Source: Cornus controversa (taxonomy: Eukaryota > Streptophyta > Magnoliopsida > Cornales > Cornaceae). From it: 64,000 nucleotides of DNA. The translations under genes and the position numbers were made by a program. Position 1 is the first letter of the stretch, and every line of letters starts with the position of its first letter. The notes beneath the pieces are model-generated. The model was not told the origin of the DNA. It was given only the letters and a program-made list of their open reading frames with translations, and did no database searches. The stretch lies in assembly GCA_026545225.1 (NCBI GenBank), contig CM048848.1, forward strand, positions 15,232,853 to 15,296,852, given 5' to 3'. Below, piece after piece: positions 1 to 64,000 of this stretch.

Positions 1-425
1 AGTACTAATTGGTTGGGGAAACAAATGTGGATAGGAAGAGAAAGATGATCAATGGTGGAGAGAGAAGGAGTACTAATTAATTGGGAAAACAAATGTGGAT
101 AGGAAAAGAAAGATGATCAATGGTGGAGAGAGAAGTACTAATTGGTTAGAGGAACAGAGAGAGACGACATATTCTGAAAATTTGAGGGTTGATCGGATAA
201 TGGATTTGGATAAGAAGAGGAAAGATGATCAATGGTAGAAAGAGAGGGAGTACTAATTGATTGGGAAAACAAATGTGGATATGAAGAGAAAAATGATCAA
301 TGGTGGAGAGAGATGAACTAATTGGTTGGGGAAACAAATTTAGATAGGAAGAGAAAGATGATCAATGGCGGAAAGAGGGGTACTAATTGGTCAAAGAAAT
401 AAAGAGGGACATCATATTCTAAAAA
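1..425. repeat. Minisatellite of about 65-bp units with higher-order structure
   Basis: Degenerate units starting AGTACTAATTGGTT and ending GATGATCAATGGTGGAGAGA recur at about 1, 69, 135, 250, 312 and 380. The third and sixth units are a variant (with GACATCATATTCTAAAA-like sequence), so the order reads A-A-B, A-A-B with a higher-order period near 249 bp. The array probably continues left of the window. Short ORFs across it are not genes. Confidence 0.85.
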
Positions 426-920
426 TTTGAAGATATTTTAGTTCAATTCTTTTATGTTTTTAATGTTTTACAAAAATTAAGTTACTTTAATGCCACATCA
501 TCAAGTGGTTCCTCCAAATGAAACGATGTTGGTGGTACACTTCTCTGGGTAGTTTTATTTTGTATATATTGTCACTGTTTTGTATATTTATATTGATTGA
601 CAAACTCATGTGGACCTGACTAAGAAATTTCCATCTAGTATATGGGTTGAGGGACAGAAGAGCAGTGTTGCCAACTTACCACCAAACAAATCATAATTTG
701 CCATAAAACACTAACAATATGGTCCAAAAATAGGGCAAGCCTACTAACCCTATTTTTTTTTGTTTCTTTTTTGTTCTTCTCATTCTTTTAAAGGCAATCA
801 CAAACTGTAAATTTCTGGTAAGAGTCACACTCAACTTTATACTTTTTTGAAGCAATACTGTGATAGATAACAAATGAAAGAGCACAAACTTCTGGGAAAA
901 AACAAATGAAAGAGCAAACA
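426..920. other. AT-rich intergenic DNA, nothing recognised
   Basis: No gene, exon-like pattern or recognisable element was seen on either strand between the minisatellite and the CA/TA microsatellite. Confidence 0.5.
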
Positions 921-924
921 CACT

Positions 925-1005
<81 letters not shown>

Positions 1006-1017
1006 ATATCTATATAT
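925..1017. repeat. Compound microsatellite (CA)n(TA)n
   Basis: A run of CA dinucleotides passes directly into TA dinucleotides and then TATC/TATA. The apparent 'CVCVCV' ORFs on the reverse strand are translations of this repeat. Confidence 0.95.
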
Positions 1018-2550
1018 GTAATTGTATTTTATAGATGGAGATATTATGCATGATATATGTGAATTCTGAGGGACCCTCATCCCTCATTCTATGATTTTGT
1101 GTATGACAAGTGGGAATGCCACAACAAAGATGTGGGGCATGAAATTTTCGACTTTATGGGAGTGAAAAGGAAAGGTGTTCCAGCTCTTATTTGGCATTTT
1201 CCACTCCAACTTATATCGAAAAACTTTGAGACTTTTCTCCAGAATCACCAACTTGGGTCAAATTAATTTCTACAAGAATGATTCCTAGATAGCAACCAGA
1301 AAGTTATTCATGAAAGAAACTTTTGTATCAACTTAATTTTTGACTATATATATATATATATATATTAAACTCACGGCTTTTAGACTCAAACTCCCATCCT
1401 TATACTTTGTTAGTGTAAATTTTTACCGCCTTACTAAATTCCTGAAAACTTTTGGAATTAATGTTAAATTCAAAAAATGGTACTGAAATTTTTAACAACT
1501 ATTTTAGGCCCTGATTTTGGAATTGAACTTTTGGTGGGTAATTTTCAAAAAAGTCAGTTTAGAAAAGACTAAGGCTTTTGTTTATTTCAATTCTTTGAAA
1601 ATTATTGTCAAAAGTTATCTAAAAATAGGTTTTTAGAAAAAAATTCTAAAGATAACTTATTATTCTATCTTTTGAAAATACTCTAACAAAATTTAGGAGA
1701 TTTAGTTTCATTTTTCAGATAGAAATCTCTTATATATATACACCTCCTGTACTAAGCATTGTAAATCAAGTAGTGAAGATTATTTAAAATAGAGTGTCAG
1801 ATTAGTCATTATATTGATTGGTTGTGAGCTTGTAATTTTTGATATAATAACATTGAGGACAGCGACTATGTGATTTTGGTCGATCAAAGACTGACACACA
1901 AGTAAACGTGTCAACTTTATTAATTTTTTATTCCTTGTCAATATGTGAATTTTATGAAAGTGGCTAATAATTTCATTTGAATGATTGCATGACAACAAAC
2001 AGAGTCACCATTGAACAATTGTTTTTAAATGATTTTTTGAAGAATTAAACTAATTCAATTAATTTACATCTCTTCATCTGAATACAACCTTGTGGCAGCT
2101 AATAATTTGAGTCCAATAATCACAAAGTGGTTGACAAAAGTTACAAATCCTAATTATGTAGTTGTCTAAGTTTTGATTTGAAGCTTTTTATTGCATAGAG
2201 CTGTTGACACAGTTAATGACACTGAAAATATTGGATGGTATAGCTGTAAAAGCATTTTGTGGCTAAAAAGTTGAATGTAGTGGATGGGGTTGGTTCATAC
2301 TTCATAAATACCCACTCAAAGTGAAGAGTGCAAAGTTGAATGATATTGGAAAATCAATGATACTATGCTTAGCTAAGTAGAAAATAAAATAAAATAATAA
2401 ATGGAAAAGAAAGAAAGAAAAGTGAAGGTGGAGGGTGCACAATTATTGGCATCAAATGCTTATGGGGATTCGCACTGTTGAAGAATTCCAAGATCTGCAC
2501 ACTCCACAATTTCAATTATTAATACTTAAAACATGAAAAACCCCCCTTCT
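1018..2550. other. Intergenic upstream region of the DUF3755 gene
   Basis: AT-rich DNA with short TA tracts (near 1345 and 1730) and no coding signal. It probably holds the distal promoter of the gene that follows. No TATA box could be fixed with confidence; a CCATTGG (CCAAT-type) word lies near 2560, just before the likely transcript start. Confidence 0.4.
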
Positions 2551-2589
2551 CTGCTTCCCCATTGGCGGACCTCCTTTCTCAGTAGTGGG

Positions 2590-2752
2590 AGTAATAGTGG
2601 TGTTTTTAGAGAGAGAGAGTGTGAAAGCTAGAGAGAGAAAGAGAGCGCTAAAAACCAAAAGCAAAAGTAGTAGTAGTAGTAGTAGTAGTGATGAGAGTAA
2701 AAGGCAGTGGAACCAACTAGGGCTCCGACGGAAAGCTTTTGCGTTTAGAAAG
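2590..2752 (+). other. Probable 5'-UTR exon of the DUF3755 gene
   Basis: A GA-rich and (TAG)n-rich leader-like stretch ends in AAAG|GTAACC at 2752/2753, a good splice donor. The coding start is 731 bp downstream, just after AG dinucleotides at 3466 and 3477 that could be the acceptor. A 5'-UTR intron before the first coding exon would explain the layout. The 5' end of this exon is a guess. Confidence 0.45.
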
Positions 2753-3482
2753 GTAACCCGTCATCTCTCTCTCTGTGTTGCTTGCTGCTGTATATCTCCA
2801 TTTCGTGCGCCTGGCTTTTCTGTTATCTATCATTTTACCAGGTCTTGGATTCCAGATGGTATGAATTTGCTGGGAGCTTTAATGCTGTGAAGTTTGAAGT
2901 TTGTACATACTGTAATTGGGTCCATTGGGGAGTTGTACTTTCTCTTGTGGGTTTGTGGATTTTTGGAGTTGTAGGTGAGATTTGGTGCTTGGTTTTGAGT
3001 GGTCTTCCTGAGTTTCTACTTTTGCTTATTGTTGTCTGGTGGTGTGTGTGGATATGGGTTTAGATAGGTGACATGTTCTGCTATTTTGTGGATATGCCTT
3101 TTATCTGCTCAGCTGGGGAACCTAGGGTTTTGATTGAATGCTTTTGTTTGTGCTGAATTTCGGAGTCTGCTCTTCGGTTATGGCAATTTCAATATTGCAT
3201 CCATGGGGGCTGAACCTCGAATCTTTGTTGGGTATAAATTCTAGGGTTTCTACACTGTAAGGTGAACTTTTGGAATCTGAGCAGTGCTTTGATAAGGGAT
3301 ATAGGAATTCTTCTACCATATGATAGTTCTAGTTTCTTAGTTTGAAATGAGGCGGTGGATTTACGCTATGTAACAAAGGCTCTGTGGGTTCTTTTTGAAA
3401 TTTTCTTGGACTTGATACGCTGTGGGATATTGGGTTTTTGAAATTCTTGCGGGTATGCTGTGTTAGTGAAAAATTAGTGAAA

Positions 3483-3808
3483 ATGGCAGCTCAATCAAAC
3501 ACGGGTTTTCACCTTGACGAATCATTTGGCTCTGCTTTGACTCGACACGCGATATCATTCCAGTCAGGTGCAATCAACTGCACGTCAGACATGATTCCAA
3601 TGGGGAATTTCTATGGGGTAAATAGCACAGCAGGCATGATGTTACCAGGAAATTCCAACTTCATTAATAACAACTCAGGAATGACTCAGGCTGGGAATTC
3701 TTCTGGTTCCCTGCTTCTTGATTCTGTGTCAGTGCTCAAGCATGACACTGGTTTGGCTGTGGAGTGGTCCGTTGAGGAACAGTACAAGTTGGAGGAAGGC
3801 CTTGCCAA
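3483..3808 (+). CDS. DUF3755 gene, coding exon 1
   Basis: Encodes residues 1-108 and two bases of Lys109. It is Ser/Asn/Gly-rich, then enters the SANT-like domain. The donor is CCAA|GTAGGT; the next possible donor, four bases on, would include an in-frame TAG, so this one is chosen. Confidence 0.9.
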
Positions 3809-6427
3809 GTAGGTAGTTTCTTCTAGGTCTTGGTAGAATTTCTATCATTTAATATAATCTTTAATATATTCTACCTTAATGTACGCCTCTTGCTGCTCTT
3901 ATGGAGAAAATACTTGTAAAGTTGTATACTCAAATTCCTGCAAGATTTGTTTTTCGTTCCAAGCTGTTAGAGTTTGTTTTTGTAAATCTTCCTTAGCACC
4001 AACTATTTGCACTGTTCACAAATGAGATTCTGCTCGTTAGTTTGAGTAATGACAGAATGTATGGGAGGTCAGGTGTTCGATCCTTGAACTAATGATCTTA
4101 TATGTAACCTGAAGGATAGGAAAAGAATGAATGCTGTGGTAATAAACGATAATTGTATTTTCTGTTAACATTTTGATTCTTTAGTGTTAGAATACATCTA
4201 TCAAATTGGTTGGTTACCATTATGTCGACTTCAGTTCCTCATCATGACTCAATTATCATTTGAACATGCATCCAAGATTCTGAGTCTCACAATTTCTCAG
4301 CCTTTCTTTTTTGTTTTGAAACTCGAAATGTTTATAGTTATGCTTCAACTTCTTTCACCTTTTTAATTTCACAATTTTAGAATTTATTCCATTTCTTATT
4401 GTGTCGCTGTGGGTCAGTTCCCAATAGTGGTATATGTCATTACTTCCTACATAACATATTGATGTTAATCTGTCGATCCTCCTGTTTGAAATTTGTAGAT
4501 ATGCTGAAGAACCCAGTATTATGAGGTATGTCAAGATTGCAGCCACATTGCGTGACAAAACTGTACGTGATGTTGCTCTGAGGTGTAGGTGGATGATGGT
4601 GAGATCCTCGGTTCTTAAAATTATGCCCTTTGATCTTCTTTCATTATAAGAAAAATCATGTGATGTAAAATATAAAAGAAAAAAAAAAGTTGTTCAGCAT
4701 GGTTCAAGATTTTTATTTTATTTCTTTTCCACCTTTCCCCTTTACTTGCAACAACTAATGACAGGTAGCAGGTGGTGGGGTGCCCTAGTCCTTTTTATTG
4801 ATTGTTATACTCTGTGCAATCAAAATTTTTTATCTGAACTTTTAATCGATTTGGATCTCCTAGGCTGTTAAATAGAAAAATAAGTTCTCAGGCTTGCAAC
4901 TCTTCAGCTCTTTGAATGTATCTTTAGGTTATTACTTATCATTTTGTAATCTTGATTGGAGGGGGTTGAATTTGGCCTGCAAATATAATTTAAATACAAT
5001 TCAGTTTTTAAGTCTAATTTTAACAATATTTCTTCTCTGCTTTTATGCAAATCATGGCTATGTGTTCAAATGTCTTAAAATTTACAATCTCATTTTTATT
5101 AAGGCACCATCTTTGATTTATCAAAAAAAATTAAGGCACCATCTTTGGACAAAGATGCTAACCCACATATTGTTTGAAGTGCTATAAAAACTTAGAACAC
5201 GATTAGAAAGAGTTATAAACCTACATAACATAACCTGCTCAAGCAAGGTTGTAAGTGCTATGATAAGTTGAATATACTTATGGTGTTTTAACATGTGATG
5301 GAACTTTTTCCATTTGAAAAGTATGCAACGTGATGGAACTTTTGCCATTTTAAAGTATACTTCAAGAAATTTAATGGATAAAAAAGATTATATTTTATTC
5401 AGTGAGTACCAAAATTCAGCTATGATCTAACCAGTTTCTATTCAGATGCAAAATGATGTCAGAGCTATTTGGTTATGGCTTTATGGTCAAATATTACCAA
5501 GTTAATCGTAAAAAATAATTATGTAAATGTAATGAATTTAATTATATTATTGACCTTTTATCCTTGCTTAAATGAGAACATTGAGATGGATGATCGAAGT
5601 GATTAGAAGAGATGAGGTTAATAATCGATGTGAGGATAAAAATGGGCCTATTAGTGATAACATAAGAGAAAGGCGACTTAGGTAATATGGACATTGTTAT
5701 GACACAGTCACGAACCTAGCAACAATCACGAAACACAACAGAAAATGAAACAAGCACCACACACAGAACACAAGAAGTTTCGTGGTTCGGCGACGTGCCT
5801 ACGTCCACAGCGAAGATCTGACAAAAGATTTCACAATGCGAAAATCAGGAGATTACAAGTTTCAGCCCCCAAACCCCAACTCTCGCTCTCACTCTCATTT
5901 TTGCGATTTTCAGTGTTTTCTCTTATCCCACTACAAACCCTAGATTCCCTTATATACTGGGCTACAAGAGAGTCTTAAACAGGGTCCAAAACCCGCAAGA
6001 GAAAAAACGGATCAAAATTTTGACAACAATGATGATGATGATCGACCTTTTATTCTTCTTTCTTTTTTTCTTTTTTCCAGTGGAGAGGGGGCTCTCATCT
6101 CTAGAGTTCCTATAGGAACTAATTTCTATTCTCTTTCTCTTCTAGTCATTGAGCCTTCTTAGTCTAAAAGTATATGGTGATTGAACTGAATTCTTATCCT
6201 TGTGTTTTGTTTTTTTTATTTTAGAAAAAAAAACATAAACTAAATATTTTTTCTAGGTTGAGCTGGACTGTGTTGTGCCTAAATGTATGTAGTCCAAACC
6301 AACCTTAAATGATACAAGGGCTTTCTAGTTTTGGGTTGTGCAGGGTAGTTGGGCTTAAATTTCAAGCCCTAGCTTGGTTTATAGTAAGGAGAGTCTATCG
6401 CGCAGGGTGAGCAGAGATGATAATTGC

Positions 6428-6482
<55 letters not shown>

Positions 6483-9400
6483 TAATAAAAACAATTATCA
6501 CGTTAGCTTTCGACATCCATTGGCAAATATTTTCGCGTTGACGATACAGTCAAGATGAGTGTGACCCTGTTTTAACTACAACTTTTATCTATGGGCTATG
6601 CTGGGTTGGAATTGGATATATATTCTATGTCCAAGCTTTTTTAAAATAGGAACAACCTATATGGCAGTTTAGGCCGCTGGATTTAGATTGCCCTTTGAAT
6701 CGTCTTTATTTTGCTTTATTTGTTCTCAAAATTTATTAGGGTAAATTATACTGACTTCCATAAGATTAGGCCTAATTACAGACGGCATAAAAAAAAGGAC
6801 CTTAAGTACACTGATCTCCCTTGTGAATGTTAGTAAGCTCATGATGTTAAGTAATGTTGTGAAATGTCTTTTTTACCCTATATGATTTAATAGTATTTTA
6901 ATGAAAAAAATCATACCATGCCAAAAAGTCTATATTACCCCAATAAAAGTAAAATCTCATTTTATTCCTTTTTCTATCCTCTCCCTTATCCCTCTGTGTT
7001 CTCTCTTTCCTCTCCACCTCCTTCGACTGCCGCCATCTCCTCCCACCACTTCCACAGCCACCACCATGACCACCTCTCTCCAATCTCCTCTCCTCTCCAC
7101 CTGCTCCTGCTGTAACCTCCTCCCACCACCATATTTTGAAAGAATAGGAGAGCAAATTTTAATGGTTTAGATGTATATGTACTAGATTAGGTTTTTGTTC
7201 TTTGAGATTGGTGTGTAACTAGTTATGTTCTTTGAGATAGTGTGTATATATATATGTAGTACATACACCAATTTTAATGGTTTTGAGATGGTATATATAT
7301 TATATATGTAGTACATACACCAATTCTTTATAGTTGAATGTGTATGTATGTACTTGTATATATATATATGTAAGAGAGAGAAAGCATGATGCACACATGT
7401 GGGTCTCTAAGATGCACTGTAGTTTCCACTGTAGCCATGAACGCAAACCACAAATCAATGGAAAGAAAAGAAAGAGAGAGCTAAAGAGTTAAATGTGAGG
7501 ATTAAACTAATATATGTATAGGTATATATATGTTACGACAAACAACCGCGAACCAAACAGAACCATGAAACATGATAGAAAACGAAACAAGCACCACACA
7601 TAGAACACAAGAATTTACGAGGTTCGGCGATGTGCCTAGTTCACAGCGAAGATCCAGTGAAAGTTTTTAGCCCCAAAACCCTAGCTCTCGTTCTCTCAAT
7701 CTATTTATGCGATTTTCAGTAATTTTTTTTCTTGATCCCAATCCAAACCATAGATGCCCTTATATAGCGGGATACAAGAGAGTCCTAATCAGGGTCCAAG
7801 ACCCGCAAGAAAAAAATGGGTCATAAAATTTTTCCCGGGTTTAGGTAAAAATCAGGTTGCAACGCAACTCGAGCCGAGACAAATCGGGCCACAACACAAC
7901 AATATACACATATATATTAAGTCTCTAGAAATCATGAAGTGAGGAAGAAGGATTGAGAGTTTTAGAGAGACAAAAAGAGAGGAGAGAAAGCTTTGTATTA
8001 ACTTAACCTAAGGGTATATTGGTCCATAAATAAATCACACACTTGGGTACTCTTGATAAGTAGTACTCTTGTAAATTTACAGCACCTTGTAAGACTACTA
8101 ACATCTTTTCACATGAGGCGGAAGGGTAAATTAGTCATTACACAAATATTCTTGGACAGTTTTAACAGCTAGTTAAGGGGAGGGGCTGTTGAGCGCACAT
8201 GCCAAACCTTAGGGGACTACATTTAACATAGGCCATTCTTGTATGGTATGTGTAATTTGACCAAACTTTAGGGAGATCAGTGTGTTTTACCCAATCTATT
8301 ATGGAGCCATGGCAAAACTCGTCTACAGGAATATATATATATATATATATACTTTTTCCCTGGAACAGACATGCAAGTATTTTGTATTTGGTGCTCTACT
8401 GCTCTGTTTGTGGGCTTGAATGGATTCAAAGACTGCGAGCTTACCCCAAGGCCCTCTATCCCAATGGTATTAGGGGTTCTTCTTATATGACCACATTAAT
8501 CACAAATTAAGCCTTGCCAATATAGTTCATCGTTCTCTTAATAAAAAAAGAAAAAAAGGTTTTACAGAATTTCCTATGAATTGCAAGAGAATAAACTGGA
8601 AAAATTTATTTTACAGTCTATTACATTGCAAATAAAAAGATGTTTTTGAATCTGACGACAGACAAGTATAGTTTTCTTCTTCTTCTTCTTCTTCTTTTTT
8701 CGTTTTTCTTTTTGTTTTTTGTTTTGTGGAACAACCTAACAATAACACAAAAAATCCGACCTTTGCCATTTGATACACTGTCTGCTTAGAACATACCACA
8801 TCGGATAGATGTGTGGCATAACAGGTGAACCATACTGGGCCATGAACCATGGCTGCCACCTGCAAAACCAACTGTCTTTGCATGCTTGGGTTCATTATCT
8901 GTGTTTCCTGCTCATTCCTGCCTATTCATACATAAGGTAGAGTTTTACATATGTCATGCATTGAAGAATGCATTTGCACACTTAAATAATTTTAGGGCTA
9001 CATGTTTACTTAAATAATTTTAGGGCTATGTGTTTACTGAAAAAAGCTTACCTAGTTAGCAACTATTTTACAGAGAAAGAGAAGGAAACATGAAGACCAA
9101 AACGTGGTGAAGAAAGTGAAAGATAGGAAGGTATGCATATGCTACTCACGTATGGTTTTTCAGTTTTCATATTGGATGATATTGTCAAAATGACATTAAG
9201 TTGAAGTCGCCTAAGATATCAAGTAGAAATATTGATGTCTGAAAAAGAATATATACATCCCATACGCCTATAAGATATATCATCACCTTGCCTTTTAAAA
9301 ATTACAATAGTTACCATGGTGCCTTTCTTAAAATGTTTGAGTTGGCCATTTGGATCCTGTTGTCATTCTTGCTGAGATGCTTATATTTACTCATACCATC

Positions 9401-12400
9401 AGGTTTTGTGGAGACCTGGGTTCAAATTATCTCTTGAGCTAAAGTACCTTATCCACCATCTTGCCTCTTGAATATAAGAAAAAATATTTATTTTTCTTGT
9501 TAATATATAATATCTTCAGCCTTTCCAGCCTCCTTTTTTACAATTTCAATTCATTTACAGGTTCAGCTGATAAAAATTACACTATCAATTTACTTTGGAA
9601 GATGGATTGGTTGTTTTTCAAAATATGGTTGTATTTATACCACTATGTCTACAAGACTTTTGGTTTTGCTTGTTCATGCGCTTTCAGTCAATTACTATCA
9701 TAGGTAGACAAATGATAAAAAAAAAAAAAATCTATTTTAATCGAATTTTCATAACTCCATTGAGTTAGTGTCTCAACACAAACATGATTCCCTTTAATTT
9801 AATGAATTAATCGAGATCTTTAGGATGTAATGTTGATTGAAGAACTAGTATTCTAAAGGTCATACTTCTCTAGGATAAATTGGCGGAGTCATCCTCCAAT
9901 ATATCAGCTTCACCGTTAAACATGGCTGCATATCCCCTTTTCATGCCCCATCGGGACCAGAGCGAACATATGCCTTGTGAAGGTTAGTGTTTTGTCTTTA
10001 TCTCGAGGATCTTTGTTTTCTTCCTTTCTCCTTCCAAAATGTAATATGGTGGTGTAATTCCTTACAATTTGAAATGATTGGTTTAAGTTCCTCTTATTTT
10101 TACAATGTAATGCTTTTTTTATGTTTGTTCCCCTTATTTTTCAAAACAAACAATAATGGCTAAAATAATATGATGGTTTCAGAGCTGCATGGACATGGTA
10201 CAATATGGATTACGGACACATTGGCATAGTAAATTTGTAAAAAAGGCAAACATAAACATTGTGGGGACACGACAGTAAATATATATGCATGTATGCTTAT
10301 GTGAGTGTGAGTTTATATATATGTGCATGCAAATAAAATTACAAGGACTCCTTTCTTTCACTATCCCAACTCCTCTACCTAACTCTCGATATGTCGAATT
10401 TATGATTTCAATTAACTAACGCATAATCCCCTTTTTCTCAAAATTATATTGTCTTATAGTAAAAGAAAGTCGTAATGCAATGTCAAAGGTATATTGATCA
10501 CTCGTGAGAATTTGGACATGTCAAAATCTGTTTGAACTGTTTCTTGTAGTGTTCAAGAAATGTTGCTGTCTGACATGTAACTGACCTGGGTAGGCTCCTC
10601 TTTAGAAGTGTCTCTGCTTCTTAGGTTCAAGGTGAGGACAGAAAATGAATCTCAAAACTTCTCTCTTTGTCAAGGATTTTTTTTCCCGCTGTATTTCACA
10701 CCATGATAAATTTACCCTAGTGCGGAAGTTAAGTGTTGTTCAAGTGTCATTATATATCCAGCATGTATAATTAATCTGCGTAGCCTCTTTTGAATTCTCT
10801 AGAGGTTTTAACTCTTTGTTCAGATTTAACTTATGAGACAACGTTTTGACATCTATCTGGGTTTAAGTTGAAGCCCTTCGGGCACAGAGTTAGTTCATTG
10901 CAACTGTTCGACTCATGATAGGTTTTAAGCTTTAGAAATAGTGTAAACTTCTGTTTCTGATGTAAAATGGCCAAGCTTACCATATTCACTGATACGTCAA
11001 GCATATGCTCATACCTATAGCAGCTTGTATGATTCTATTGCGTTGTGTCATTTGCAGGTGGATCATAGGACTTGATAGCATCAGATTCACTAATCATAAA
11101 AAAAGTTAATTAAATAATTTGATACTGCTTTCCTTGATTAAAGAGTTTAATTAGAATGAAGGGATATGGTGAGAAAAGAGGGTAGTTGTTCTGGTTTACC
11201 TAAATTGCTTTATCATCAATGGACATGATTCAGTCGGCCCATGAAGCATCTCTTGTGTGTTATTGTAAAAACAGTTATTAAGAACGTCATATTTCATGGA
11301 CAGATTGTTAAATGGTTAAGAAAAATTAATGTGGTTTGAATGCAGATGCTGACATGGATTGCTTGTAAGGTTTGAAAGGGTAAAATTGAAAATGAGCGTG
11401 TTTGTGAGACGATTTAAATAACATTATTGGAGAAAAAACAATTGACTAAGATAGATTGGTACCAGTGAGGAAGAGAATCGACATTGAGGGTAATTATAGG
11501 GAAGGGGAAGGGAAAGACCACTACTAACATGAACTGAGATAGTAAGGAAAGATATAATAGTATGTAATTCAATTGAGATGATGGCCTTAAGTAGAGCTGA
11601 ATTTCAATATAGGATTTATGTAGCTGATGCAGGAGCATCCTAGGTGTGGCGCATCCCCGCACTGAAGTATGTCCCGCCTCGATTGACTGGCACCCTGGGC
11701 TATAAGATAAAGGGATTGGTTCTGCCTTTCCAATCAGTCGCGGCTTTTGGGATAAATGGTTGGGCCTCCCTGCATTAAGTGGTATCAGAGCAAGATGTCT
11801 CGAGTTCGAGACTCTTCCAGTGTGGGTGTATGATGCAGGAGCATCCTACGTGTCACGCTCCAAATTCCAACACACAGAAGGACATGAAAAATGGAGGTGA
11901 TTAAATAAAACCTCAATACCTTACAACTACAAACAAGCTTTGATACCAAGCTGTCACCCCGACTTCCAACACCAAAACAGATATAGGAAATTAGGTGTGA
12001 ATGTAGGATGAAATTACCAAAATACCCCTCTTGAGACCACTTTCATCCAAACCGAGTCTCAATACCGCGGAAGCGACTTTTAACACACATTTACATCATT
12101 ACAACTAAAATATAACAGAGTTACATACATACATCTAAATGTAACTTGTCCAACCATATCCAAATATACACAATTGTCCTAACATAGAGAAGACTAATGC
12201 TTAACAATATAAAAGTACCCATGTCTAGAATGCTAATACATCCGTTCCACACACAAAATATATAGTTCTTCTCAAAATGCCCACACATGGCATATATATA
12301 TACCATAAAAACATCCAAAGCCCAAAAGAAGGCCCGAGGCCTTTACCACGGTAATCAAGCATTATCCACAACCAACGCTTTATTTGTAAAAAGGTTTGTA

Positions 12401-15400
12401 GGGAAGGAGTGAGCAACCGACTAGCTTAGTAGAGACATCCAAACCCCCTATGCACCAACTCGATGCAACCTACATGAAATGCAGCAATATCATTCCTATA
12501 CACTACATTACATATTTTTAATGCTCATAACATCGACAATATAGTGTACAAATCTTGCTCCAATATATATATATCATATCCAACATGCTTAATTTACCAT
12601 AAGTAAACACAAAGCATTTCGCGACTATATAAGTCAAACAATAACGATGAATATCACAATTCATAACAAAGCTTAAAAATAAAGTCAAATAAGCTCAAAA
12701 TCAATCCATGAGTAGGGAGTTTTCATAGTAACCAGAGAAGTACTCTTGGGTTAAATATCTATCTTCCTATCTTTACGGGTTGCTAACACGATGGTCTAAA
12801 AGAAACACTTGGCCAAGGTTGAGATCTTGCACCCCTGAGCATTTAGCTCATCTTACTTTATTCCGACCTTTTCCCAAAATCTTCAAACAACACATAGTTT
12901 CAAATAAGTGCATCATAAGCCACTTAAATCATGTTCAATATAAGTACATCATAAGCTACTTATATTAAAGCATGCATATACAATGCAACAACCTTTCTTT
13001 CACAAGAAATCATACAAATGCAAAAATGACGATATTGTCCTTTCTATGCTTTTAATTAATACATAGCGTGCAACACGTACACCTGCTATCCCAATAACTC
13101 ATACATGATTCTAAATGAATATTATGCATTTCCGAACTAGCACATAAGACATACATGCTCAAAATATAATTCTAGTGCAAGAATCACATACTTTTAACAC
13201 ATTTTAATTACCGAGATCAACAATATACACATACAATGCATATATAATTCAAAGACATCGTATAGAACTTATAAAAACCACTTTTAACACATGATTATTC
13301 CAAAAAAAGAAAGAAAGAAATCAAAACAGAATTCTCTAAGTTTTTTCTAGCATGTTAACCCACTAAAATTCACCCGAAACTCTTAAGGAATTGATGATAA
13401 GAAAGAGAGAACACCCCTACCTCGAATTCAAGTTCAAAAACCAAGAGAGCTCCAAGCCCTAGAATCTGCCATAGCCCAAAAACACTTGAAAATCTGTCGA
13501 AAATAATTTTCAATCGGTGTAGAACGTAGGCAATCCCGAGGGGAACAATTATCGTGTAAAGTCTAGAGGTCCGAATCACACTTCTAAGCCCCCAAAACTA
13601 AGATCAACCAAAAAGATGAAAGAGGGGAGAGGAAAGAGCTGGAGAATAGATCTAGAGAGAGAGAAATCTGATTTGGGTTATAACCAAGTCAACCATTTTA
13701 GGATATTTATAGAAAAAGTTTTCAAAATTGCATATTAGCTCCTCATCTCTTTAGTTTTGCTCCTCTATCCTTTTCTACTTCCATTTAATCGCAAAATGGC
13801 ACTCCCTCATTTCAACAAACTTCACTAAAGCCCCTCTAAGTTCATTCATACCTTTACGTCACTTAAGTGATCCGTAGTTATTTTTCTGAAAAACCCAAAC
13901 CATGAATAGTAACTTTTTGTAAAAATTTTGAAAAATTACCCAAACCTTGGTTCCATCCCATTATGGTCCTAAGGTACTTTAAAACCCTTTTTAGAACTTT
14001 TAAAGTAGTCCCGAAACCCACACACATAAGCATGCAATTACTATATAATCATGCTTAACAATTAATTAACCACGTATTTAAATAATAAATTTTTTTTGAG
14101 GTTTTACACTAGGTGTAGCGCATCCCTACACTGAAGTAATTCCCGCCTCGATTGACTAGCACCCTAGGCTATGAGATAAAGGGATTGGTTCCGCCTTTCC
14201 CATCAGTCTGCGGCTTTTGGGATAAATGGTTGGGCCTCCCTGCGTTAAGTAGCTGATACCAAATATTTAGGAAAAGGTTTTGATGAGTTGAGTATTCCAG
14301 TTTTGTTAACACTTACAAACACAAACTCAAATTATGAAATGTGAACCTATAATCTCTGGAAGCATGAGTGTCTCTTAGTGTTGGGATAAATTGTGATAAA
14401 CAAAAGTTCTTTTCAATTATATGGCTTTCGAATGTTGCCTGCATATGCACATATATGAACTTTGGATAATTTGCCTACCATATAGAATTCACTATTGAAC
14501 ATGAGTTGGGATTGGTGTCGGTTCACTGAAGCCAAATACATTGGTCAACATAAGAATTGGACCTCTTTTTTGAATTTGGGTGAACTTTTTATACTTGTAG
14601 GATTGAGTTGTAATAATTATTCATTAAAAATGTGTTATTTCTTTACCAAGTTTGTAGATTGTCTTTAGTTTCTTTCATGTTTACCTTATAATAATTTAAA
14701 TTTTATTTTTGTAGAAACACTTCATATGGATCTCTATCATATTATAAATGTTTTTGGTTGTTAAAACTTCATTTTTCAAAGGCATATTTATTTCTACATT
14801 TAAACAAGTTCAGGCTGAAATTTGTTCAAATTCTTGTACTCTCATGTACCCATTTATGTTTTTTTTTTTTTTTTAGGGGGGGTGCGGCTAAACATTTATT
14901 ATATAACTTAACTTTTTTTTTGGGTAAAAACTTTATGTTAAAGTGAGATTGAGGTATAACAATTATTCATTAAAATGAGTTATTGCTTTACTGAATGTAT
15001 CAATTGTCTTTAGTTTCTTTTATATTTCCCTTACAATTTTATAACAATTTAAATTTAATAGTGTAGAAACACCATTACTGCAATTCTATTTTTTGGATTC
15101 CTGTCTTGTTGCACTGTTAGTCATCATGTTAGTTGGAAAAAAAAAATTTACTCTATAATGTTCAATATGCCTCCCCTAAAATAGATTCATGATTCCGTCA
15201 TTGTTTTTATTGAGGCTATCATGCATCACTTTCAAAATACGAAGACCAATCGAGAACAATTGTAATTATATTTAATGGAAATATTATCAATCAATATTTT
15301 GGTTCTTATATTTGTCAAGTATTTATCTTTCTTATACTAATTGATTAGCTTATTATTTTTCAATGACTTTTTTTCTTTGTTTTTTGATTTGAACAATCTA

Positions 15401-18400
15401 TATTTGTCATGTTAGTTGATTTTATTTATTTTTTTATCAAATCCTGGCTTCTCTCCTCTGTCTCTGTGTGGTGTGTGGGTTTCAGGCATTTTTCTGAAGT
15501 AGAAATTCAGTTAAAGAACAAGACGTTTAATTATGTTCACAACTTCACATGTTTCAGAAGCAAAGTAACCTGAGATATGTTAGCATTTTTCGAAGTCCAA
15601 CTAACCTGAATATTGTGTCAACATCTGTCTATGTTGACAAGTCTTTTACACTTCTATTATCCATGGTTTAAGTATTGCACAATATCAAATCATGAAAGTG
15701 TATTGTAAGTGGGTCAATAAAACCAGCCATATAACTTACATGGTTTTGGTGGGGGCAGGGAGGAAAATTTATTCATTTATTATTTGAAATTTTGGCAATT
15801 ATATGTATTTCCCTCTATCTATATGAAATTACTAAAGATGTTCTCCTCCCAAACTTTCTTCAAGTTTTTGTTGCTTATCTCATTTTCGCTTTCTAAAATT
15901 GTGTGCACTTAAAGCCCTGAGAAATCAAAAGTACTTTTTTGCTGATTGTGATTTCAAGGTATTGAGCTCTCACCAATACTCTCATTTTATTTGTTGGTTC
16001 CAGCATTAAGTGGCACAACAAAGCATCTTCTGGAACAAAACCATCAAGTTCTTGGTCAAATTTCAGCTAATCTTTCTACAATGAAGGTGAACACCATGTA
16101 CCTTGATCTCAAAGAAATTCTCTGGGTTTATATTCTGTAAAAAATTAATGTGAAAATTTGTGTTGATGCAAAGGATATATTTTAGATATAGAAACATAGA
16201 AAAGGATAATGCAGTTGAGTGCTTTATTTACCATTAGTCCATTACTACTTGTACATTACTGTAGACAATTTACACAATTTTTGACATAGGCATGCATAGT
16301 GACTGATGAATCAGTATCATTATTTGATATTAATGCTCAAAGTAATTAGTTATTTTTTATTTGAAAGATTTATTTGTATCTCGTTTCTTGAAATTAGAAT
16401 TGCTAATTGTGTGGCCAACAGAGCTCATTATTTTTAAGTAAAAAAGATGCTTTTAGATTTAATTAAAATCATGTAGTTACCACTTCAAGCAATGATATCA
16501 TGTTTAAGTTCCTTTTTTTCCTTCATCTTTTCATGACTGTTGTGATAAGCACCTTGTATGCACATCGATTGACATGATAGAATGCAGTCTCAAAAGGGTA
16601 GATAATCTGACCCCTAGGAAGCACAGACACTTCTCCTAGGGTGCTGTGGTGGTATCTAACATGCAGACACGGCTAGAAGTGTCCTGAAATTTAAATATTT
16701 TATTTTCTGGTTGGACACGGCTAAGACACAACATGGACACGTTTTGGACACTTTCAGGACAAGGTGGGGTGGTTTTGTAATTATTTTTTTTAGAAGAATG
16801 AGATTCAATGCAATTTAAAATATATTATGGGTTTATTAGAAAAACAATATAAAATCTAAGAAAACTACAATAACAAACATCTTGCTTTAAGCTCCAAATT
16901 AATGATTTCATTTATGATTATATAGATAAAATGAGCAAAAAATATTATTTCTATATATTATATTATTATTTTTTGATGTATACATGTTGTGTTTTGTTGA
17001 GATTTGCCATATTGCTGTGTTTGTATCGTGTCATACTTGTGTCCGTTTCTGTGCTTCCTAGTCCGGCCCTCTTTTGACTTCGTCTAGATTCCCTTTAACA
17101 AGTAGAGGTATATATGAATTCCTGCCATTTAAGTAGCCTTTCATTGGATTTTGTGGAATTTATCTGAGTATGTGCCTGTGGATAAAGAGTTCTATTACTG
17201 TTGATTCTCAATCTCTTAAATTCTGTGTTGCCTCAAGATCATAGGAGGTATCTGATATGGGTTGTCTGGCATAACATTTTCGGCTTGTAACTAACCGATT
17301 GTCTGTTTCCAGTTTCACACTGGTTCTGAGCTACAGATAGGATAACCATTATGTGGCCCTAGTTGTTGTTTAGCAATGAGTTAAGCTTTATGAAGTCTTA
17401 ATTATTAAACTGCTCTTGCTTGAAACATTGCTTCTTCAAAGGGTTTAGTGGATATTATTACTCCTGCAGTTATTCACTTCTATTGGATTAGATTGCTCTC
17501 GCCCACTGATTGGAACAATTTAGGGTGAGTAACATCATGGTAGTTTGGTTTTTTGTTAATGAAGTTTTCATGTATTCAGCCTAGTACACGTTTTCTTTGG
17601 CTTTAAATTTTAATTTAGGGTGAGTAACATCATGGTAGTTATTTGATTTTTTGTTAATGAAGTTTTCATGTATTCAGCCTAGTACAAGTTTGCTTTGGCT
17701 TTAAATTTAAATTTTGGCATTGTACTTGGTTTTGATTGAATTTAAAATGGATAAAGGAAGCTATGGAAGAGCTTTCTGGTAAGCCTAGAAATTTACATTG
17801 AAATGCTTCTAGTTGGTGGCTAGACTGCAGAAATTTTGAACTTAAGAAAATTTTATTTGGATCTAGACATTTTGTAAGGGGAAAATGGGCATGATGGAGA
17901 CTGTCGTGGTTAATTGAACCTGACCAGATGTTCTAGTAAATTGATATGCTGCATCTTCTACCATGACAAATTGTTGAATGGTTAGGAGAAAAAAGATCTG
18001 TACTTGGCAAGTTGGTTTTAGGGCTTCATATTGTGCATGTTCCAAAACCCCTATGTGCATTATTCCTCTTTTTGAACAATGAACACCATCCACTGATTCC
18101 TTGTCCTCAAAATTTAATTTGTTGTGCAAAACTGATAATTTTTGTTTTCTGAATTTCTCTGATATAATCTTTGACAGTTTTAGTATGTGTTGTTCTATTT
18201 ACAAATTAAATCCGGAGTTCTGAAAGTTTGATTCTGGAATCTTTCTTCCTATCTGTTCAAGGTGCACTGCTTTGGCCAGGCAACCAAAACCTAGAGTCCT
18301 AGACAGCCTGGTGGTCTGTTGTTGGGCTGGCAATGTCAAGGCACTAGTTATACCTCCATGCCTGCACATCATAATATGTTTAGATAAGAAAGTCTCTTTT

Positions 18401-20372
18401 TGTTTAATTAATTAATTTATATCTCCATTAAGAAATTGATGGGCCTCTAGACAAAGTATCCCCCTCCCTTCATCCCTTTCCTTCACCCTTACCCCTCCAA
18501 ACAATGAAAACTCCATCCATCCGTCCCCTTTTCCTTTCCTTCTTTCCTTTCTGCCACTATTTTCTCTTATAAATGGACCACAAGGAGTGAGTGAATTGCA
18601 CCAATCTGGAACTTAAGCAAGTTGGATCAATTCAAAGTTGGTTAATGCTCATCAAGCTTTTGCATGTTAAATATATTTTGACAAGTTATTAATGGAGATG
18701 GACATATAACTCGGACGCATGAGCCGCATGTGATTTGCCTCTAATTTTGGAGAAGGGGCAAGGATAGAGAAAATTAGGGATTTGATAAATCATGGTTAAA
18801 TTTTTATTATTTTGGTAATGCTTAATTTTTAGGGTTATTTTTTTATTCTCTAATTTTAGCGCTTCTTAGGGTTTGGTTCTGATTTTGCCTAGGAAAAGGC
18901 TCTTATGTGATTAAATTAGGCAGACTTTGATATTGAGATTATTTTGAGTTTCAAAAATCCTCTCCGTTCATCCCCTCTTTCTCTCTTGTTCTTGCTTTCT
19001 CTTCCCTTTCCATCTATCTAGCCTTTCTATTCATCTATTTCCTATCCCCTTCTGTCTTCTCACTACCTTCGTCTAGCCTTATCTCATCTTCTGGCCTCTC
19101 GTCCGTTTCTTCTAACTGTACCACTATTGGTATCAGAACACTATTCGATCCTGCATCAGTTGGTATCAGTCCTCTCATCCCTTTCGTCTAACTGTACCAC
19201 TATTGGTATCAGAACACTATTCGATCCTGCATCAGTTGGTATCAGTTTGGTAAAGCACTGTTGGCTCATCATGAATTGGTATCAGTCTATCAAAACACTT
19301 TCTAGTTCTGCATCAACTTTGCATACACTTTTGAATCAGAAGCATCAAGCAAGCATGGTGACTATTTGAAACAAATTTTAGAGAACACATTTTTAAGCTG
19401 TGTATTTGATCTCATCTGTACTTCTTTAATGCTTAAACTTACATGATTTATTTATAACATCTTGTTATTGTGCCTCATGGGATCCTGAAACAATGTGAAT
19501 GTGCTTAACAGCGTAGAATTGGAGAACAAATTCATTTCATCCTTTTGTCTTTTTATAAACTATTTATTTCTTCACTTTTTTCTTCTTTTGCCTTTTTTTT
19601 CCCCTACTCCTTTATGCTGATCTTGAACAATTTACCACATATTTTTCCACACAATATGTGAATGGGGTTCTCTCTGTATCGTTTAATTCTGAGCAGCCTT
19701 GGTTTGTTGCTGACATTTACTTTTCACACGTTGTCAAACAGTTAGAGGATAATATTGAACTCTTCTATCACACGAGGAACAACATAGCTGTCATCCTAAA
19801 TGAGTATGTGAATTTCCTCAGTTATTTTAATTTGATGGTTCTAATCAGGTTCATATTTGAGTTTCATGTTGCTAATAGTTTCTCTTGTGTAAATGCTTGT
19901 TGATTTTAGCAGCATGAGGGATATGCCTGGCATAATGAGTCACATGCCACCACTGCCTGTATCAATAAATGAGGAACTTGCAAATAGTATTTTTCCTAAT
20001 ACAAATCAGGTAATCTCATGCATAGTCACTGTTTTTGCACATCTGTGTAGGTAGGGGATCCTTACTCCTTGTTCATTAAAAGAATCACTGAGATCTTCAC
20101 AGGAGATCTTATTCTCTGTATGACATTCTTTCTCACTAAGGATTCTTGGTGTCATTTGTTATTTTTGAGGGCCAAATATTTATAATGCAATTCATGATCA
20201 TATGATATTAACTTCCTTTCACTGCCTGTCAATCCAATGCCCACTATCATACACCGGACCACCCAAATTGTCTTCTGATCCTTCATTACCTCTTAGTAAA
20301 ATGTGCTCTATCATGCAGAAATTGGTCTAAATTGTCCTCCTGTTCCAATAGTTAGTATCCTGTGTGAGAAAA

Positions 20373-20425
<53 letters not shown>

Positions 20426-22041
20426 ATAAGTAAATATCATTGAAAGAGCACTCAAAAGGGGAGTGCGTCCCTAAACAACTGCACAAAATCCAAAAGAAAT
20501 GCTAAACCTTTAGACTATCGTCACTATCCACAAAATCAACTAACTCCCCCATAGATTTACAATTGTTCCCATATACCCAAAAAACAGAACGAACTAAGAA
20601 TATAGAAGTCTCCCAAATAGGAGCCTCCACACCGTCGAAGCATCTCCTATTTCTCTCCCTTCAAAGACCCCACCAAAGGCAAAGGGGAGCGACCCTCTTA
20701 GCCTCTTTAGCATGAGCCCCTACTCTGAATGCTCGCCACACTTCAAGTATAGGATTTCATTCCATATCCATACACAAGTAAACATCTTACTTATAATTTG
20801 TCCTGGTTTTTAGCTATAAATGTGCTGGGCTTGTCATTTCTACTCTTTTGTGTCCAAGGACAGAGAGGTTATGAGATGACTTTTTTTCTTTGGTTTTATT
20901 TATTTATTTCTGGAAGTGTGTTTTCCCCCTTGTGCCAAAATTTGAATCTGGTTTCTTTTAACATATTAAGTCGATGGAATACTGAAAAGAGGAACTCAAC
21001 ATATTTGTTTGCTATTTATACGTCTCCTTTCTCATGTATAATTGAAAGGGTTTTTCATCACTGCATATTTTGTTTTAAAAATAGTGAAAAATCCAGTAGT
21101 TATTAAATTCTGATTCAGTTGGTGGTTTGATTCTATTTGATAATCAAATGATTGGCTTATAAGCTTGGTACGTTTTTTATATTTTGGTAAGAGTATGTAC
21201 TGCTATGATTAGCTGGAGCCGGAGCTGGAGCTGGAGCCTTTAGGAATCCCTCCTTGAATTAAATCCTGGGGGACGCAATTTGTTACTGCCTGTTTTTTTT
21301 TTTCGGTTTTTGATGGAAAAATTCATTGTGTTTGCAACTTTTGCAAAAAAGAAAGTCCTTTGCGGATATATATCTATTTTTAGAAGTCCTTCAGTTTCTG
21401 TCGATGAATACGTGGTTATCAAACTATGATAACAAGACTGTCTAAGGTGTTTCCTTGGCTATACTTTTCTTTGATGTTTTTACTCCCCAGTTCCCTCGTT
21501 AAGATTGCATTCCCTATGTTTTCTTCTGGACCTTCTTGTCCTTAAACACCGTGTGTTTTTAGTTTTAAAGCATATCTTCATTTGGTTTTAGGGTAATCAA
21601 TGAAAAACTCTCGGTATGAAATGACATGCACCATGGACTAGCTAAGTTCATTTGTAACCAATCCATATATATAGATTCAACTATGATGTAAGGCTCTGGT
21701 GGAAAACTTGCATATTTCGACTTCCTACATTGAACCATATGTTAATCTGTCATTTTAACTGGTAAACAAACTGATTTAGGGGGCATCTTCATTCATTTCA
21801 AAAACAATGTCCACATCTTGTCTTTTCCTATAAATATAATTCTAGTTGGTAGTTATTGCACCTATGAAGTGACCGGTTTTTTCCTTTTCTTCTTGAACTC
21901 ATTTATGAGGGTAATGTAGTAACATGCCATTGATTAAAAATCGATACATGTACACTTGATAACTTCTCTTTTCTCTCTGTCCAGATAATGATGTTTGCCT
22001 CATCAAGTGGGATTCATCTGAAGCAGGAGCCAGGATGTTGA
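3483..22041 (+). CDS. DUF3755-family nuclear protein with Myb/SANT-like domain (8 coding exons)
   Basis: Join 3483-3808, 4499-4598, 9074-9130, 9874-9982, 16004-16086, 19742-19803, 19913-20009, 21985-22041: 891 nt, 296 aa, every junction GT-AG and in phase. Residues about 93-142 form a Myb/SANT-like fold: Trp95, then an EEQ..LEEGL helix, then KIAATLRDKT and VRDVALRCRW with Trp140. A basic stretch (RKRRK, 143-147) follows, likely nuclear localisation. The C-terminal half carries the family-typical HLLEQN, NIELFYHTRNNI and MPPLPVSINEEL blocks and ends HLKQEPGC. The family is plant-specific; Arabidopsis AT3G07565 is the relative I recognise, labelled 'histone H2A deubiquitinase (DUF3755)', a name not supported by any protease domain here. 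The ATG at 3483 was chosen because it opens the conserved N terminus (MAA.SNTGFH). No frame damage is seen, so the gene looks functional despite 18.6 kb of mostly transposon-filled intron. The chromatin role is inferred. Confidence 0.9.
4499..4598 (+). CDS. DUF3755 gene, coding exon 2
   Basis: TTTGTAG|A opens the exon and ATGATG|GTGAGA closes it. It encodes the rest of the SANT-like domain (YAEEPSIMRYVKIAA to CRWMM), completing Lys109. Confidence 0.9.
5570..5694 (+). mobile_element. RTE-like LINE ORF2 3' fragment in intron
   Basis: Reading frames with RWMI, RERRLR and YGH, plus the nucleotide order, match the end of the LINE at 24416-24600. The fragment stops at GGACAT where the solo LTR starts, as if interrupted by it. 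It is heavily mutated and non-coding. Confidence 0.5.
5695..6028 (+). mobile_element. Solo LTR-like repeat, copy 1
   Basis: Starts TGTTATGACA and ends GACAACA. It shares most of its length with the copy at 7531-7901 (CACACAGAACACAAGAA, GTTCGGCGA, GGGTCCAA.ACCCGCAAGA) but lacks about 60 bp near the end. The 'aacacaagatttacgtggttcggc' type of word is common in plant LTRs. Flanks GACAT and ATGAT do not match, so no target duplication is claimed. Confidence 0.55.
6427..6483. repeat. Microsatellite (TC)n(TA)n
   Basis: A run of CT dinucleotides with one interruption, followed by TA dinucleotides, in the intron between coding exons 2 and 3. Confidence 0.9.
6739..8292. mobile_element. Non-autonomous MULE-type element with terminal inverted repeats
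   Basis: Left end GGGTAAATTATACTGACTTC and right end (reverse complement) GGGTAAAACACACTGATCTC are inverted repeats that stay similar for about 45 bp. Flanks AATTTATTA (6730-6738) and AATCTATTA (8293-8301) form a 9-bp target duplication with one change, the length expected of Mutator-like elements. No transposase was found. It contains the solo LTR at 7531-7901 and a second TIR-like block near 6795-6835. Confidence 0.7.
7531..7901 (+). mobile_element. Solo LTR, copy 2, nested in the MULE-type element
   Basis: 371 bp, starting TGTTACGACA and ending CACAACACAACA (TGTT...AACA), flanked on both sides by ATATA (7526-7530, 7902-7906), a 5-bp target duplication. The surrounding AT-rich sequence makes a chance match possible. 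It is the same family as 5695-6028. No internal region, so a solo LTR. Confidence 0.65.
9074..9130 (+). CDS. DUF3755 gene, coding exon 3
   Basis: TTTTACAG|AGAAAG to AGGAAG|GTATGC, 19 codons, all basic: RKRRKHEDQNVVKKVKDRK. Likely a nuclear localisation signal. Confidence 0.88.
9874..9982 (+). CDS. DUF3755 gene, coding exon 4
   Basis: TTCTCTAG|GATAAA to TGTGAAG|GTTAGT. Encodes DKLAESSSN ... DQSEHMPCE (residues 162-197) and the first base of the next codon; a low-complexity linker. Confidence 0.88.
11470..11624 (+). mobile_element. RTE-like LINE 3' end, left part (continues at 14249)
   Basis: The GGGTAATTATAGGGAAGGGG and GATGGCCTTAAGTAGA words match the LINE 3' fragment at 63690-63800. The 3' end (TATGTAGCTGATACCAAATA type) resumes at 14249-14300 once the nested TRIM is removed. 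Confidence 0.55.
11780..11791 (+). other. TRIM primer-binding site (initiator tRNA-Met)
   Basis: TGGTATCAGAGC, one base after the first TRIM LTR, complementary to the 3' end of plant initiator tRNA-Met. Confidence 0.8.
11851..14108 (-). mobile_element. Solo LTR of the long chromovirus-type LTR family
   Basis: 2258 bp; on the + strand it runs TGTCACGCTCC ... GAGGTTTTACA, i.e. TGTAAAACCTC ... GCGTGACA on the - strand. Flanks CTACG (11846-11850) and CTAGG (14109-14113) are a 5-bp target duplication with one change, inside TRIM LTR 2. Its outer 101 bp are a duplicate of the LTR end including a PBS-like GATACCAA word, as in the LTRs at 24612 and 27169. Shared blocks such as GGGTTGCTAAC and GTCTTGCACC tie it to 27169-29678. 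ORFs inside are spurious. Confidence 0.75.
14249..14300 (+). mobile_element. RTE-like LINE 3' end, right part
   Basis: GTAGCTGATACCAAATATTT corresponds to the GTAGCCGACCCCAA... 3' terminus typical of this LINE type. It continues 11470-11624 after removal of the TRIM; the first five bases are the TRIM target duplication. Confidence 0.5.
14606..15071 (+). repeat. Pair of direct repeats of about 115 bp
   Basis: 14606-14718 and 14956-15071 share ATTATTCATTAAAA, TTGTCTTTAGTTTCTTT and GTAGAAACAC in the same order, with about 240 bp between them. This may be an old duplication or a remnant LTR pair; no termini or PBS were identified. Confidence 0.5.
16004..16086 (+). CDS. DUF3755 gene, coding exon 5
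   Basis: GGTTCCAG|CATTAAG to ACAATGAAG|GTGAAC. Encodes A-LSGTTKHLLEQNHQVLGQ ... STMK, the conserved HLLEQN block, probably helical. Confidence 0.9.
16614..17061. mobile_element. MITE-like element with CTAGGAAGCACAGA inverted ends
   Basis: Left end CTAGGAAGCACAGACAC and right end (reverse complement) CTAGGAAGCACAGAAACGG. The inside is rich in GACACG/GTGTCC words. About 450 bp, non-coding. No convincing target duplication was found, so the superfamily (hAT is likeliest) is left open. Confidence 0.55.
17518..17713. repeat. Tandem duplication, period 95 bp
   Basis: TAGGGTGAGTAACATCATGG starts both copies (17521 and 17616), and CATGTATTCAGCCTAGTACA recurs in each. Only a few substitutions separate them, so the event is fairly recent. 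Intronic. Confidence 0.9.
19112..19290. repeat. 76-bp tandem duplication with five TTGGTATCAG words
   Basis: CTAACTGTACCACTATTGG starts copies at 19112 and 19188. TTGGTATCAG recurs at about 19127, 19161, 19203, 19237 and 19276. The word matches the start of an initiator-Met PBS, so this may be a leftover retroelement leader. Confidence 0.7.
19742..19803 (+). CDS. DUF3755 gene, coding exon 6
   Basis: GTCAAACAG|TTAGAG to CTAAATGA|GTATGT. Encodes LEDNIELFYHTRNNIAVILN plus two bases of Asp246. Confidence 0.9.
19913..20009 (+). CDS. DUF3755 gene, coding exon 7
   Basis: TTTTAGCAG|CATGAGG to AAATCAG|GTAATC. Completes Asp246 and encodes MRDMPGIMSHMPPLPVS ... FPNTNQ, the most conserved C-terminal block. 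Confidence 0.9.
20366..20420. repeat. Microsatellite A(n)(TA)n
   Basis: A short poly-A run followed by a long TA run, directly beside the 3' side of the L1 fragment. It may have grown from that element's tail. Confidence 0.9.
20421..20745 (-). mobile_element. L1-type LINE ORF2 3' fragment
   Basis: The - strand translates, with stops, to SVWRAFRVGAHAKEAKR, PLCLWWGL and RERNRRCFDGVE, the C-terminal zinc-binding RT tail of plant L1 elements. The 3' end faces the TA microsatellite. 5'-truncated and dead. Confidence 0.65.
21985..22041 (+). CDS. DUF3755 gene, last coding exon
   Basis: TCTGTCCAG|ATAATGATG, 18 codons (IMMFASSSGIHLKQEPGC) and TGA. The IHLKQEP ending is characteristic of the family. 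Confidence 0.9.
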   Translation: MMMFASSSGIHLKQEPGC

Positions 22042-22450
22042 TGGAAAATTATTGAGGTTGAGTTTGCCTTTATCTGGTCTGTGTAAGTACAAAAAAAATT
22101 CTGCTGTAAATGCGTAAGAAGCTGGTAGGAGCTCTTTCTTCCTTTTGTGTACAAACATACTCATCAGACATGTTGGATCCCACGATAAGAAACTTGTAGA
22201 GATCTTATTTTTGGAAGCTGAAAGGTTGACATCACCAGATAGCGAATCCAAGCACCAGTTAATAATAATGCACAGAACCATTTTCTCTTGGACTCTAGAG
22301 AGTCTCCCTCTAATCTGATCATCTCTTTTAAGCTTAAATGTTGAGTTACAGTTTTATGTGTATAAATTTATGACACAAGAAACCTTGGGAGTGGATCTTT
22401 GTTTGGCTCTTGTTAGAATGTTATGGTATCTTTGCTTTTGTTATTCTCTC
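22042..22450 (+). other. Probable 3'-UTR of the DUF3755 gene
   Basis: Non-coding DNA after the stop. No clear AATAAA or T-rich end fixes the polyadenylation site, so the right limit is a guess. Confidence 0.3.
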
Positions 22451-23309
22451 ATTGCATACATGATACATATAGCTGATAAGAATGGTTTCTTAGAATTTTG
22501 GATGTGGATTTTTCTTAGAATTCGGTCATTTTAATTTGCATCAATCATTTCTTTGTAGGGTAAAGCCCCCTATATATAGAAAATGTGCAAGAAACACTCA
22601 TGCTATTTACTATGTGCATATAAATCTCTATTATTTCAAAATTCAGAGCAAATTTGCCCTATTGGAAATTGATGATGTCAAACTTTTTTGAAAGTCCAAA
22701 AGTAGCCCTTTTGTCATTTCACGTTTTGGCTATTTATTATTATTTATTTATAAAGTAAGGGTACTATAGTCATTTCATTGTTCAAATTCTAGGAAAGATG
22801 ATTAATATTTTCATGCTTGAGCAGTAAATGATAAACTGTTGAACCCTTTAGCTTGACAGTGGTTGATAAAGGCGAAGCTTATGCAAATTAGTTTCTACTT
22901 TCACCAATTTTTAAGGCCATTTCAGTCTCTATTTCAAACCATTACTTAATGGATTTTCCCCAAGGGACCTGCCCACATTTTGAAGCTTTATATCTGAGAA
23001 CCAATTTTTTTAGACGTTGGAAGAAACAAAAAGGTCTTACATGAGTAGAAACATCATTTTTTTAATTTCTTTTTTTTTAACAATTCAGAACAAGATATTA
23101 TGGGCAAAAGAAGTCCGGGAAAATCAAAAGGAATTGGACCATTATTTAAATAAATTTGGTGATGGAATATTTAACTCCAAAAAGTTGTAAAAATAAAACA
23201 GGAATGTTATAAAGTTAAGAAAGTAGTAAGTGATGTGAAACATAGAGCATATGCTAAATGAAAATAATATAAGAACTCTAGGCTGAAAAGAATATGCTAG
23301 AAATAACAT
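22451..23309. other. Intergenic DNA, nothing recognised
   Basis: AT-rich, with no ORF of interest and no element ends that I could pair. GGGTAAAGCCCC near 22559 looks like an element end but no partner was found. Confidence 0.4.
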
Positions 23310-24611
23310 ATTTTTTAGTAGGGTCAAGGAGTGAGAGGTTAGGAATGCCTTGGAAGATGAAATTGGGGAGGGCTTTAGGACCTCTGGTATTTTTATTGAG
23401 GTGTGGAAGTGTCTAGGTGAAGTTGACTTGTCTTGGTTAATAAAATTGTTTAATAAGATAATAACAACTAATAGGATGTCAGATGAGGGATATCAAATTA
23501 TTCTAGTTGTAATAATTAACATGATATTAAATTAATGAGTCACACTATAAAACTTTGGAAGAAAGTGATTGAATAACGTCTAAGACGTGAGACGGAAGTG
23601 TTGGAGAATCAATTTGGATTCATATCAGGTAGCTCAACAATTGAGGCTATTTACTCATTAAGGAGACTAATGGAAATATATAGAGAGAGATGAGAGATCT
23701 CCATATGATTTTGAGAAAACTTATGATATGCTTACCTAAAGACTTAATATGGAGGGTTTTGGAAAAGAAATGAGTCATAAATGGATACATCGACACAATA
23801 AAGGACATGTATAATGGTTGCGTGACTATAGTTAGAACGTCTATAGAGGAAACAAGTGAATTCCCAATTACTATAGGCTTACTTACACCAAGGGCCAACA
23901 TTAAGTCTTTTTGCCTTAGTTATGGATGAGTTAACAAGACACATCAAAGATGAGATTCTGTGGTGTATGTTATTTATTGATGATATTGTTTTAGTTGATG
24001 AGACTAGAGAATAAGTTAATGCCAAATTGGAGGTTAGAGAAAAGTTTTAAAACTAAAAGAGTTTAGGATAAATCGAAATAAAACTGAATATATGAAGTGT
24101 AACTTTAGTAAATCTAGAAAGACAAATGAGAATATAATAAGGATAAAGAATTAAAAGGTACAAAAAAGTGAACATTTTCATTATTTAGGCTCAATTATTC
24201 ATAATGAGTGAGAAATTGAAGATGACGTTAGTTATATAATCAAGGCAGGATGGGTTAAATGGAGGAACATATATAGTATATCATGTGATAGGCGTCTCCG
24301 CTTATGATTGAAAGGGGAGTTTTATCGAACAACTATTAGACCAACCATACTTTATGGTACTGGCGAGGAAACAACATTTACATAAAGTGTGGTAGAAATG
24401 CGAATGTTGAAATAGATGTGTGGTAAGACTAGAAAGAATAGAATTAGAAATGATTATATTCGGGAGATGGTTGGAGTTGCACCAATTGGAGATAAAATGA
24501 GAGAAAATCGGTTAAGATGGTTTAGACATGTGCAAAGAAGACCTTTAAGTGCGCCGATTAGGAAAAGTGACATTGTCCATATTAAGGGTAATCCTAAGGG
24601 AAGAGGAAAAC
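23310..24611 (+). pseudogene. Degenerate RTE-like LINE reverse transcriptase
   Basis: Fragments in order: FIEVWKCLGEVDLSWLIKLF (about 23387-23450), a broken NQFGF/GSSTIEAIY region (about 23600), the catalytic block CMLFIDDIVLVDETRE (about 23967-24012, FIDD where FADD is usual), then GVAPIGDKMRENRLRWFRHV and GNPKGRG (24470-24605). Many stops and frameshifts; it cannot make protein. It ends abruptly at 24611, where TGTCACGCC of the long LTR begins, so the LTR inserted into it or recombined with it. The missing 3' part was not found on the far side of the nest. Confidence 0.8.
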
Positions 24612-27065
24612 TGTCACGCCTTTATTTCCAACTCCCAGAAGCTGAGGGTGATTAAGTCACAATTCTACACTCCTAATCACAATTACTCTTTGATATCACG
24701 CCATCATACCAAAACTGTCACGCCCCAATTTTCGAGTTCCGGATACTGAGGGTGAACCCATCCATTAAGCCCTAATGAACCCTCTTAACCTCTCAAATAC
24801 CACAGAAGCTTAACCCTACATACGCAATTATGTAAGCATATATTCCTCACCATTCTCCCCAATGGGCCCCACATTAATCCAAGTATGCATATCCGACCTA
24901 GTGTGGACTACAAGTTTTCGCACAATCGAAACTCTAGTTTCGCACAATTGAAAACATAGCTTCGCACAATCAAAATTCTCGATCATTCAAAGTGCTTGCA
25001 AAGTACTATCGAGACCCTGCTGGAATTTAGGCCTACTTTTATCAAAATTTTTGCTACAAGCTCACATAATCGAATGAGGTTTCGATCATGCAAAAAGCCT
25101 ATTTCGCACAATTGAAATGCCCCTCTATAGAATTCCTACAACTTCACACTTTGTTTATTTTTGGCTCAAATCTCACTCTAACAACCTAGAGTCAATTATA
25201 CAACATTGCAATCATCCACAAATGTTATATTATCATACACATACTCCAAATCATACATTTGAATCACTATGATCTCACAATCCTCATGCATTTACATCAA
25301 AATCATACATGTCATTGCATATATTCACCATATCCATAATCTAACCTCATTGTTTATACATACAAGGTCCAAATGAATTTACAAGTTACACAATGTTTAT
25401 CTGTAACTACAATCTCACAAAAATTCACATGCCACAAGCCGACATGGATAGCATATACATAGTCCATACATAATATCCAAATTATCCCAAAATGTTCCTA
25501 TGAGCTCCATTCGACTCATCAAGTCATTTTCATCCTCGGTGCCTTACCTATAAAAATGTTTGGGAGAGTGGGGTGAGCATATAACTATGCCCAACAGGAA
25601 TGCCCCAACCCACCTAGGCATCGACCCGACACCGACCTACATGATATGTATGTCACTACACTACATGGCATATACAATGCTCTCATGCCAACCAACACAA
25701 TGCAACTCAAGAAGGAATGCATTTAACTTGTATATCATGCTTAACAGTCTACACACATGAGCAACAAGATATATACACTTGGACATCTCCGACGATCATG
25801 TGACCCTTGGACATCTCCGATAACACCTGTATGACTTGGACAACTCCGAAGGATCATACTTTGTGGTTATTTTCACCATTTCAAATACATGGTAGGGCAT
25901 CTCCGACTTCCATGCATTACATACTTGGGTTGTACTCCGATATACACTTCTGTGCACATTAGGCACATATATCACAAAACATGTATTTTTTTGCTTCTCA
26001 ATGCACACACTTGCTATATAAATTCTAGCATGCATTACATCACCACATACATACCACATATAGCCACATATATGTCACAAGATATGCATGTCATCCTCAT
26101 ATGCATACAATTCACAACCTAGCATATATCATTCATGCTTGCATAATGCACATACTTGCTATGTTAATCTAGCATGCATTCAATACTCACATACCTATAT
26201 GCTTACAACTATGCACAAAAATCACATCTTAGCTAGACATGCTCTCATATTACACATAATGCATCACATATATCACAATATGAATCTTCCTAGCATGTAT
26301 AACCACATTATTAGAGGGAAAGATAAAACCACCAAACCTTAACATATTCATACACATGCTAACTCAAAATATACCTCCCTAAATCCACCAAAACCGTAGA
26401 ATCGATAACTAAGAGTGAAGAAACACCTCTACCTAAAAAATGAAGGCTTTCCAAGCACTTTTCAAGATTTTCACCAAGTTCCACCTTGTCAAAACTTGAG
26501 TTTGTTTGGTCTAAACCGAAGCCCTTGCTAAGCTCTACAAGTTATCTTTCTTCAGTAACTCCCGAATCATGCCTTAAGGCTTCCGAAATGAAAAGAGAAT
26601 GAAGAGGGAGATAGAGAGAGAGCTACGGCCGGTTGTTGGGTCAAGAGAGAATGAGAGAATCTCTGCATATAGATATTTAAAATATCTAGGGGTGTAAAAT
26701 GACTGAAATGCCCCCAGGCCATTTAACGTACCCTCCCAACCTCCGTTTTCGATTTCAAAAGCTCCTACAACTCCGAAATTGCTTCTTTAACTCTTTAAAC
26801 ATTTCATTTGGTCATTTGCCACATGGTCGCAACCATGCCACTCATAAATCGCTCTCCATCTATGGGAGTTACTGCCGATGCTCCTTCATGAGCTCTACGA
26901 GGTGGCATCTTGCTATATTGATAACAAGAAGACACTTTAAAACCCAAACATGAATATCATTATCCAATTCTATTCATGCACACTCACAACATGCTAAGTT
27001 ACTTCATAAATAGCATATAATATAAACACATAAGCACATAAACACATTTTACGTAATATGTACTT
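24612..27065 (-). mobile_element. Long LTR (copy A) of a chromovirus-type element
   Basis: The + strand left edge is TGTCACGCC (GGCGTGACA on the - strand). The outer 104 bp are duplicated (TGTCACGCC again at 24716). Blocks near 26690 (AAAATGACTGAAATGC, TTAACGTACCC) align with 29310 in copy B and, inverted, with the + strand Tekay LTR near 33780. The right edge is estimated from copy B. Four TTTCG-CACAAT-CGAAA-like words lie at 24916-25118. Non-coding. Confidence 0.7.
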
Positions 27066-27153
27066 AGCTTCGAATCTAGGATCATAACCTTAAGTTCGTA
27101 ATTCTACGTGTGGTTCAACCTCACCCCTCGTCCAAAGGTATTCAAACCCGGTT
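27066..27153 (-). other. Remnant of retroelement 5' leader
   Basis: About 90 bp whose reverse complement (CTTTGGACGAGGGGTGAGGT) matches the Tekay leader at 29920-29950. All other internal sequence is gone. Confidence 0.55.
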
Positions 27154-27166
27154 GCTCTGATACCAA
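27154..27166 (-). other. Primer-binding site, - strand element
   Basis: GCTCTGATACCAA on +, i.e. TTGGTATCAGAGC on -, two bases inside LTR copy B. Matches initiator tRNA-Met. Confidence 0.75.
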
Positions 27167-27168
27167 GT

Positions 27169-29678
27169 TTTCACACCCTGATTTTTCATTTTTCAAAAAC
27201 CAAGGGTAATTTAGCTACTCATCCATTTTCTTAATCATAATTACTCTTGATATCATGCTTTGATACCAAGTTGTCACGCCCCGATTTCTATTTTTCAAAA
27301 CCGAGGGTGATTAAGCTAATCATTCACATCACTAATCTCACCCCAATGGGACCCACATTGGTTTACATATCACTACGTACTCTTCCTCACCCTATGTTAT
27401 GTGAAATTCCAATTCAGCCCTATTTCGGCCAGCTGGAACCCTCTTCGATCCACTGAAACTTGGGCTCAGCTGACCTTCAGGTTCCCAGCTCTATCGGTCG
27501 GCTGTAAGGTAGCTTCGGTCAGCCGAAAAGGAGCTTTCAGCCAGATGAAGCCTTCCTTCAGCCATCCGAAACAGGTACCCTATTTACAAATGTTCGAGAT
27601 CTCACACTTTCAGTCGGTTGCTGCAGAGCCTAGTTGAACGAAAGTTCAAAAATGCTCCAAAACTTGACTTTCACAAGTCTAACTGCATTTCCTATGATCA
27701 TACATCCATTTACAATCCTAAACATGAATAAAACTCATACAAATCTGTGCATTTGAGCCTCATAAAATGCAAGTCAAAATATTCTCCAATTCTCATTCAT
27801 AACCTACATTATCCTTGAAACAAACATCCAATAATGATCTATAGAACACCTATCATGGTAAGGATATACAATTCTCGTCTCTAACATTCATTCCTACAAT
27901 TTCATACATAAGAAGTTCAAAAGATTCATCATTCATACATCTTCCACAAGTTATACATGTAGGAGTTCATAAAACATATATTTCCCAAAAGTTCTAACCA
28001 TGCCATATGTGACATTTACATTTGAAATTCGAATACATGTAAGGAACCAAATGTAAAAGCAACACTACAACTATAGTCGGCATGCCACAAACCAGCATGG
28101 ACCTCTATACACATATGTCCCAAAATAATCCAAAAGAAGCTCAATTCCACTTTAATGCTCTATGCCTCGTCCTCTATGGGAGCTTTATCTGAAAAGAGTT
28201 TGGGAGAAGGGGGTAAGCATACAACTACATCCAGTAGGAATGATCAACCCGACCCTACCTCAACTCAAGCAGCCATGTATGAATACATATGAAGTGTCTA
28301 CATGACTAAATGACAAGTATCCATGTTTTTCACACTTAAAACATACATGTTTTAGAAATCATGAATGATGCTTCATATTTCAATAAAAAAGTAATTTATA
28401 TGAAGTCACAACTCACAAGTAAACTCACACCACGTATAATCGAAAATCAATTCAACTAAGGACTTCAGCTTGTCACATTTATAGTAAGGGTCATTTTGGG
28501 ACCACATACTCCGCTTACGCTTTACGGGTTGCTAACCCGACGGAAGCGACATTCGCTTGGCCAAGTTTTGGGTCTTGCACCTTAGGGTTCAAAGCCCTTA
28601 TTAATTCTCACACATACCCCAAAAATACGATTTTCTCACATAAGTGCACATTGTCACATAATACACCAAACCTCAATATTCTTATAATTTTCACCAAATG
28701 CATAGCATTTACAAGGTCAATGCATTTCAATTCTCAACTCATGCATATTCAATGCATTTAAATCATCTCATGGAAATCACAATCCTTATGCATTTTCACA
28801 AAAATGTTCTTCTATGCATATTCTCCACATATGAAATCAATTCTCACAAAACTCTTCAAATGAACACAAAATCATAATATTGCATTCATAGACATCAACT
28901 ACACATATGCAATATATAAATTTCAACTAAAACGTGGTAGACATTCAATATATATACAAGAGGGTCATACTTTTACAAAATTCTCAAAACAAAGTTTCAT
29001 GTTACAAGTATGTGACCTATAGAATCAAAATAGGGAAGAGATTCACACCCCTACCTCGAATCTCAAGCTCGTCCTAGAAAGTCTCAAATTCCAGCCCTTT
29101 CTATATTGCCAAAAAATATTTTTGTTTGGTTCAAACCGAAACCCTTGCCGAGTAGAGCAAACCCTTTACCTCGGGCGATTCCCGATTCAAAGCCTAACAC
29201 CTCCGAAATGTAGAGAGAAGGGAGAGAGATGAAATGGGAGATTTAGAGAGAGTGATATTGCTATAAAATTGATAATAACTCAGCCCCTCTAGATATTTAT
29301 ATCTCCTTGGGGCGCAAAATGACTGAAACGCCCTGAGTCACTTAACGTACCCTTCCGACCTCCATTTTTTATTTTGAAAGTTCCTACGATCTCGAAATCA
29401 CTTCTTTAGCACTCTAAATATTTCATTTGATTCATAACCAAAAATCATATTTTCTAAAAAAAAATTCGGATTCCAGGGCCCACTGGACCACGTCCCGGAG
29501 CCCCGTTGACCCAAAAAGTCAAACTTCTCCAAATATTCTCAAAAAATTTCAAAACCTTAATATCACTCCCCAAACATGTTTTCCATAATTAAAACATGCT
29601 AAACATCATTTAAAATGCAATTAGGGCAAAAATGATGCTTAAAATAGAAATTGGTCAAAATTGGACCTGGTCTCTATA
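27169..29678 (-). mobile_element. Long LTR (copy B) of a chromovirus-type element
   Basis: The - strand runs TATAGAGACC ... to GTGTGAAA beside the PBS; the terminal dinucleotides are decayed. The outer 104 bp are duplicated (TTTCACACC at 27169, TGTCACGCC at 27273). A region with TTCGG...CCGAA words lies at 27423-27620, and a shared block sits at 28528 (GGGTTGCTAACCCGACGG). Identity to copy A is only moderate by eye, so the two are old or belong to different subfamilies. ORFs inside are spurious. Confidence 0.7.
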
Positions 29679-30208
29679 GAATACCTAAGGGCAAAAGGTA
29701 TTGGTTGATTGTTAGAGAACTAGGTTTCAATACCTGAGGGGCAAAGGGTATTGGTTGATTGTTAGAAAACTAGGTTTCAATAACTAAGGACAAATGGTAT
29801 TGGTCGATTGTTGGAGAACTAGATATAAATAACTAGGGACGATGGGGTAAGAGTTGAATTATGTATTGATTCAAAAATGGCGTGTTGATTATGGATTATT
29901 GTCAGAACTAACCAAGTTTGAGCACCTTTGGATGGAGGGTGAGGTTCAAATCACGTGTTAGTGTGGGGATGTGTGTTGACCTATAGTTTATTAGAGAATT
30001 AGATTTAAACACCTTTGGACGAGGGATAAAGGTCACTTTACACATTAGTTCGGGGATATATGTTTAATTTTTGCTTGTTGAGGCGATGGTTAGGAAAATT
30101 TTATGTTTCATGTTTATCGAGTGAGTTGACACGGGATGTAAGTCTTTAAAGTTGGTTAATTATTGTATATTGTGATTAATCTCCCTTCCTTGTGATGTTT
30201 TTCCAAAC
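29679..30208 (+). other. Tekay/Del-like element leader with tandem repeats
   Basis: Three degenerate units of about 50 bp (GGTATTGGTTGATTGTTAG and AACTAGGTTTCAATA) at 29686-29830, then two looser CACCTTTGGA-GAGGG units near 29925 and 30020. No 5' LTR precedes it; LTR copy B abuts it in the opposite orientation. Confidence 0.6.
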
Positions 30209-30640
30209 ATGACACCACGAGGAGGATGTGGAAAGAAGACAAGTTCTCCTCCACAAATGCCAATAAACGAAGCTCAGTTACTTAGGGATATGATGAATCT
30301 AACAGTTGGCTATGATTATCAGTGAAAGTGGCCAATATCAAGTTGGGGCTAGGGGTTCGAAGAGATTTTTTGGTGGGGTTGAGACTCATCTTGAGAGTTA
30401 TCCAATTAAGAGGCACAGTCATTACCATTCATTCCTTTGTCTATAAAATCCACTTGGGATAGAGTGAGATGTTTTCAATGCCATCGTAGGGGGCACTACA
30501 TATCAGAATGTCCACTACTACAGCCTGTGCCTGAGGAATACATGAGGAGGTGTTATAGGTGTGGTCAAATCGGTCATGTGGTGAAGGATTTATTATATAA
30601 GAAGGGTTGTACTTACAGTGTTGCAAGGTCACAATAGCAT
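30209..30640 (+). pseudogene. Chromovirus gag remnant with zinc knuckles
   Basis: Opens ATG (MTPRGGCGKK) and is interrupted by stops. Two zinc knuckles follow: CFQCHRRGHYISEC is an intact CX2CX4HX4C, while CYRCGQIGHVVKDL has lost its last Cys. Most of the usual gag is missing, so there is an internal deletion between about 30290 and 30420. Role in family: capsid and RNA packaging. Confidence 0.75.
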
Positions 30641-30869
30641 TATTCTTAGACTTCTGTGGTACAGTCAAGTTTTGGGGTTCCACAGTGACCTTAGCTTGTA
30701 CCGTCAGTCCAAAGTTCGCAACCAGCGATGGGAGCGACTCCTAGTACTCCTACTCAATAGTCTAACTATCAGGAAATTGGTCAGCTAAGTCAAGGGATGC
30801 AGAGTCGTGTGCTTGTAGTCACACTAGCTGAGACTTCAGCAGGTCCATCTACGGTTCAAGGTATTGTAA

Positions 30870-33440
30870 AACCTAATACTTTTCTTTTTTACATACTAAA
30901 TATGATTTAAGTATGATTATTTGCTTGAATGCGTGCCTTGTGAGTTACGAGATTTTTTGAGTTTTGAATTCGGTTGTGGAACCAGGATGAGTTAGGTGAC
31001 TCGAGAAAGTTTTTATGGATTTTGTAAATTTCATATAAATATGTATATGAATTATTAAGGGTATAATATGTGGAGAGAAAAGAATGTTAGTGTGTTTTGT
31101 CTAAAGTTACATATCCTTTGTCTTTGCATTTATTTTGGGATTAGAGTATCAACCTTGGATAGAGCTTTAAGTATAGATACACCAGTTAGGGGTAAGATAA
31201 CCCTAGGCATAGTTTGTTGAGCATGTGAGATAGAAATTGTAAATCGTAGATTGGTGTTTGATTTTGTTTTCCTCAATGTGATGACTTGATGTCCTTTATG
31301 GAATAAATTGGCTATCAACTTTTCGAGGCAACATCGATTGTTATCAGGTAAGAGTGTCGGTGTGGACACTGGAAGGGGATAATTTTTGTTTTGTGGGAGA
31401 ACAGAGTGAAATCCATTCTTTGTCACTCTATAGATTGTGGGATCAAAGCGATTATAGCTTTTTCCTAGCTAGCCTTGTGACCGAATGAGAAGGGGGAAAC
31501 TTTGAAATTTTTCCTGAAGTAGTTCGTGATTTCGTGGATGTATTTCTAAAGGAGCTAATACAATTACCTCCTAGGCGGGATGTAGAGTATGTTATTGATG
31601 TCATACCTAGTACAACGTCCATTTCTATGGCACCCGTATCGTATGACACCAGTAGAATTAAAAATGTTGAAGGAGCAATTAGAGGACCTGAGAGCGAAAG
31701 GTTTTATATGTCATAGTGTTTCACCTTAAGGAGCACCGGACTTATTTGTTAAGAAGAAGGATAGGTCACTACGGTTATGTATTAACTATCAGAAGCTAAA
31801 TCGAGTAACGATTAAGAACAAATATCCTTTGCCAAAGATTGATAATTTTTTCGATCAATTCAAGGGAGCAAAGTGTTTCCCCAAAATTAACTTAATGTCG
31901 AGTATTATCAGTTGAGCGTCAAGGAGGAAGGTGTTTCTAAGATAGCTTTTCGTACATGGTATGGTCATTACGAGTTCCTTATAATGCCTTTTGGACTAAC
32001 AAACACACCGGTGGCATTTGTGGATTTAATGAACCGGGTGTTTAGTGCATTCCTTGAAAAGTACGTCGTGGTGTTCGTTGATGACATTCTTGTGTATTCT
32101 TCATCAAGGGAGGAACATGAGAACCACTTGAGAATGGTGTTTCAAATTCTAAGGGAGAATTGGTTGTATGCCAAGTATGAGAAATGCGAGTTTTGACTAC
32201 AAGAGGTGAAGTTTCTTGGACATGTGGTTTCAAGAGGAGGAGTTTCTGTGGATCCTTCCAAGATTGAGACCGTAATGGATTGGGAACGTCCGAAGAATAT
32301 GTTTGGAATTTGAAACTTCTTGGGGTTAGCTGGCTATTAGCGGAGATTTGTGAAGAATTTCTCTTGGTTAGCGGCACCTATAACACAACTCACCCATAAG
32401 GGAGTCAAGTTTGTGTGGAATGAAGCGTGTGAGCTTACTTTTTAGAAATTGAAGAAGAGGTTGACTACCGATTCAGTTTTAGTGATTCCAAAATGTGAAT
32501 TAGGTTATATAATGCATTGTGATGCTTCGCATGATGGATTGGGTTGCGTGTTGATGCAAATGGAGAGGGTTATTGCTTATAGGTCTCGACAATTAAAGAC
32601 TCACGAGCAAAACTATTCTAATCATGACTTGGATTTGGCGGCAATTTTCTTTGCTTTGAAAGGATGGAGACACTACCTGTACGAAAAATTTTTTGAAGTA
32701 TTTTTCGATTACAAGAGTCTCAAATATCTTCTCTCAAGAGTATTTGAACTCTAGGCAACAAATATGGGTAGAGTACATGGAGGATTATGATTTTGATCTT
32801 CAATATCACCTGGGGAAGACTAATATAGCAGTCGATGCCTTGAGTAAAAAAAATAAAAAAATCACAGGGGATGTTGGCTATCATTGCTATTCGAGAATGG
32901 AAAATGATGGAGGACATATCGGATTTGGACTTGTACTTCAGTGACGATAGTGAACCAACTACCTTGTTTAGTCTTGTTACCCAACCAAGCATAGTTAATA
33001 GGGTAATTGAGCTGCAAAAGCAGAATGAGGAAATGAAGGTTATTCACTCTCGGATTTCGAGTGGTGAGGTTGTGGGAAATTAGAACCTTTGAAATTTTGG
33101 AATGCATTGGTGAGGTAGCTTATTGGTTAGCGTTACCACCACAGTTGGAGGGGGTTCATAATGTCATTCATGTTTTTATATTGAGGAAAAATGAACCGGA
33201 TCTGTCACATGTTTTGGGTTGGACGGATATTGATGTTGGAAAAGATGTGTCGTATGAGGAACAACTTGTTAAAATTCTTGACACTAGAGATCAAATGTTG
33301 AGGGGCTAGACCATTCATTTGGTCAAGGTTTCATAGATGCACCATGAATTAGAAGATGCTGCTTGGGAACGGGAACAAGGAGTTCACTCCAAGTACCCGG
33401 GCTTGTTTGTTCACAAGGTATGCCCGATTTCGGGGACGAA
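30870..33440 (+). pseudogene. Chromovirus pol remnant: protease scraps, RT, RNase H, chromodomain end
   Basis: RT blocks: LPPRRDVEYVIDVIP (31564), the [16 protein letters not shown] and MPFGLTN region (31905-32030), and catalytic [11 protein letters not shown] (32069-32101). RNase [15 protein letters not shown] (32518-32560), [15 protein letters not shown], and YHLGKTNIAVDALSK (32800-32845). At about 33075 the frame jumps from the linker before the integrase zinc finger to EVAYWLALPPQLEGVHNVIH, the region just before the chromodomain, so the whole HHCC and DDE integrase core is absent. Chromodomain-like sequence follows (YEEQLVKILDTRDQMLRG, AAWERE). Multiple stops; dead. Tekay/Del lineage by layout. 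Confidence 0.8.
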
Positions 33441-33447
33441 ATCTCCT

Positions 33448-33460
33448 AAGGTGGGGAGGT
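33448..33460 (+). other. Polypurine tract of the Tekay-like element
   Basis: AAGGTGGGGAGGT, directly before TGTAGAGATCC of the 3' LTR. Confidence 0.7.
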
Positions 33461-34083
33461 TGTAGAGATCCGAATTTTTTTTCTTTTATTTATTTATTTT
33501 TTGAAATAGGATTATAAATTGATTTGCATATGTTTTAAATGTAATTTACTTATGTGGGGACTTATTTAGAGGTCCGGAAAGTTTTGTGAGCCACTTGGCT
33601 CATTTTAAAATTTTAGGTTGTCGGGACCCGGGACTGGGATTGGGTGGGCCTGAAAATCCAGATATTTTTTTTAAAAAATATTATTTTTGGTTATAGACCA
33701 ATTAGAATATTAAGATAGACATAGAGTTGATTTCAAGGCCATAGCTACATTTGGATTTGAAAACGGAGTTTGGGAAGGTACGTTAAGTGATTAGGGGCGA
33801 TTTGGTCATTTTACGGCCAAGGGCTTATAAATATTTGGGAGACAGATATTTATAGCAAATTTCTCTCTCTAAAATTCTGTAAATCTCTCCTCTCTTCCCA
33901 CACAAGCCCTCATGATTCTCTCTAAGATTCTGAGCCCTTAAGGCTTGATTCAGAAGGTGCCAGTGAAGGAAAGTTCGTTCTACGTGGTGAGGGCGTCATT
34001 TTGAATTGAACAAAGCTAGGTTTGGGTGGATTTGGATTTGGTGGATTTGAAGTCTAGCTTGAGTTTTCATCTCTTGAGGTAGG
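33461..34083 (+). mobile_element. Tekay-like 3' LTR, left part (continues at 55856)
   Basis: Starts TGTAGAGATCC after the polypurine tract and contains CTTATAAATATTTGG (TATA-like, 33826). It is interrupted at GAGGTAGG by element 1; the LTR resumes with GGTGTG at 55856. The inverted copy B has the matching uninterrupted GAGGTAGGGGTGTG. Confidence 0.8.
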
Positions 34084-35458
34084 TGACTCATGGCTAAGTG
34101 TATCAATTAAATTACCACTTCGCAATAGAACGAATTCTTTGTAGAATAGGGCTATCGAAAGGGGTGTCAAACCTCTGGGACTGTGGTCTGACTGAGTTGG
34201 GTGTCCGAAATTAATTCTAATTAGATTTAAGAGAAAAGAATGCTAATTTTTATATTCTAATTCAACAAATAAAATAATTAAATAAATGCAAAAGAACTAT
34301 AGAGTGTAGAAAGTATGAGATAAATTTAGGATTATTGACTTTACCACTAACTTCAGAATCAATGGCCAATTGAACTAACTGTGGGGAATTATACCATGCA
34401 TAAGTGGTGTCAGTGGCTACAAGCTCACCTCCATCCGTTAAGAAGATAACATATGATTAAGGCTAAGTCATGGACTATCTTCGATTGGCATGGGCCATCT
34501 ACCTAACTACGCTACTCTAGGGTGCAATATGATCCATCTTATCTAGGCATAATCCATCAAAACTTTTAATGATATATTCAATGATTACCATTGTATAATA
34601 ATCACTCTTATAATCACAGAAAACAAGAGAGATTGAGTTCAATAACAATAATAAAGTATTTAAGACAAGATAAGAAATCATTGAAACTGAATTTGTAAGA
34701 CTTTTATTGCTTAATTCTATAAGAAGAATCCTCTAAATTACACAATCTATGCATGACTACAAAAATTTCTAATAATTAGAACAATCAAACCATTGATTCT
34801 TAGTTAGGGCTACATCAAAACCCTAGTGGATGAACTAGTTGCTTATGGTGCAAGTTGCTATTCAAAAGTCTCCTCAATACAGCCCCCAATGTGTCACATT
34901 AAACCCCAAGAAAATATGAAGTGTCCCCACCTAATTAGGAGACAATTAGGGTTTTCCCGTAGGCCCTAATCAGGTGGGTTTTCCTACTAACTTTCAGCCT
35001 AAAGTTTGACCCACTAGAAGTCCGATTAACGAAATTTACATGAAATACAAAAGTGTCCATAATTGAATTTGGTTCAACCCACTTGCGAATTAGGCCAATT
35101 TGACACTCAAAAATAAGAGTTATGGGCTATTTTCCAAAATAGTATTAAAACTGTATTATGTGCAGAATTGGATTTTAGCCCGAAATACCCTTAAGCAGTT
35201 ATAATTCTCTTGGACCTCTTCCTTAGGCTATTTTGAGTTGATACATAGAGTTAAATTGATCCACTTGATGTAGGCTTCATATAACCTTCTTGGATATCAT
35301 CTTTAAAAGCTCAAAATCATGGTTTTAACTGAAATAATCATTAAGGCCCTGAAAATACATAAAACACCAAAACGAAATAAAATCAAAAATAGACTATTTC
35401 TAAGAGAATAAAATATGCAAATTAAGAGGTTAGAATGCGTAACATTCAACGCCGATCA
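34084..35458 (-). repeat. Element 1, 3' LTR
   Basis: 1375 bp, the partner of 54627-55850. Compared with the partner it lacks about 100 bp near 34850, but keeps about 330 bp that the partner has lost. Confidence 0.85.
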
Positions 35459-35473
35459 CACCCCAAAACTTAC
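35459..35473 (-). other. Element 1 polypurine tract
   Basis: On the - strand GTAAGTTTTGGGGTG, directly before the 3' LTR start TGATCGGCG. Confidence 0.7.
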
Positions 35474-37068
35474 ATATTGAAAGTCTCTTAGCAATAGAAT
35501 AAAATAAAACTAAAACAAAGAAAACTAACTAAACACTAACTAAAGTACCCAACTCCTCTTTCATCAGAGAAGCAATTGCATTTAGCATATGCAACAAGAC
35601 TTTGAACCCCTAGGTTACCCCTAGTGGATGAGTTATAGTCTAGTGAGGGTTTCCAGAAATATTACCCATAAACATTCAAAATTTCTGCTTAAATATTAAT
35701 CAAGAAAGAAGATTACAATAGATAGTTATAGACTTGCATTCAAGAATAATTTCAAATATTCAAATTCCATAATTCAAAGCAATGGTCCCCATGCATAATT
35801 CCCATCAACACATCTCAAAGTAGCCAGTCCTGATTCCCTCATGAAAAGTAAACTAGCAATCATCTCATGTGGCATAACCTAGCCCCAAATATATTAAGTC
35901 ACATACCCCTTCAACTCACTAGCTCCCTTTATTGAACTCATACTTCCAAACATGAATACATGACTTTCTTTCTTTTTTTTCTTTTTTTTTCATTGATTTA
36001 TTGGTTGTGCAATGTCTTGGTCTATTAAGCTCTCTGGAAGATCTATGTAGCAAGCTTTCAGTTAGTGACTCCCAAACCAGATGGCTTTAGGGCACTAGGT
36101 GTTAAGACACCCCAAAGAACCTAATAACTCAAATCAGTCAGGCTACAAACCAAGACAACCAATGCTTATCTTTTCTCACCCTTCACTTTTTGAGGCGAAC
36201 ACTCAATGCTTACTAAAGCAAGAGGCCCGTTTACTTCGTGAAAAAGGATCAAATTGATTTGCTATTAATCACATATATATTTTTTTTCTTCTTTTTTTTC
36301 ATTGAAGTCAAGTAAAATAAATCATCGGTACTCATTCTCAAGGGATACTAATTACTATCAAGTATATGTAACTCAACAACTCAGAGCCAAAGTTTATACC
36401 CCACAAGATTATGTTAGTGTGCCTATGCATATGAGGAAACTAAAACCAATCACACTAAAACATATCGATGCAAATAATGATTAAAACCACTAGATTCAAA
36501 CCACAGTTTTCAAAAATTTAAACATACCCAAGAATTGTAATTCAAGCAACTACATAAAGTACTAATCCCTTGAATAATGTAAAAACATCCTATCTAAAAA
36601 CAAAACAAAAGAAAATAACAAAAAAACTATGAAAACAAAATAAACAACAAGTTCTAAAATAAGAAGAATTTCGTAAAAATTTTCCCCCATTGAAATAAAG
36701 CATATAAAAAGGCATCGCCTCACCCCAAACTTAAATTGTACATTGTCCTCAATGTACACCCAATAAAAGTATAAAGAATGGTTAGAACGATATTACCATG
36801 ACCATGGAGTAGTGGCAAGAAAATAGCATAAATCAGTAGCATCAAGGCAATGAAGCCATTCCCCCAAACTTGGATGTTACAACCTGTCAAAATAAACCAC
36901 TACACCCCAACGACCAAGTGAAATAATATGGTTGAAAATAAACATGAAATAGAAAAAGTAAAACAATTTTTTTTTTAAATTGAATATATAAAAATATGAA
37001 AAATTAAATAAAGAAAAGAAAAAATAAAAATAAAACTAAAAATACAAAAGATTGTAACCACCAGAAAA
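35474..37068 (-). other. Element 1 non-coding tail
   Basis: About 1.6 kb between the accessory ORF and the polypurine tract. The matching stretch of element 2 (51111-52708) shares it in order, including GAATGAGTACCGATGA and GCCTAGTGCCCTAAAGCC words. No ORF. Confidence 0.6.
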
Positions 37069-38295
37069 TTAAGGAGAAGGTGGTGCCGGAGCATTTGGGT
37101 CAAGGCCAGCCTGTCGCATCAAGGTACGCAACATCATCCTCATCTCCCTCCGATCTTGCCGAGTCTCTCTGTATTGATCTGCCAACTCTGTTCGTAAAGC
37201 TCCAAAATGCCCGGACACCTCTGTCTATAAGGCACCAAATTGGGTAGTCAAACCAGCAATCTAATTCTCTAGATGGCTATAAGTGTGGCCTCCACCCCAC
37301 GCATACACTTCATCCTCCTCAGCTTCTACCTCTTCGGGCTCTTCCACCACTACTGGTGGTGCTACAATAGTTTTCCCTCCTTGGGTTGGTCGAGCTATCT
37401 CACCTGGCGTAACAATGACTCTTTAATGCATATGTGAATGACTCATGTTCCAGTAATGTGTGCCATAATGAATGTTTCTCAGAAAAGTAAGCTCAGTCTC
37501 ATTGACCTCATACCCTTGTGCAGATAACAACTAGTAAATAAGAGTAGGGAATGGAAATTCCCAGTCTCTTGCATTCTCTAGTGTCTTGGCCACGACTTTT
37601 GAATAGAATTTTTTAACTTGGCGCCAAATAATCTATGAAAACGACAACCAGTGCCCAAAATGGATAGCATATAAGGCTCTGAGGAACTCTTGATGTCTTT
37701 TAGTCTTGTGCCCAATTGGGCACACATTCTTGTATAGCACGACTTCAAGGAACCATAAGTGATTGGGTATGGAGGATTTAGAAGCAGGATTATGCTTTGG
37801 CCTAAAAAACTGGCTAGCACACAATCGTGCAACCAAGTTACCCACTGAAAGATCATCGGGTAAAAGAGTGTAGATGTCTGTCAAGTCAACTGGACATTCA
37901 TGACGGCAGCCCATGGCAATAGCGATGGTGGACATAGCAACATGGACTGGCATCCCATCCACCAAAGAAATAAGCACTCTCTACTCGTCAAGTTTTGGCA
38001 TCAAGTTCTAGTAAAAGACCTTGACAAGCCTCGGGTAAATGGTGGTGAATGATGGAGCAAAAATTAAAACTGCCCGGTGACGACGGATGTCGACACTACT
38101 CCATTATGTTTCAGGAAACATCGCATAGAGCTCCACTATATCAAAAGATGTTTCAAAATTTAAAGCTCTCGGGTGCTATCTTTCATGGACCCGCTCTCAT
38201 TGTGACATAGGAGCAGTTGGTGCCCGAACATGTCGTGCTCGATAAGGATTACGCGAGCTTGTCGCTCCTTGGGTGTTGGCTCTCTTTGGTGCCAT
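37069..38295 (-). pseudogene. Element 1 accessory ORF ('putative plant transposon protein' type)
   Basis: ATG at 38295 (MAPKRA...) to TAA at 37069, about 408 codons with several stops and a small shift. Recognisable blocks: NFETSFDIVELYAMFPET, IYPRLVKVFY, VHVAMSTIAIAMGCRHECP, DDLSVGNLVARLCASQF, HLWFLEVVLYKNVCPIGHK and AIHFGHWLS, then a Pro/Glu-rich linker and a probable coiled coil (FGALRTELADQYRETRQD, MRMMLRTLMRQAG). The domain type is common in plant gypsy elements; its biochemical role is unknown. It sits behind its own TATA-like box (38692-38702). Confidence 0.7.
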
Positions 38296-38691
38296 ATGAG
38301 CTTAAAAAGTTTGGTTGAAGAATTAAAGCAAACACTTGGTATATGAAAATCGATAACCACCTTCAACCTCTTCTTTTGGGATCTTCTTCGCCCAAAATCA
38401 AATAATTCAACCCACAATTTACTCCCCAAACTTGGTCTTCAAAAGCCCTTAAAGAGATCCACTTAATTTTGAGAAAATAAAACACAACTTTTCTTGATGA
38501 AGAACTTTGAAAAAGTAGGAGGTTTAATTAAGGAATTGAGATAAACAAGTTAGAATTGATGTTGCTGATGAGACGATCTCTTGTATTGGATTCACCAAAT
38601 TGACAAATTGGAATCCCAGTTGATGTATGAGAGTCAATGGAGAGCACTAGGCCTTGTAAAATTTGAGTGGGAGCAACTAGGCTTGAAGAGC

Positions 38692-38702
38692 CCTTTATAT
38701 AG
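38692..38702 (-). promoter_or_regulatory. TATA-like box before the element 1 accessory ORF
   Basis: On the - strand TATATAAAGGG, about 400 bp upstream of the accessory ATG and just downstream of the palindromic-word cluster. Element 2 has the same arrangement at 49468-49478. Confidence 0.5.
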
Positions 38703-38734
38703 GCATTTAGATTTTTGGATCAACCCTTATTGGG

Positions 38735-38930
38735 CCCAGGCGATCGATCCCCCTCATGGCTGGGTAATCGATTGCCCAACTGATGGTTTTTTTCATAAAA
38801 TTCCTCTTGGGCGCAAAGAGGCGATCGGTCGCCCATCTTGATGGTCCTTAGGCATCAATCACCCAAGGTCGACTGAATGGAGTAAAATTGAGCTAGTGAT
38901 TGCCCAAGGTCGACCGAGATATCTCTTTTT
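38735..38930. repeat. Palindromic-word cluster in the element 1 spacer
   Basis: AGGCG-ATCGAT-CCCCC (38738), GGGTA-ATCGAT-TGCCC (38762), AGGCG-ATCGGT-CGCCC (38819), then two CCCAAGGTCGAC words (near 38861 and 38908). All look like decayed forms of GGGCG-ATCGAT-CGCCC. Confidence 0.7.
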
Positions 38931-39159
38931 CACCCGTTTTGAGTTCAAATACCCTGACACACCTCCCGGCATCCCTCGGAAGCAACTAAAACATCAAAGA
39001 CTTAAAGAAAATACATTAAAACATACCTAAAATTGAAATACAATCAAGAAAATATGTACTAAAAACTTGAAAGAAAGAAAAACTAAAGAAATTAAGGGTT
39101 AGAAATATAAAATACCCTACAGTTAACGTCTGTAGGCGACGTTCATCACCCGAGAGGAT

Positions 39160-40620
39160 TAAGTAAGATAAGCGGGATCCGTCAAGTCGACAGACTCCAT
39201 GTCTCCAATTGGCACAATCTCCTCTACACAATGCTTCGGATAGCACGGTAGCAACCCTTTGAATATTCCAAACAATTGTTTATCCAAAAATGATTCACGA
39301 ATAGGTAATGCATCGAGCGTGGAGTCCACTAGAATTTGAGATAAATAGTCGGCCACCACATTCTCTGTCCCTTTTTTTATCTTTTATTTCTAAATTAAAT
39401 TCTTGCAATAATAAAATCCATCGAATAAGACGTGGCTTGGTTTCCTTCTTTGCTAGCATGTGCCTCAATGCAGCATGATCAGAGTAGACAACCACCTTGG
39501 ACCCCAACAGATTGAAATAGAATTTGTCCAAGGCAAATACGACTGCTAGAAGCTCCTTCTCTATAGTTGTATAGTTAAGTTGAGCATTAAAAAGAGTCTT
39601 ACTAGCATAGTAGATGACATAAGGGCGTTTGTACTCCCATTGTCCCAGAATAGCTCCTACTGCATAGTCAGAAATATCACACATGATTTCAAATGACATT
39701 GACCATTTAGGAGATTGCATGATTGGTGTAGATGACAGCAAAGACCGAAGCTTCTCGAAGGCTTGCAAACAATCATCCTCAAAGGAGAATGTCGCATCCT
39801 TAGTCAAGAGATGACACAAGGGTCAAGAAATTTTACTGAAGTCCTTGATGAATCTTCTATAGAACCCAGCATGGCCTAAGAAAGAACGGACTTGCCTTAC
39901 TGTAGTCGAAGGGGGTAAAGTAGAAATCAAATCAATCTTTGCTTTATCAACTTCAATACCCCTCTTTGAAATGACATGCCCTAATACTATACCTTCCTTC
40001 ACTATGAAATGACTTTTCCCCCAACTAAGGATCAAATTTTGATCTCGGCATCTCTAAAGCACAAGTGATAAATTTCTCAAACAGTCATCAAAAGATAACC
40101 CAAAAATAGAGAAGTCATCTATGAAGACCTCCAAGAAATTTTCCACCATGTCGAAGAATATGGCCATCATACACCTCTAAAACGTTGTCGGAGCATTACA
40201 TAACCCAAAAGGCATGCGCCGATAAGCAAAAGTGCCAAACGGACATGTAAAAGTGGTTTTCTCTTGATCTTCTGGATCTATGGCTACTTGGTTATAACCA
40301 GAGTAGCCATCCAGAAAGCAATAATAGCTCTAACCCGCCAACCTCTTGAGAATTTGATCAATGAAAGGAATAGGGAAGTGATCTTTTACTATCATGGAGT
40401 TAAGCTTTCTGTAATCAATACAAACATGCCAACATGTGGCAGTGCGTTGCGAAATGAACTCCCCATAGAATTTGGAACAATAGTAAGGCCAGATTTCTTA
40501 GAAACAACTTGAGGCGGGTTTACCCATGTGTTGTCAAAAATAGGGTAAATGATGCCTACATCGAGCAATTTGATCACCTCTTTCTTTACCACCTCTTTCA
40601 TGTTAGGATTCAATCACCTC
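39160..40620 (-). pseudogene. Element 1 RT, RNase H and integrase tail
   Basis: RT in pieces (40613 down to 39823): NPPQVVSKKSGLTIVPNS, a broken middle, FIDD at the catalytic site, then GIVLGHVISKRGIEVDKAKI and FLGHAGFYRRFIKDFSKI. RNase H 39819-39360: [41 protein letters not shown]. It then passes straight to KHCVEE ... [13 protein letters not shown], the end of an integrase, with no HHCC or DDE core. Stops and frameshifts throughout. Confidence 0.8.
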
Positions 40621-41195
40621 TATGCTTCTCTAGACAGCTTTCTTCCTTCTTCTAAGTGAATTTTATGCTTGCAAATAGAAGGATCAATACCCTTGAGATC
40701 AGCTACACTTCACCCAATTGCTTCACGATGTCAATACAAGACCTTTACTAAGCTTGCTTCTTGAGTATCTATGAAATCAGAAGCAATGATAATTATAAGA
40801 GTTTTATTGACCCCCAAAACCACATATTTTAACTTATCAGGCAAGGGCTTCAGCTCTAGTTATGGAAGGGACTCCAGTGAAGGCACTAGAGGAGGGCTAG
40901 AAAGGAAAGGCAGTGGCTCAACTGGAATTCTCCAAGGTGGAGTATTCTGAATGGTTGCAACTTCCAACTTAGGATTTGCCTCTTCACTTAGTTCTTCAAT
41001 ATTGAACGCTTCATAGCCAACGAGAGATCTACAAACCTCCAAGGAGTCATGAGATAAAGATGATGACGTAAATTCCTCCACACAGTCTTCAATAACATCC
41101 ATGCAGTAAACATCACTTTGATCTGGAGTGTGTTGGATAGCATTGAAAATATTAAACTTGACCTTCATGTTGCCAAATGAGATGTCCTTGATCTC
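40621..41195 (-). pseudogene. Element 1 protease-RT linker
   Basis: Frames 41168-40860 (DQSDVYCMDVIEDCVEEF, IQNTPPWRIPVEPLP) correspond to 47100-47480 of element 2. This is the acidic linker usual between protease and RT in Athila-type polyproteins. Confidence 0.65.
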
Positions 41196-41582
41196 TTACC
41201 TATAGTTTATGTAAGCATCTGTTGTAGCTAAGAAAGGTTGACCAAGGATGACTGGAATGTGCCTTCTTGGATTGTGTACTAGCTTAGTGTCTAACACAAT
41301 GAAATCAACTGGAAAGTAAAACTTATCCACTTTGATGAGCACATCTTCAACAATACCTTGTGGTTGCTTAGTTGATCTGTCTGCAAACTGTAACACCATT
41401 GAGGTAGGCTTCAATTCTCCCAAGCCCAATTGTAAGTAGACTAAATAAAGCAGCAAGTTCACACTTGCGTCCAAATTAAGAAGAGCTTTGTCCATATGGT
41501 GCTCCCCAATGATGTATGAGATTGTTAGGGCACCAGGATCTTTGTACTTAGGAGGAGTGCAATGCTGAATTATAGAACTCAC
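41196..41582 (-). pseudogene. Element 1 aspartic protease region
   Basis: Matches 46674-47055 of element 2. The catalytic motif reads LLNLDASVNLL instead of the family's DLGASVN, so the active-site Asp is lost. The following TSMVLQFADRSTKQPQG and RRHIPVILGQPFLATT blocks are typical. Confidence 0.75.
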
Positions 41583-41599
41583 TTGTTATGGCAGCATTA

Positions 41600-43179
41600 T
41601 CTTCTTTGGTATATGATTTTTGGAACGCCTTTTTTTGAGTGCACAAGTCCTTTAAAATTTCGCATAAAGAGGAATCTGTTTAATAGTATCAAGGAGTGGT
41701 AGATTAATTTTCATTTATCGAAACACCTCCATCATGTCATGCAACTTATCCCCTTATTTCTCCAACTTGGATGCTTGTAGAAAACGTTGTGGGAAGGGAG
41801 CCTTGGGCTCATATGAATTTTTAGCACTTAGACTTATGATCACTTCTTCTTCTTCTTTCTTCTCTCCCACCTTATTATCAATTATTTTTCCACTTCTCAA
41901 AGTGGTGATGGCTTGAACTTGCTCATGATGTGGATTGCTTGAAGAAACATACATCCCTCTAGGATTTACAACTGGTTAACTTGGAAGCTTTCCTTCTTCT
42001 CTTCTACGCAAGGCATTGGCAAGTTGTCTAAACTAAGATTTAAGTTTGGCAATAAACTGAGAATGAGAATGAACTAGTTGAGCTATTGTTTGCACTAAAT
42101 CGACAATAGAGTTGAGCTTCTCAAGTTTGGAATCAATCTTGTCAAGTCTTGCAAGGGCACTTATTATTTGCTCTTCAAAGGCAGAATTTTTCTATGGCAT
42201 AGGAACTTGTGCTTGATATGGCTATTGAGGTATATAGTTCCTAGGCTGATATGTAGGTTGCATTACTGCCCCTTGGTTACTATAAGAAAAACTAGGATAA
42301 TTCCTCCATATCGGATTGTAAGTATTACCACGTGGAGGATTCATTAAACCAATGAATGTAGCTTGGACTTGCTCTTGTTGAAGATCAAAAAATTATCCAA
42401 CAGAGGGACAATTATTTACATTATGCATAGGACTAGTGCAAAAGTCACAAGGGCCTAGCAATGAAGAATTTGCAGCAGAAGGAGCTTGATTGGCTGCCAT
42501 AACCAATGCTACCTTTTGTGCAATCAAGTCAATGTCGGTTGGCATAACATCTGTAGCACCAACCTCAAAAATCACATCAGTTTTCCTTGTAATGGTTGGT
42601 CTGCCAGAACGAGTAGATGACACATGTTGTAGAGAATTGTCACTCAGATTTTTAAATAAGGTGCACGCCTCTTCTTCACTCTTCAACATGAAAGTACCTC
42701 CACAGGATGCATCGACCATCTGTATGTTTTCTTCTATCAGCCCTTCATTAAAACTCTGCACAAGTTACCACTTAAGAATCTAATGATGAGGACACTTCCT
42801 AAGAAGGTCCTTGAGTCTTTCCCATGTCTAATAGAATTGTTCTCCCTCATATTGGGAGAAACTAGTGATAACACTTCTGAATTGATTGGTCTTCCCTATC
42901 AAAAAATATTTCTTCAAGAACTCATGTTGCATCTGAGTCTAGGTCATGATAGAGCCCATCGGTAGAGAATTGAAACAATACTTGGCTTTGTCCTTCAAGG
43001 AAAATAAAAAAAGTCTTATTTTGAAAGCATCTTCAAGAAGTTGTGAATTTTTGTAGTTGAGCACACTGCTATGAACTCATCTAGGTGTTTGTAAGGGTCT
43101 TCTTGAGTTAGCCCAAAATAGGATGGAAGCATTTGAATAACGCTGGACTTGATCTCATAATTCTGTGTTGTGACATTAG
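41600..43179 (-). pseudogene. Element 1 gag, C-terminal part
   Basis: Reads from 43179 down: QNYEIKSS-like start, retrotransposon gag core with stops, ASCGGTFMLKSEEEA, then an intact zinc knuckle CDFCTSPMHNVNNC (about 42410-42450) and the coiled tail. The N-terminal part lies beyond element 2 at 54225-54482. The break carries the ATTAG duplication. Confidence 0.8.
43175..43179. other. Target site duplication of element 2, left
   Basis: ATTAG, repeated at 54225-54229. Removing element 2 and one copy restores the gag order seen in element 2's own gag. Confidence 0.85.
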
Positions 43180-44680
43180 TGATTGGCGTTGAATATTGAG
43201 CATTCTAGTCTCTTAACTTGCATATATTATTCTCTTAGTGAAAGATTATTTTGTGATTTTATTTCATTTTAGTGTTTTCTATATTTTTAGGGCCTTAATG
43301 ATTATTTCAGTTAAAACCATGATTTTGGATTTTTAAAGATGATATGCAACAGGGTTAGATGAAGCCTACATTAAAGGGATCCATTCAACTCCATATTTTA
43401 ATACAAATCAGCCCATGGAAGAGGTCCAAGAGAATTACAGCTGCTTAAGAAGGTTATCGGCCTAAAGCCCAAATCTGTGCTTAATACAGTCTTAATCCCA
43501 TTTTGGAAAACGAACCAGAAGTATTATTTTTGAGTCTCAAATCAACTTAATTTCTAATCGAGTTGAACAAAATTTGATTCTGCACACTTTTGATTTCACG
43601 AAAATTCTGTGAATCGGACTTCTAGTGGATCAAAAGTTGGGCCAAATGTCAGCAAAAAAAATCCACCTGATTAGTGTTGCGGGAAAATCTAATTAATTCC
43701 TAATTGGATTAGGACTTTGGGGTATTCTCTTGGTGCATAAAGTGGAGAATTAAAGGCTCTTTTTAGAGTCTTAGAGAGCTTAGAGAGCCTTTAGACAGAA
43801 TTGAAGACATACTTTGCAGAGCTTTCGAGTGGAGAATCATTGGAGAACGAAGTCTTATGTATAATTCATGAAGATGATGCCTTCTTCCTCAACCGTTGAA
43901 GCTTCTTCTTCTACCATGAGCGGCTAGTTCATCCACTAGGGTTTTGATCTAGCCCTAACAAAGCATCAATGGTTTGATTGTTTTAATTATTAGGACTTTT
44001 ATATTCATACATAGATTGTGTAATTTAGAGGATTCTTATTATAGAATTGAGCAATAAAAGTCTTATAAAATCAGTTTCAATGATTTCTTATCTTGTCTTA
44101 GATATTTAGTTATCGTTATTGAACTCAATCTCTCTTATTTTCTGTGATCATGAGAGCGATTATTACACAATGGTAATCACTGAATATATCATTATACGCT
44201 TTGATGGAATATGCCTAGAGAAGATGGACCATACTGCACCCTAGAGTAAAGTAGTTAGGCAGATGACCCATGCCAATTGAAGATAGTCCATGACTTAGCT
44301 TTAATCATATGTTATCTTCTTGACGGATGAAAGTGAGCTTGTAGCCACCGACACCACTTATGCATGATGTAATTCTCCATAGTTAATTCAATTAACCATT
44401 GAATGTGGAGTTAGTGGTGAAGTCAATTACCCTAGATTTATCTCATATTATCTTCACTCTCTATTTTCTTTGTTTTATTTTATTTTATTTTTAATTAGTT
44501 TAAATATAAAAATCAAATTTTTGCTCTTTCTAAATTTAACTGAAATTAATTTTGTATTCCAACTCATTCAGACCATAATCCCTGAGGTTCGACACCCCTT
44601 TCGATAGCCCTATTTTGCAAAGAATTCGTTCTATTGCGAAGTGTGGTAATTTTAATTGAGACGCACTCACACACGAATCA
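43180..44680 (+). repeat. Element 2, 5' LTR
   Basis: 1501 bp, TGATTGGCG ... GAATCA. The partner LTR is 1502 bp. Confidence 0.92.
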
Positions 44681-44685
44681 ATTTT

Positions 44686-44703
44686 TGGCACCGTTGTTGG
44701 GGA
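44686..44703 (+). other. Element 2 primer-binding site (tRNA-Asp type)
   Basis: TGGCACCGTTGTTGGGGA, five bases after the LTR. It resembles the TGGCGCCGTTGCCGGGGA site usual in Athila/Tat elements, with transitions. Confidence 0.8.
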
Positions 44704-44825
44704 TTATCTATTTGATTGATTGGATTTTACAGAATTAATTTTAATTAGATTTTTAGTTTAGGAAATTTTTATATTTTGTTTTTAATTTTGTTTTTGTTTT
44801 CTTTTCAGGTACTTTTCGTTAATAT

Positions 44826-46460
44826 ATGCAAGGTCGTCGTTCTGTGGCTGATCCTTTGATACATCTTGATCCTAAGCCTAAACGTACTCTCAGACAACAG
44901 AGGAACATCCCTGTTGATACCATTGTGCAAGGGGAAGAATTCATTGAAGACATGGCAGAAGAAAGGAATAACAACCTTGTTCCTAATGCAGTTGGAGAAA
45001 GGGCTAGATTGCTCAAGAATTACTATGTTCCTGAGACATACACTTCACCAGTCGATTTTCAACTGCCTAATGTCACAGCACAGAATTATGAGATTGAGTC
45101 CAGCATTATTCAGATGCTACCATCCTATTTTGGGCTAACTCAAGAGCACCCTTACAAGCATCTAGATGAATTCATTAAAGTGTGCTCAACTACTAAAATT
45201 TACAACTTCTTTGAAGATGCTTTCAGAATGAGACTTTTTCCATTCTCCCTGAAAGATAAAGCAAAGTATTGGTTCAATTCTCTACCGGCAAATTCTATCA
45301 CGACTTGGACTCAAATGCAACAAGAGTTCCTTAAAAAGTATTTTCCGATAGGGAAGACCAATCAGTTCAGACGTGTTATCACTGGTTTCTCCCAATATGA
45401 GAGGGAACAATTTTATGAGACATGGAAAAGATTCAAGGACCTTCTTAGGAAGTGTCCTCATCATCAAATTCCTAAGTGGAAACTAGTACAGAGTTTTCAT
45501 AAAGGGCTGACAGAAGCCAACAGACAGATGGTTTATGCGTCTTGTGGAGGTATTTTTATGTTGAAGAGTGAAGAAGAGGCATGGACCTTATTTGAAAATC
45601 TTAGTGACAACTCTCTACAACATGTATCCTCTACTCGTTCTAGCAGACCTACCACTACAAGGAAGACTGATGGAATTTTTGAGTTTGGTGCTTCAAAAGC
45701 TATGCCAACTGACATTGACTTAATTGCACAGAAGGTAGCAGCAATTATGGCTGCCAATCAAGCTCCTTCTACTTCAAATTCTTCATTGCTAGGCCCTTAT
45801 GAATTTTTCTCTAGTCCTATGCATAATGTGAACAATTGTCCTTCAATTGGGCAATTTTCTGATGTTCAACATGAGCAAGTCCAAGCTGCATTCACTGGAC
45901 CAACGAATCCTCCACGAGGTAATACTTACAATCCTACATGGATGAATCATCCTGATTTTTCTCACAGTAACCAAGGGGCAGCAATGCAACCATCATATCA
46001 ACCTAGGAATTTTGTACCTCAACAGCAAGATCAAACACAAGTTCCTATGGCACAAAGAATTTCTGCTATTAAAGACAAGCTAACACTCACCTTAGCAAAA
46101 TTTGATAAACTCGATTCCATTATAGAGATAGTTCAAGCTACTGTAGCAACAGTACAATCTACAGTTCAGCTAGTACACTCTCATTCTCAATCTATTGCCA
46201 AACTGGAATCTCAATTTGGACAGCTTGCTAATTCATTGAGTAGAAGAGAAGAAGGGAAGCTCCCTAGTCAACCAGTTGCTAATCCAAGAGGGATGCAAGC
46301 TTCCACAAGCAACCCACACCATGAGCAGGTTCAAGCTATTACCACTTTGAGGAGTGAGAAAATAATTGATAATAAGGTGGGGGAAAAGAAAGAAGAAGAA
46401 AAAGTGACCACAAGTCCAAGTGCTGAAAATTCTTATGAGCCCAAGGCTCCTTTCCCATAA
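44826..46460 (+). CDS. Element 2 gag
   Basis: 544 codons open from MQGRRSVADP. Residues about 95-215 are the retrotransposon gag core (FRMRLFPFSLKDKAKYWF, TWTQMQQEFLKKYFP, ETWKRFKDLLRKCPHH). Near residue 324 the zinc knuckle kept by element 1 reads PYEFFSSPMHNVNNC: both leading Cys are replaced, so nucleic-acid binding is probably lost. A Gln-rich region and a coiled segment (KLDSIIEIVQ ... KLESQFGQLANSLS) follow. It ends at a TAA where element 1 has a Gln codon, a C-to-T change; in the family gag and pol form one frame. Role: particle formation. Confidence 0.85.
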   Translation: MQGRRSVADPLIHLDPKPKRTLRQQRNIPVDTIVQGEEFIEDMAEERNNNLVPNAVGERARLLKNYYVPETYTSPVDFQLPNVTAQNYEIESSIIQMLPSYFGLTQEHPYKHLDEFIKVCSTTKIYNFFEDAFRMRLFPFSLKDKAKYWFNSLPANSITTWTQMQQEFLKKYFPIGKTNQFRRVITGFSQYEREQFYETWKRFKDLLRKCPHHQIPKWKLVQSFHKGLTEANRQMVYASCGGIFMLKSEEEAWTLFENLSDNSLQHVSSTRSSRPTTTRKTDGIFEFGASKAMPTDIDLIAQKVAAIMAANQAPSTSNSSLLGPYEFFSSPMHNVNNCPSIGQFSDVQHEQVQAAFTGPTNPPRGNTYNPTWMNHPDFSHSNQGAAMQPSYQPRNFVPQQQDQTQVPMAQRISAIKDKLTLTLAKFDKLDSIIEIVQATVATVQSTVQLVHSHSQSIAKLESQFGQLANSLSRREEGKLPSQPVANPRGMQASTSNPHHEQVQAITTLRSEKIIDNKVGEKKEEEKVTTSPSAENSYEPKAPFP

Positions 46461-47198
46461 CGTTTCCTTGAAGCATCTTAATTGGGGAAGCAAGGGGACA
46501 AGCTGCATGACATGATGGAAGTATTTTGACAAGTGAAGATTAATTTGCCACTCCTTGATGCCATCAAGTAAATTCCTCCTTATGCTAAATTTTTGAAGGA
46601 CTTGTGCACTCAAAAGAGGCGTTCTAAAAGTCATGTGCCAAAGAAAGTGATGCTGCCACAACAAGTGAGTTCTATAATTCAGTAGTGCACTCCTCCCAAG
46701 TACAAAGATCCTGGTGCTCCAACTATCTCATGCATCATTGGGGAGCACCATGTGGATAAAGCTCTTCTTGATTTGGGTGCAAGTGTGAATTTGCTACCCT
46801 ATTCAGTTTACTTACAATTGGGCTTGGGAGAATTGAAACCTACCTCGGTGGTGTTGCAATTTACAGACAGATCAACAAAGCAACCTCGTGGGATCATTGA
46901 AGATGTGCTCATTAAAGTGGACAAGTTCTACTTTTCAGTTGATTTTTTTGTACTTGATATTGAGCCAGTTCACAACCCAATGAGGCACATTCCAGTTTTC
47001 CTTTGTCGACCTTTCTTGGCTACTGCTGATGTTTGCATAAATTGTAGGTCAGGGATTATGGATATTTCATTTGGTAACATGAATGTCAAGCTTAATGTTT
47101 TCAATGCTATCCATCACTCTCCAGACCAGAGTGATGTGTTCTTCATGGATCATATTGATGAATGTGTAGAGGAATTTGTTTCATCCTCTATATCTTGA
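46461..47198 (+). pseudogene. Element 2 gag end and aspartic protease
   Basis: After several stops the frame 46752-47198 gives ALLDLGASVNLLPYSVY with the catalytic DLGAS motif, then STKQPRGIIEDVLIKVDKFY and MRHIPVFLCRPFLATA. The protease core looks sound, but upstream stops (at CAA/CGA-type codons) separate it from gag. Confidence 0.8.
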
Positions 47199-47204
47199 AA
47201 CTCC

Positions 47205-47480
47205 GTGGAGGTATGTAAGTCTCTTTGTGATTATGAGACAATTTATGAAGAAGAGTTGTGCGAAGAGGTAAATTCTATGCTGGAAGTGGATGCTATTCAG
47301 AATACTCCACTGTGGAGAATTTCAGTCGAGCCACTCCCTTCTCTCTCTAGCACTCCCCAAGTGCCTTCATTAGAGTTCCCTCGGCAATTAGAGTTGAAGC
47401 CTTTGCCTGACAAGTTGAAGTATGTATTTTTGGGGGCACATAATACTCTTCCTATTATCATTGCCTCTGATTTGACATAA
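47205..47480 (+). pseudogene. Element 2 protease-RT linker
   Basis: Acidic and proline-rich, with IQNTPLWRISVEPLPSLSS and LELKPLPDKLKYVFLG, the usual end of the linker before RT. Confidence 0.7.
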
Positions 47481-47489
47481 ACTCAAGAG

Positions 47490-48533
47490 AAGTGCTTATT
47501 AGAGGTCTTATATTAACATCGTAAAGTAATCGGGTGGAGTGTAGCTGATCTTAAGGGTATTGATCCTTCAATTTGCATACACAAAATCCATCTGGAAGAA
47601 TGATGTAAGCCGTCTAGAGAGGCACAAAGGTAACTGAATCCCAACATGAAGGAGGTAGTGAAGAAAGAGGTTGTCAAGTTACTTGATGCAGGTATAATTT
47701 ATTCGATTTCTGACAGCACATAGGTGAGTCCAACGCAAGTTGTTCCTAAGAAGTCTGGTCTTACTATTGTTCCCAACTCTGTGGGAGAGCTTGTTCAACA
47801 ACGTACTACCATAGGTTGGCGTGTTTGCATTGACTACAGGAAGCTCAACTCTATGACAAGGAAAGATCACTTCCCTCTCCCATTCATTGATCAAATACTT
47901 GAAAGGTTAGCTGGTCAGAGCTATTATTGCTTTTTGGATGGTTACTCTGGTTATAACCAAGTGGCTATGGATCCAGAAGATCAAGAAAAGACTACTTTCA
48001 CATGTCCCTTTGGTGCTTTTGTTTATCGTCGTATGCCATTTGGGTTATGTAATGCTCCGGTGACATTCCAGAGGTGTATGATGGCCATCTTTTTTGACAT
48101 GGTGGAAAAATTCTTGGAGGTATTCATGGATGACTTCTCTGTTTTTGGATCATCCTTTGAAGACTGTCTGAGCAATTTATCACTTGTATTTCAAAGGTGC
48201 CAAAAATTAAATTTGGTACTTAGTTGGGAGAAGAGCCATTTCATGGTGAAGGAGGGTATTGTGTTAGGGCATATTGTTTTAGAGAGAGGCATTGAAGTTG
48301 ATAAAGCAAAGATCGACCTGATTGCTACTCTGCCTCCTCCAACTTCGGTGAAGCAAGTTCTTTCTTTCTTAGGCCATGCTGGGTTCTATAGACGATTCAT
48401 CAAGGACTTCAGTAAAATTGCTCGGCCTTTGTGCCACTTGTTATCTAAAGATGTTCCCTTTTCCTTTGATGAAGAGTGTGTGCAAGCTTTTGAAAAGCTT
48501 CGGTCTTTATTATCTTCTGCACCGATCATGTAA
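47490..48533 (+). pseudogene. Element 2 reverse transcriptase
   Basis: The open stretch 47724-48533 covers TQVVPKKSGLTIVPNS, WRVCIDYRKLNSMTRKDHFP, the YCFLDGYSGYNQ motif, TCPFGAFVYRRMPFGLCNAP, catalytic VFMDDFSVFG, and FLGHAGFYRRFIKDFSKIA. All RT motifs are present. Upstream codons (47490-47723) hold stops, and a TAG-type break lies at 48532 before RNase H. Role: cDNA synthesis. Confidence 0.85.
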
Positions 48534-48539
48534 TCTCTG

Positions 48540-49091
48540 AAATGGGCTCTACCTTTTGAAATCATGTGTGATGCTTCTGATTATACAGTAGGAGCAGTGT
48601 TGGGACAAAGAGAAGAGAAACGATCATATGTCATCTATTACGCTAGTAAGACTCTCTCTGATGCCCAACTTAATTATACAACCACAGAGAAAGATCTTCT
48701 AGTTGTAGTATTTGCCCTGGACAAGTTTCATTCCTATTTATTGGGGTCCAAGGTGGTTATCTACTCTGATCATGCGGCATTGAGACACTTATTGGCCAAG
48801 AAAGAAACCAAACCGCGCCTTATTCGATGGATTTTATTGTTACAAGAATTCAATTTGGAGATCAAAGATAAGAAGGGGACAGAGAATATAGTTGCGGATC
48901 ATTTATCCCAGATTGTGTCTGAGCCTGTGTTCGATGCATTACCTATTGGTGACTCATTTCCAGATGAACAATTGTTTGAAATTTTTGATGAAAAAGTTAA
49001 TGGACAAAGGTTGAAGCATTGTGTAGAAGGATTTGTGCCAACAAGAGATGTGGAGTCTGTTGACTTGACGGATCCCATCTATCCGACTTAA
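48540..49091 (+). CDS. Element 2 RNase H fused to an integrase C-terminal tail
   Basis: RNase H acidic residues sit in [40 protein letters not shown] and NIVADHLSQ. The frame then runs without a break from [10 protein letters not shown] into [14 protein letters not shown] ... [13 protein letters not shown], the end of a gypsy integrase. No HHCC zinc finger and no D,D-35-E core lie between, so about 1 kb is missing in frame. Element 1 has the same join region. The element could not integrate on its own. Confidence 0.82.
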
Positions 49092-49336
49092 TCCCTTCGG
49101 AGAGTTGATCGTCGCCTACGGACGTTAAATTGTAGGATTTGTATATATTTCTATCCTTTGATATTTTTAATTTTCTTTGATTTTAATTTTTAGTTTAAGT
49201 TTACTTAATTTTTCTTTCAATTCTAATTGTGTTTTGATGTGTTTTCTTTGAGTTTTTGATGTATAAGTTGCTTTTGGAGGATGCCAAGAGGTGTACCGAG
49301 ATCTTTGGACTCAAGACAGGTGAAAAAATGAGCTCT

Positions 49337-49440
49337 CGGTCAACCTTGGGCGATAGAGACTCCAAAAATACACGTTTCGGTCGAGCTTGGGTGATGGAGG
49401 CTCAAACAGGCATCAATAGGGGGGATCGATCGCCCAGTGA
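49337..49440. repeat. Palindromic-word cluster in the element 2 spacer
   Basis: Words CGGTCAACCTTGGGCGAT, CGGTCGAGCTTGGGTGAT and GGGGG-ATCGAT-CGCCC (49420-49435). Same word family as 38735-38930. Confidence 0.7.
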
Positions 49441-49467
49441 AGAAAAGTGGCTGGCTGAAATTTTTGC

Positions 49468-49478
49468 TTTATATATAG
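49468..49478 (+). promoter_or_regulatory. TATA-like box before the element 2 accessory ORF
   Basis: CTTTATATATAG about 410 bp upstream of the ATG at 49887. Its placement matches element 1, supporting a separate transcript for the accessory ORF. Confidence 0.5.
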
Positions 49479-49886
49479 CCCCGCTCTCTCATCTACTTGC
49501 TACTACTTGTTTATTTGAAGACTTTGTGATCCAATTTGACTTCTACATCAATCGAGAATATATTTTCTTTAATTGGTGATTCTCATACAAGTATTAATCA
49601 GTGATCATCATCAACATCAACATCAAAACCAGATTGATCATCACTAGTTCTCAAGAAAACTCTTACTTTCTCAAGTTCTTCATCAAAGTAAGTAGAGTTT
49701 TTATTTTGCAAAATTGTGTCAATCTTTTTGAGGGCTTTTGAAGACCAAGTTTGGGGGACATAATTGGTGGTGTGAATTATTCAATTTGGGGTAAAAAAAT
49801 TACCGAAAGAAGAGGTTGAAGGAGAAACTTTTATTGTACACACCAAGTGTTTGATTTAATTCCTCAACCAAGCTTTTTCTATTTCT

Positions 49887-51110
49887 ATGGCACCAAAGAG
49901 AGCAAGTCACCAAGGTGCTTCAAGCTCATGCAATCCTCGCCGAGCACGACATGATCCAACACCCGTTTCCTCAAGATCTCGCCGAGATAGAATTCATGAG
50001 AGATAGAATCCAAGAGCCTTGAATTTTGAAGCGACGTTCGACATCGCTGAACTATATGCCATGTTTCCCGAGACACGATGGGGAATTTCTGACATCCATC
50101 GTCGTCAGTCGTCATCAATTTTTGTTCCATTATCTACTACTATATACCCGAGGCTCGTCAAGGTCTTTTATCAGAACTTAATGCCAAAACCTGATGAGCG
50201 GGGTGTGCTTATTTCTTCGGTGGATGGAACACGAGTTCAGGTTGATATGTCTTCGATTGCTATTGCCATAGGTTGTCCTCATGAATGCTTGACTGATTTG
50301 ACCAATATCTACACTCCTTTACTCGATGATTTGTCGATGGGTAATTTGGTGGCACGATTGTGTGCTAACCAATTCTCTGGGCCTAAGCGTAATGTAGCTT
50401 CAAAGTCTTCTACACCGAGTCATCTATGGTTCCTTGATGCCATTTTGTACAAGAATGTGTGTCCCATTGGACATAAAATCGAGAGACGTCAAGATTTCAT
50501 TAGAGCTTTATATGCCACACATTTTGGGCATTGGCTATCATTCCTACAGATTGTCTAGGGCCAAATTGAAAAGTTCTATTCAAAGGTTGTTGCCAAGGCA
50601 CTGGATAGTGCAAGTGACTGGAAGTTTCCATTCCCTACTATCATTCATCAGTTACTCATTGCACAAGGATATGCAGTCGATGAGGACGAGCTTGCCTTTC
50701 CACGAGATATTCACTATAGCACACATGACTGGAATTTGAGCCGATCTCATATGCATCAAAGAGTCATTGTTGCGCCAGGTGAAGTATCTCGATTGGCTCA
50801 GGGAGGGGAAGCTGTAGACATACCACCACCGGTGGAGGATCCAGAGGAGATGGAAGCAGAAGCAGAGGATGTCCATGCACAAGCTGGTGGACATGATTAT
50901 CATTATTTAGAGGGGCAGATTGCTAGGTTGACCGCCCAGTTTGGCACCTTACAGACTGAGGTTTCTACATAGTTTGGAGCTATGCGGACATAGATGGCGG
51001 ATCACTTTCGTGAGACTCGCCAGGATCAGCTAGAGATGAGGAGGATGTTGCATGCTTTGATACGCCAAGCGAACTTTGATCCCGACGCTTAGTCACCACC
51101 ACATCCTTGA
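49887..51110 (+). pseudogene. Element 2 accessory ORF ('putative plant transposon protein' type)
   Basis: Opens MAPKRASHQGASSS and is closed early by a TAG near 50004. The open stretch 50019-50558 has FDIAELYAMFPETRWG, TIYPRLVKVFYQNLMPKP, VDMSSIAIAIGCPHEC, DDLSMGNLVARLCANQFSG and LWFLDAILYKNVCPIGHK. It continues after another TAG to FPRDIHYSTHDWN, an acidic linker and a coiled-coil-like end (LEGQIARLTAQFGTLQTEV, LEMRRMLHALIRQ). The stops look like C-to-T changes at Gln codons. Function unknown; it is kept in both elements while integrase is not. Confidence 0.72.
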
Positions 51111-52708
51111 TTGGAGGTAACTATCTTTTGTATTTTATTTTATTTTTTATTTTTTTATTATTTTTATTTTTATTTGTTCTTTCTGTATAAATTCAATTTC
51201 AAAAAATATATATATATATTTGTTTTTTTTCCTATTTTATATTAATTTTCACCCATGCTATTTCACTTGATTGGTGGGGTATAGTGGTTTGTTTTGACAG
51301 GTTGTAACATCCAAGTTTGGGGGTGTGCTTGCATTGCCTTCATGCTACTGGTTTGTTTTATTTTCTTGCTACTACTTCTCTAGATTCCTGGTACTATCGT
51401 TCTTACTCTTCTCTATGCTTCAATTGGGTGTACATTGAGGATAATGTACAGTTTAAGTTCGAGGGTGAGGCGATGCCTTTTTATGTGCTTTATTGCAATA
51501 TGGGGGAAATTTTTGTGAAATTCTTCTTGTTTTAGGATTTTTGTTTATTTTATTTTCTTAGTTTGTTTATTTTATTTTCTTTTGTTTTGTTTTTATATAA
51601 AATGTTTTTACATTATTCAAGGGATTAATACTTTATGTAGGTGTGTAACTTATAATTCTTGAGTATGTTTTAAATTTTTGAAAACTATGGTTTAAATTAA
51701 GTGGTTTTAATCATGGTTTGCATTGACATGCCTTGGGGTGATTGGTTTTAGTTTCCTCACATGCACAGACACACTAGCATAATTTTGTGAGGTATAAACT
51801 TTGGCTCTGAATTATTGTGTTACATATGCTTGATATTAATTAGTATCTCTTGAGAATGAGTACCGATGATGTGTTTTACTTGACTTCAATATAGAAAAAA
51901 AAAAGAATGTGATGAATAAGCAAATCAATTTGATCCTTTTCATGAGTAACCGGGCCTCTATGCCTCAGGAAGCATGGAGTGTTCGCGTCAAAAGTGAAAG
52001 GGTGAGAAAAGATGAGCATTGGTTGTCTTGATTTGTAGCCTGACTGATTAGAGTAATTAGGTTCTTCGGAGTGTCTTAACGCCTAGTGCCCTAAAGCCAT
52101 CTGGTTTGGGAGTCACTGACTGAAAGCTTGCTACATGGATCTTTCAGAAAGCTTAATAGATCAAGACATTGCACAACTAATAAAGCAATGAAAAAAAGAG
52201 AATGAAAAAAAAATGAAAAAGTCATTATTCATGTTTGGAAGTATGATTTCAATAAGGGGAACTAGTGAGTTGAAGGGGTATGTGCCTTAATATATTTGGA
52301 GTTGGGTTATGCTACATGAGGTGACTGCTAGTTCACTTTTCACGAAGAAACCAGAGTTGGTTATTTTGAGATATGTTGATGTGAATTATGCATGAGGACC
52401 ATTGCTTTGAATTATGGAATTTGAAATTTTGAAATTATTCTTAAATACAAGTTTGTAACTATATATTGTAATCTTCTTCTTGGATTAATGTTGAAACAAA
52501 ATTTTGAATGTTTGTGGGTATCGTTTCTGGAAACCCTCACGAGACTATATTCGTCCACTAGGGAGAACCTAGGGATTTAAAGGCTTGTTGCATATGCTAA
52601 ATGCAATCGTTTCTGCCACGAAAGTGGAGTTGGGTAGTTTAGTTAGTGTTTATTAGTTTCCTTTGTTTTAGTTTTATTTTATTCTATTGCTAAGGGACTA
52701 GCAATATG
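51111..52708 (+). other. Element 2 non-coding tail
   Basis: About 1.6 kb with no ORF, collinear with 35474-37068 of element 1. T-rich near 51130-51240. Confidence 0.6.
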
Positions 52709-52720
52709 TAAGTTTGGGGG
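52709..52720 (+). other. Element 2 polypurine tract
   Basis: TAAGTTTGGGGG, two bases before the 3' LTR. Confidence 0.7.
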
Positions 52721-52722
52721 TG

Positions 52723-54224
52723 TGATCGGCGTTGAATGTTGAACATTCTAACCTCTTAACTTGTATATATTATTTTCTTAGTGATATATTATTTTGTAAT
52801 TTTACTTCGTTTTAGTGTTTTCTGTATTTTCAGGGCCTTAATGATTATTTCAATTAAAACCATAATTTTGGGCTTTTAAAGATGACATGCAACAGGGTTA
52901 GATGAAGCCTACATTAAAGGGATCCATTCAACTCCATATTTTAATACAAATCAGCCTATGAAAGAGGTCCAAGAGAATTACAGCTGCTTAAGAAGGTTAC
53001 GAGCCTAAAGCCCAAATCTGCGCTTAATAAAATCTTAATCCCGTTTCGGAAAATGGACCAGAAGTGTTATTTACGAGCCTCAAATCGACTTAATTTTTAA
53101 ATGAGTTGAATGAAATTTGATTTTGCACACTTTTGTATTTCACAAAAATTCTGTGAATCGGACTTCTAGTGGGTCAAAAGTTGGGCCGAATGTCAGCAGG
53201 AAAAACCCACCTGATTAGTGCTGCAGGAAAACCTAATTAATTCCTAATTGGATTAGGACTTTGGGGTATTCTCTTGGTGCATAAAGTGGAGAATTGAAGG
53301 CTGTTTTTAGAGTCTTAGAGAGCTTAGAGAGCCTTTGGACAGAATTGAAGGCATACTTTGCAGAGCTTTCGAGTGGAGAATCATTGGAGAACAAAGTCTT
53401 ACGCATAATTCATGACGATGATGCCTTTTTCCTCAACCGTTGAAGCTTCTTCTTCTACCATGAGCGGCTAGTTCATTCACTAGGGTTTTGATCTAGCCCT
53501 AACAAAGCATCAATGGTTTGATTATTTTAATTATTAGGACTTTTATATTCATACATAGATTGTGTAATTTAGAGGATTCTTATTATAGAATTGAGCAATA
53601 AAAGTCTTATAAAATCAGTTTCAATGATTTCTTATCTTGTCTTAGATATTTAGTTGTCGTTATTGAACTCAATCTCTCTTATTTTCTGTGATCATGATAT
53701 CGATTATTACACAATGGTAATCACTGAATATATCATTATACGCTTTGATAAAGTATGCCTAGAGAAGATGGACCATACTGCACCCTAGAGTAAAGTAGTT
53801 AGGCAGATGACCTATGTCAATCGAAGATAGTCCATGACTTAGCCTTAATCATATGTTATCTTCTTGACAGATGAAGGTGAGCTTGTAGCCACCGACACCA
53901 CTCATGCATGATGTAATTCCCCATAGTTAATTCAATTAACCATTGATTGTGGAGTTAGTGGTGAAGTCAATTACCCTAAATTTATCTCATATTATCTTCA
54001 CTCTCTATTTCCTTTGTTTTATTTTATTTTATTTTTAATTAGTTTAAATATAAAAATCAAATTTTTGCTCTTTCTAAATTTAACTGAAATTAATTTTGTA
54101 TTCCAACTCATTCAGACCATAATCCCTGAGGTTCGACACCCCTTTCGATAGCCCTATTCTGCAAGGAATTCGTTCTATTGCGAAGTGTGGTAATTTTAAT
54201 TGAGACGCACTCACACACGGATCA
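52723..54224 (+). repeat. Element 2, 3' LTR
   Basis: 1502 bp, TGATCGGCG ... GGATCA, followed by the ATTAG duplication. Confidence 0.92.
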
Positions 54225-54482
54225 ATTAGGCAGTTGAAAACCAGCTGGTCAAGTGTATGTTTCAGGGACAGAGTAGTCCTTGAGCAATCTCGCCATTTCC
54301 CCAGCAGCATTAGGCACAATGTTGTTATTGTCAACATTATCTCGCACAGCTGTCATGTCGTCAATAATTTCTTCCTCTTGCACAATGGTATCAATAGGAA
54401 TGTTCATCTGTTGTCTGAGAGTACGTTCAGGCTCAGGATCAAGATATATCAAAGGATCAGTTACAGAACGGCGACCATGCAT
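54225..54482 (-). pseudogene. Element 1 gag, N-terminal part
   Basis: From 54482 down: MHGRRSVTDPLIYLDPEPE, PIDTIVQEEE, LLKDYSVPETYT, collinear with the gag start of element 2. It breaks at 54225 where element 2 is inserted. Confidence 0.82.
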
Positions 54483-54603
54483 ATAGTGACTAAAAGTACC
54501 TGAAAAGAAAACAAAAATAAAATTAAAAGCAAAATATAAAAATTTTCTAAACTAAAAATCCAATTAAAACTAATTCTATAAATCTAAACAATCAAATAGA
54601 CAG

Positions 54604-54621
54604 TCCTCGGCAACAGCGCCA
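54604..54621 (-). other. Element 1 primer-binding site (tRNA-Asp type)
   Basis: On the - strand TGGCGCTGTTGCCGAGGA, five bases inside the 5' LTR. Confidence 0.8.
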
Positions 54622-54626
54622 AAAAT

Positions 54627-55850
54627 TAATTCATTGGTAAGTGTATCAATTAGATTACCACTTCACAATAGAACGAATTCTTTACAGGCTATCGAAAGGG
54701 GTGTCGAACCTCTGGGACTGTGGTCTGACTGAATTGGGTGTCCCGAATTAATTCTAATTAAATTTAAGAAAAAAGAATGCTGATTTTTATATTCTAATTT
54801 AACAAATAAAACAATTAAATATATGCAAGAGAACTATAGAGTGTAGAAAGTATGAGATAAATCTAGGATTATTGACTTCACCACTAACTTCACAATCAAT
54901 GGCCAATTGAACTAATTATGAGAAATTATACCATGCATAAGTGGTGTTAGTGGCTACAAGCTCACCTCCATCCGTTAAGAAAATAACATATAATTAAGGC
55001 TAAGTCATGGACTATCTTCGATTGGCATGGGCCATCTGCCTAACTACTCTACTCTAGAGTGCAGTATGATCCATCTTATCTAGGCATAATCCATCAAAGA
55101 TTTTAATGATATATTCAATGATTAACATTGTGTAATAATCACTCTTATAATCACAAAAAACAAGAGAGATTGAGTTCAATAATAATAATTAAGTATCTAA
55201 GACAAGATAAGAAATCATTGAAATTGAATTTGTAAGACTTTTATTGCTCAATTCTATAAGAAGAATCCTCTAAATTACACAATCTATTCATGAATACAAA
55301 AATTCCCAATAATTAGAACAATCAAACCATTGATGCTTAGTTAGGGTTACATCAAAACTCTAGTGGATGAACTAGCCGCTCATGGTAGAAAAGACTGCTT
55401 CAACTATTGAGGAAGAAGTCGTCATCTTCATGGAATACGCGCAAGACCTTGTTCTCTAATGGTTCTTCACTCCAAAGCTCTGCAAGTTGCGAGAATTAGA
55501 CCAATTTGATGCTCAAAAATAAGAGTTACGGGTCATTTTCTAAAACGGGATTAAGACTGTATTACGCGCAAAATTGGATTTCAGCCTGAAATACCCTCAA
55601 GCAGTTATAATTCTCTTGGACCTCTTCCTTAGGCTGTTTTAAGTTGATATACGGAGTTGAATTGATCCACTTGATGTAGGCTTCATATAACCTTCTTGCA
55701 TGTCATCTTTAAAAGCCCAAAATCATGGTTTTAACTGAAATAATCATTAAGGCCCTGAAAATACAGAAAACACCAAAACGAAGTAAAATCACAACTAAAT
55801 TATCACTAAGAATATAAAATATACAAATTACAAATTATCAATGTCGATCA
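54627..55850 (-). repeat. Element 1, 5' LTR
   Basis: 1224 bp, shorter than its partner because about 330 bp are missing at 55489, between two TTGC words present in the longer copy. Ends GTCGATCA next to GTAGG. Confidence 0.85.
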
Positions 55851-55855
55851 GTAGG

Positions 55856-57659
55856 GGGTGTGTTGTGTCTTTCAATACAAGCTCTATTTTATCTTAATGC
55901 ATAAAATGTGATGATTTTTATATCTTTCTCTATGAATAGAAATGGTTGAATTGTGATTTAGAATGTAAGAATTGTTTATATATGCCATATGTGATACATG
56001 TTTACATATATAAGGTTTAGGTGACATTTTCATTGATGAAATGTTATATGTTCTAACCTAAGTTCAATATAAATTGATTTTTTTATGTGTTAGTGTTGGT
56101 TCCTTGCGTGACATGCTAGAGATGAGTCTAGGAAATGAATTGGGTGCTATTGCATCTAGGACTTGTGTATGTTTGTGTTAAACCTTGATATGTTTGGTAC
56201 GTGTGTGGGGTGATATCTCGGGAATGTCTCATGACAAAGTAGACTGGGAACATATCCTCGGGGGTTGAATGACCTCAAACTTGCGCAAGATGGTTGGTTG
56301 CCTCATGGGTTAGTAGCCCATAATAACCAAGAACTTGAGGTAGGGGGTTTCGGCATATATCTTGTTTGTGTGTGTGGGTGTGAGTACAATTTCGAGAGCA
56401 ATGTGATTTTGTGTTGGTTTTATGTTCGAATTGGTTAGTGTGATTATTGTCATATTGTTACATGTGGATGAGAATGTGAAATGATATATGTGTAAATTGA
56501 GCATTTATGAATTATCATGTATTGTGATGCATGTGTCTTGTGAATGATAAAAATTGTGGCGTTTGACTAAAATGCTAAGAAGTATGACACAGCTAGTTTA
56601 TGTATATGTGTGACGTTATGTATTATCATGAAATGTGAGACTTGGGTGGATTGCACAACATGTGACCTTGAGCCCGTCAAAATTACTCATCCCCCTACAT
56701 TAACACTTTTAGGGCATGGTAAGAAGGTTGTTAATGGTGAGCAACTGTGAGTTGGACTTAGAGTTAGGAGAACTCTTTTTTGGGTTATATTTGGTGTTAT
56801 GCACGTCCGGAATGTGGACATGGTGCACTTAAAAATGTATAAAGAGACATAGGCTTTTGAAACATTATATATAGGCGTTTGTGCCTTAAGTTATGGATTT
56901 GCACTTAATGTATATGAATCAAGCATGTTTATGTATGAATGTTGTTTTTATGATTCGGTCAATGTTCATGCATGCTAAGGATGTTACGAAGATGATGATT
57001 AAGTTTTAAGAATGCATGTATATGATGATTGGTGGGATTAGTTCAAATTTGGACCAATGTGTAGCTTTTGAGCACTTAGAGAATTCTCAATCGAAGGATT
57101 TCAATGCATCACAATCCTCATTACGATGTATCATAATTATATACATCGTAAAGTCTGTAGCGATTGAGTAGAAAAAAGTATTTTTCGCAGGATGTAACAA
57201 TACATCTGTGATGCATCGTAGATGTATCGTAATATATAGCTGGGTTGAGGACTAAAGTAGTGTTTGGACATGTATGTGTGGTCATGTGTGATACCCATGG
57301 AGACAAGTTGTTGTAGAATTGTGCATATGTAATAATGTGTACATAATAATTTTCTGCGATGTTGATGAGAGTAAGAACGGTCTATTAGGACACAGTGGAC
57401 GGACTCACCCTTGAGTTCTCGTATCATTTTGGGTAAGGGGATTTGGGCGTGACATCACGGTATTAGAGCATGTTTAGTGATGACATGTGGCACGGAGTGA
57501 ACTGTTCACCTCCATTTTTTATATCTACTTAGGTATCAGAAATTGGGACATAACAACAATGGTATTAGAGCATAATAAAGGACACGATGTGTTGATGTTC
57601 TACATTCTCACCCTTGAGTTCTTGTATCGTTATGGGTACGGGAATTTGAGGTGTGACAT
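55856..57659 (+). mobile_element. Tekay-like 3' LTR, right part
   Basis: Continues GAGGTAGG|GGTGTG from 34083. The first LTR end is GGGCGTGACA at 57455, followed by a PBS-like ACGGTATTAGAGC (57459). A second PBS-like TGGTATTAGAGC lies near 57558, and a further end GGTGTGACA at 57659, so the end unit of about 100 bp is present about three times. Palindromic TTACG-ATGTAT-CGTAA-like words lie at 57121-57236. ORFs inside are spurious. Confidence 0.7.
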
Positions 57660-59045
57660 GTATGTATACATTTTTTTCCAAAATTCTTGTTTAAAGAGCC
57701 AATCCAAAATGATGCATTATAGGGCCCTAGGTTTTGGCCTATAATATATGTTTGTGTGTTACGCAATTATGCAAGAGTCTCTACTCTCTTCCTAAGAGAT
57801 GTTGCCAGATGGATCCTGATATTTACAATATAACATTCACCATTTTTCAGACGTGGGGTCATGACACCCGTAGTCTACTAGTGTGGTAGCTCGTCTAATG
57901 CCTCGCACCCACCCACATCACACATGCCCATAGAGGTCATCACAATCCATCCCTCTAGAGGACCAACATCCCAATCAACCCACAAATCATAATACACCCC
58001 CTTGTAACACCCCACCCTACCCGACACAATATTGTTAGCTTTTGAGAACTTAGAGAATTCTCAGTTGAAGGATTTCGATGCATTGTAATCCTCATTATGA
58101 TGCACCATAATTATATACATCGTAAAGTCTGTAGCGAGGGATCGTAATAAGGTTAAGAAGATTGAGTAGAAAACAACACTTTTCACAGGATGTAACGATA
58201 CATCTGCGATACATCATAATATCCATTACGATGTATCGTAATATATAGCTGGGTTGAGGACTAAAGTAGTGTTTAGACATGTATGTGTGGTCATGTGTGG
58301 GACCCATGGAGACAAGTTATTGTAGAATTGTGCATATGTAATAATGTGTACATGATGATTTTTCGCGATGTTGATGAGAGTAAGAACGGTACATTAGGAC
58401 ACAGTAGACGGACTCACCCTTAAGTTCTCATATCATTTTAGATAAGGGGATTTGGGCGTGACATCATGGTATTAAAGTATGTTTAGTGATGACATGTGGC
58501 ACGGAGTGAACTGTTCACATCCATTTCCTATATCGACTTGGGTATCAAAAATTGGGATATGACAACAATGGGATTAGAGCATAATAAAGGACACGATGTG
58601 TTGATGTTCTGCATTCTCTCCCTTGAGTTCTTGTATCGTTATGGTACAGGAATTCGAGGCATGACATGTATGTAAACATTTTTTTCCAAAATTTTTGTTT
58701 AAAAAGCCAATCCAAAATGATGCATTGTAGGGCCCTAGGTTTTGGCCTATGATATATGTTTGTGTGTTACGCAATTATGCAAGAGTCTCTACTCTCTTCC
58801 TAAGAGATGTTGCCAGATGGATCCTGATATTTACAATATAACATTCACCATTTTTCAAACGTGGGGTCATGACACCCGTAGTCTGCTAGTGTGGTAGCTC
58901 GTCCAGTGCCTCGCACCCACCCACATCACACATGCCCATAGAGGTCATCACAATCCACCCCTCTAGAGGCCCAACATACCTATCTACCCACAAAAGTCAT
59001 CACAATACACCCCCTTGTAACGCCCCACCCCACCCGACACAATAT
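57063..59045 (+). repeat. Tandem duplication, period 974 bp
   Basis: Copy 1 starts at 57063 and copy 2 at 58037, both with AGCTTTTGAG-ACTTAGAGAA. They stay collinear through the LTR end, the AAAGAGCCAATCCAAAATGA block (57694, 58701) and the CACCCACCCACATCACACAT stretch up to CCGACACAATATTGTT. The LTR end and Cassandra-type fragments were thus duplicated together. Confidence 0.88.
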
Positions 59046-59737
59046 TGTTGGATTTTAGCTCCCCTAAACTAGAGATTTTCTAGGGGGCTCACCCATCCTG
59101 ATACTACTCTCGCATAAGATTTTAAAACGCGTTGTCATAGAAGGGTGCGAGCATATATATAAATACTTTACTTTCACCTTCCTTAGGCGATCTGGGATCA
59201 ACATCCCCATCCTAGAAGGGTGCGAACATACATATAAGTACTTTACCATCATCTTTCCCAAATGATGTGGGATCAACATTCCCGTCTGCAAACAGAGATC
59301 ACCACAATCTACCCCCTTTAAGGCCCTACATCCCCATTGGCACACTTTTGGCTGGGCTCTAACTCTAAGACCATTTGTAATGCCCTACCTTACCCAACAC
59401 AATATTGGTTGCTTTTGGCTCTCCCGAACTAGAGACAGCCCAAAGGGTTACCCATCCTGATACTACTCTCGCATAAGACTTTAAAACTCGTTATGTCATA
59501 GACGTATATACATACAAGTATTTCACCTTCACTTCCCAAGGGATTACCCATCCTGATACTATTCTCGCATAAGACTTTAAAACTCGTTGTGTCATAGAAG
59601 CACATACATATAAGTATTTCACCTTCACTTCTCCCAGGTAATGTGGGATCATGACACCCATAGCTTGCGAGTGTGGTAGCCTAACAGTGTCTCTCTCACC
59701 TACCCATAAGGCTTACCGGTGTGGTTTGTTGGCCACA
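59016..59737 (-). mobile_element. Cassandra-like TRIM with 5S-rRNA-like LTRs
   Basis: LTRs 59016-59344 and 59376-59737, each running (+ strand) TGTAAYGCCC ... CCACA/GCACA, with 31 bp between. That gap holds a decayed PBS (TGGTCTTAGAG on -) beside the right LTR. Inside the LTRs, the - strand has GCGAGAGTAGTATCAGGATG, close to the 5S rRNA internal promoter region (GAGAGTAGTACTAGGATGGG type), preceded by a decayed GTTTTAAAGTCTTAT in place of the 5S A box. The right LTR has that segment twice (59446-59500, 59542-59596). No coding capacity. Confidence 0.72.
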
Positions 59738-60167
59738 TTTACAACTGAGTTTCAGCTCTGATACCATTTGTAATGACCTGCTACACGAGTTATGAAATTG
59801 GCGAATTAAGGCCTGAGCTTACACAGTTTTGTTCTTGGGTTTTACCCTAAAAGTCTTCATACCATTTTGAAATAGAACCGCATATATAAGCACTTTACCT
59901 TTACCTTCCCTAGGCGATGTGGGATGGTATGATTTGCAGCTCGCCAATGTGGTAGCCTGCCAGTGTCTCTCGTGCACGCCCACAACACACTCACCCAACC
60001 AGAATGTTGGGCCCCTAAGGGGGTGATAAGCACTTTACCTTTACCTTCCCTAGGCGATGTGGGATGGCGCGATTTACAGCTCGCCAATGTGGTAGTTTGC
60101 CAGTGTCTCTCACGCACGCCTACAACACACTCACCTAACCAAAATGTTGAGCCCCTAAGGGGGTGAT
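59738..60167 (-). mobile_element. Third TRIM LTR with a 140-bp tandem duplication
   Basis: 59738-59768 repeats the internal segment, here with an intact PBS (GCTCTGATACCA on +) followed by TGTAATGACC. The LTR lacks the 5S-like block. Within it, 59887-60026 and 60027-60166 are tandem copies starting ATAAGCACTTTACCTTTACC that differ only by transitions as far as I can see. Confidence 0.6.
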
Positions 60168-60399
60168 TGTGGTGACCTTATGGGCGGGTACAAGAGACAC
60201 TGGCAGACTACCACACTGGCGAGTTACGGGTGTCATGAACTTATGATCCCACATCGCCTAGGAAAGGGGAAGGCAAAGTGCTTATATGTATAGTTTTATT
60301 TCAAATGGTATGATTCCTTTTGGATAAAATCCAAAAAAAAACTGTGCAGGATTAGGCCTAACGCAGACAATATCTTACCTCGTGGAGCGAATCGTTACA
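60168..60399 (+). mobile_element. TRIM LTR in opposite orientation
   Basis: TGTGGTGACC ... CGTTACA. Its reverse complement aligns with 59808-60070 (CACAGTTTT, CATACCATTT, TATAAGCACTTT, CCTAGGCGATGTGGGAT), giving a large inverted repeat. Confidence 0.6.
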
Positions 60400-60772
60400 C
60401 ATATGCAATCATTTTTTTCCTCAACGAGATCTTAAATCCTTGTGAGGTGAAAAAACACCATTTAGCAATTTTCATGTAATTGTGTTATTTTGACTATTTT
60501 TGCTGAATCCTATTAGGTAGTGCAGATAGAATTTGTTTGGCACTTTGAACTCAGTTTTGGTATGAATTTTTAAGATATATATATTTGTTACATTAGATTG
60601 TCCATTGTTATCTTTAACGAGCTCCTGCAACTAAAGAGATGGATTGTGCCTATCATACAATACATGGCTTTATTGGACCCAAAACAAGGTGTGTATCAAT
60701 TAGCTCGTAAAATATATGATTTACGTACAGCTCAAGAAAATAGTACTAGGCATAAAAAAAAATAAGCTTCTT
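60400..60772. other. Intergenic DNA, nothing recognised
   Basis: AT-rich, between the TRIM cluster and the PsbQ-like remnant; may include the 3'-UTR of that gene. Confidence 0.4.
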
Positions 60773-62150
60773 CTACATACAAAGAGAAGGTGATGATACA
60801 TATATGATATTTATGGCATGAACAGAACAGTATGATAGACATGATCGAGTGTTAGTCTGATCTGATTCATACAACAGGCGATGGCGATGGGTCCTAGCAT
60901 TGGCATTGGCATTGGCATTGCAAGCAGTAGCAGCAACATCTGAAGATGAAGAAGAAGAAGAAGAAGACATGAGTGTCATCACCTCATGTAAAATGACAGC
61001 AGCCTCGTTATATCGATCATGGCTCAAAGACACGCTCTGAATTTTCACCGCATCATCCAACTATGTGTATGTATGTTAATTATCAAATAACACAAACTTA
61101 CTACTCCTACTTTGATCTCCTTTAATGTAAAAAAAAAGTAAATGCAAGTATAGATCTTATAACATATGTTACACTAATAATGTATTTATAATAAGCTAGC
61201 AGTCCAAGCCTAAAATTCGTTATCCTCTTACATTAAAGAGTCATCCCATCATAAGAAATACTGTAATAGGCCACTTATAAGTGCTAACCATGTCCATGTG
61301 TGTGAGTGAGCCCATGTGGGAAAACACAGGGAATAACATGAATAAAGACTAACACCAAGTAAAAGAGCTGGGTTTTGTTTCACTTAGATCGACTTAAAAT
61401 AATATAAATTTTAAAAAAAATTCACATTTAGAAGACAATAAGAATGATTGCTTTAACTTCTTTTGTTCTTTAAATGATCCAACTATCTATCCAACACTTT
61501 GTAGGTTCTATCATGAATTTTTCTATATAAGTATATATATGTGTGGAGATTTGGAGGGGAGAATGGATATCACCCCATATGAGGTGGAGTCCATGTTATC
61601 TATAGCAACCACACCCTACATGTACATGATGTGAGCTCCACCCTTCACATGTGCAGTGAAATAGACATAACATTCCCAATACAATATCTATATTACATTT
61701 AAGCTTCGTCCAAAATGTATTTGTCTATCTACGGTCTAAAATCAACATATCTAATAATTTAATAGTCATGATTCCTTCAACATTGATAGTGTCGTAGGCA
61801 CGGGCATACACTAGTGTGTGTGTACACACACACACACACATATATAGAGAGAGAGATATAGATATTAACTCTTCAATGGAATGAAATAATTTGTTGGCAA
61901 GTTGTGTGAGAGTCTTCTTATGATGTTTGTGTGGGGAAATAGAGATGATATGATTGAAATCGTAATACAAGAAGGTTGATTTGAGCCGTAGATCCCTTCT
62001 CTTCAAATCCCATGATGAGCCAGACTCAGAGTCAAAGTCATTATCATCATCCATCATCATATCACCTCCAATTAACAACAAATCAAACCCGCACTTTCTT
62101 ATTCAACAGACACTCCCCTTCAATCCCACCACATCCACAATTTTCCTATC
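60773..62150 (-). pseudogene. PsbQ-like (PnsL/PQL family) gene remnant
   Basis: Two exons on the - strand: 62150-61869 and 61060-60773. The first gives VGLKGSVC-stop-IRKCGFDLL, then SWDLKRRDLRLKSTFLYYDF and LTQLANKLFHSIEE; the second gives LDDAVKIQSVSLSHDRYNEA and VILHEVMTLM. This is the four-helix PsbQ domain of thylakoid-lumen proteins, whose PnsL members belong to the chloroplast NDH complex. Damage: a TGA sits where the family has Arg (C-to-T at a CGA codon), and the junction GAAGAG|TTAATA has no GT that keeps frame with ACATAG|TTGGAT. After the domain the frame runs on through a Ser-rich tail for about 60 codons, so the normal stop is also gone. No transit-peptide exon was found; 63279-63317 could be an upstream exon. 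Either a pseudogene or a locus with sequencing errors. Confidence 0.7.
61061..61868 (-). other. Intron of the PsbQ-like remnant
   Basis: Ends ACACATAG on the - strand with no long pyrimidine tract. Contains a CA/TA microsatellite (about 61818-61845). No ORF of interest. Confidence 0.45.
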
Positions 62151-62834
62151 CTATGCTAGCAGCTGTTAAGCCTCTTATACATACATATATATATATATGG
62201 CCACACACCAAATTACTTAGAACACTACTTACTACATTTATTATATATGAGTCTGCTACTTTGATGTCTTAACAAATACTGAGAAAGATACAAAATGAGA
62301 TCGAGAGGAAAAAAGCTACACATCATTAATGCAAACCTTATATGTTAAGGAAACCTAAAAGCAGAACAAACTTTATGTTATACTTAAATATATAGTGGAA
62401 TAAGTTGTCATGTATTAATTAAGTTATATAGATACATAAAATTAGTTAGTTTATATTTTGAATCACAACCATAGAGATATTATAGGATAATTTATGTGAA
62501 TGTGATGGATTCATACTATCTACCCTAAAAAAAAGAGATGTCTATCCAAAACAAATAATATTACTTATGATAAATAAATGAATTGAAAAAAAAATAGTAA
62601 AAGAAAGGACAACAACGTGGACAAGTCTCCTAGATAAGGCCTAGGCTATTTCTGTTCCGTGTGTGTGAATATGAGTATATATATCTATATCAAGCTAAAA
62701 AGGTGTACTAATTTGGATATTTGTAGTTTTGGCCATGGAGAGAGACCTAAAGATGATCCAAGCAATAATGTATGTATATCTTTGAAAACCAATTCCATGA
62801 ATCAATCCAAGTCCAAGAATTAAAAACAAGAATT

Positions 62835-62837
<3 letters not shown>

Positions 62838-62876
<39 letters not shown>
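62838..62876. repeat. Microsatellite (TA)n
   Basis: Pure TA run. Confidence 0.95.
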
Positions 62877-62878
<2 letters not shown>

Positions 62879-63187
62879 CAAATAATAATTGAAAGAACCC
62901 GAACCCAAATCATCAGTTCCTTAATTAATGCAGCCCAAATCTTGTTATAGGGAAAAAAAATTCCAATTTTAGACTCACTCAAGACAAAGTAATGTAATTG
63001 AATAATCAACATTTATTCAGGAAAATCAGAAGGAAAAGTTGTGAAATTTCTGAAAATTGAACAGCCGAATACAAGAAAAAAATGTTTAAAAGGAAGAAAA
63101 CACTATACATCAAGCAACAGATTTCCCTTTCCACCACTGACCCAACTTTAATTTTTCATCCGAATTTATAAGATATAAATTGCATAC

Positions 63188-63189
<2 letters not shown>

Positions 63190-63229
<40 letters not shown>
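63190..63229. repeat. Microsatellite (TA)n
   Basis: Pure TA run. Confidence 0.95.
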
Positions 63230-63231
<2 letters not shown>

Positions 63232-63617
63232 ATAGGAAGAAAGGACTGAAAGAATAGGAAGAATTAAAGATGACTCACTTGGAGATTTTTGCTGACAGCA
63301 GGACTTTATCCGTACACCTAAATAGAAAGAAACCAGTAGAAAGCATATTTATTAAAAAAGAAAGAAAGAAAGAATAATTATCATTAGATAATTATTTCTA
63401 TTATAACCCATTAAGTTAAAGTTAATATCTTCAATTCACCTGTTAGTTGTTATAATAATGAAATGCTTTAAATTAACAAGAGTTTAACGTCCCATTGTGG
63501 AATAGTCATAGTTTTTGGCCATTGTGGTGTTGTATCTCTACACTATCTGCTTCTCTCTCTTAATTCAGTGTTTTACCGAATTTTACTTTCTATCTATCTA
63601 TCTATATATATATTTAT

Positions 63618-63960
63618 GGTTGGAGTTGCATCAATTGGAGATAAAATGAGAGAAAATCGGTTAAGATGATTAGGAAAAGTGACATAGTCCACATTAAGGG
63701 TAATCCTAGGGGAAGAGGAAGACCAAAGCTAATGTGAATAAGTGAGTAAAGAAAGATCTGATAGCATATGGATTAACTGAGGTAATGGCCTTAAATAAAA
63801 TGACCCCAAGTAATTGAGAAAATGATTAGTTGTTGAACAAGGTATTATGGGCTTACAGAGAAGAAACCTTAGATGATGTAAAGAATGTGTGTGTATAATG
63901 TGTATGTAAGTATTCATTTTTTCTAGAATTCTAGTTTAAAGAGTCAATCCAAAATGATGT
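63618..63960 (+). mobile_element. RTE-like LINE 3' fragment
   Basis: ATGGTTGGAGTTGCATCAAT through AAAATCGGTTAAGATG matches 24461-24520, but about 39 bp are deleted before ATTAGGAAAAGTGACAT. It continues to GGAAGAGGAAGACCAAAGC and CCCCAAGTAATTGAG, the LINE 3' end. Non-coding here. The last 70 bp of the window repeat the AAAGAGTCAATCCAAAATGA block seen at 57694. Confidence 0.65.
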
Positions 63961-64000
63961 ATTATAGGGTCCTAGGTTTTGGCCTATGATATGTATGTGT

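Follow-up and report, generated by a model that had tools for sequence, protein, structure and literature searches.

Arrays of 16-bp palindromic words in Athila-like and Tekay-like elements as candidate sites for dimeric DNA-binding proteins

Palindromic 16-bp words that recur in Athila-like and Tekay-like elements are best explained as arrays of sites for dimeric DNA-binding proteins, a reading to which we assign a probability of about 0.7 on sequence grounds. It draws on the size, centre and spacing of the sites, on matched differences between their two arms, on their conservation and, in Athila-like elements, on the position of a TATA box. The words were examined in the window, meaning the whole 64-kb stretch of DNA that was analysed, and all five words named in the initial annotation were found at the positions it gave. 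Pfam matches to RVT_1 and RT_RNaseH were found in the host elements, in a domain order that we take to be that of Ty3/gypsy, and the Tekay-like pol of the window carries a Tf2-1-like SH3 domain. The LTR clusters are as follows:

24717–25117, minus strand: 3' part of the Tekay-like LTR A with its word cluster; LTR 3' end at 24717 = GGGGCGTGACA
24916–24931, unstranded: LTR A word TTTCGCACAATCGAAA, exact
24938–24953, unstranded: LTR A copy with 1 mismatch, starting 22 bp after 24916
24960–24975, unstranded: LTR A copy with 2 mismatches, starting 22 bp after 24938
25060–25075, unstranded: weak LTR A word copy, 5 mismatches
25080–25095, unstranded: oppositely oriented LTR A copy with 3 mismatches
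25102–25117, unstranded: LTR A copy with 1 mismatch, starting 22 bp after 25080
27423–27571, minus strand: cluster of LTR B words, with sites starting at 27423, 27443, 27492, 27513, 27535 and 27556
27513–27528: LTR B word CTTCGGTCAGCCGAAA; LTR 3' end GGGGCGTGACA at 27276
57099–57232, plus strand: first copy of the Tekay-type LTR cluster, with words at 57099, 57121 (1 mismatch) and 57217
58073–58241, plus strand: duplicated copy of the Tekay-type LTR cluster, with words at 58073, 58095, 58132, 58204 and 58226

On the minus-strand reading, the 3' end of LTR A, GGGGCGTGACA, is followed by a degenerate primer-binding site. Of the five named words, only those at 24916 and 58226 have perfect arms. 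Each cluster had been said to repeat its own word, which fails for element 2, whose word occurs once in the window. The further claim that CG always stands at both inner arm edges failed, being broken by element 2 and by the LTR families TTTCAG..CTGAAA and TTTGAG..CTCAAA.

Core length was selective genome-wide: TTTCG-N6-CGAAA occurred at 16,878 sites in the 772-Mb plant genome that holds the window (reversed control, 629), and the version with a 5-base core (N5) at 503 sites (reversed control, 766), making N6 more than 30 times commoner than N5. The LTR A word TTTCGCACAATCGAAA had 805+849 exact genome matches and the Tekay word TTACGATGTATCGTAA had 197+217 genome matches, with 0 for the control in both cases. 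The frame, which recurs and was given in the initial annotation as 5+6+5, is better described as 7+2+7 with a pyrimidine-purine (Y-R) centre. The Y-R central step was present in 116 of the 129 distinct words and, read by eye, in 50 of 51 listed TTTCG-N6-CGAAA sites (51 out of 16,878, all lying at the beginning of a single contig); the Tekay word TTACGAT-GT-ATCGTAA, with a purine-pyrimidine centre, runs contrary to this rule. The half-site varied by family (TTTCGAT, TTTCGCA, TTTCAG, TTTGAG, TTACGAT, TTTCGG and GGGCGAT), and the same half-site was common to most sites within one array.

A blind scan for 16-mers pairing at at least 4 of 5 arm positions, with at least 3 relatives (at most 4 mismatches) within 150 bp and low-complexity words removed, returned exactly three qualifying places in the 64 kb, with first seeds at 24938, 27513 and 58226, that is, the three LTR clusters. 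Shuffling, which had been suggested as the check on chance, gave a mean of 0.28 places and a maximum of 3 across 60 local dinucleotide shuffles at this setting, the sharpest of seven. Looser settings showed a smaller excess (e.g. 12 places vs 8.2) with many AT-rich places, and none of the seven picked the word cluster of element 1 or that of element 2. When the palindrome requirement was dropped, the Tekay word ranked only fourth among the 16-mers of its own cluster, behind three shifted frames. In a loose scan of 60 Tekay-like LTRs, a 16-mer cluster was present in the last 900 bp of 26, compared with 17 and 26 of 60 for upstream LTR segments; when only high scores were counted, the contrast was clear (20 clusters in the last 900 bp vs 5 and 2 upstream). 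Two of the 26 cluster-bearing LTRs (L040 and L041) were left out of later analyses. In the largest of the sampled LTR families, 19 of 20 members showed no 16-bp word array, and several small families likewise had none. Copies within one genome are related, and these counts are therefore not independent.

CpG was concentrated in the words. The window clusters contained 4.0–6.3 CpG per 100 bp vs 1.55–2.03 across the LTRs or internal regions in which they lie, and in 26 word-bearing genome LTRs the values per 100 bp were 5.61 for the cluster, 1.81 for the rest, 9.07 inside words and 1.97 in spacers.

Spacing was regular. Among 156 short gaps from 29 LTRs, 76 were exactly 22 bp long; in a representative set of 16 LTRs the figure was 40 of 81, and 14 of the 16 contained such a gap. 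A wider gap of ~49 bp also recurred in the arrays. Site-to-site identity within one LTR was 0.60–0.89 inside the word and fell to ~0.30, the chance level, from 3 bp outside it (mismatch per bp, 0.60 in flanks vs 0.24 in words), and the words are therefore discrete sites. A minisatellite or tandem repeat was ruled out, as spacers are not copied with the word (~0.30 identity). The array reported by TRF at 24916–24976 is at best a local exception to the unrelated spacers. These 22-bp tandem copies, together with the likeness among words of one array, would suit mutational homogenisation, in which short tandem duplication, gene conversion or reverse-transcriptase template switching makes and repairs words without selection; template switching can copy one arm onto the other. 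However, tandem duplication would copy spacers too, so that the kept spacing with unrelated spacers (~0.30 identity) within an LTR argues against it, as do the excess of N6 over N5 cores and the far better preservation of words than of flanks in diverged Athila copies. We regard homogenisation as disfavoured and very improbable.

In one Tekay-like LTR lineage, three main word sets were found on alignable flanks, and two of them differ by matched changes in both arms. Whether substitutions in one arm are answered in the other had been posed as a check, and within this lineage they were: positions 4/13 read C..G in 41 cases, G..C in 28, C..C in 11 and G..G in 10 (Fisher p 1.2e-6). Between two LTRs (L020 and L063), a matched two-arm difference was read by eye at 4 of 6 homologous sites. 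Clean arrays occurred in elements with 99.92% identical LTRs (L019, L020).

The matched differences would also fit if the words were transcript stem-loops (for packaging, dimerisation or as small-RNA precursors) kept by RNA base pairing. Being downstream of the likely LTR promoter, the Tekay words would be transcribed, folding z was negative in 14 of 14 segments (lowest −4.3 for Tekay, sense, and −3.3 for LTR A, antisense), and excess small RNAs are described at palindromic clusters of maize Sireviruses in the available text of PMC10760457. However, z ranged from −0.2 to −4.3 with no consistent strand preference, neither the Y-R centre nor the 22-bp spacing is required by hairpins, and the Athila words lie upstream of an internal TATA box. 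G-T and A-C mispairs were equally frequent (64 vs 64 among 129 distinct words), which is a weak test blurred by neutral decay after insertion. With mispairs equal and folding scores mixed, the hairpin option raised in the initial annotation gained no support, and we consider it improbable.

The arrangement in the Athila-like elements is as follows:

38694–38702, minus strand: element 1 TATA box, read from the sequence, 35 bp beyond the last word
38738–38834, minus strand: element 1 words of the GGGCGATCGATCGCCC type at 38738 (2 mismatches), 38762 (weaker) and 38819
38858–38918, minus strand: element 1 composite sites beginning CTCGGTCGACCTTGGGC, at 38858 and 38899
44823–49088, plus strand: element 2 gag (44823–46457, PF03732), RT (47724–48530, PF00078) and RNase H (48534–49088, PF17917)
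49335–49395, plus strand: element 2 composite sites at 49335 and 49376
49420–49435, plus strand: element 2 word GGGGGATCGATCGCCC, sole copy in the window
49470–49478, plus strand: element 2 TATA box TATATATAG, 34 bp beyond the word
50007–50969, plus strand: element 2 accessory gene in two open pieces (50007–50555 and 50559–50969), the first Transposase_32-like

The cluster comes after the end of RNase H in both elements, 1 and 2, as well as in their relatives; in element 2 it also precedes the accessory gene. Among fetched copies related to element 2, 13 of 14 carried 3–4 words and one carried 2, and among Athila copies selected by handle, 15 of 16 carried 2–4 words, element 2 having one (at most 3 mismatches in both sets). 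In Athila, a TATA box follows the cluster at ~33 bp, ahead of the accessory gene; its distance from the last word was 31–35 bp in 14 of the 16 copies. Athila words outlive their surroundings, with identities of 95% for words, 61% for flanks and 51% for spacers (96 pairs; seed site dropped). In Tekay-like LTRs, a TATA-like match 20–60 bp past the last word was found in only 2 of 29 (L014, L036), and placement relative to the promoter is therefore mostly unlike that in Athila.

A long Athila accessory gene immediately past the array and its TATA box, with a related 409-aa open frame in a further element (L133), and family-specific, CpG-dense words would all suit element-encoded anti-silencing, in which each family's own protein recognises its words, as VANC does for VANDAL transposons. 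However, no DNA-binding domain was recognised in the Athila protein: its first piece matched PF20167 (Transposase_32) at E 1.3e-5 and the L133 frame at E 5.9e-10, both under the gathering score, and no PDB match was found by sequence. Moreover, two Tekay-like elements with clear word arrays, one with full-length gag-pol (L070) and one with gag-pol broken once near its end (L069), showed no sense frame of at least 110 codons outside gag-pol over most of the internal region, among the listed frames (90 codons or longer). The gag-pol-only content of these two elements argues against a simple VANC analogue, and we consider element-encoded anti-silencing unlikely.

Returning to dimeric DNA-binding proteins, we infer that proteins would bind the words as dimers, at sites arrayed at about two helical turns (22–23 bp) with a wider gap of ~49 bp, and that the array would form a regulatory module with a transcriptional or anti-silencing effect. 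In Athila-like elements, the module would be the upstream region of an internal promoter driving the accessory gene; in Tekay-like elements, it is located in the LTR, roughly 150–800 bp before its 3' end and a long way past the likely LTR TATA box, and could serve as a downstream enhancer or anti-silencing region. Half-sites that differ between families and are mostly shared within an array point to a set of binding proteins of differing specificities; those of Tekay-like elements are more likely host-encoded than element-encoded. The initial proposal of dimeric sites that diverge per family while keeping their shape is thus well supported by the recurrence of the frame, the N6 preference, the kept spacing with unrelated spacers and the matched arms, its VANC parallel being the weaker part.

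Silencing and activation act separately on each family of plant retrotransposons, and for few families is the basis of their address known. Arrays that combine a common grammar with family-specific letters would offer an address code that is concrete and open to testing, one class of which numbers ~17,000 sites in the genome. More tentatively, and at less than even odds, diversifying dimeric proteins may read plant Ty3/gypsy elements through one grammar (7-YR-7, 22–23 bp, ~49-bp gap) in the Athila internal promoter and the Tekay LTR, with specificity switched by concerted two-arm change at most sites and a composite address, CTCGGTCGACCTTGGGCGAT, common to both. On that view, one family would borrow the activators of another or compete with it for them, and binding by such proteins would expose an arms race in plants comparable to that of VANC or animal zinc-finger proteins.

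Tnt1-type Ty1/copia elements use family-specific short repeated LTR boxes as regulators; these resemble our words in being family-specific short repeats in the LTR, but belong to another superfamily, and we know of no 22-bp-like spacing rule for them. A 'box I of Tnt1' is mentioned in the available text of PMC2829016. Retand elements carry tandem-repeat arrays between pol and the 3' LTR and, like Athila here, combine family-specific repeats with neighbouring accessory genes on the 3' side of pol, whereas our sites are discrete palindromes with diverged spacers upstream of a TATA box (PMC11963269, available text). VANC targets, as described in the accessible portions of PMC5735166 and PMC10398659, are likewise short, family-specific, dense in noncoding regions and co-evolving within the element, with specificity differing between related families. 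However, the VANC21 motif has nine bases in tandem repeats of one orientation, whereas our words are 16-bp palindromes with unrelated spacers, and only gag-pol was seen in the two Tekay-like elements examined.

The closest known system is the palindromic repeated motif (RM) of the Ty1/copia Sireviruses, of which our words look like a counterpart in Ty3/gypsy (Athila-like and Tekay-like) elements. As far as the available text goes (Bousios et al. 2010, PMC2829016), the RM is likewise palindromic, multi-copy and family-specific, forms CpG-rich clusters, and has an extra cluster upstream of the ENV-like gene, as element 2 has before its accessory gene. A TATA box soon after the cluster is matched by Athila (14/16, 31–35 bp) and rarely by Tekay-like LTRs (2/29, 20–60 bp). 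A CGG-CCG core is present in 12 of 13 listed Sirevirus motifs, whereas the core here is varied and often lacks it, only LTR B and the composite sites with CGGTCGACC coming near, and the 16-bp frame with a Y-R centre and 22-bp phasing is not described for Sirevirus motifs in that text. The RM was called Sirevirus-specific there on a comparison of copia elements; our results extend this feature to two gypsy lineages.

All five 16-bp palindromic words described in the initial annotation were found in the window, at 24916 (LTR A), 27513 (LTR B), 58226 (the Tekay-type LTR at 57–58 kb), 38819 (element 1), and 49420 (element 2). A blind scan of the 64 kb (GC approximately 36%; CpG observed/expected 0.44) for 16-mers with at least 4/5 arm pairs and at least three relatives within 150 bp returned exactly three places, namely the LTR A, LTR B, and Tekay-type LTR clusters, against a mean of 0.28 and a maximum of 3 places in 60 local dinucleotide shuffles; this is the result of one of seven settings, the looser of which let in many AT-rich places. 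Clustering above the shuffled level was thus borne out for the three LTRs, whereas elements 1 and 2, for which it had also been proposed, were missed by the scan. When repeated words were sought with no demand for a palindrome, the annotated word or a close relative came first among the 16-mers of LTR A, the 14-mers of LTR B, and the 16-mers of element 1, with 5/8, 5/7, and 6/8 pairs, respectively, compared with an average of approximately 2. The top 16-mer of LTR B was a shifted frame, the Tekay word ranked fourth among 16-mers behind three shifted frames, and element 2 yielded a 41-bp direct repeat in place of its word. The LTR A word is asymmetric, with half-sites TTTCGCA and TTTCGAT (24916–25117; also in genome copies L024, L031, and L047; up to 4 mismatches allowed in half-site tallies), and in this it is like a heterodimer site made of two half-sites.

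The elements bearing these words and the features beside them are located in the window as follows:
33505–34088, plus strand: beginning of a Tekay-like element's 3' LTR, truncated by element 1 at approximately 34088; its promoter block (approximately 33760–33900) is similar to the corresponding blocks in LTRs A and B
35400–43179: element 1, with RNase H and then a noncoding stretch
44823–52722, orientation opposite to element 1: element 2, inserted within element 1, with RNase H, a noncoding stretch, and then an accessory gene
57062–59056: approximately 1 kb of the Tekay-type LTR end, tandemly duplicated (89% identity over 1022 bp), so that the words at 57121 and 58226 sit in duplicated copies

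Elements 1 and 2 are both LTR elements; gag, RT, and RNase H were found in element 2 and RNase H in element 1, and the downstream accessory gene of element 2 is Transposase_32-like (PF20167, under its gathering score), a combination that we take to indicate the Athila lineage. No integrase match was found in either element among the pieces scanned (a subset of frames), so this Athila-like subfamily may be non-autonomous. LTR A, LTR B, and the 57–58 kb LTRs run into a primer site, presumably of the tRNA-Met type, and look like Tekay LTRs; in their genome relatives, a long gag-pol frame ends in a Tekay-type tail, and we take the lineage to be Tekay. Signals resembling the 3' splice sequences TTTTCAG or TTTTGCAG lie ahead of the LTR end in L009, L018, L030, and the window (approximately 56700–56716), and GTAGGG-like sites lie past the leader in Tekay LTRs (both by eye), a hint of an intron within the Tekay LTR. 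Neither the Athila RT nor the Tekay-like RT had a relative among the viral contigs searched.

In the 771.7-Mb assembly containing the window, exact matches numbered 805 + 849 for the LTR A word, 197 + 217 for the Tekay word, and 1,550 for GGGCGATCGATCGCCC (like TTTCGATTAATCGAAA, TTTCAGGCGGCTGAAA, and TTTGAGGCGCCTCAAA, a word of these arrays); the control gave 0 in each case, but because every 16-mer of an abundant element recurs, such counts show abundance only. Varying the core length gave a stronger test: TTTCG-N6-CGAAA was counted 16,878 times (reversed control 629), and shortening the core to 5 bases between unchanged arms left 503 sites (reversed control 766), the N5 count being the fairer control for N6 because the reversed control swaps CG for GC. 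The 6-base core of the originally proposed 5+6+5 frame is therefore selective, but a 7+YR+7 frame fits better and is preferable, since a pyrimidine-purine step occupies the centre of 116 of 129 distinct words (identical ones counted once; positions −800 to −150; the window's Tekay LTR excluded) and of 50 of 51 listed TTTCG-N6-CGAAA sites (by eye). The window's Tekay word departs from this centre.

A handle consisting of the LTR 3' end and primer site matched the genome 593 + 677 times (control 0). From the first 100 listed of these 1,270 matches, 60 LTRs, all on contig C1, were chosen by hand with most tandem neighbours skipped, and 3 kb upstream of the handle was fetched for each. Six such handles at approximately 7.7-kb steps in G000:C1:37664895-37703278, together with shorter series at other places, suggest that Tekay elements are arrayed head to tail and share LTRs. 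Under a loose rule, a word cluster was present within the last 900 bp of 26/60 Tekay-like 5' LTR ends, compared with a mean of 0.30/60 in shuffles of these ends (20 rounds); the same rule found clusters, mostly of AT-rich or long-period words, in 17/60 and 26/60 upstream LTR segments. At a score of at least 12, 20 LTR ends had a cluster versus 5 and 2 upstream segments. As the loose 16-mer scan also finds upstream clusters, we put weight on clusters of high score, on spacing, on the counts by core length, and on conservation. BLAST placed the 60 LTRs in 21 families, the largest of which (20 members) was without the 16-bp words apart from one match in L040. Five of its members (L009, L030, L034, L050, and L051) carry another palindrome, GGACAC-10 bases-GTGTCC, which is longer and different in frame, with two copies approximately 55–60 bp apart. 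In most of the five it lies at approximately −285 to −190 relative to the 3' end of the LTR, the part of the LTR in which other families have their words.

Spacing was determined in 26 genome LTRs and 3 window LTRs, 29 in all (L040 and L041, with another motif or an AT-rich match, were omitted; L043 and L049, seeded by an Athila word, were added). Among gaps of up to 60 bp, 76/156 were exactly 22 bp, 107/156 were 20–23 bp, and 17/156 were 49 bp. Sixteen representative LTRs (one per family, two further word sets, and two window LTRs) gave 40/81 gaps of 22 bp, 54/81 of 20–23 bp, and 7/81 of 48–51 bp, with at least one 22-bp gap in 14 of the 16. The layout 22-22-22-49-22, with variants, recurred across LTRs of differing words (L020, L028, L063, and L021), and Athila copies were mostly 23-49-23. 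Site-to-site identity within one LTR was 0.60–0.89 over the 16 positions, a value inflated by site choice, and approximately 0.30 three bases outside, where it is unaffected. CpG per 100 bp was 9.07 in words, 1.97 in spacers, and 1.81 in the remaining LTR end. Judged from sequence, the arrays fit putative sites for dimeric proteins on one helix face; neutral homogenisation, by which the words would have arisen without selection, is the less likely explanation.

Five sampled LTRs can be aligned over hundreds of bases yet bear different words: TTTCAG..CTGAAA (L020 and L028), TTTGAG..CTCAAA (L063), and GGCGATCGATC (L043 and L049). A second handle, just upstream of the cluster, matched 179 + 178 times (control 0), and 26 of 100 listed of these 357 matches provided further LTR copies. 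By our own reading, the lineage of 31 copies divides into C-type (10), G-type (7), and Q-type (12) copies; of the other two, L091 has a fourth word and L085 is broken up. The default script classes were 11/7/13, with L085 (no sites, stretch interrupted) and L091 put into C and Q. At positions 4/13 of C- and G-type copies, C..G occurred 41 times, G..C 28, C..C 11, and G..G 10 (Fisher p = 1.2e-6, a guide only as the copies are related). Alignment of L020 with L063 by eye showed matched changes in both arms at 4/6 homologous sites, a change in one arm at 1, and in neither at 1. The 129 distinct words contained 534 Watson-Crick pairs, compared with a mean of 437 and a maximum of 464 in 500 column shuffles. 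Differences in one arm tend to be matched in the other, the comparison that the initial annotation had proposed. Its other option, that the words act as RNA hairpins, is less likely: G-T and A-C mispairs are equal among these words (64 each), and fold z-scores do not tell the RNA from the DNA reading.

A handle placed where RNase H ends matched the genome at 16 places, elements 1 and 2 included. All 16 Athila copies have two sites (up to 5 mismatches) of a longer composite, CTCGGTCGACCTTGGGCGAT, beside 1–4 words each (up to 3 mismatches; one in element 2); words were recounted at this threshold because six 4-mismatch matches overlap or adjoin composites. A TATA box lies 31–35 bp past the last word in 14/16 copies and at 20 bp in L096, and none was found in L099 by the pattern used; the Athila array would occupy the expected upstream region of a promoter. 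All 20 sampled GGGCGATCGATCGCCC sites (of 1,550) were Athila by best match. Conservation was compared among 20 Athila stretches (190 pairs, the seed word of each copy dropped; 7 pairs with flank identity below 0.5 lie outside the bins). Identities of flanks, words, composites, and spacers were 0.605, 0.953, 0.924, and 0.512 in 96 pairs with flanks of 50–70%, and 0.897, 0.958, 0.968, and 0.766 in the 72 closest pairs. In 15 pairs with flanks of 70–85%, words stood at 0.985 against 0.700 for composites, and the composite is therefore the less stable of the two. The accessory frame of L133 is open over 409 codons, with a Transposase_32 match under the gathering score and no match to its protein in the PDB by sequence.

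An exact 20-base composite is present in 9/16 Athila copies, and six Q-type Tekay-like LTRs (L043, L049, L075, L109, L110, and L112) also contain one. The 20 Athila stretches had no match to Tekay-like LTRs at E 1e-8. The common composite could stem from exchange by recombination or from convergence on one binding protein; passages of PMC2410132 report recombination between Athila families in Arabidopsis.

In Tekay-like LTRs, a likely TATA box lies far upstream of the words (by pattern and by eye); in LTR B, the box and the words lie approximately 2,030 bp and 163–296 bp, respectively, from the LTR 3' end. A TATA-like match 20–60 bp past the last word was present in just 2/29 LTRs (L014 and L036; at 30–33 bp, as in Athila). 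From these two observations we infer that the Tekay-like array may have an enhancer or anti-silencing role. Two Tekay-like elements whose LTRs share 99.92% identity across approximately 2.5 kb showed gag-pol only, as one frame of 1,537 codons in L070 and as 1,454 codons, an in-frame stop near the pol end, and 94 further codons in L069. The putative binder of the Tekay-like words is probably a host protein or one supplied by another element.

According to passages of PMC2829016, the Sirevirus repeated motif shares most of its architecture with the Athila array, including its position before an ENV-like gene and its TATA distance, but belongs to Ty1/copia, has a CGG-CCG core, and is reported absent in classic copia elements. 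Sirevirus palindromes are also the subject of a 2016 paper cited in a passage of PMC10760457. The targets of the VANDAL anti-silencing protein VANC, as described in parts of PMC5735166 and PMC10398659, show comparable family-specific action but a different motif form. No description of such an array in Ty3/gypsy was found in the open-access literature (PMC), a scope outside which most subscription papers lie. The array looks like the Ty3/gypsy counterpart of the Sirevirus motif, one whose grammar is stricter and in which concerted switching can be seen.
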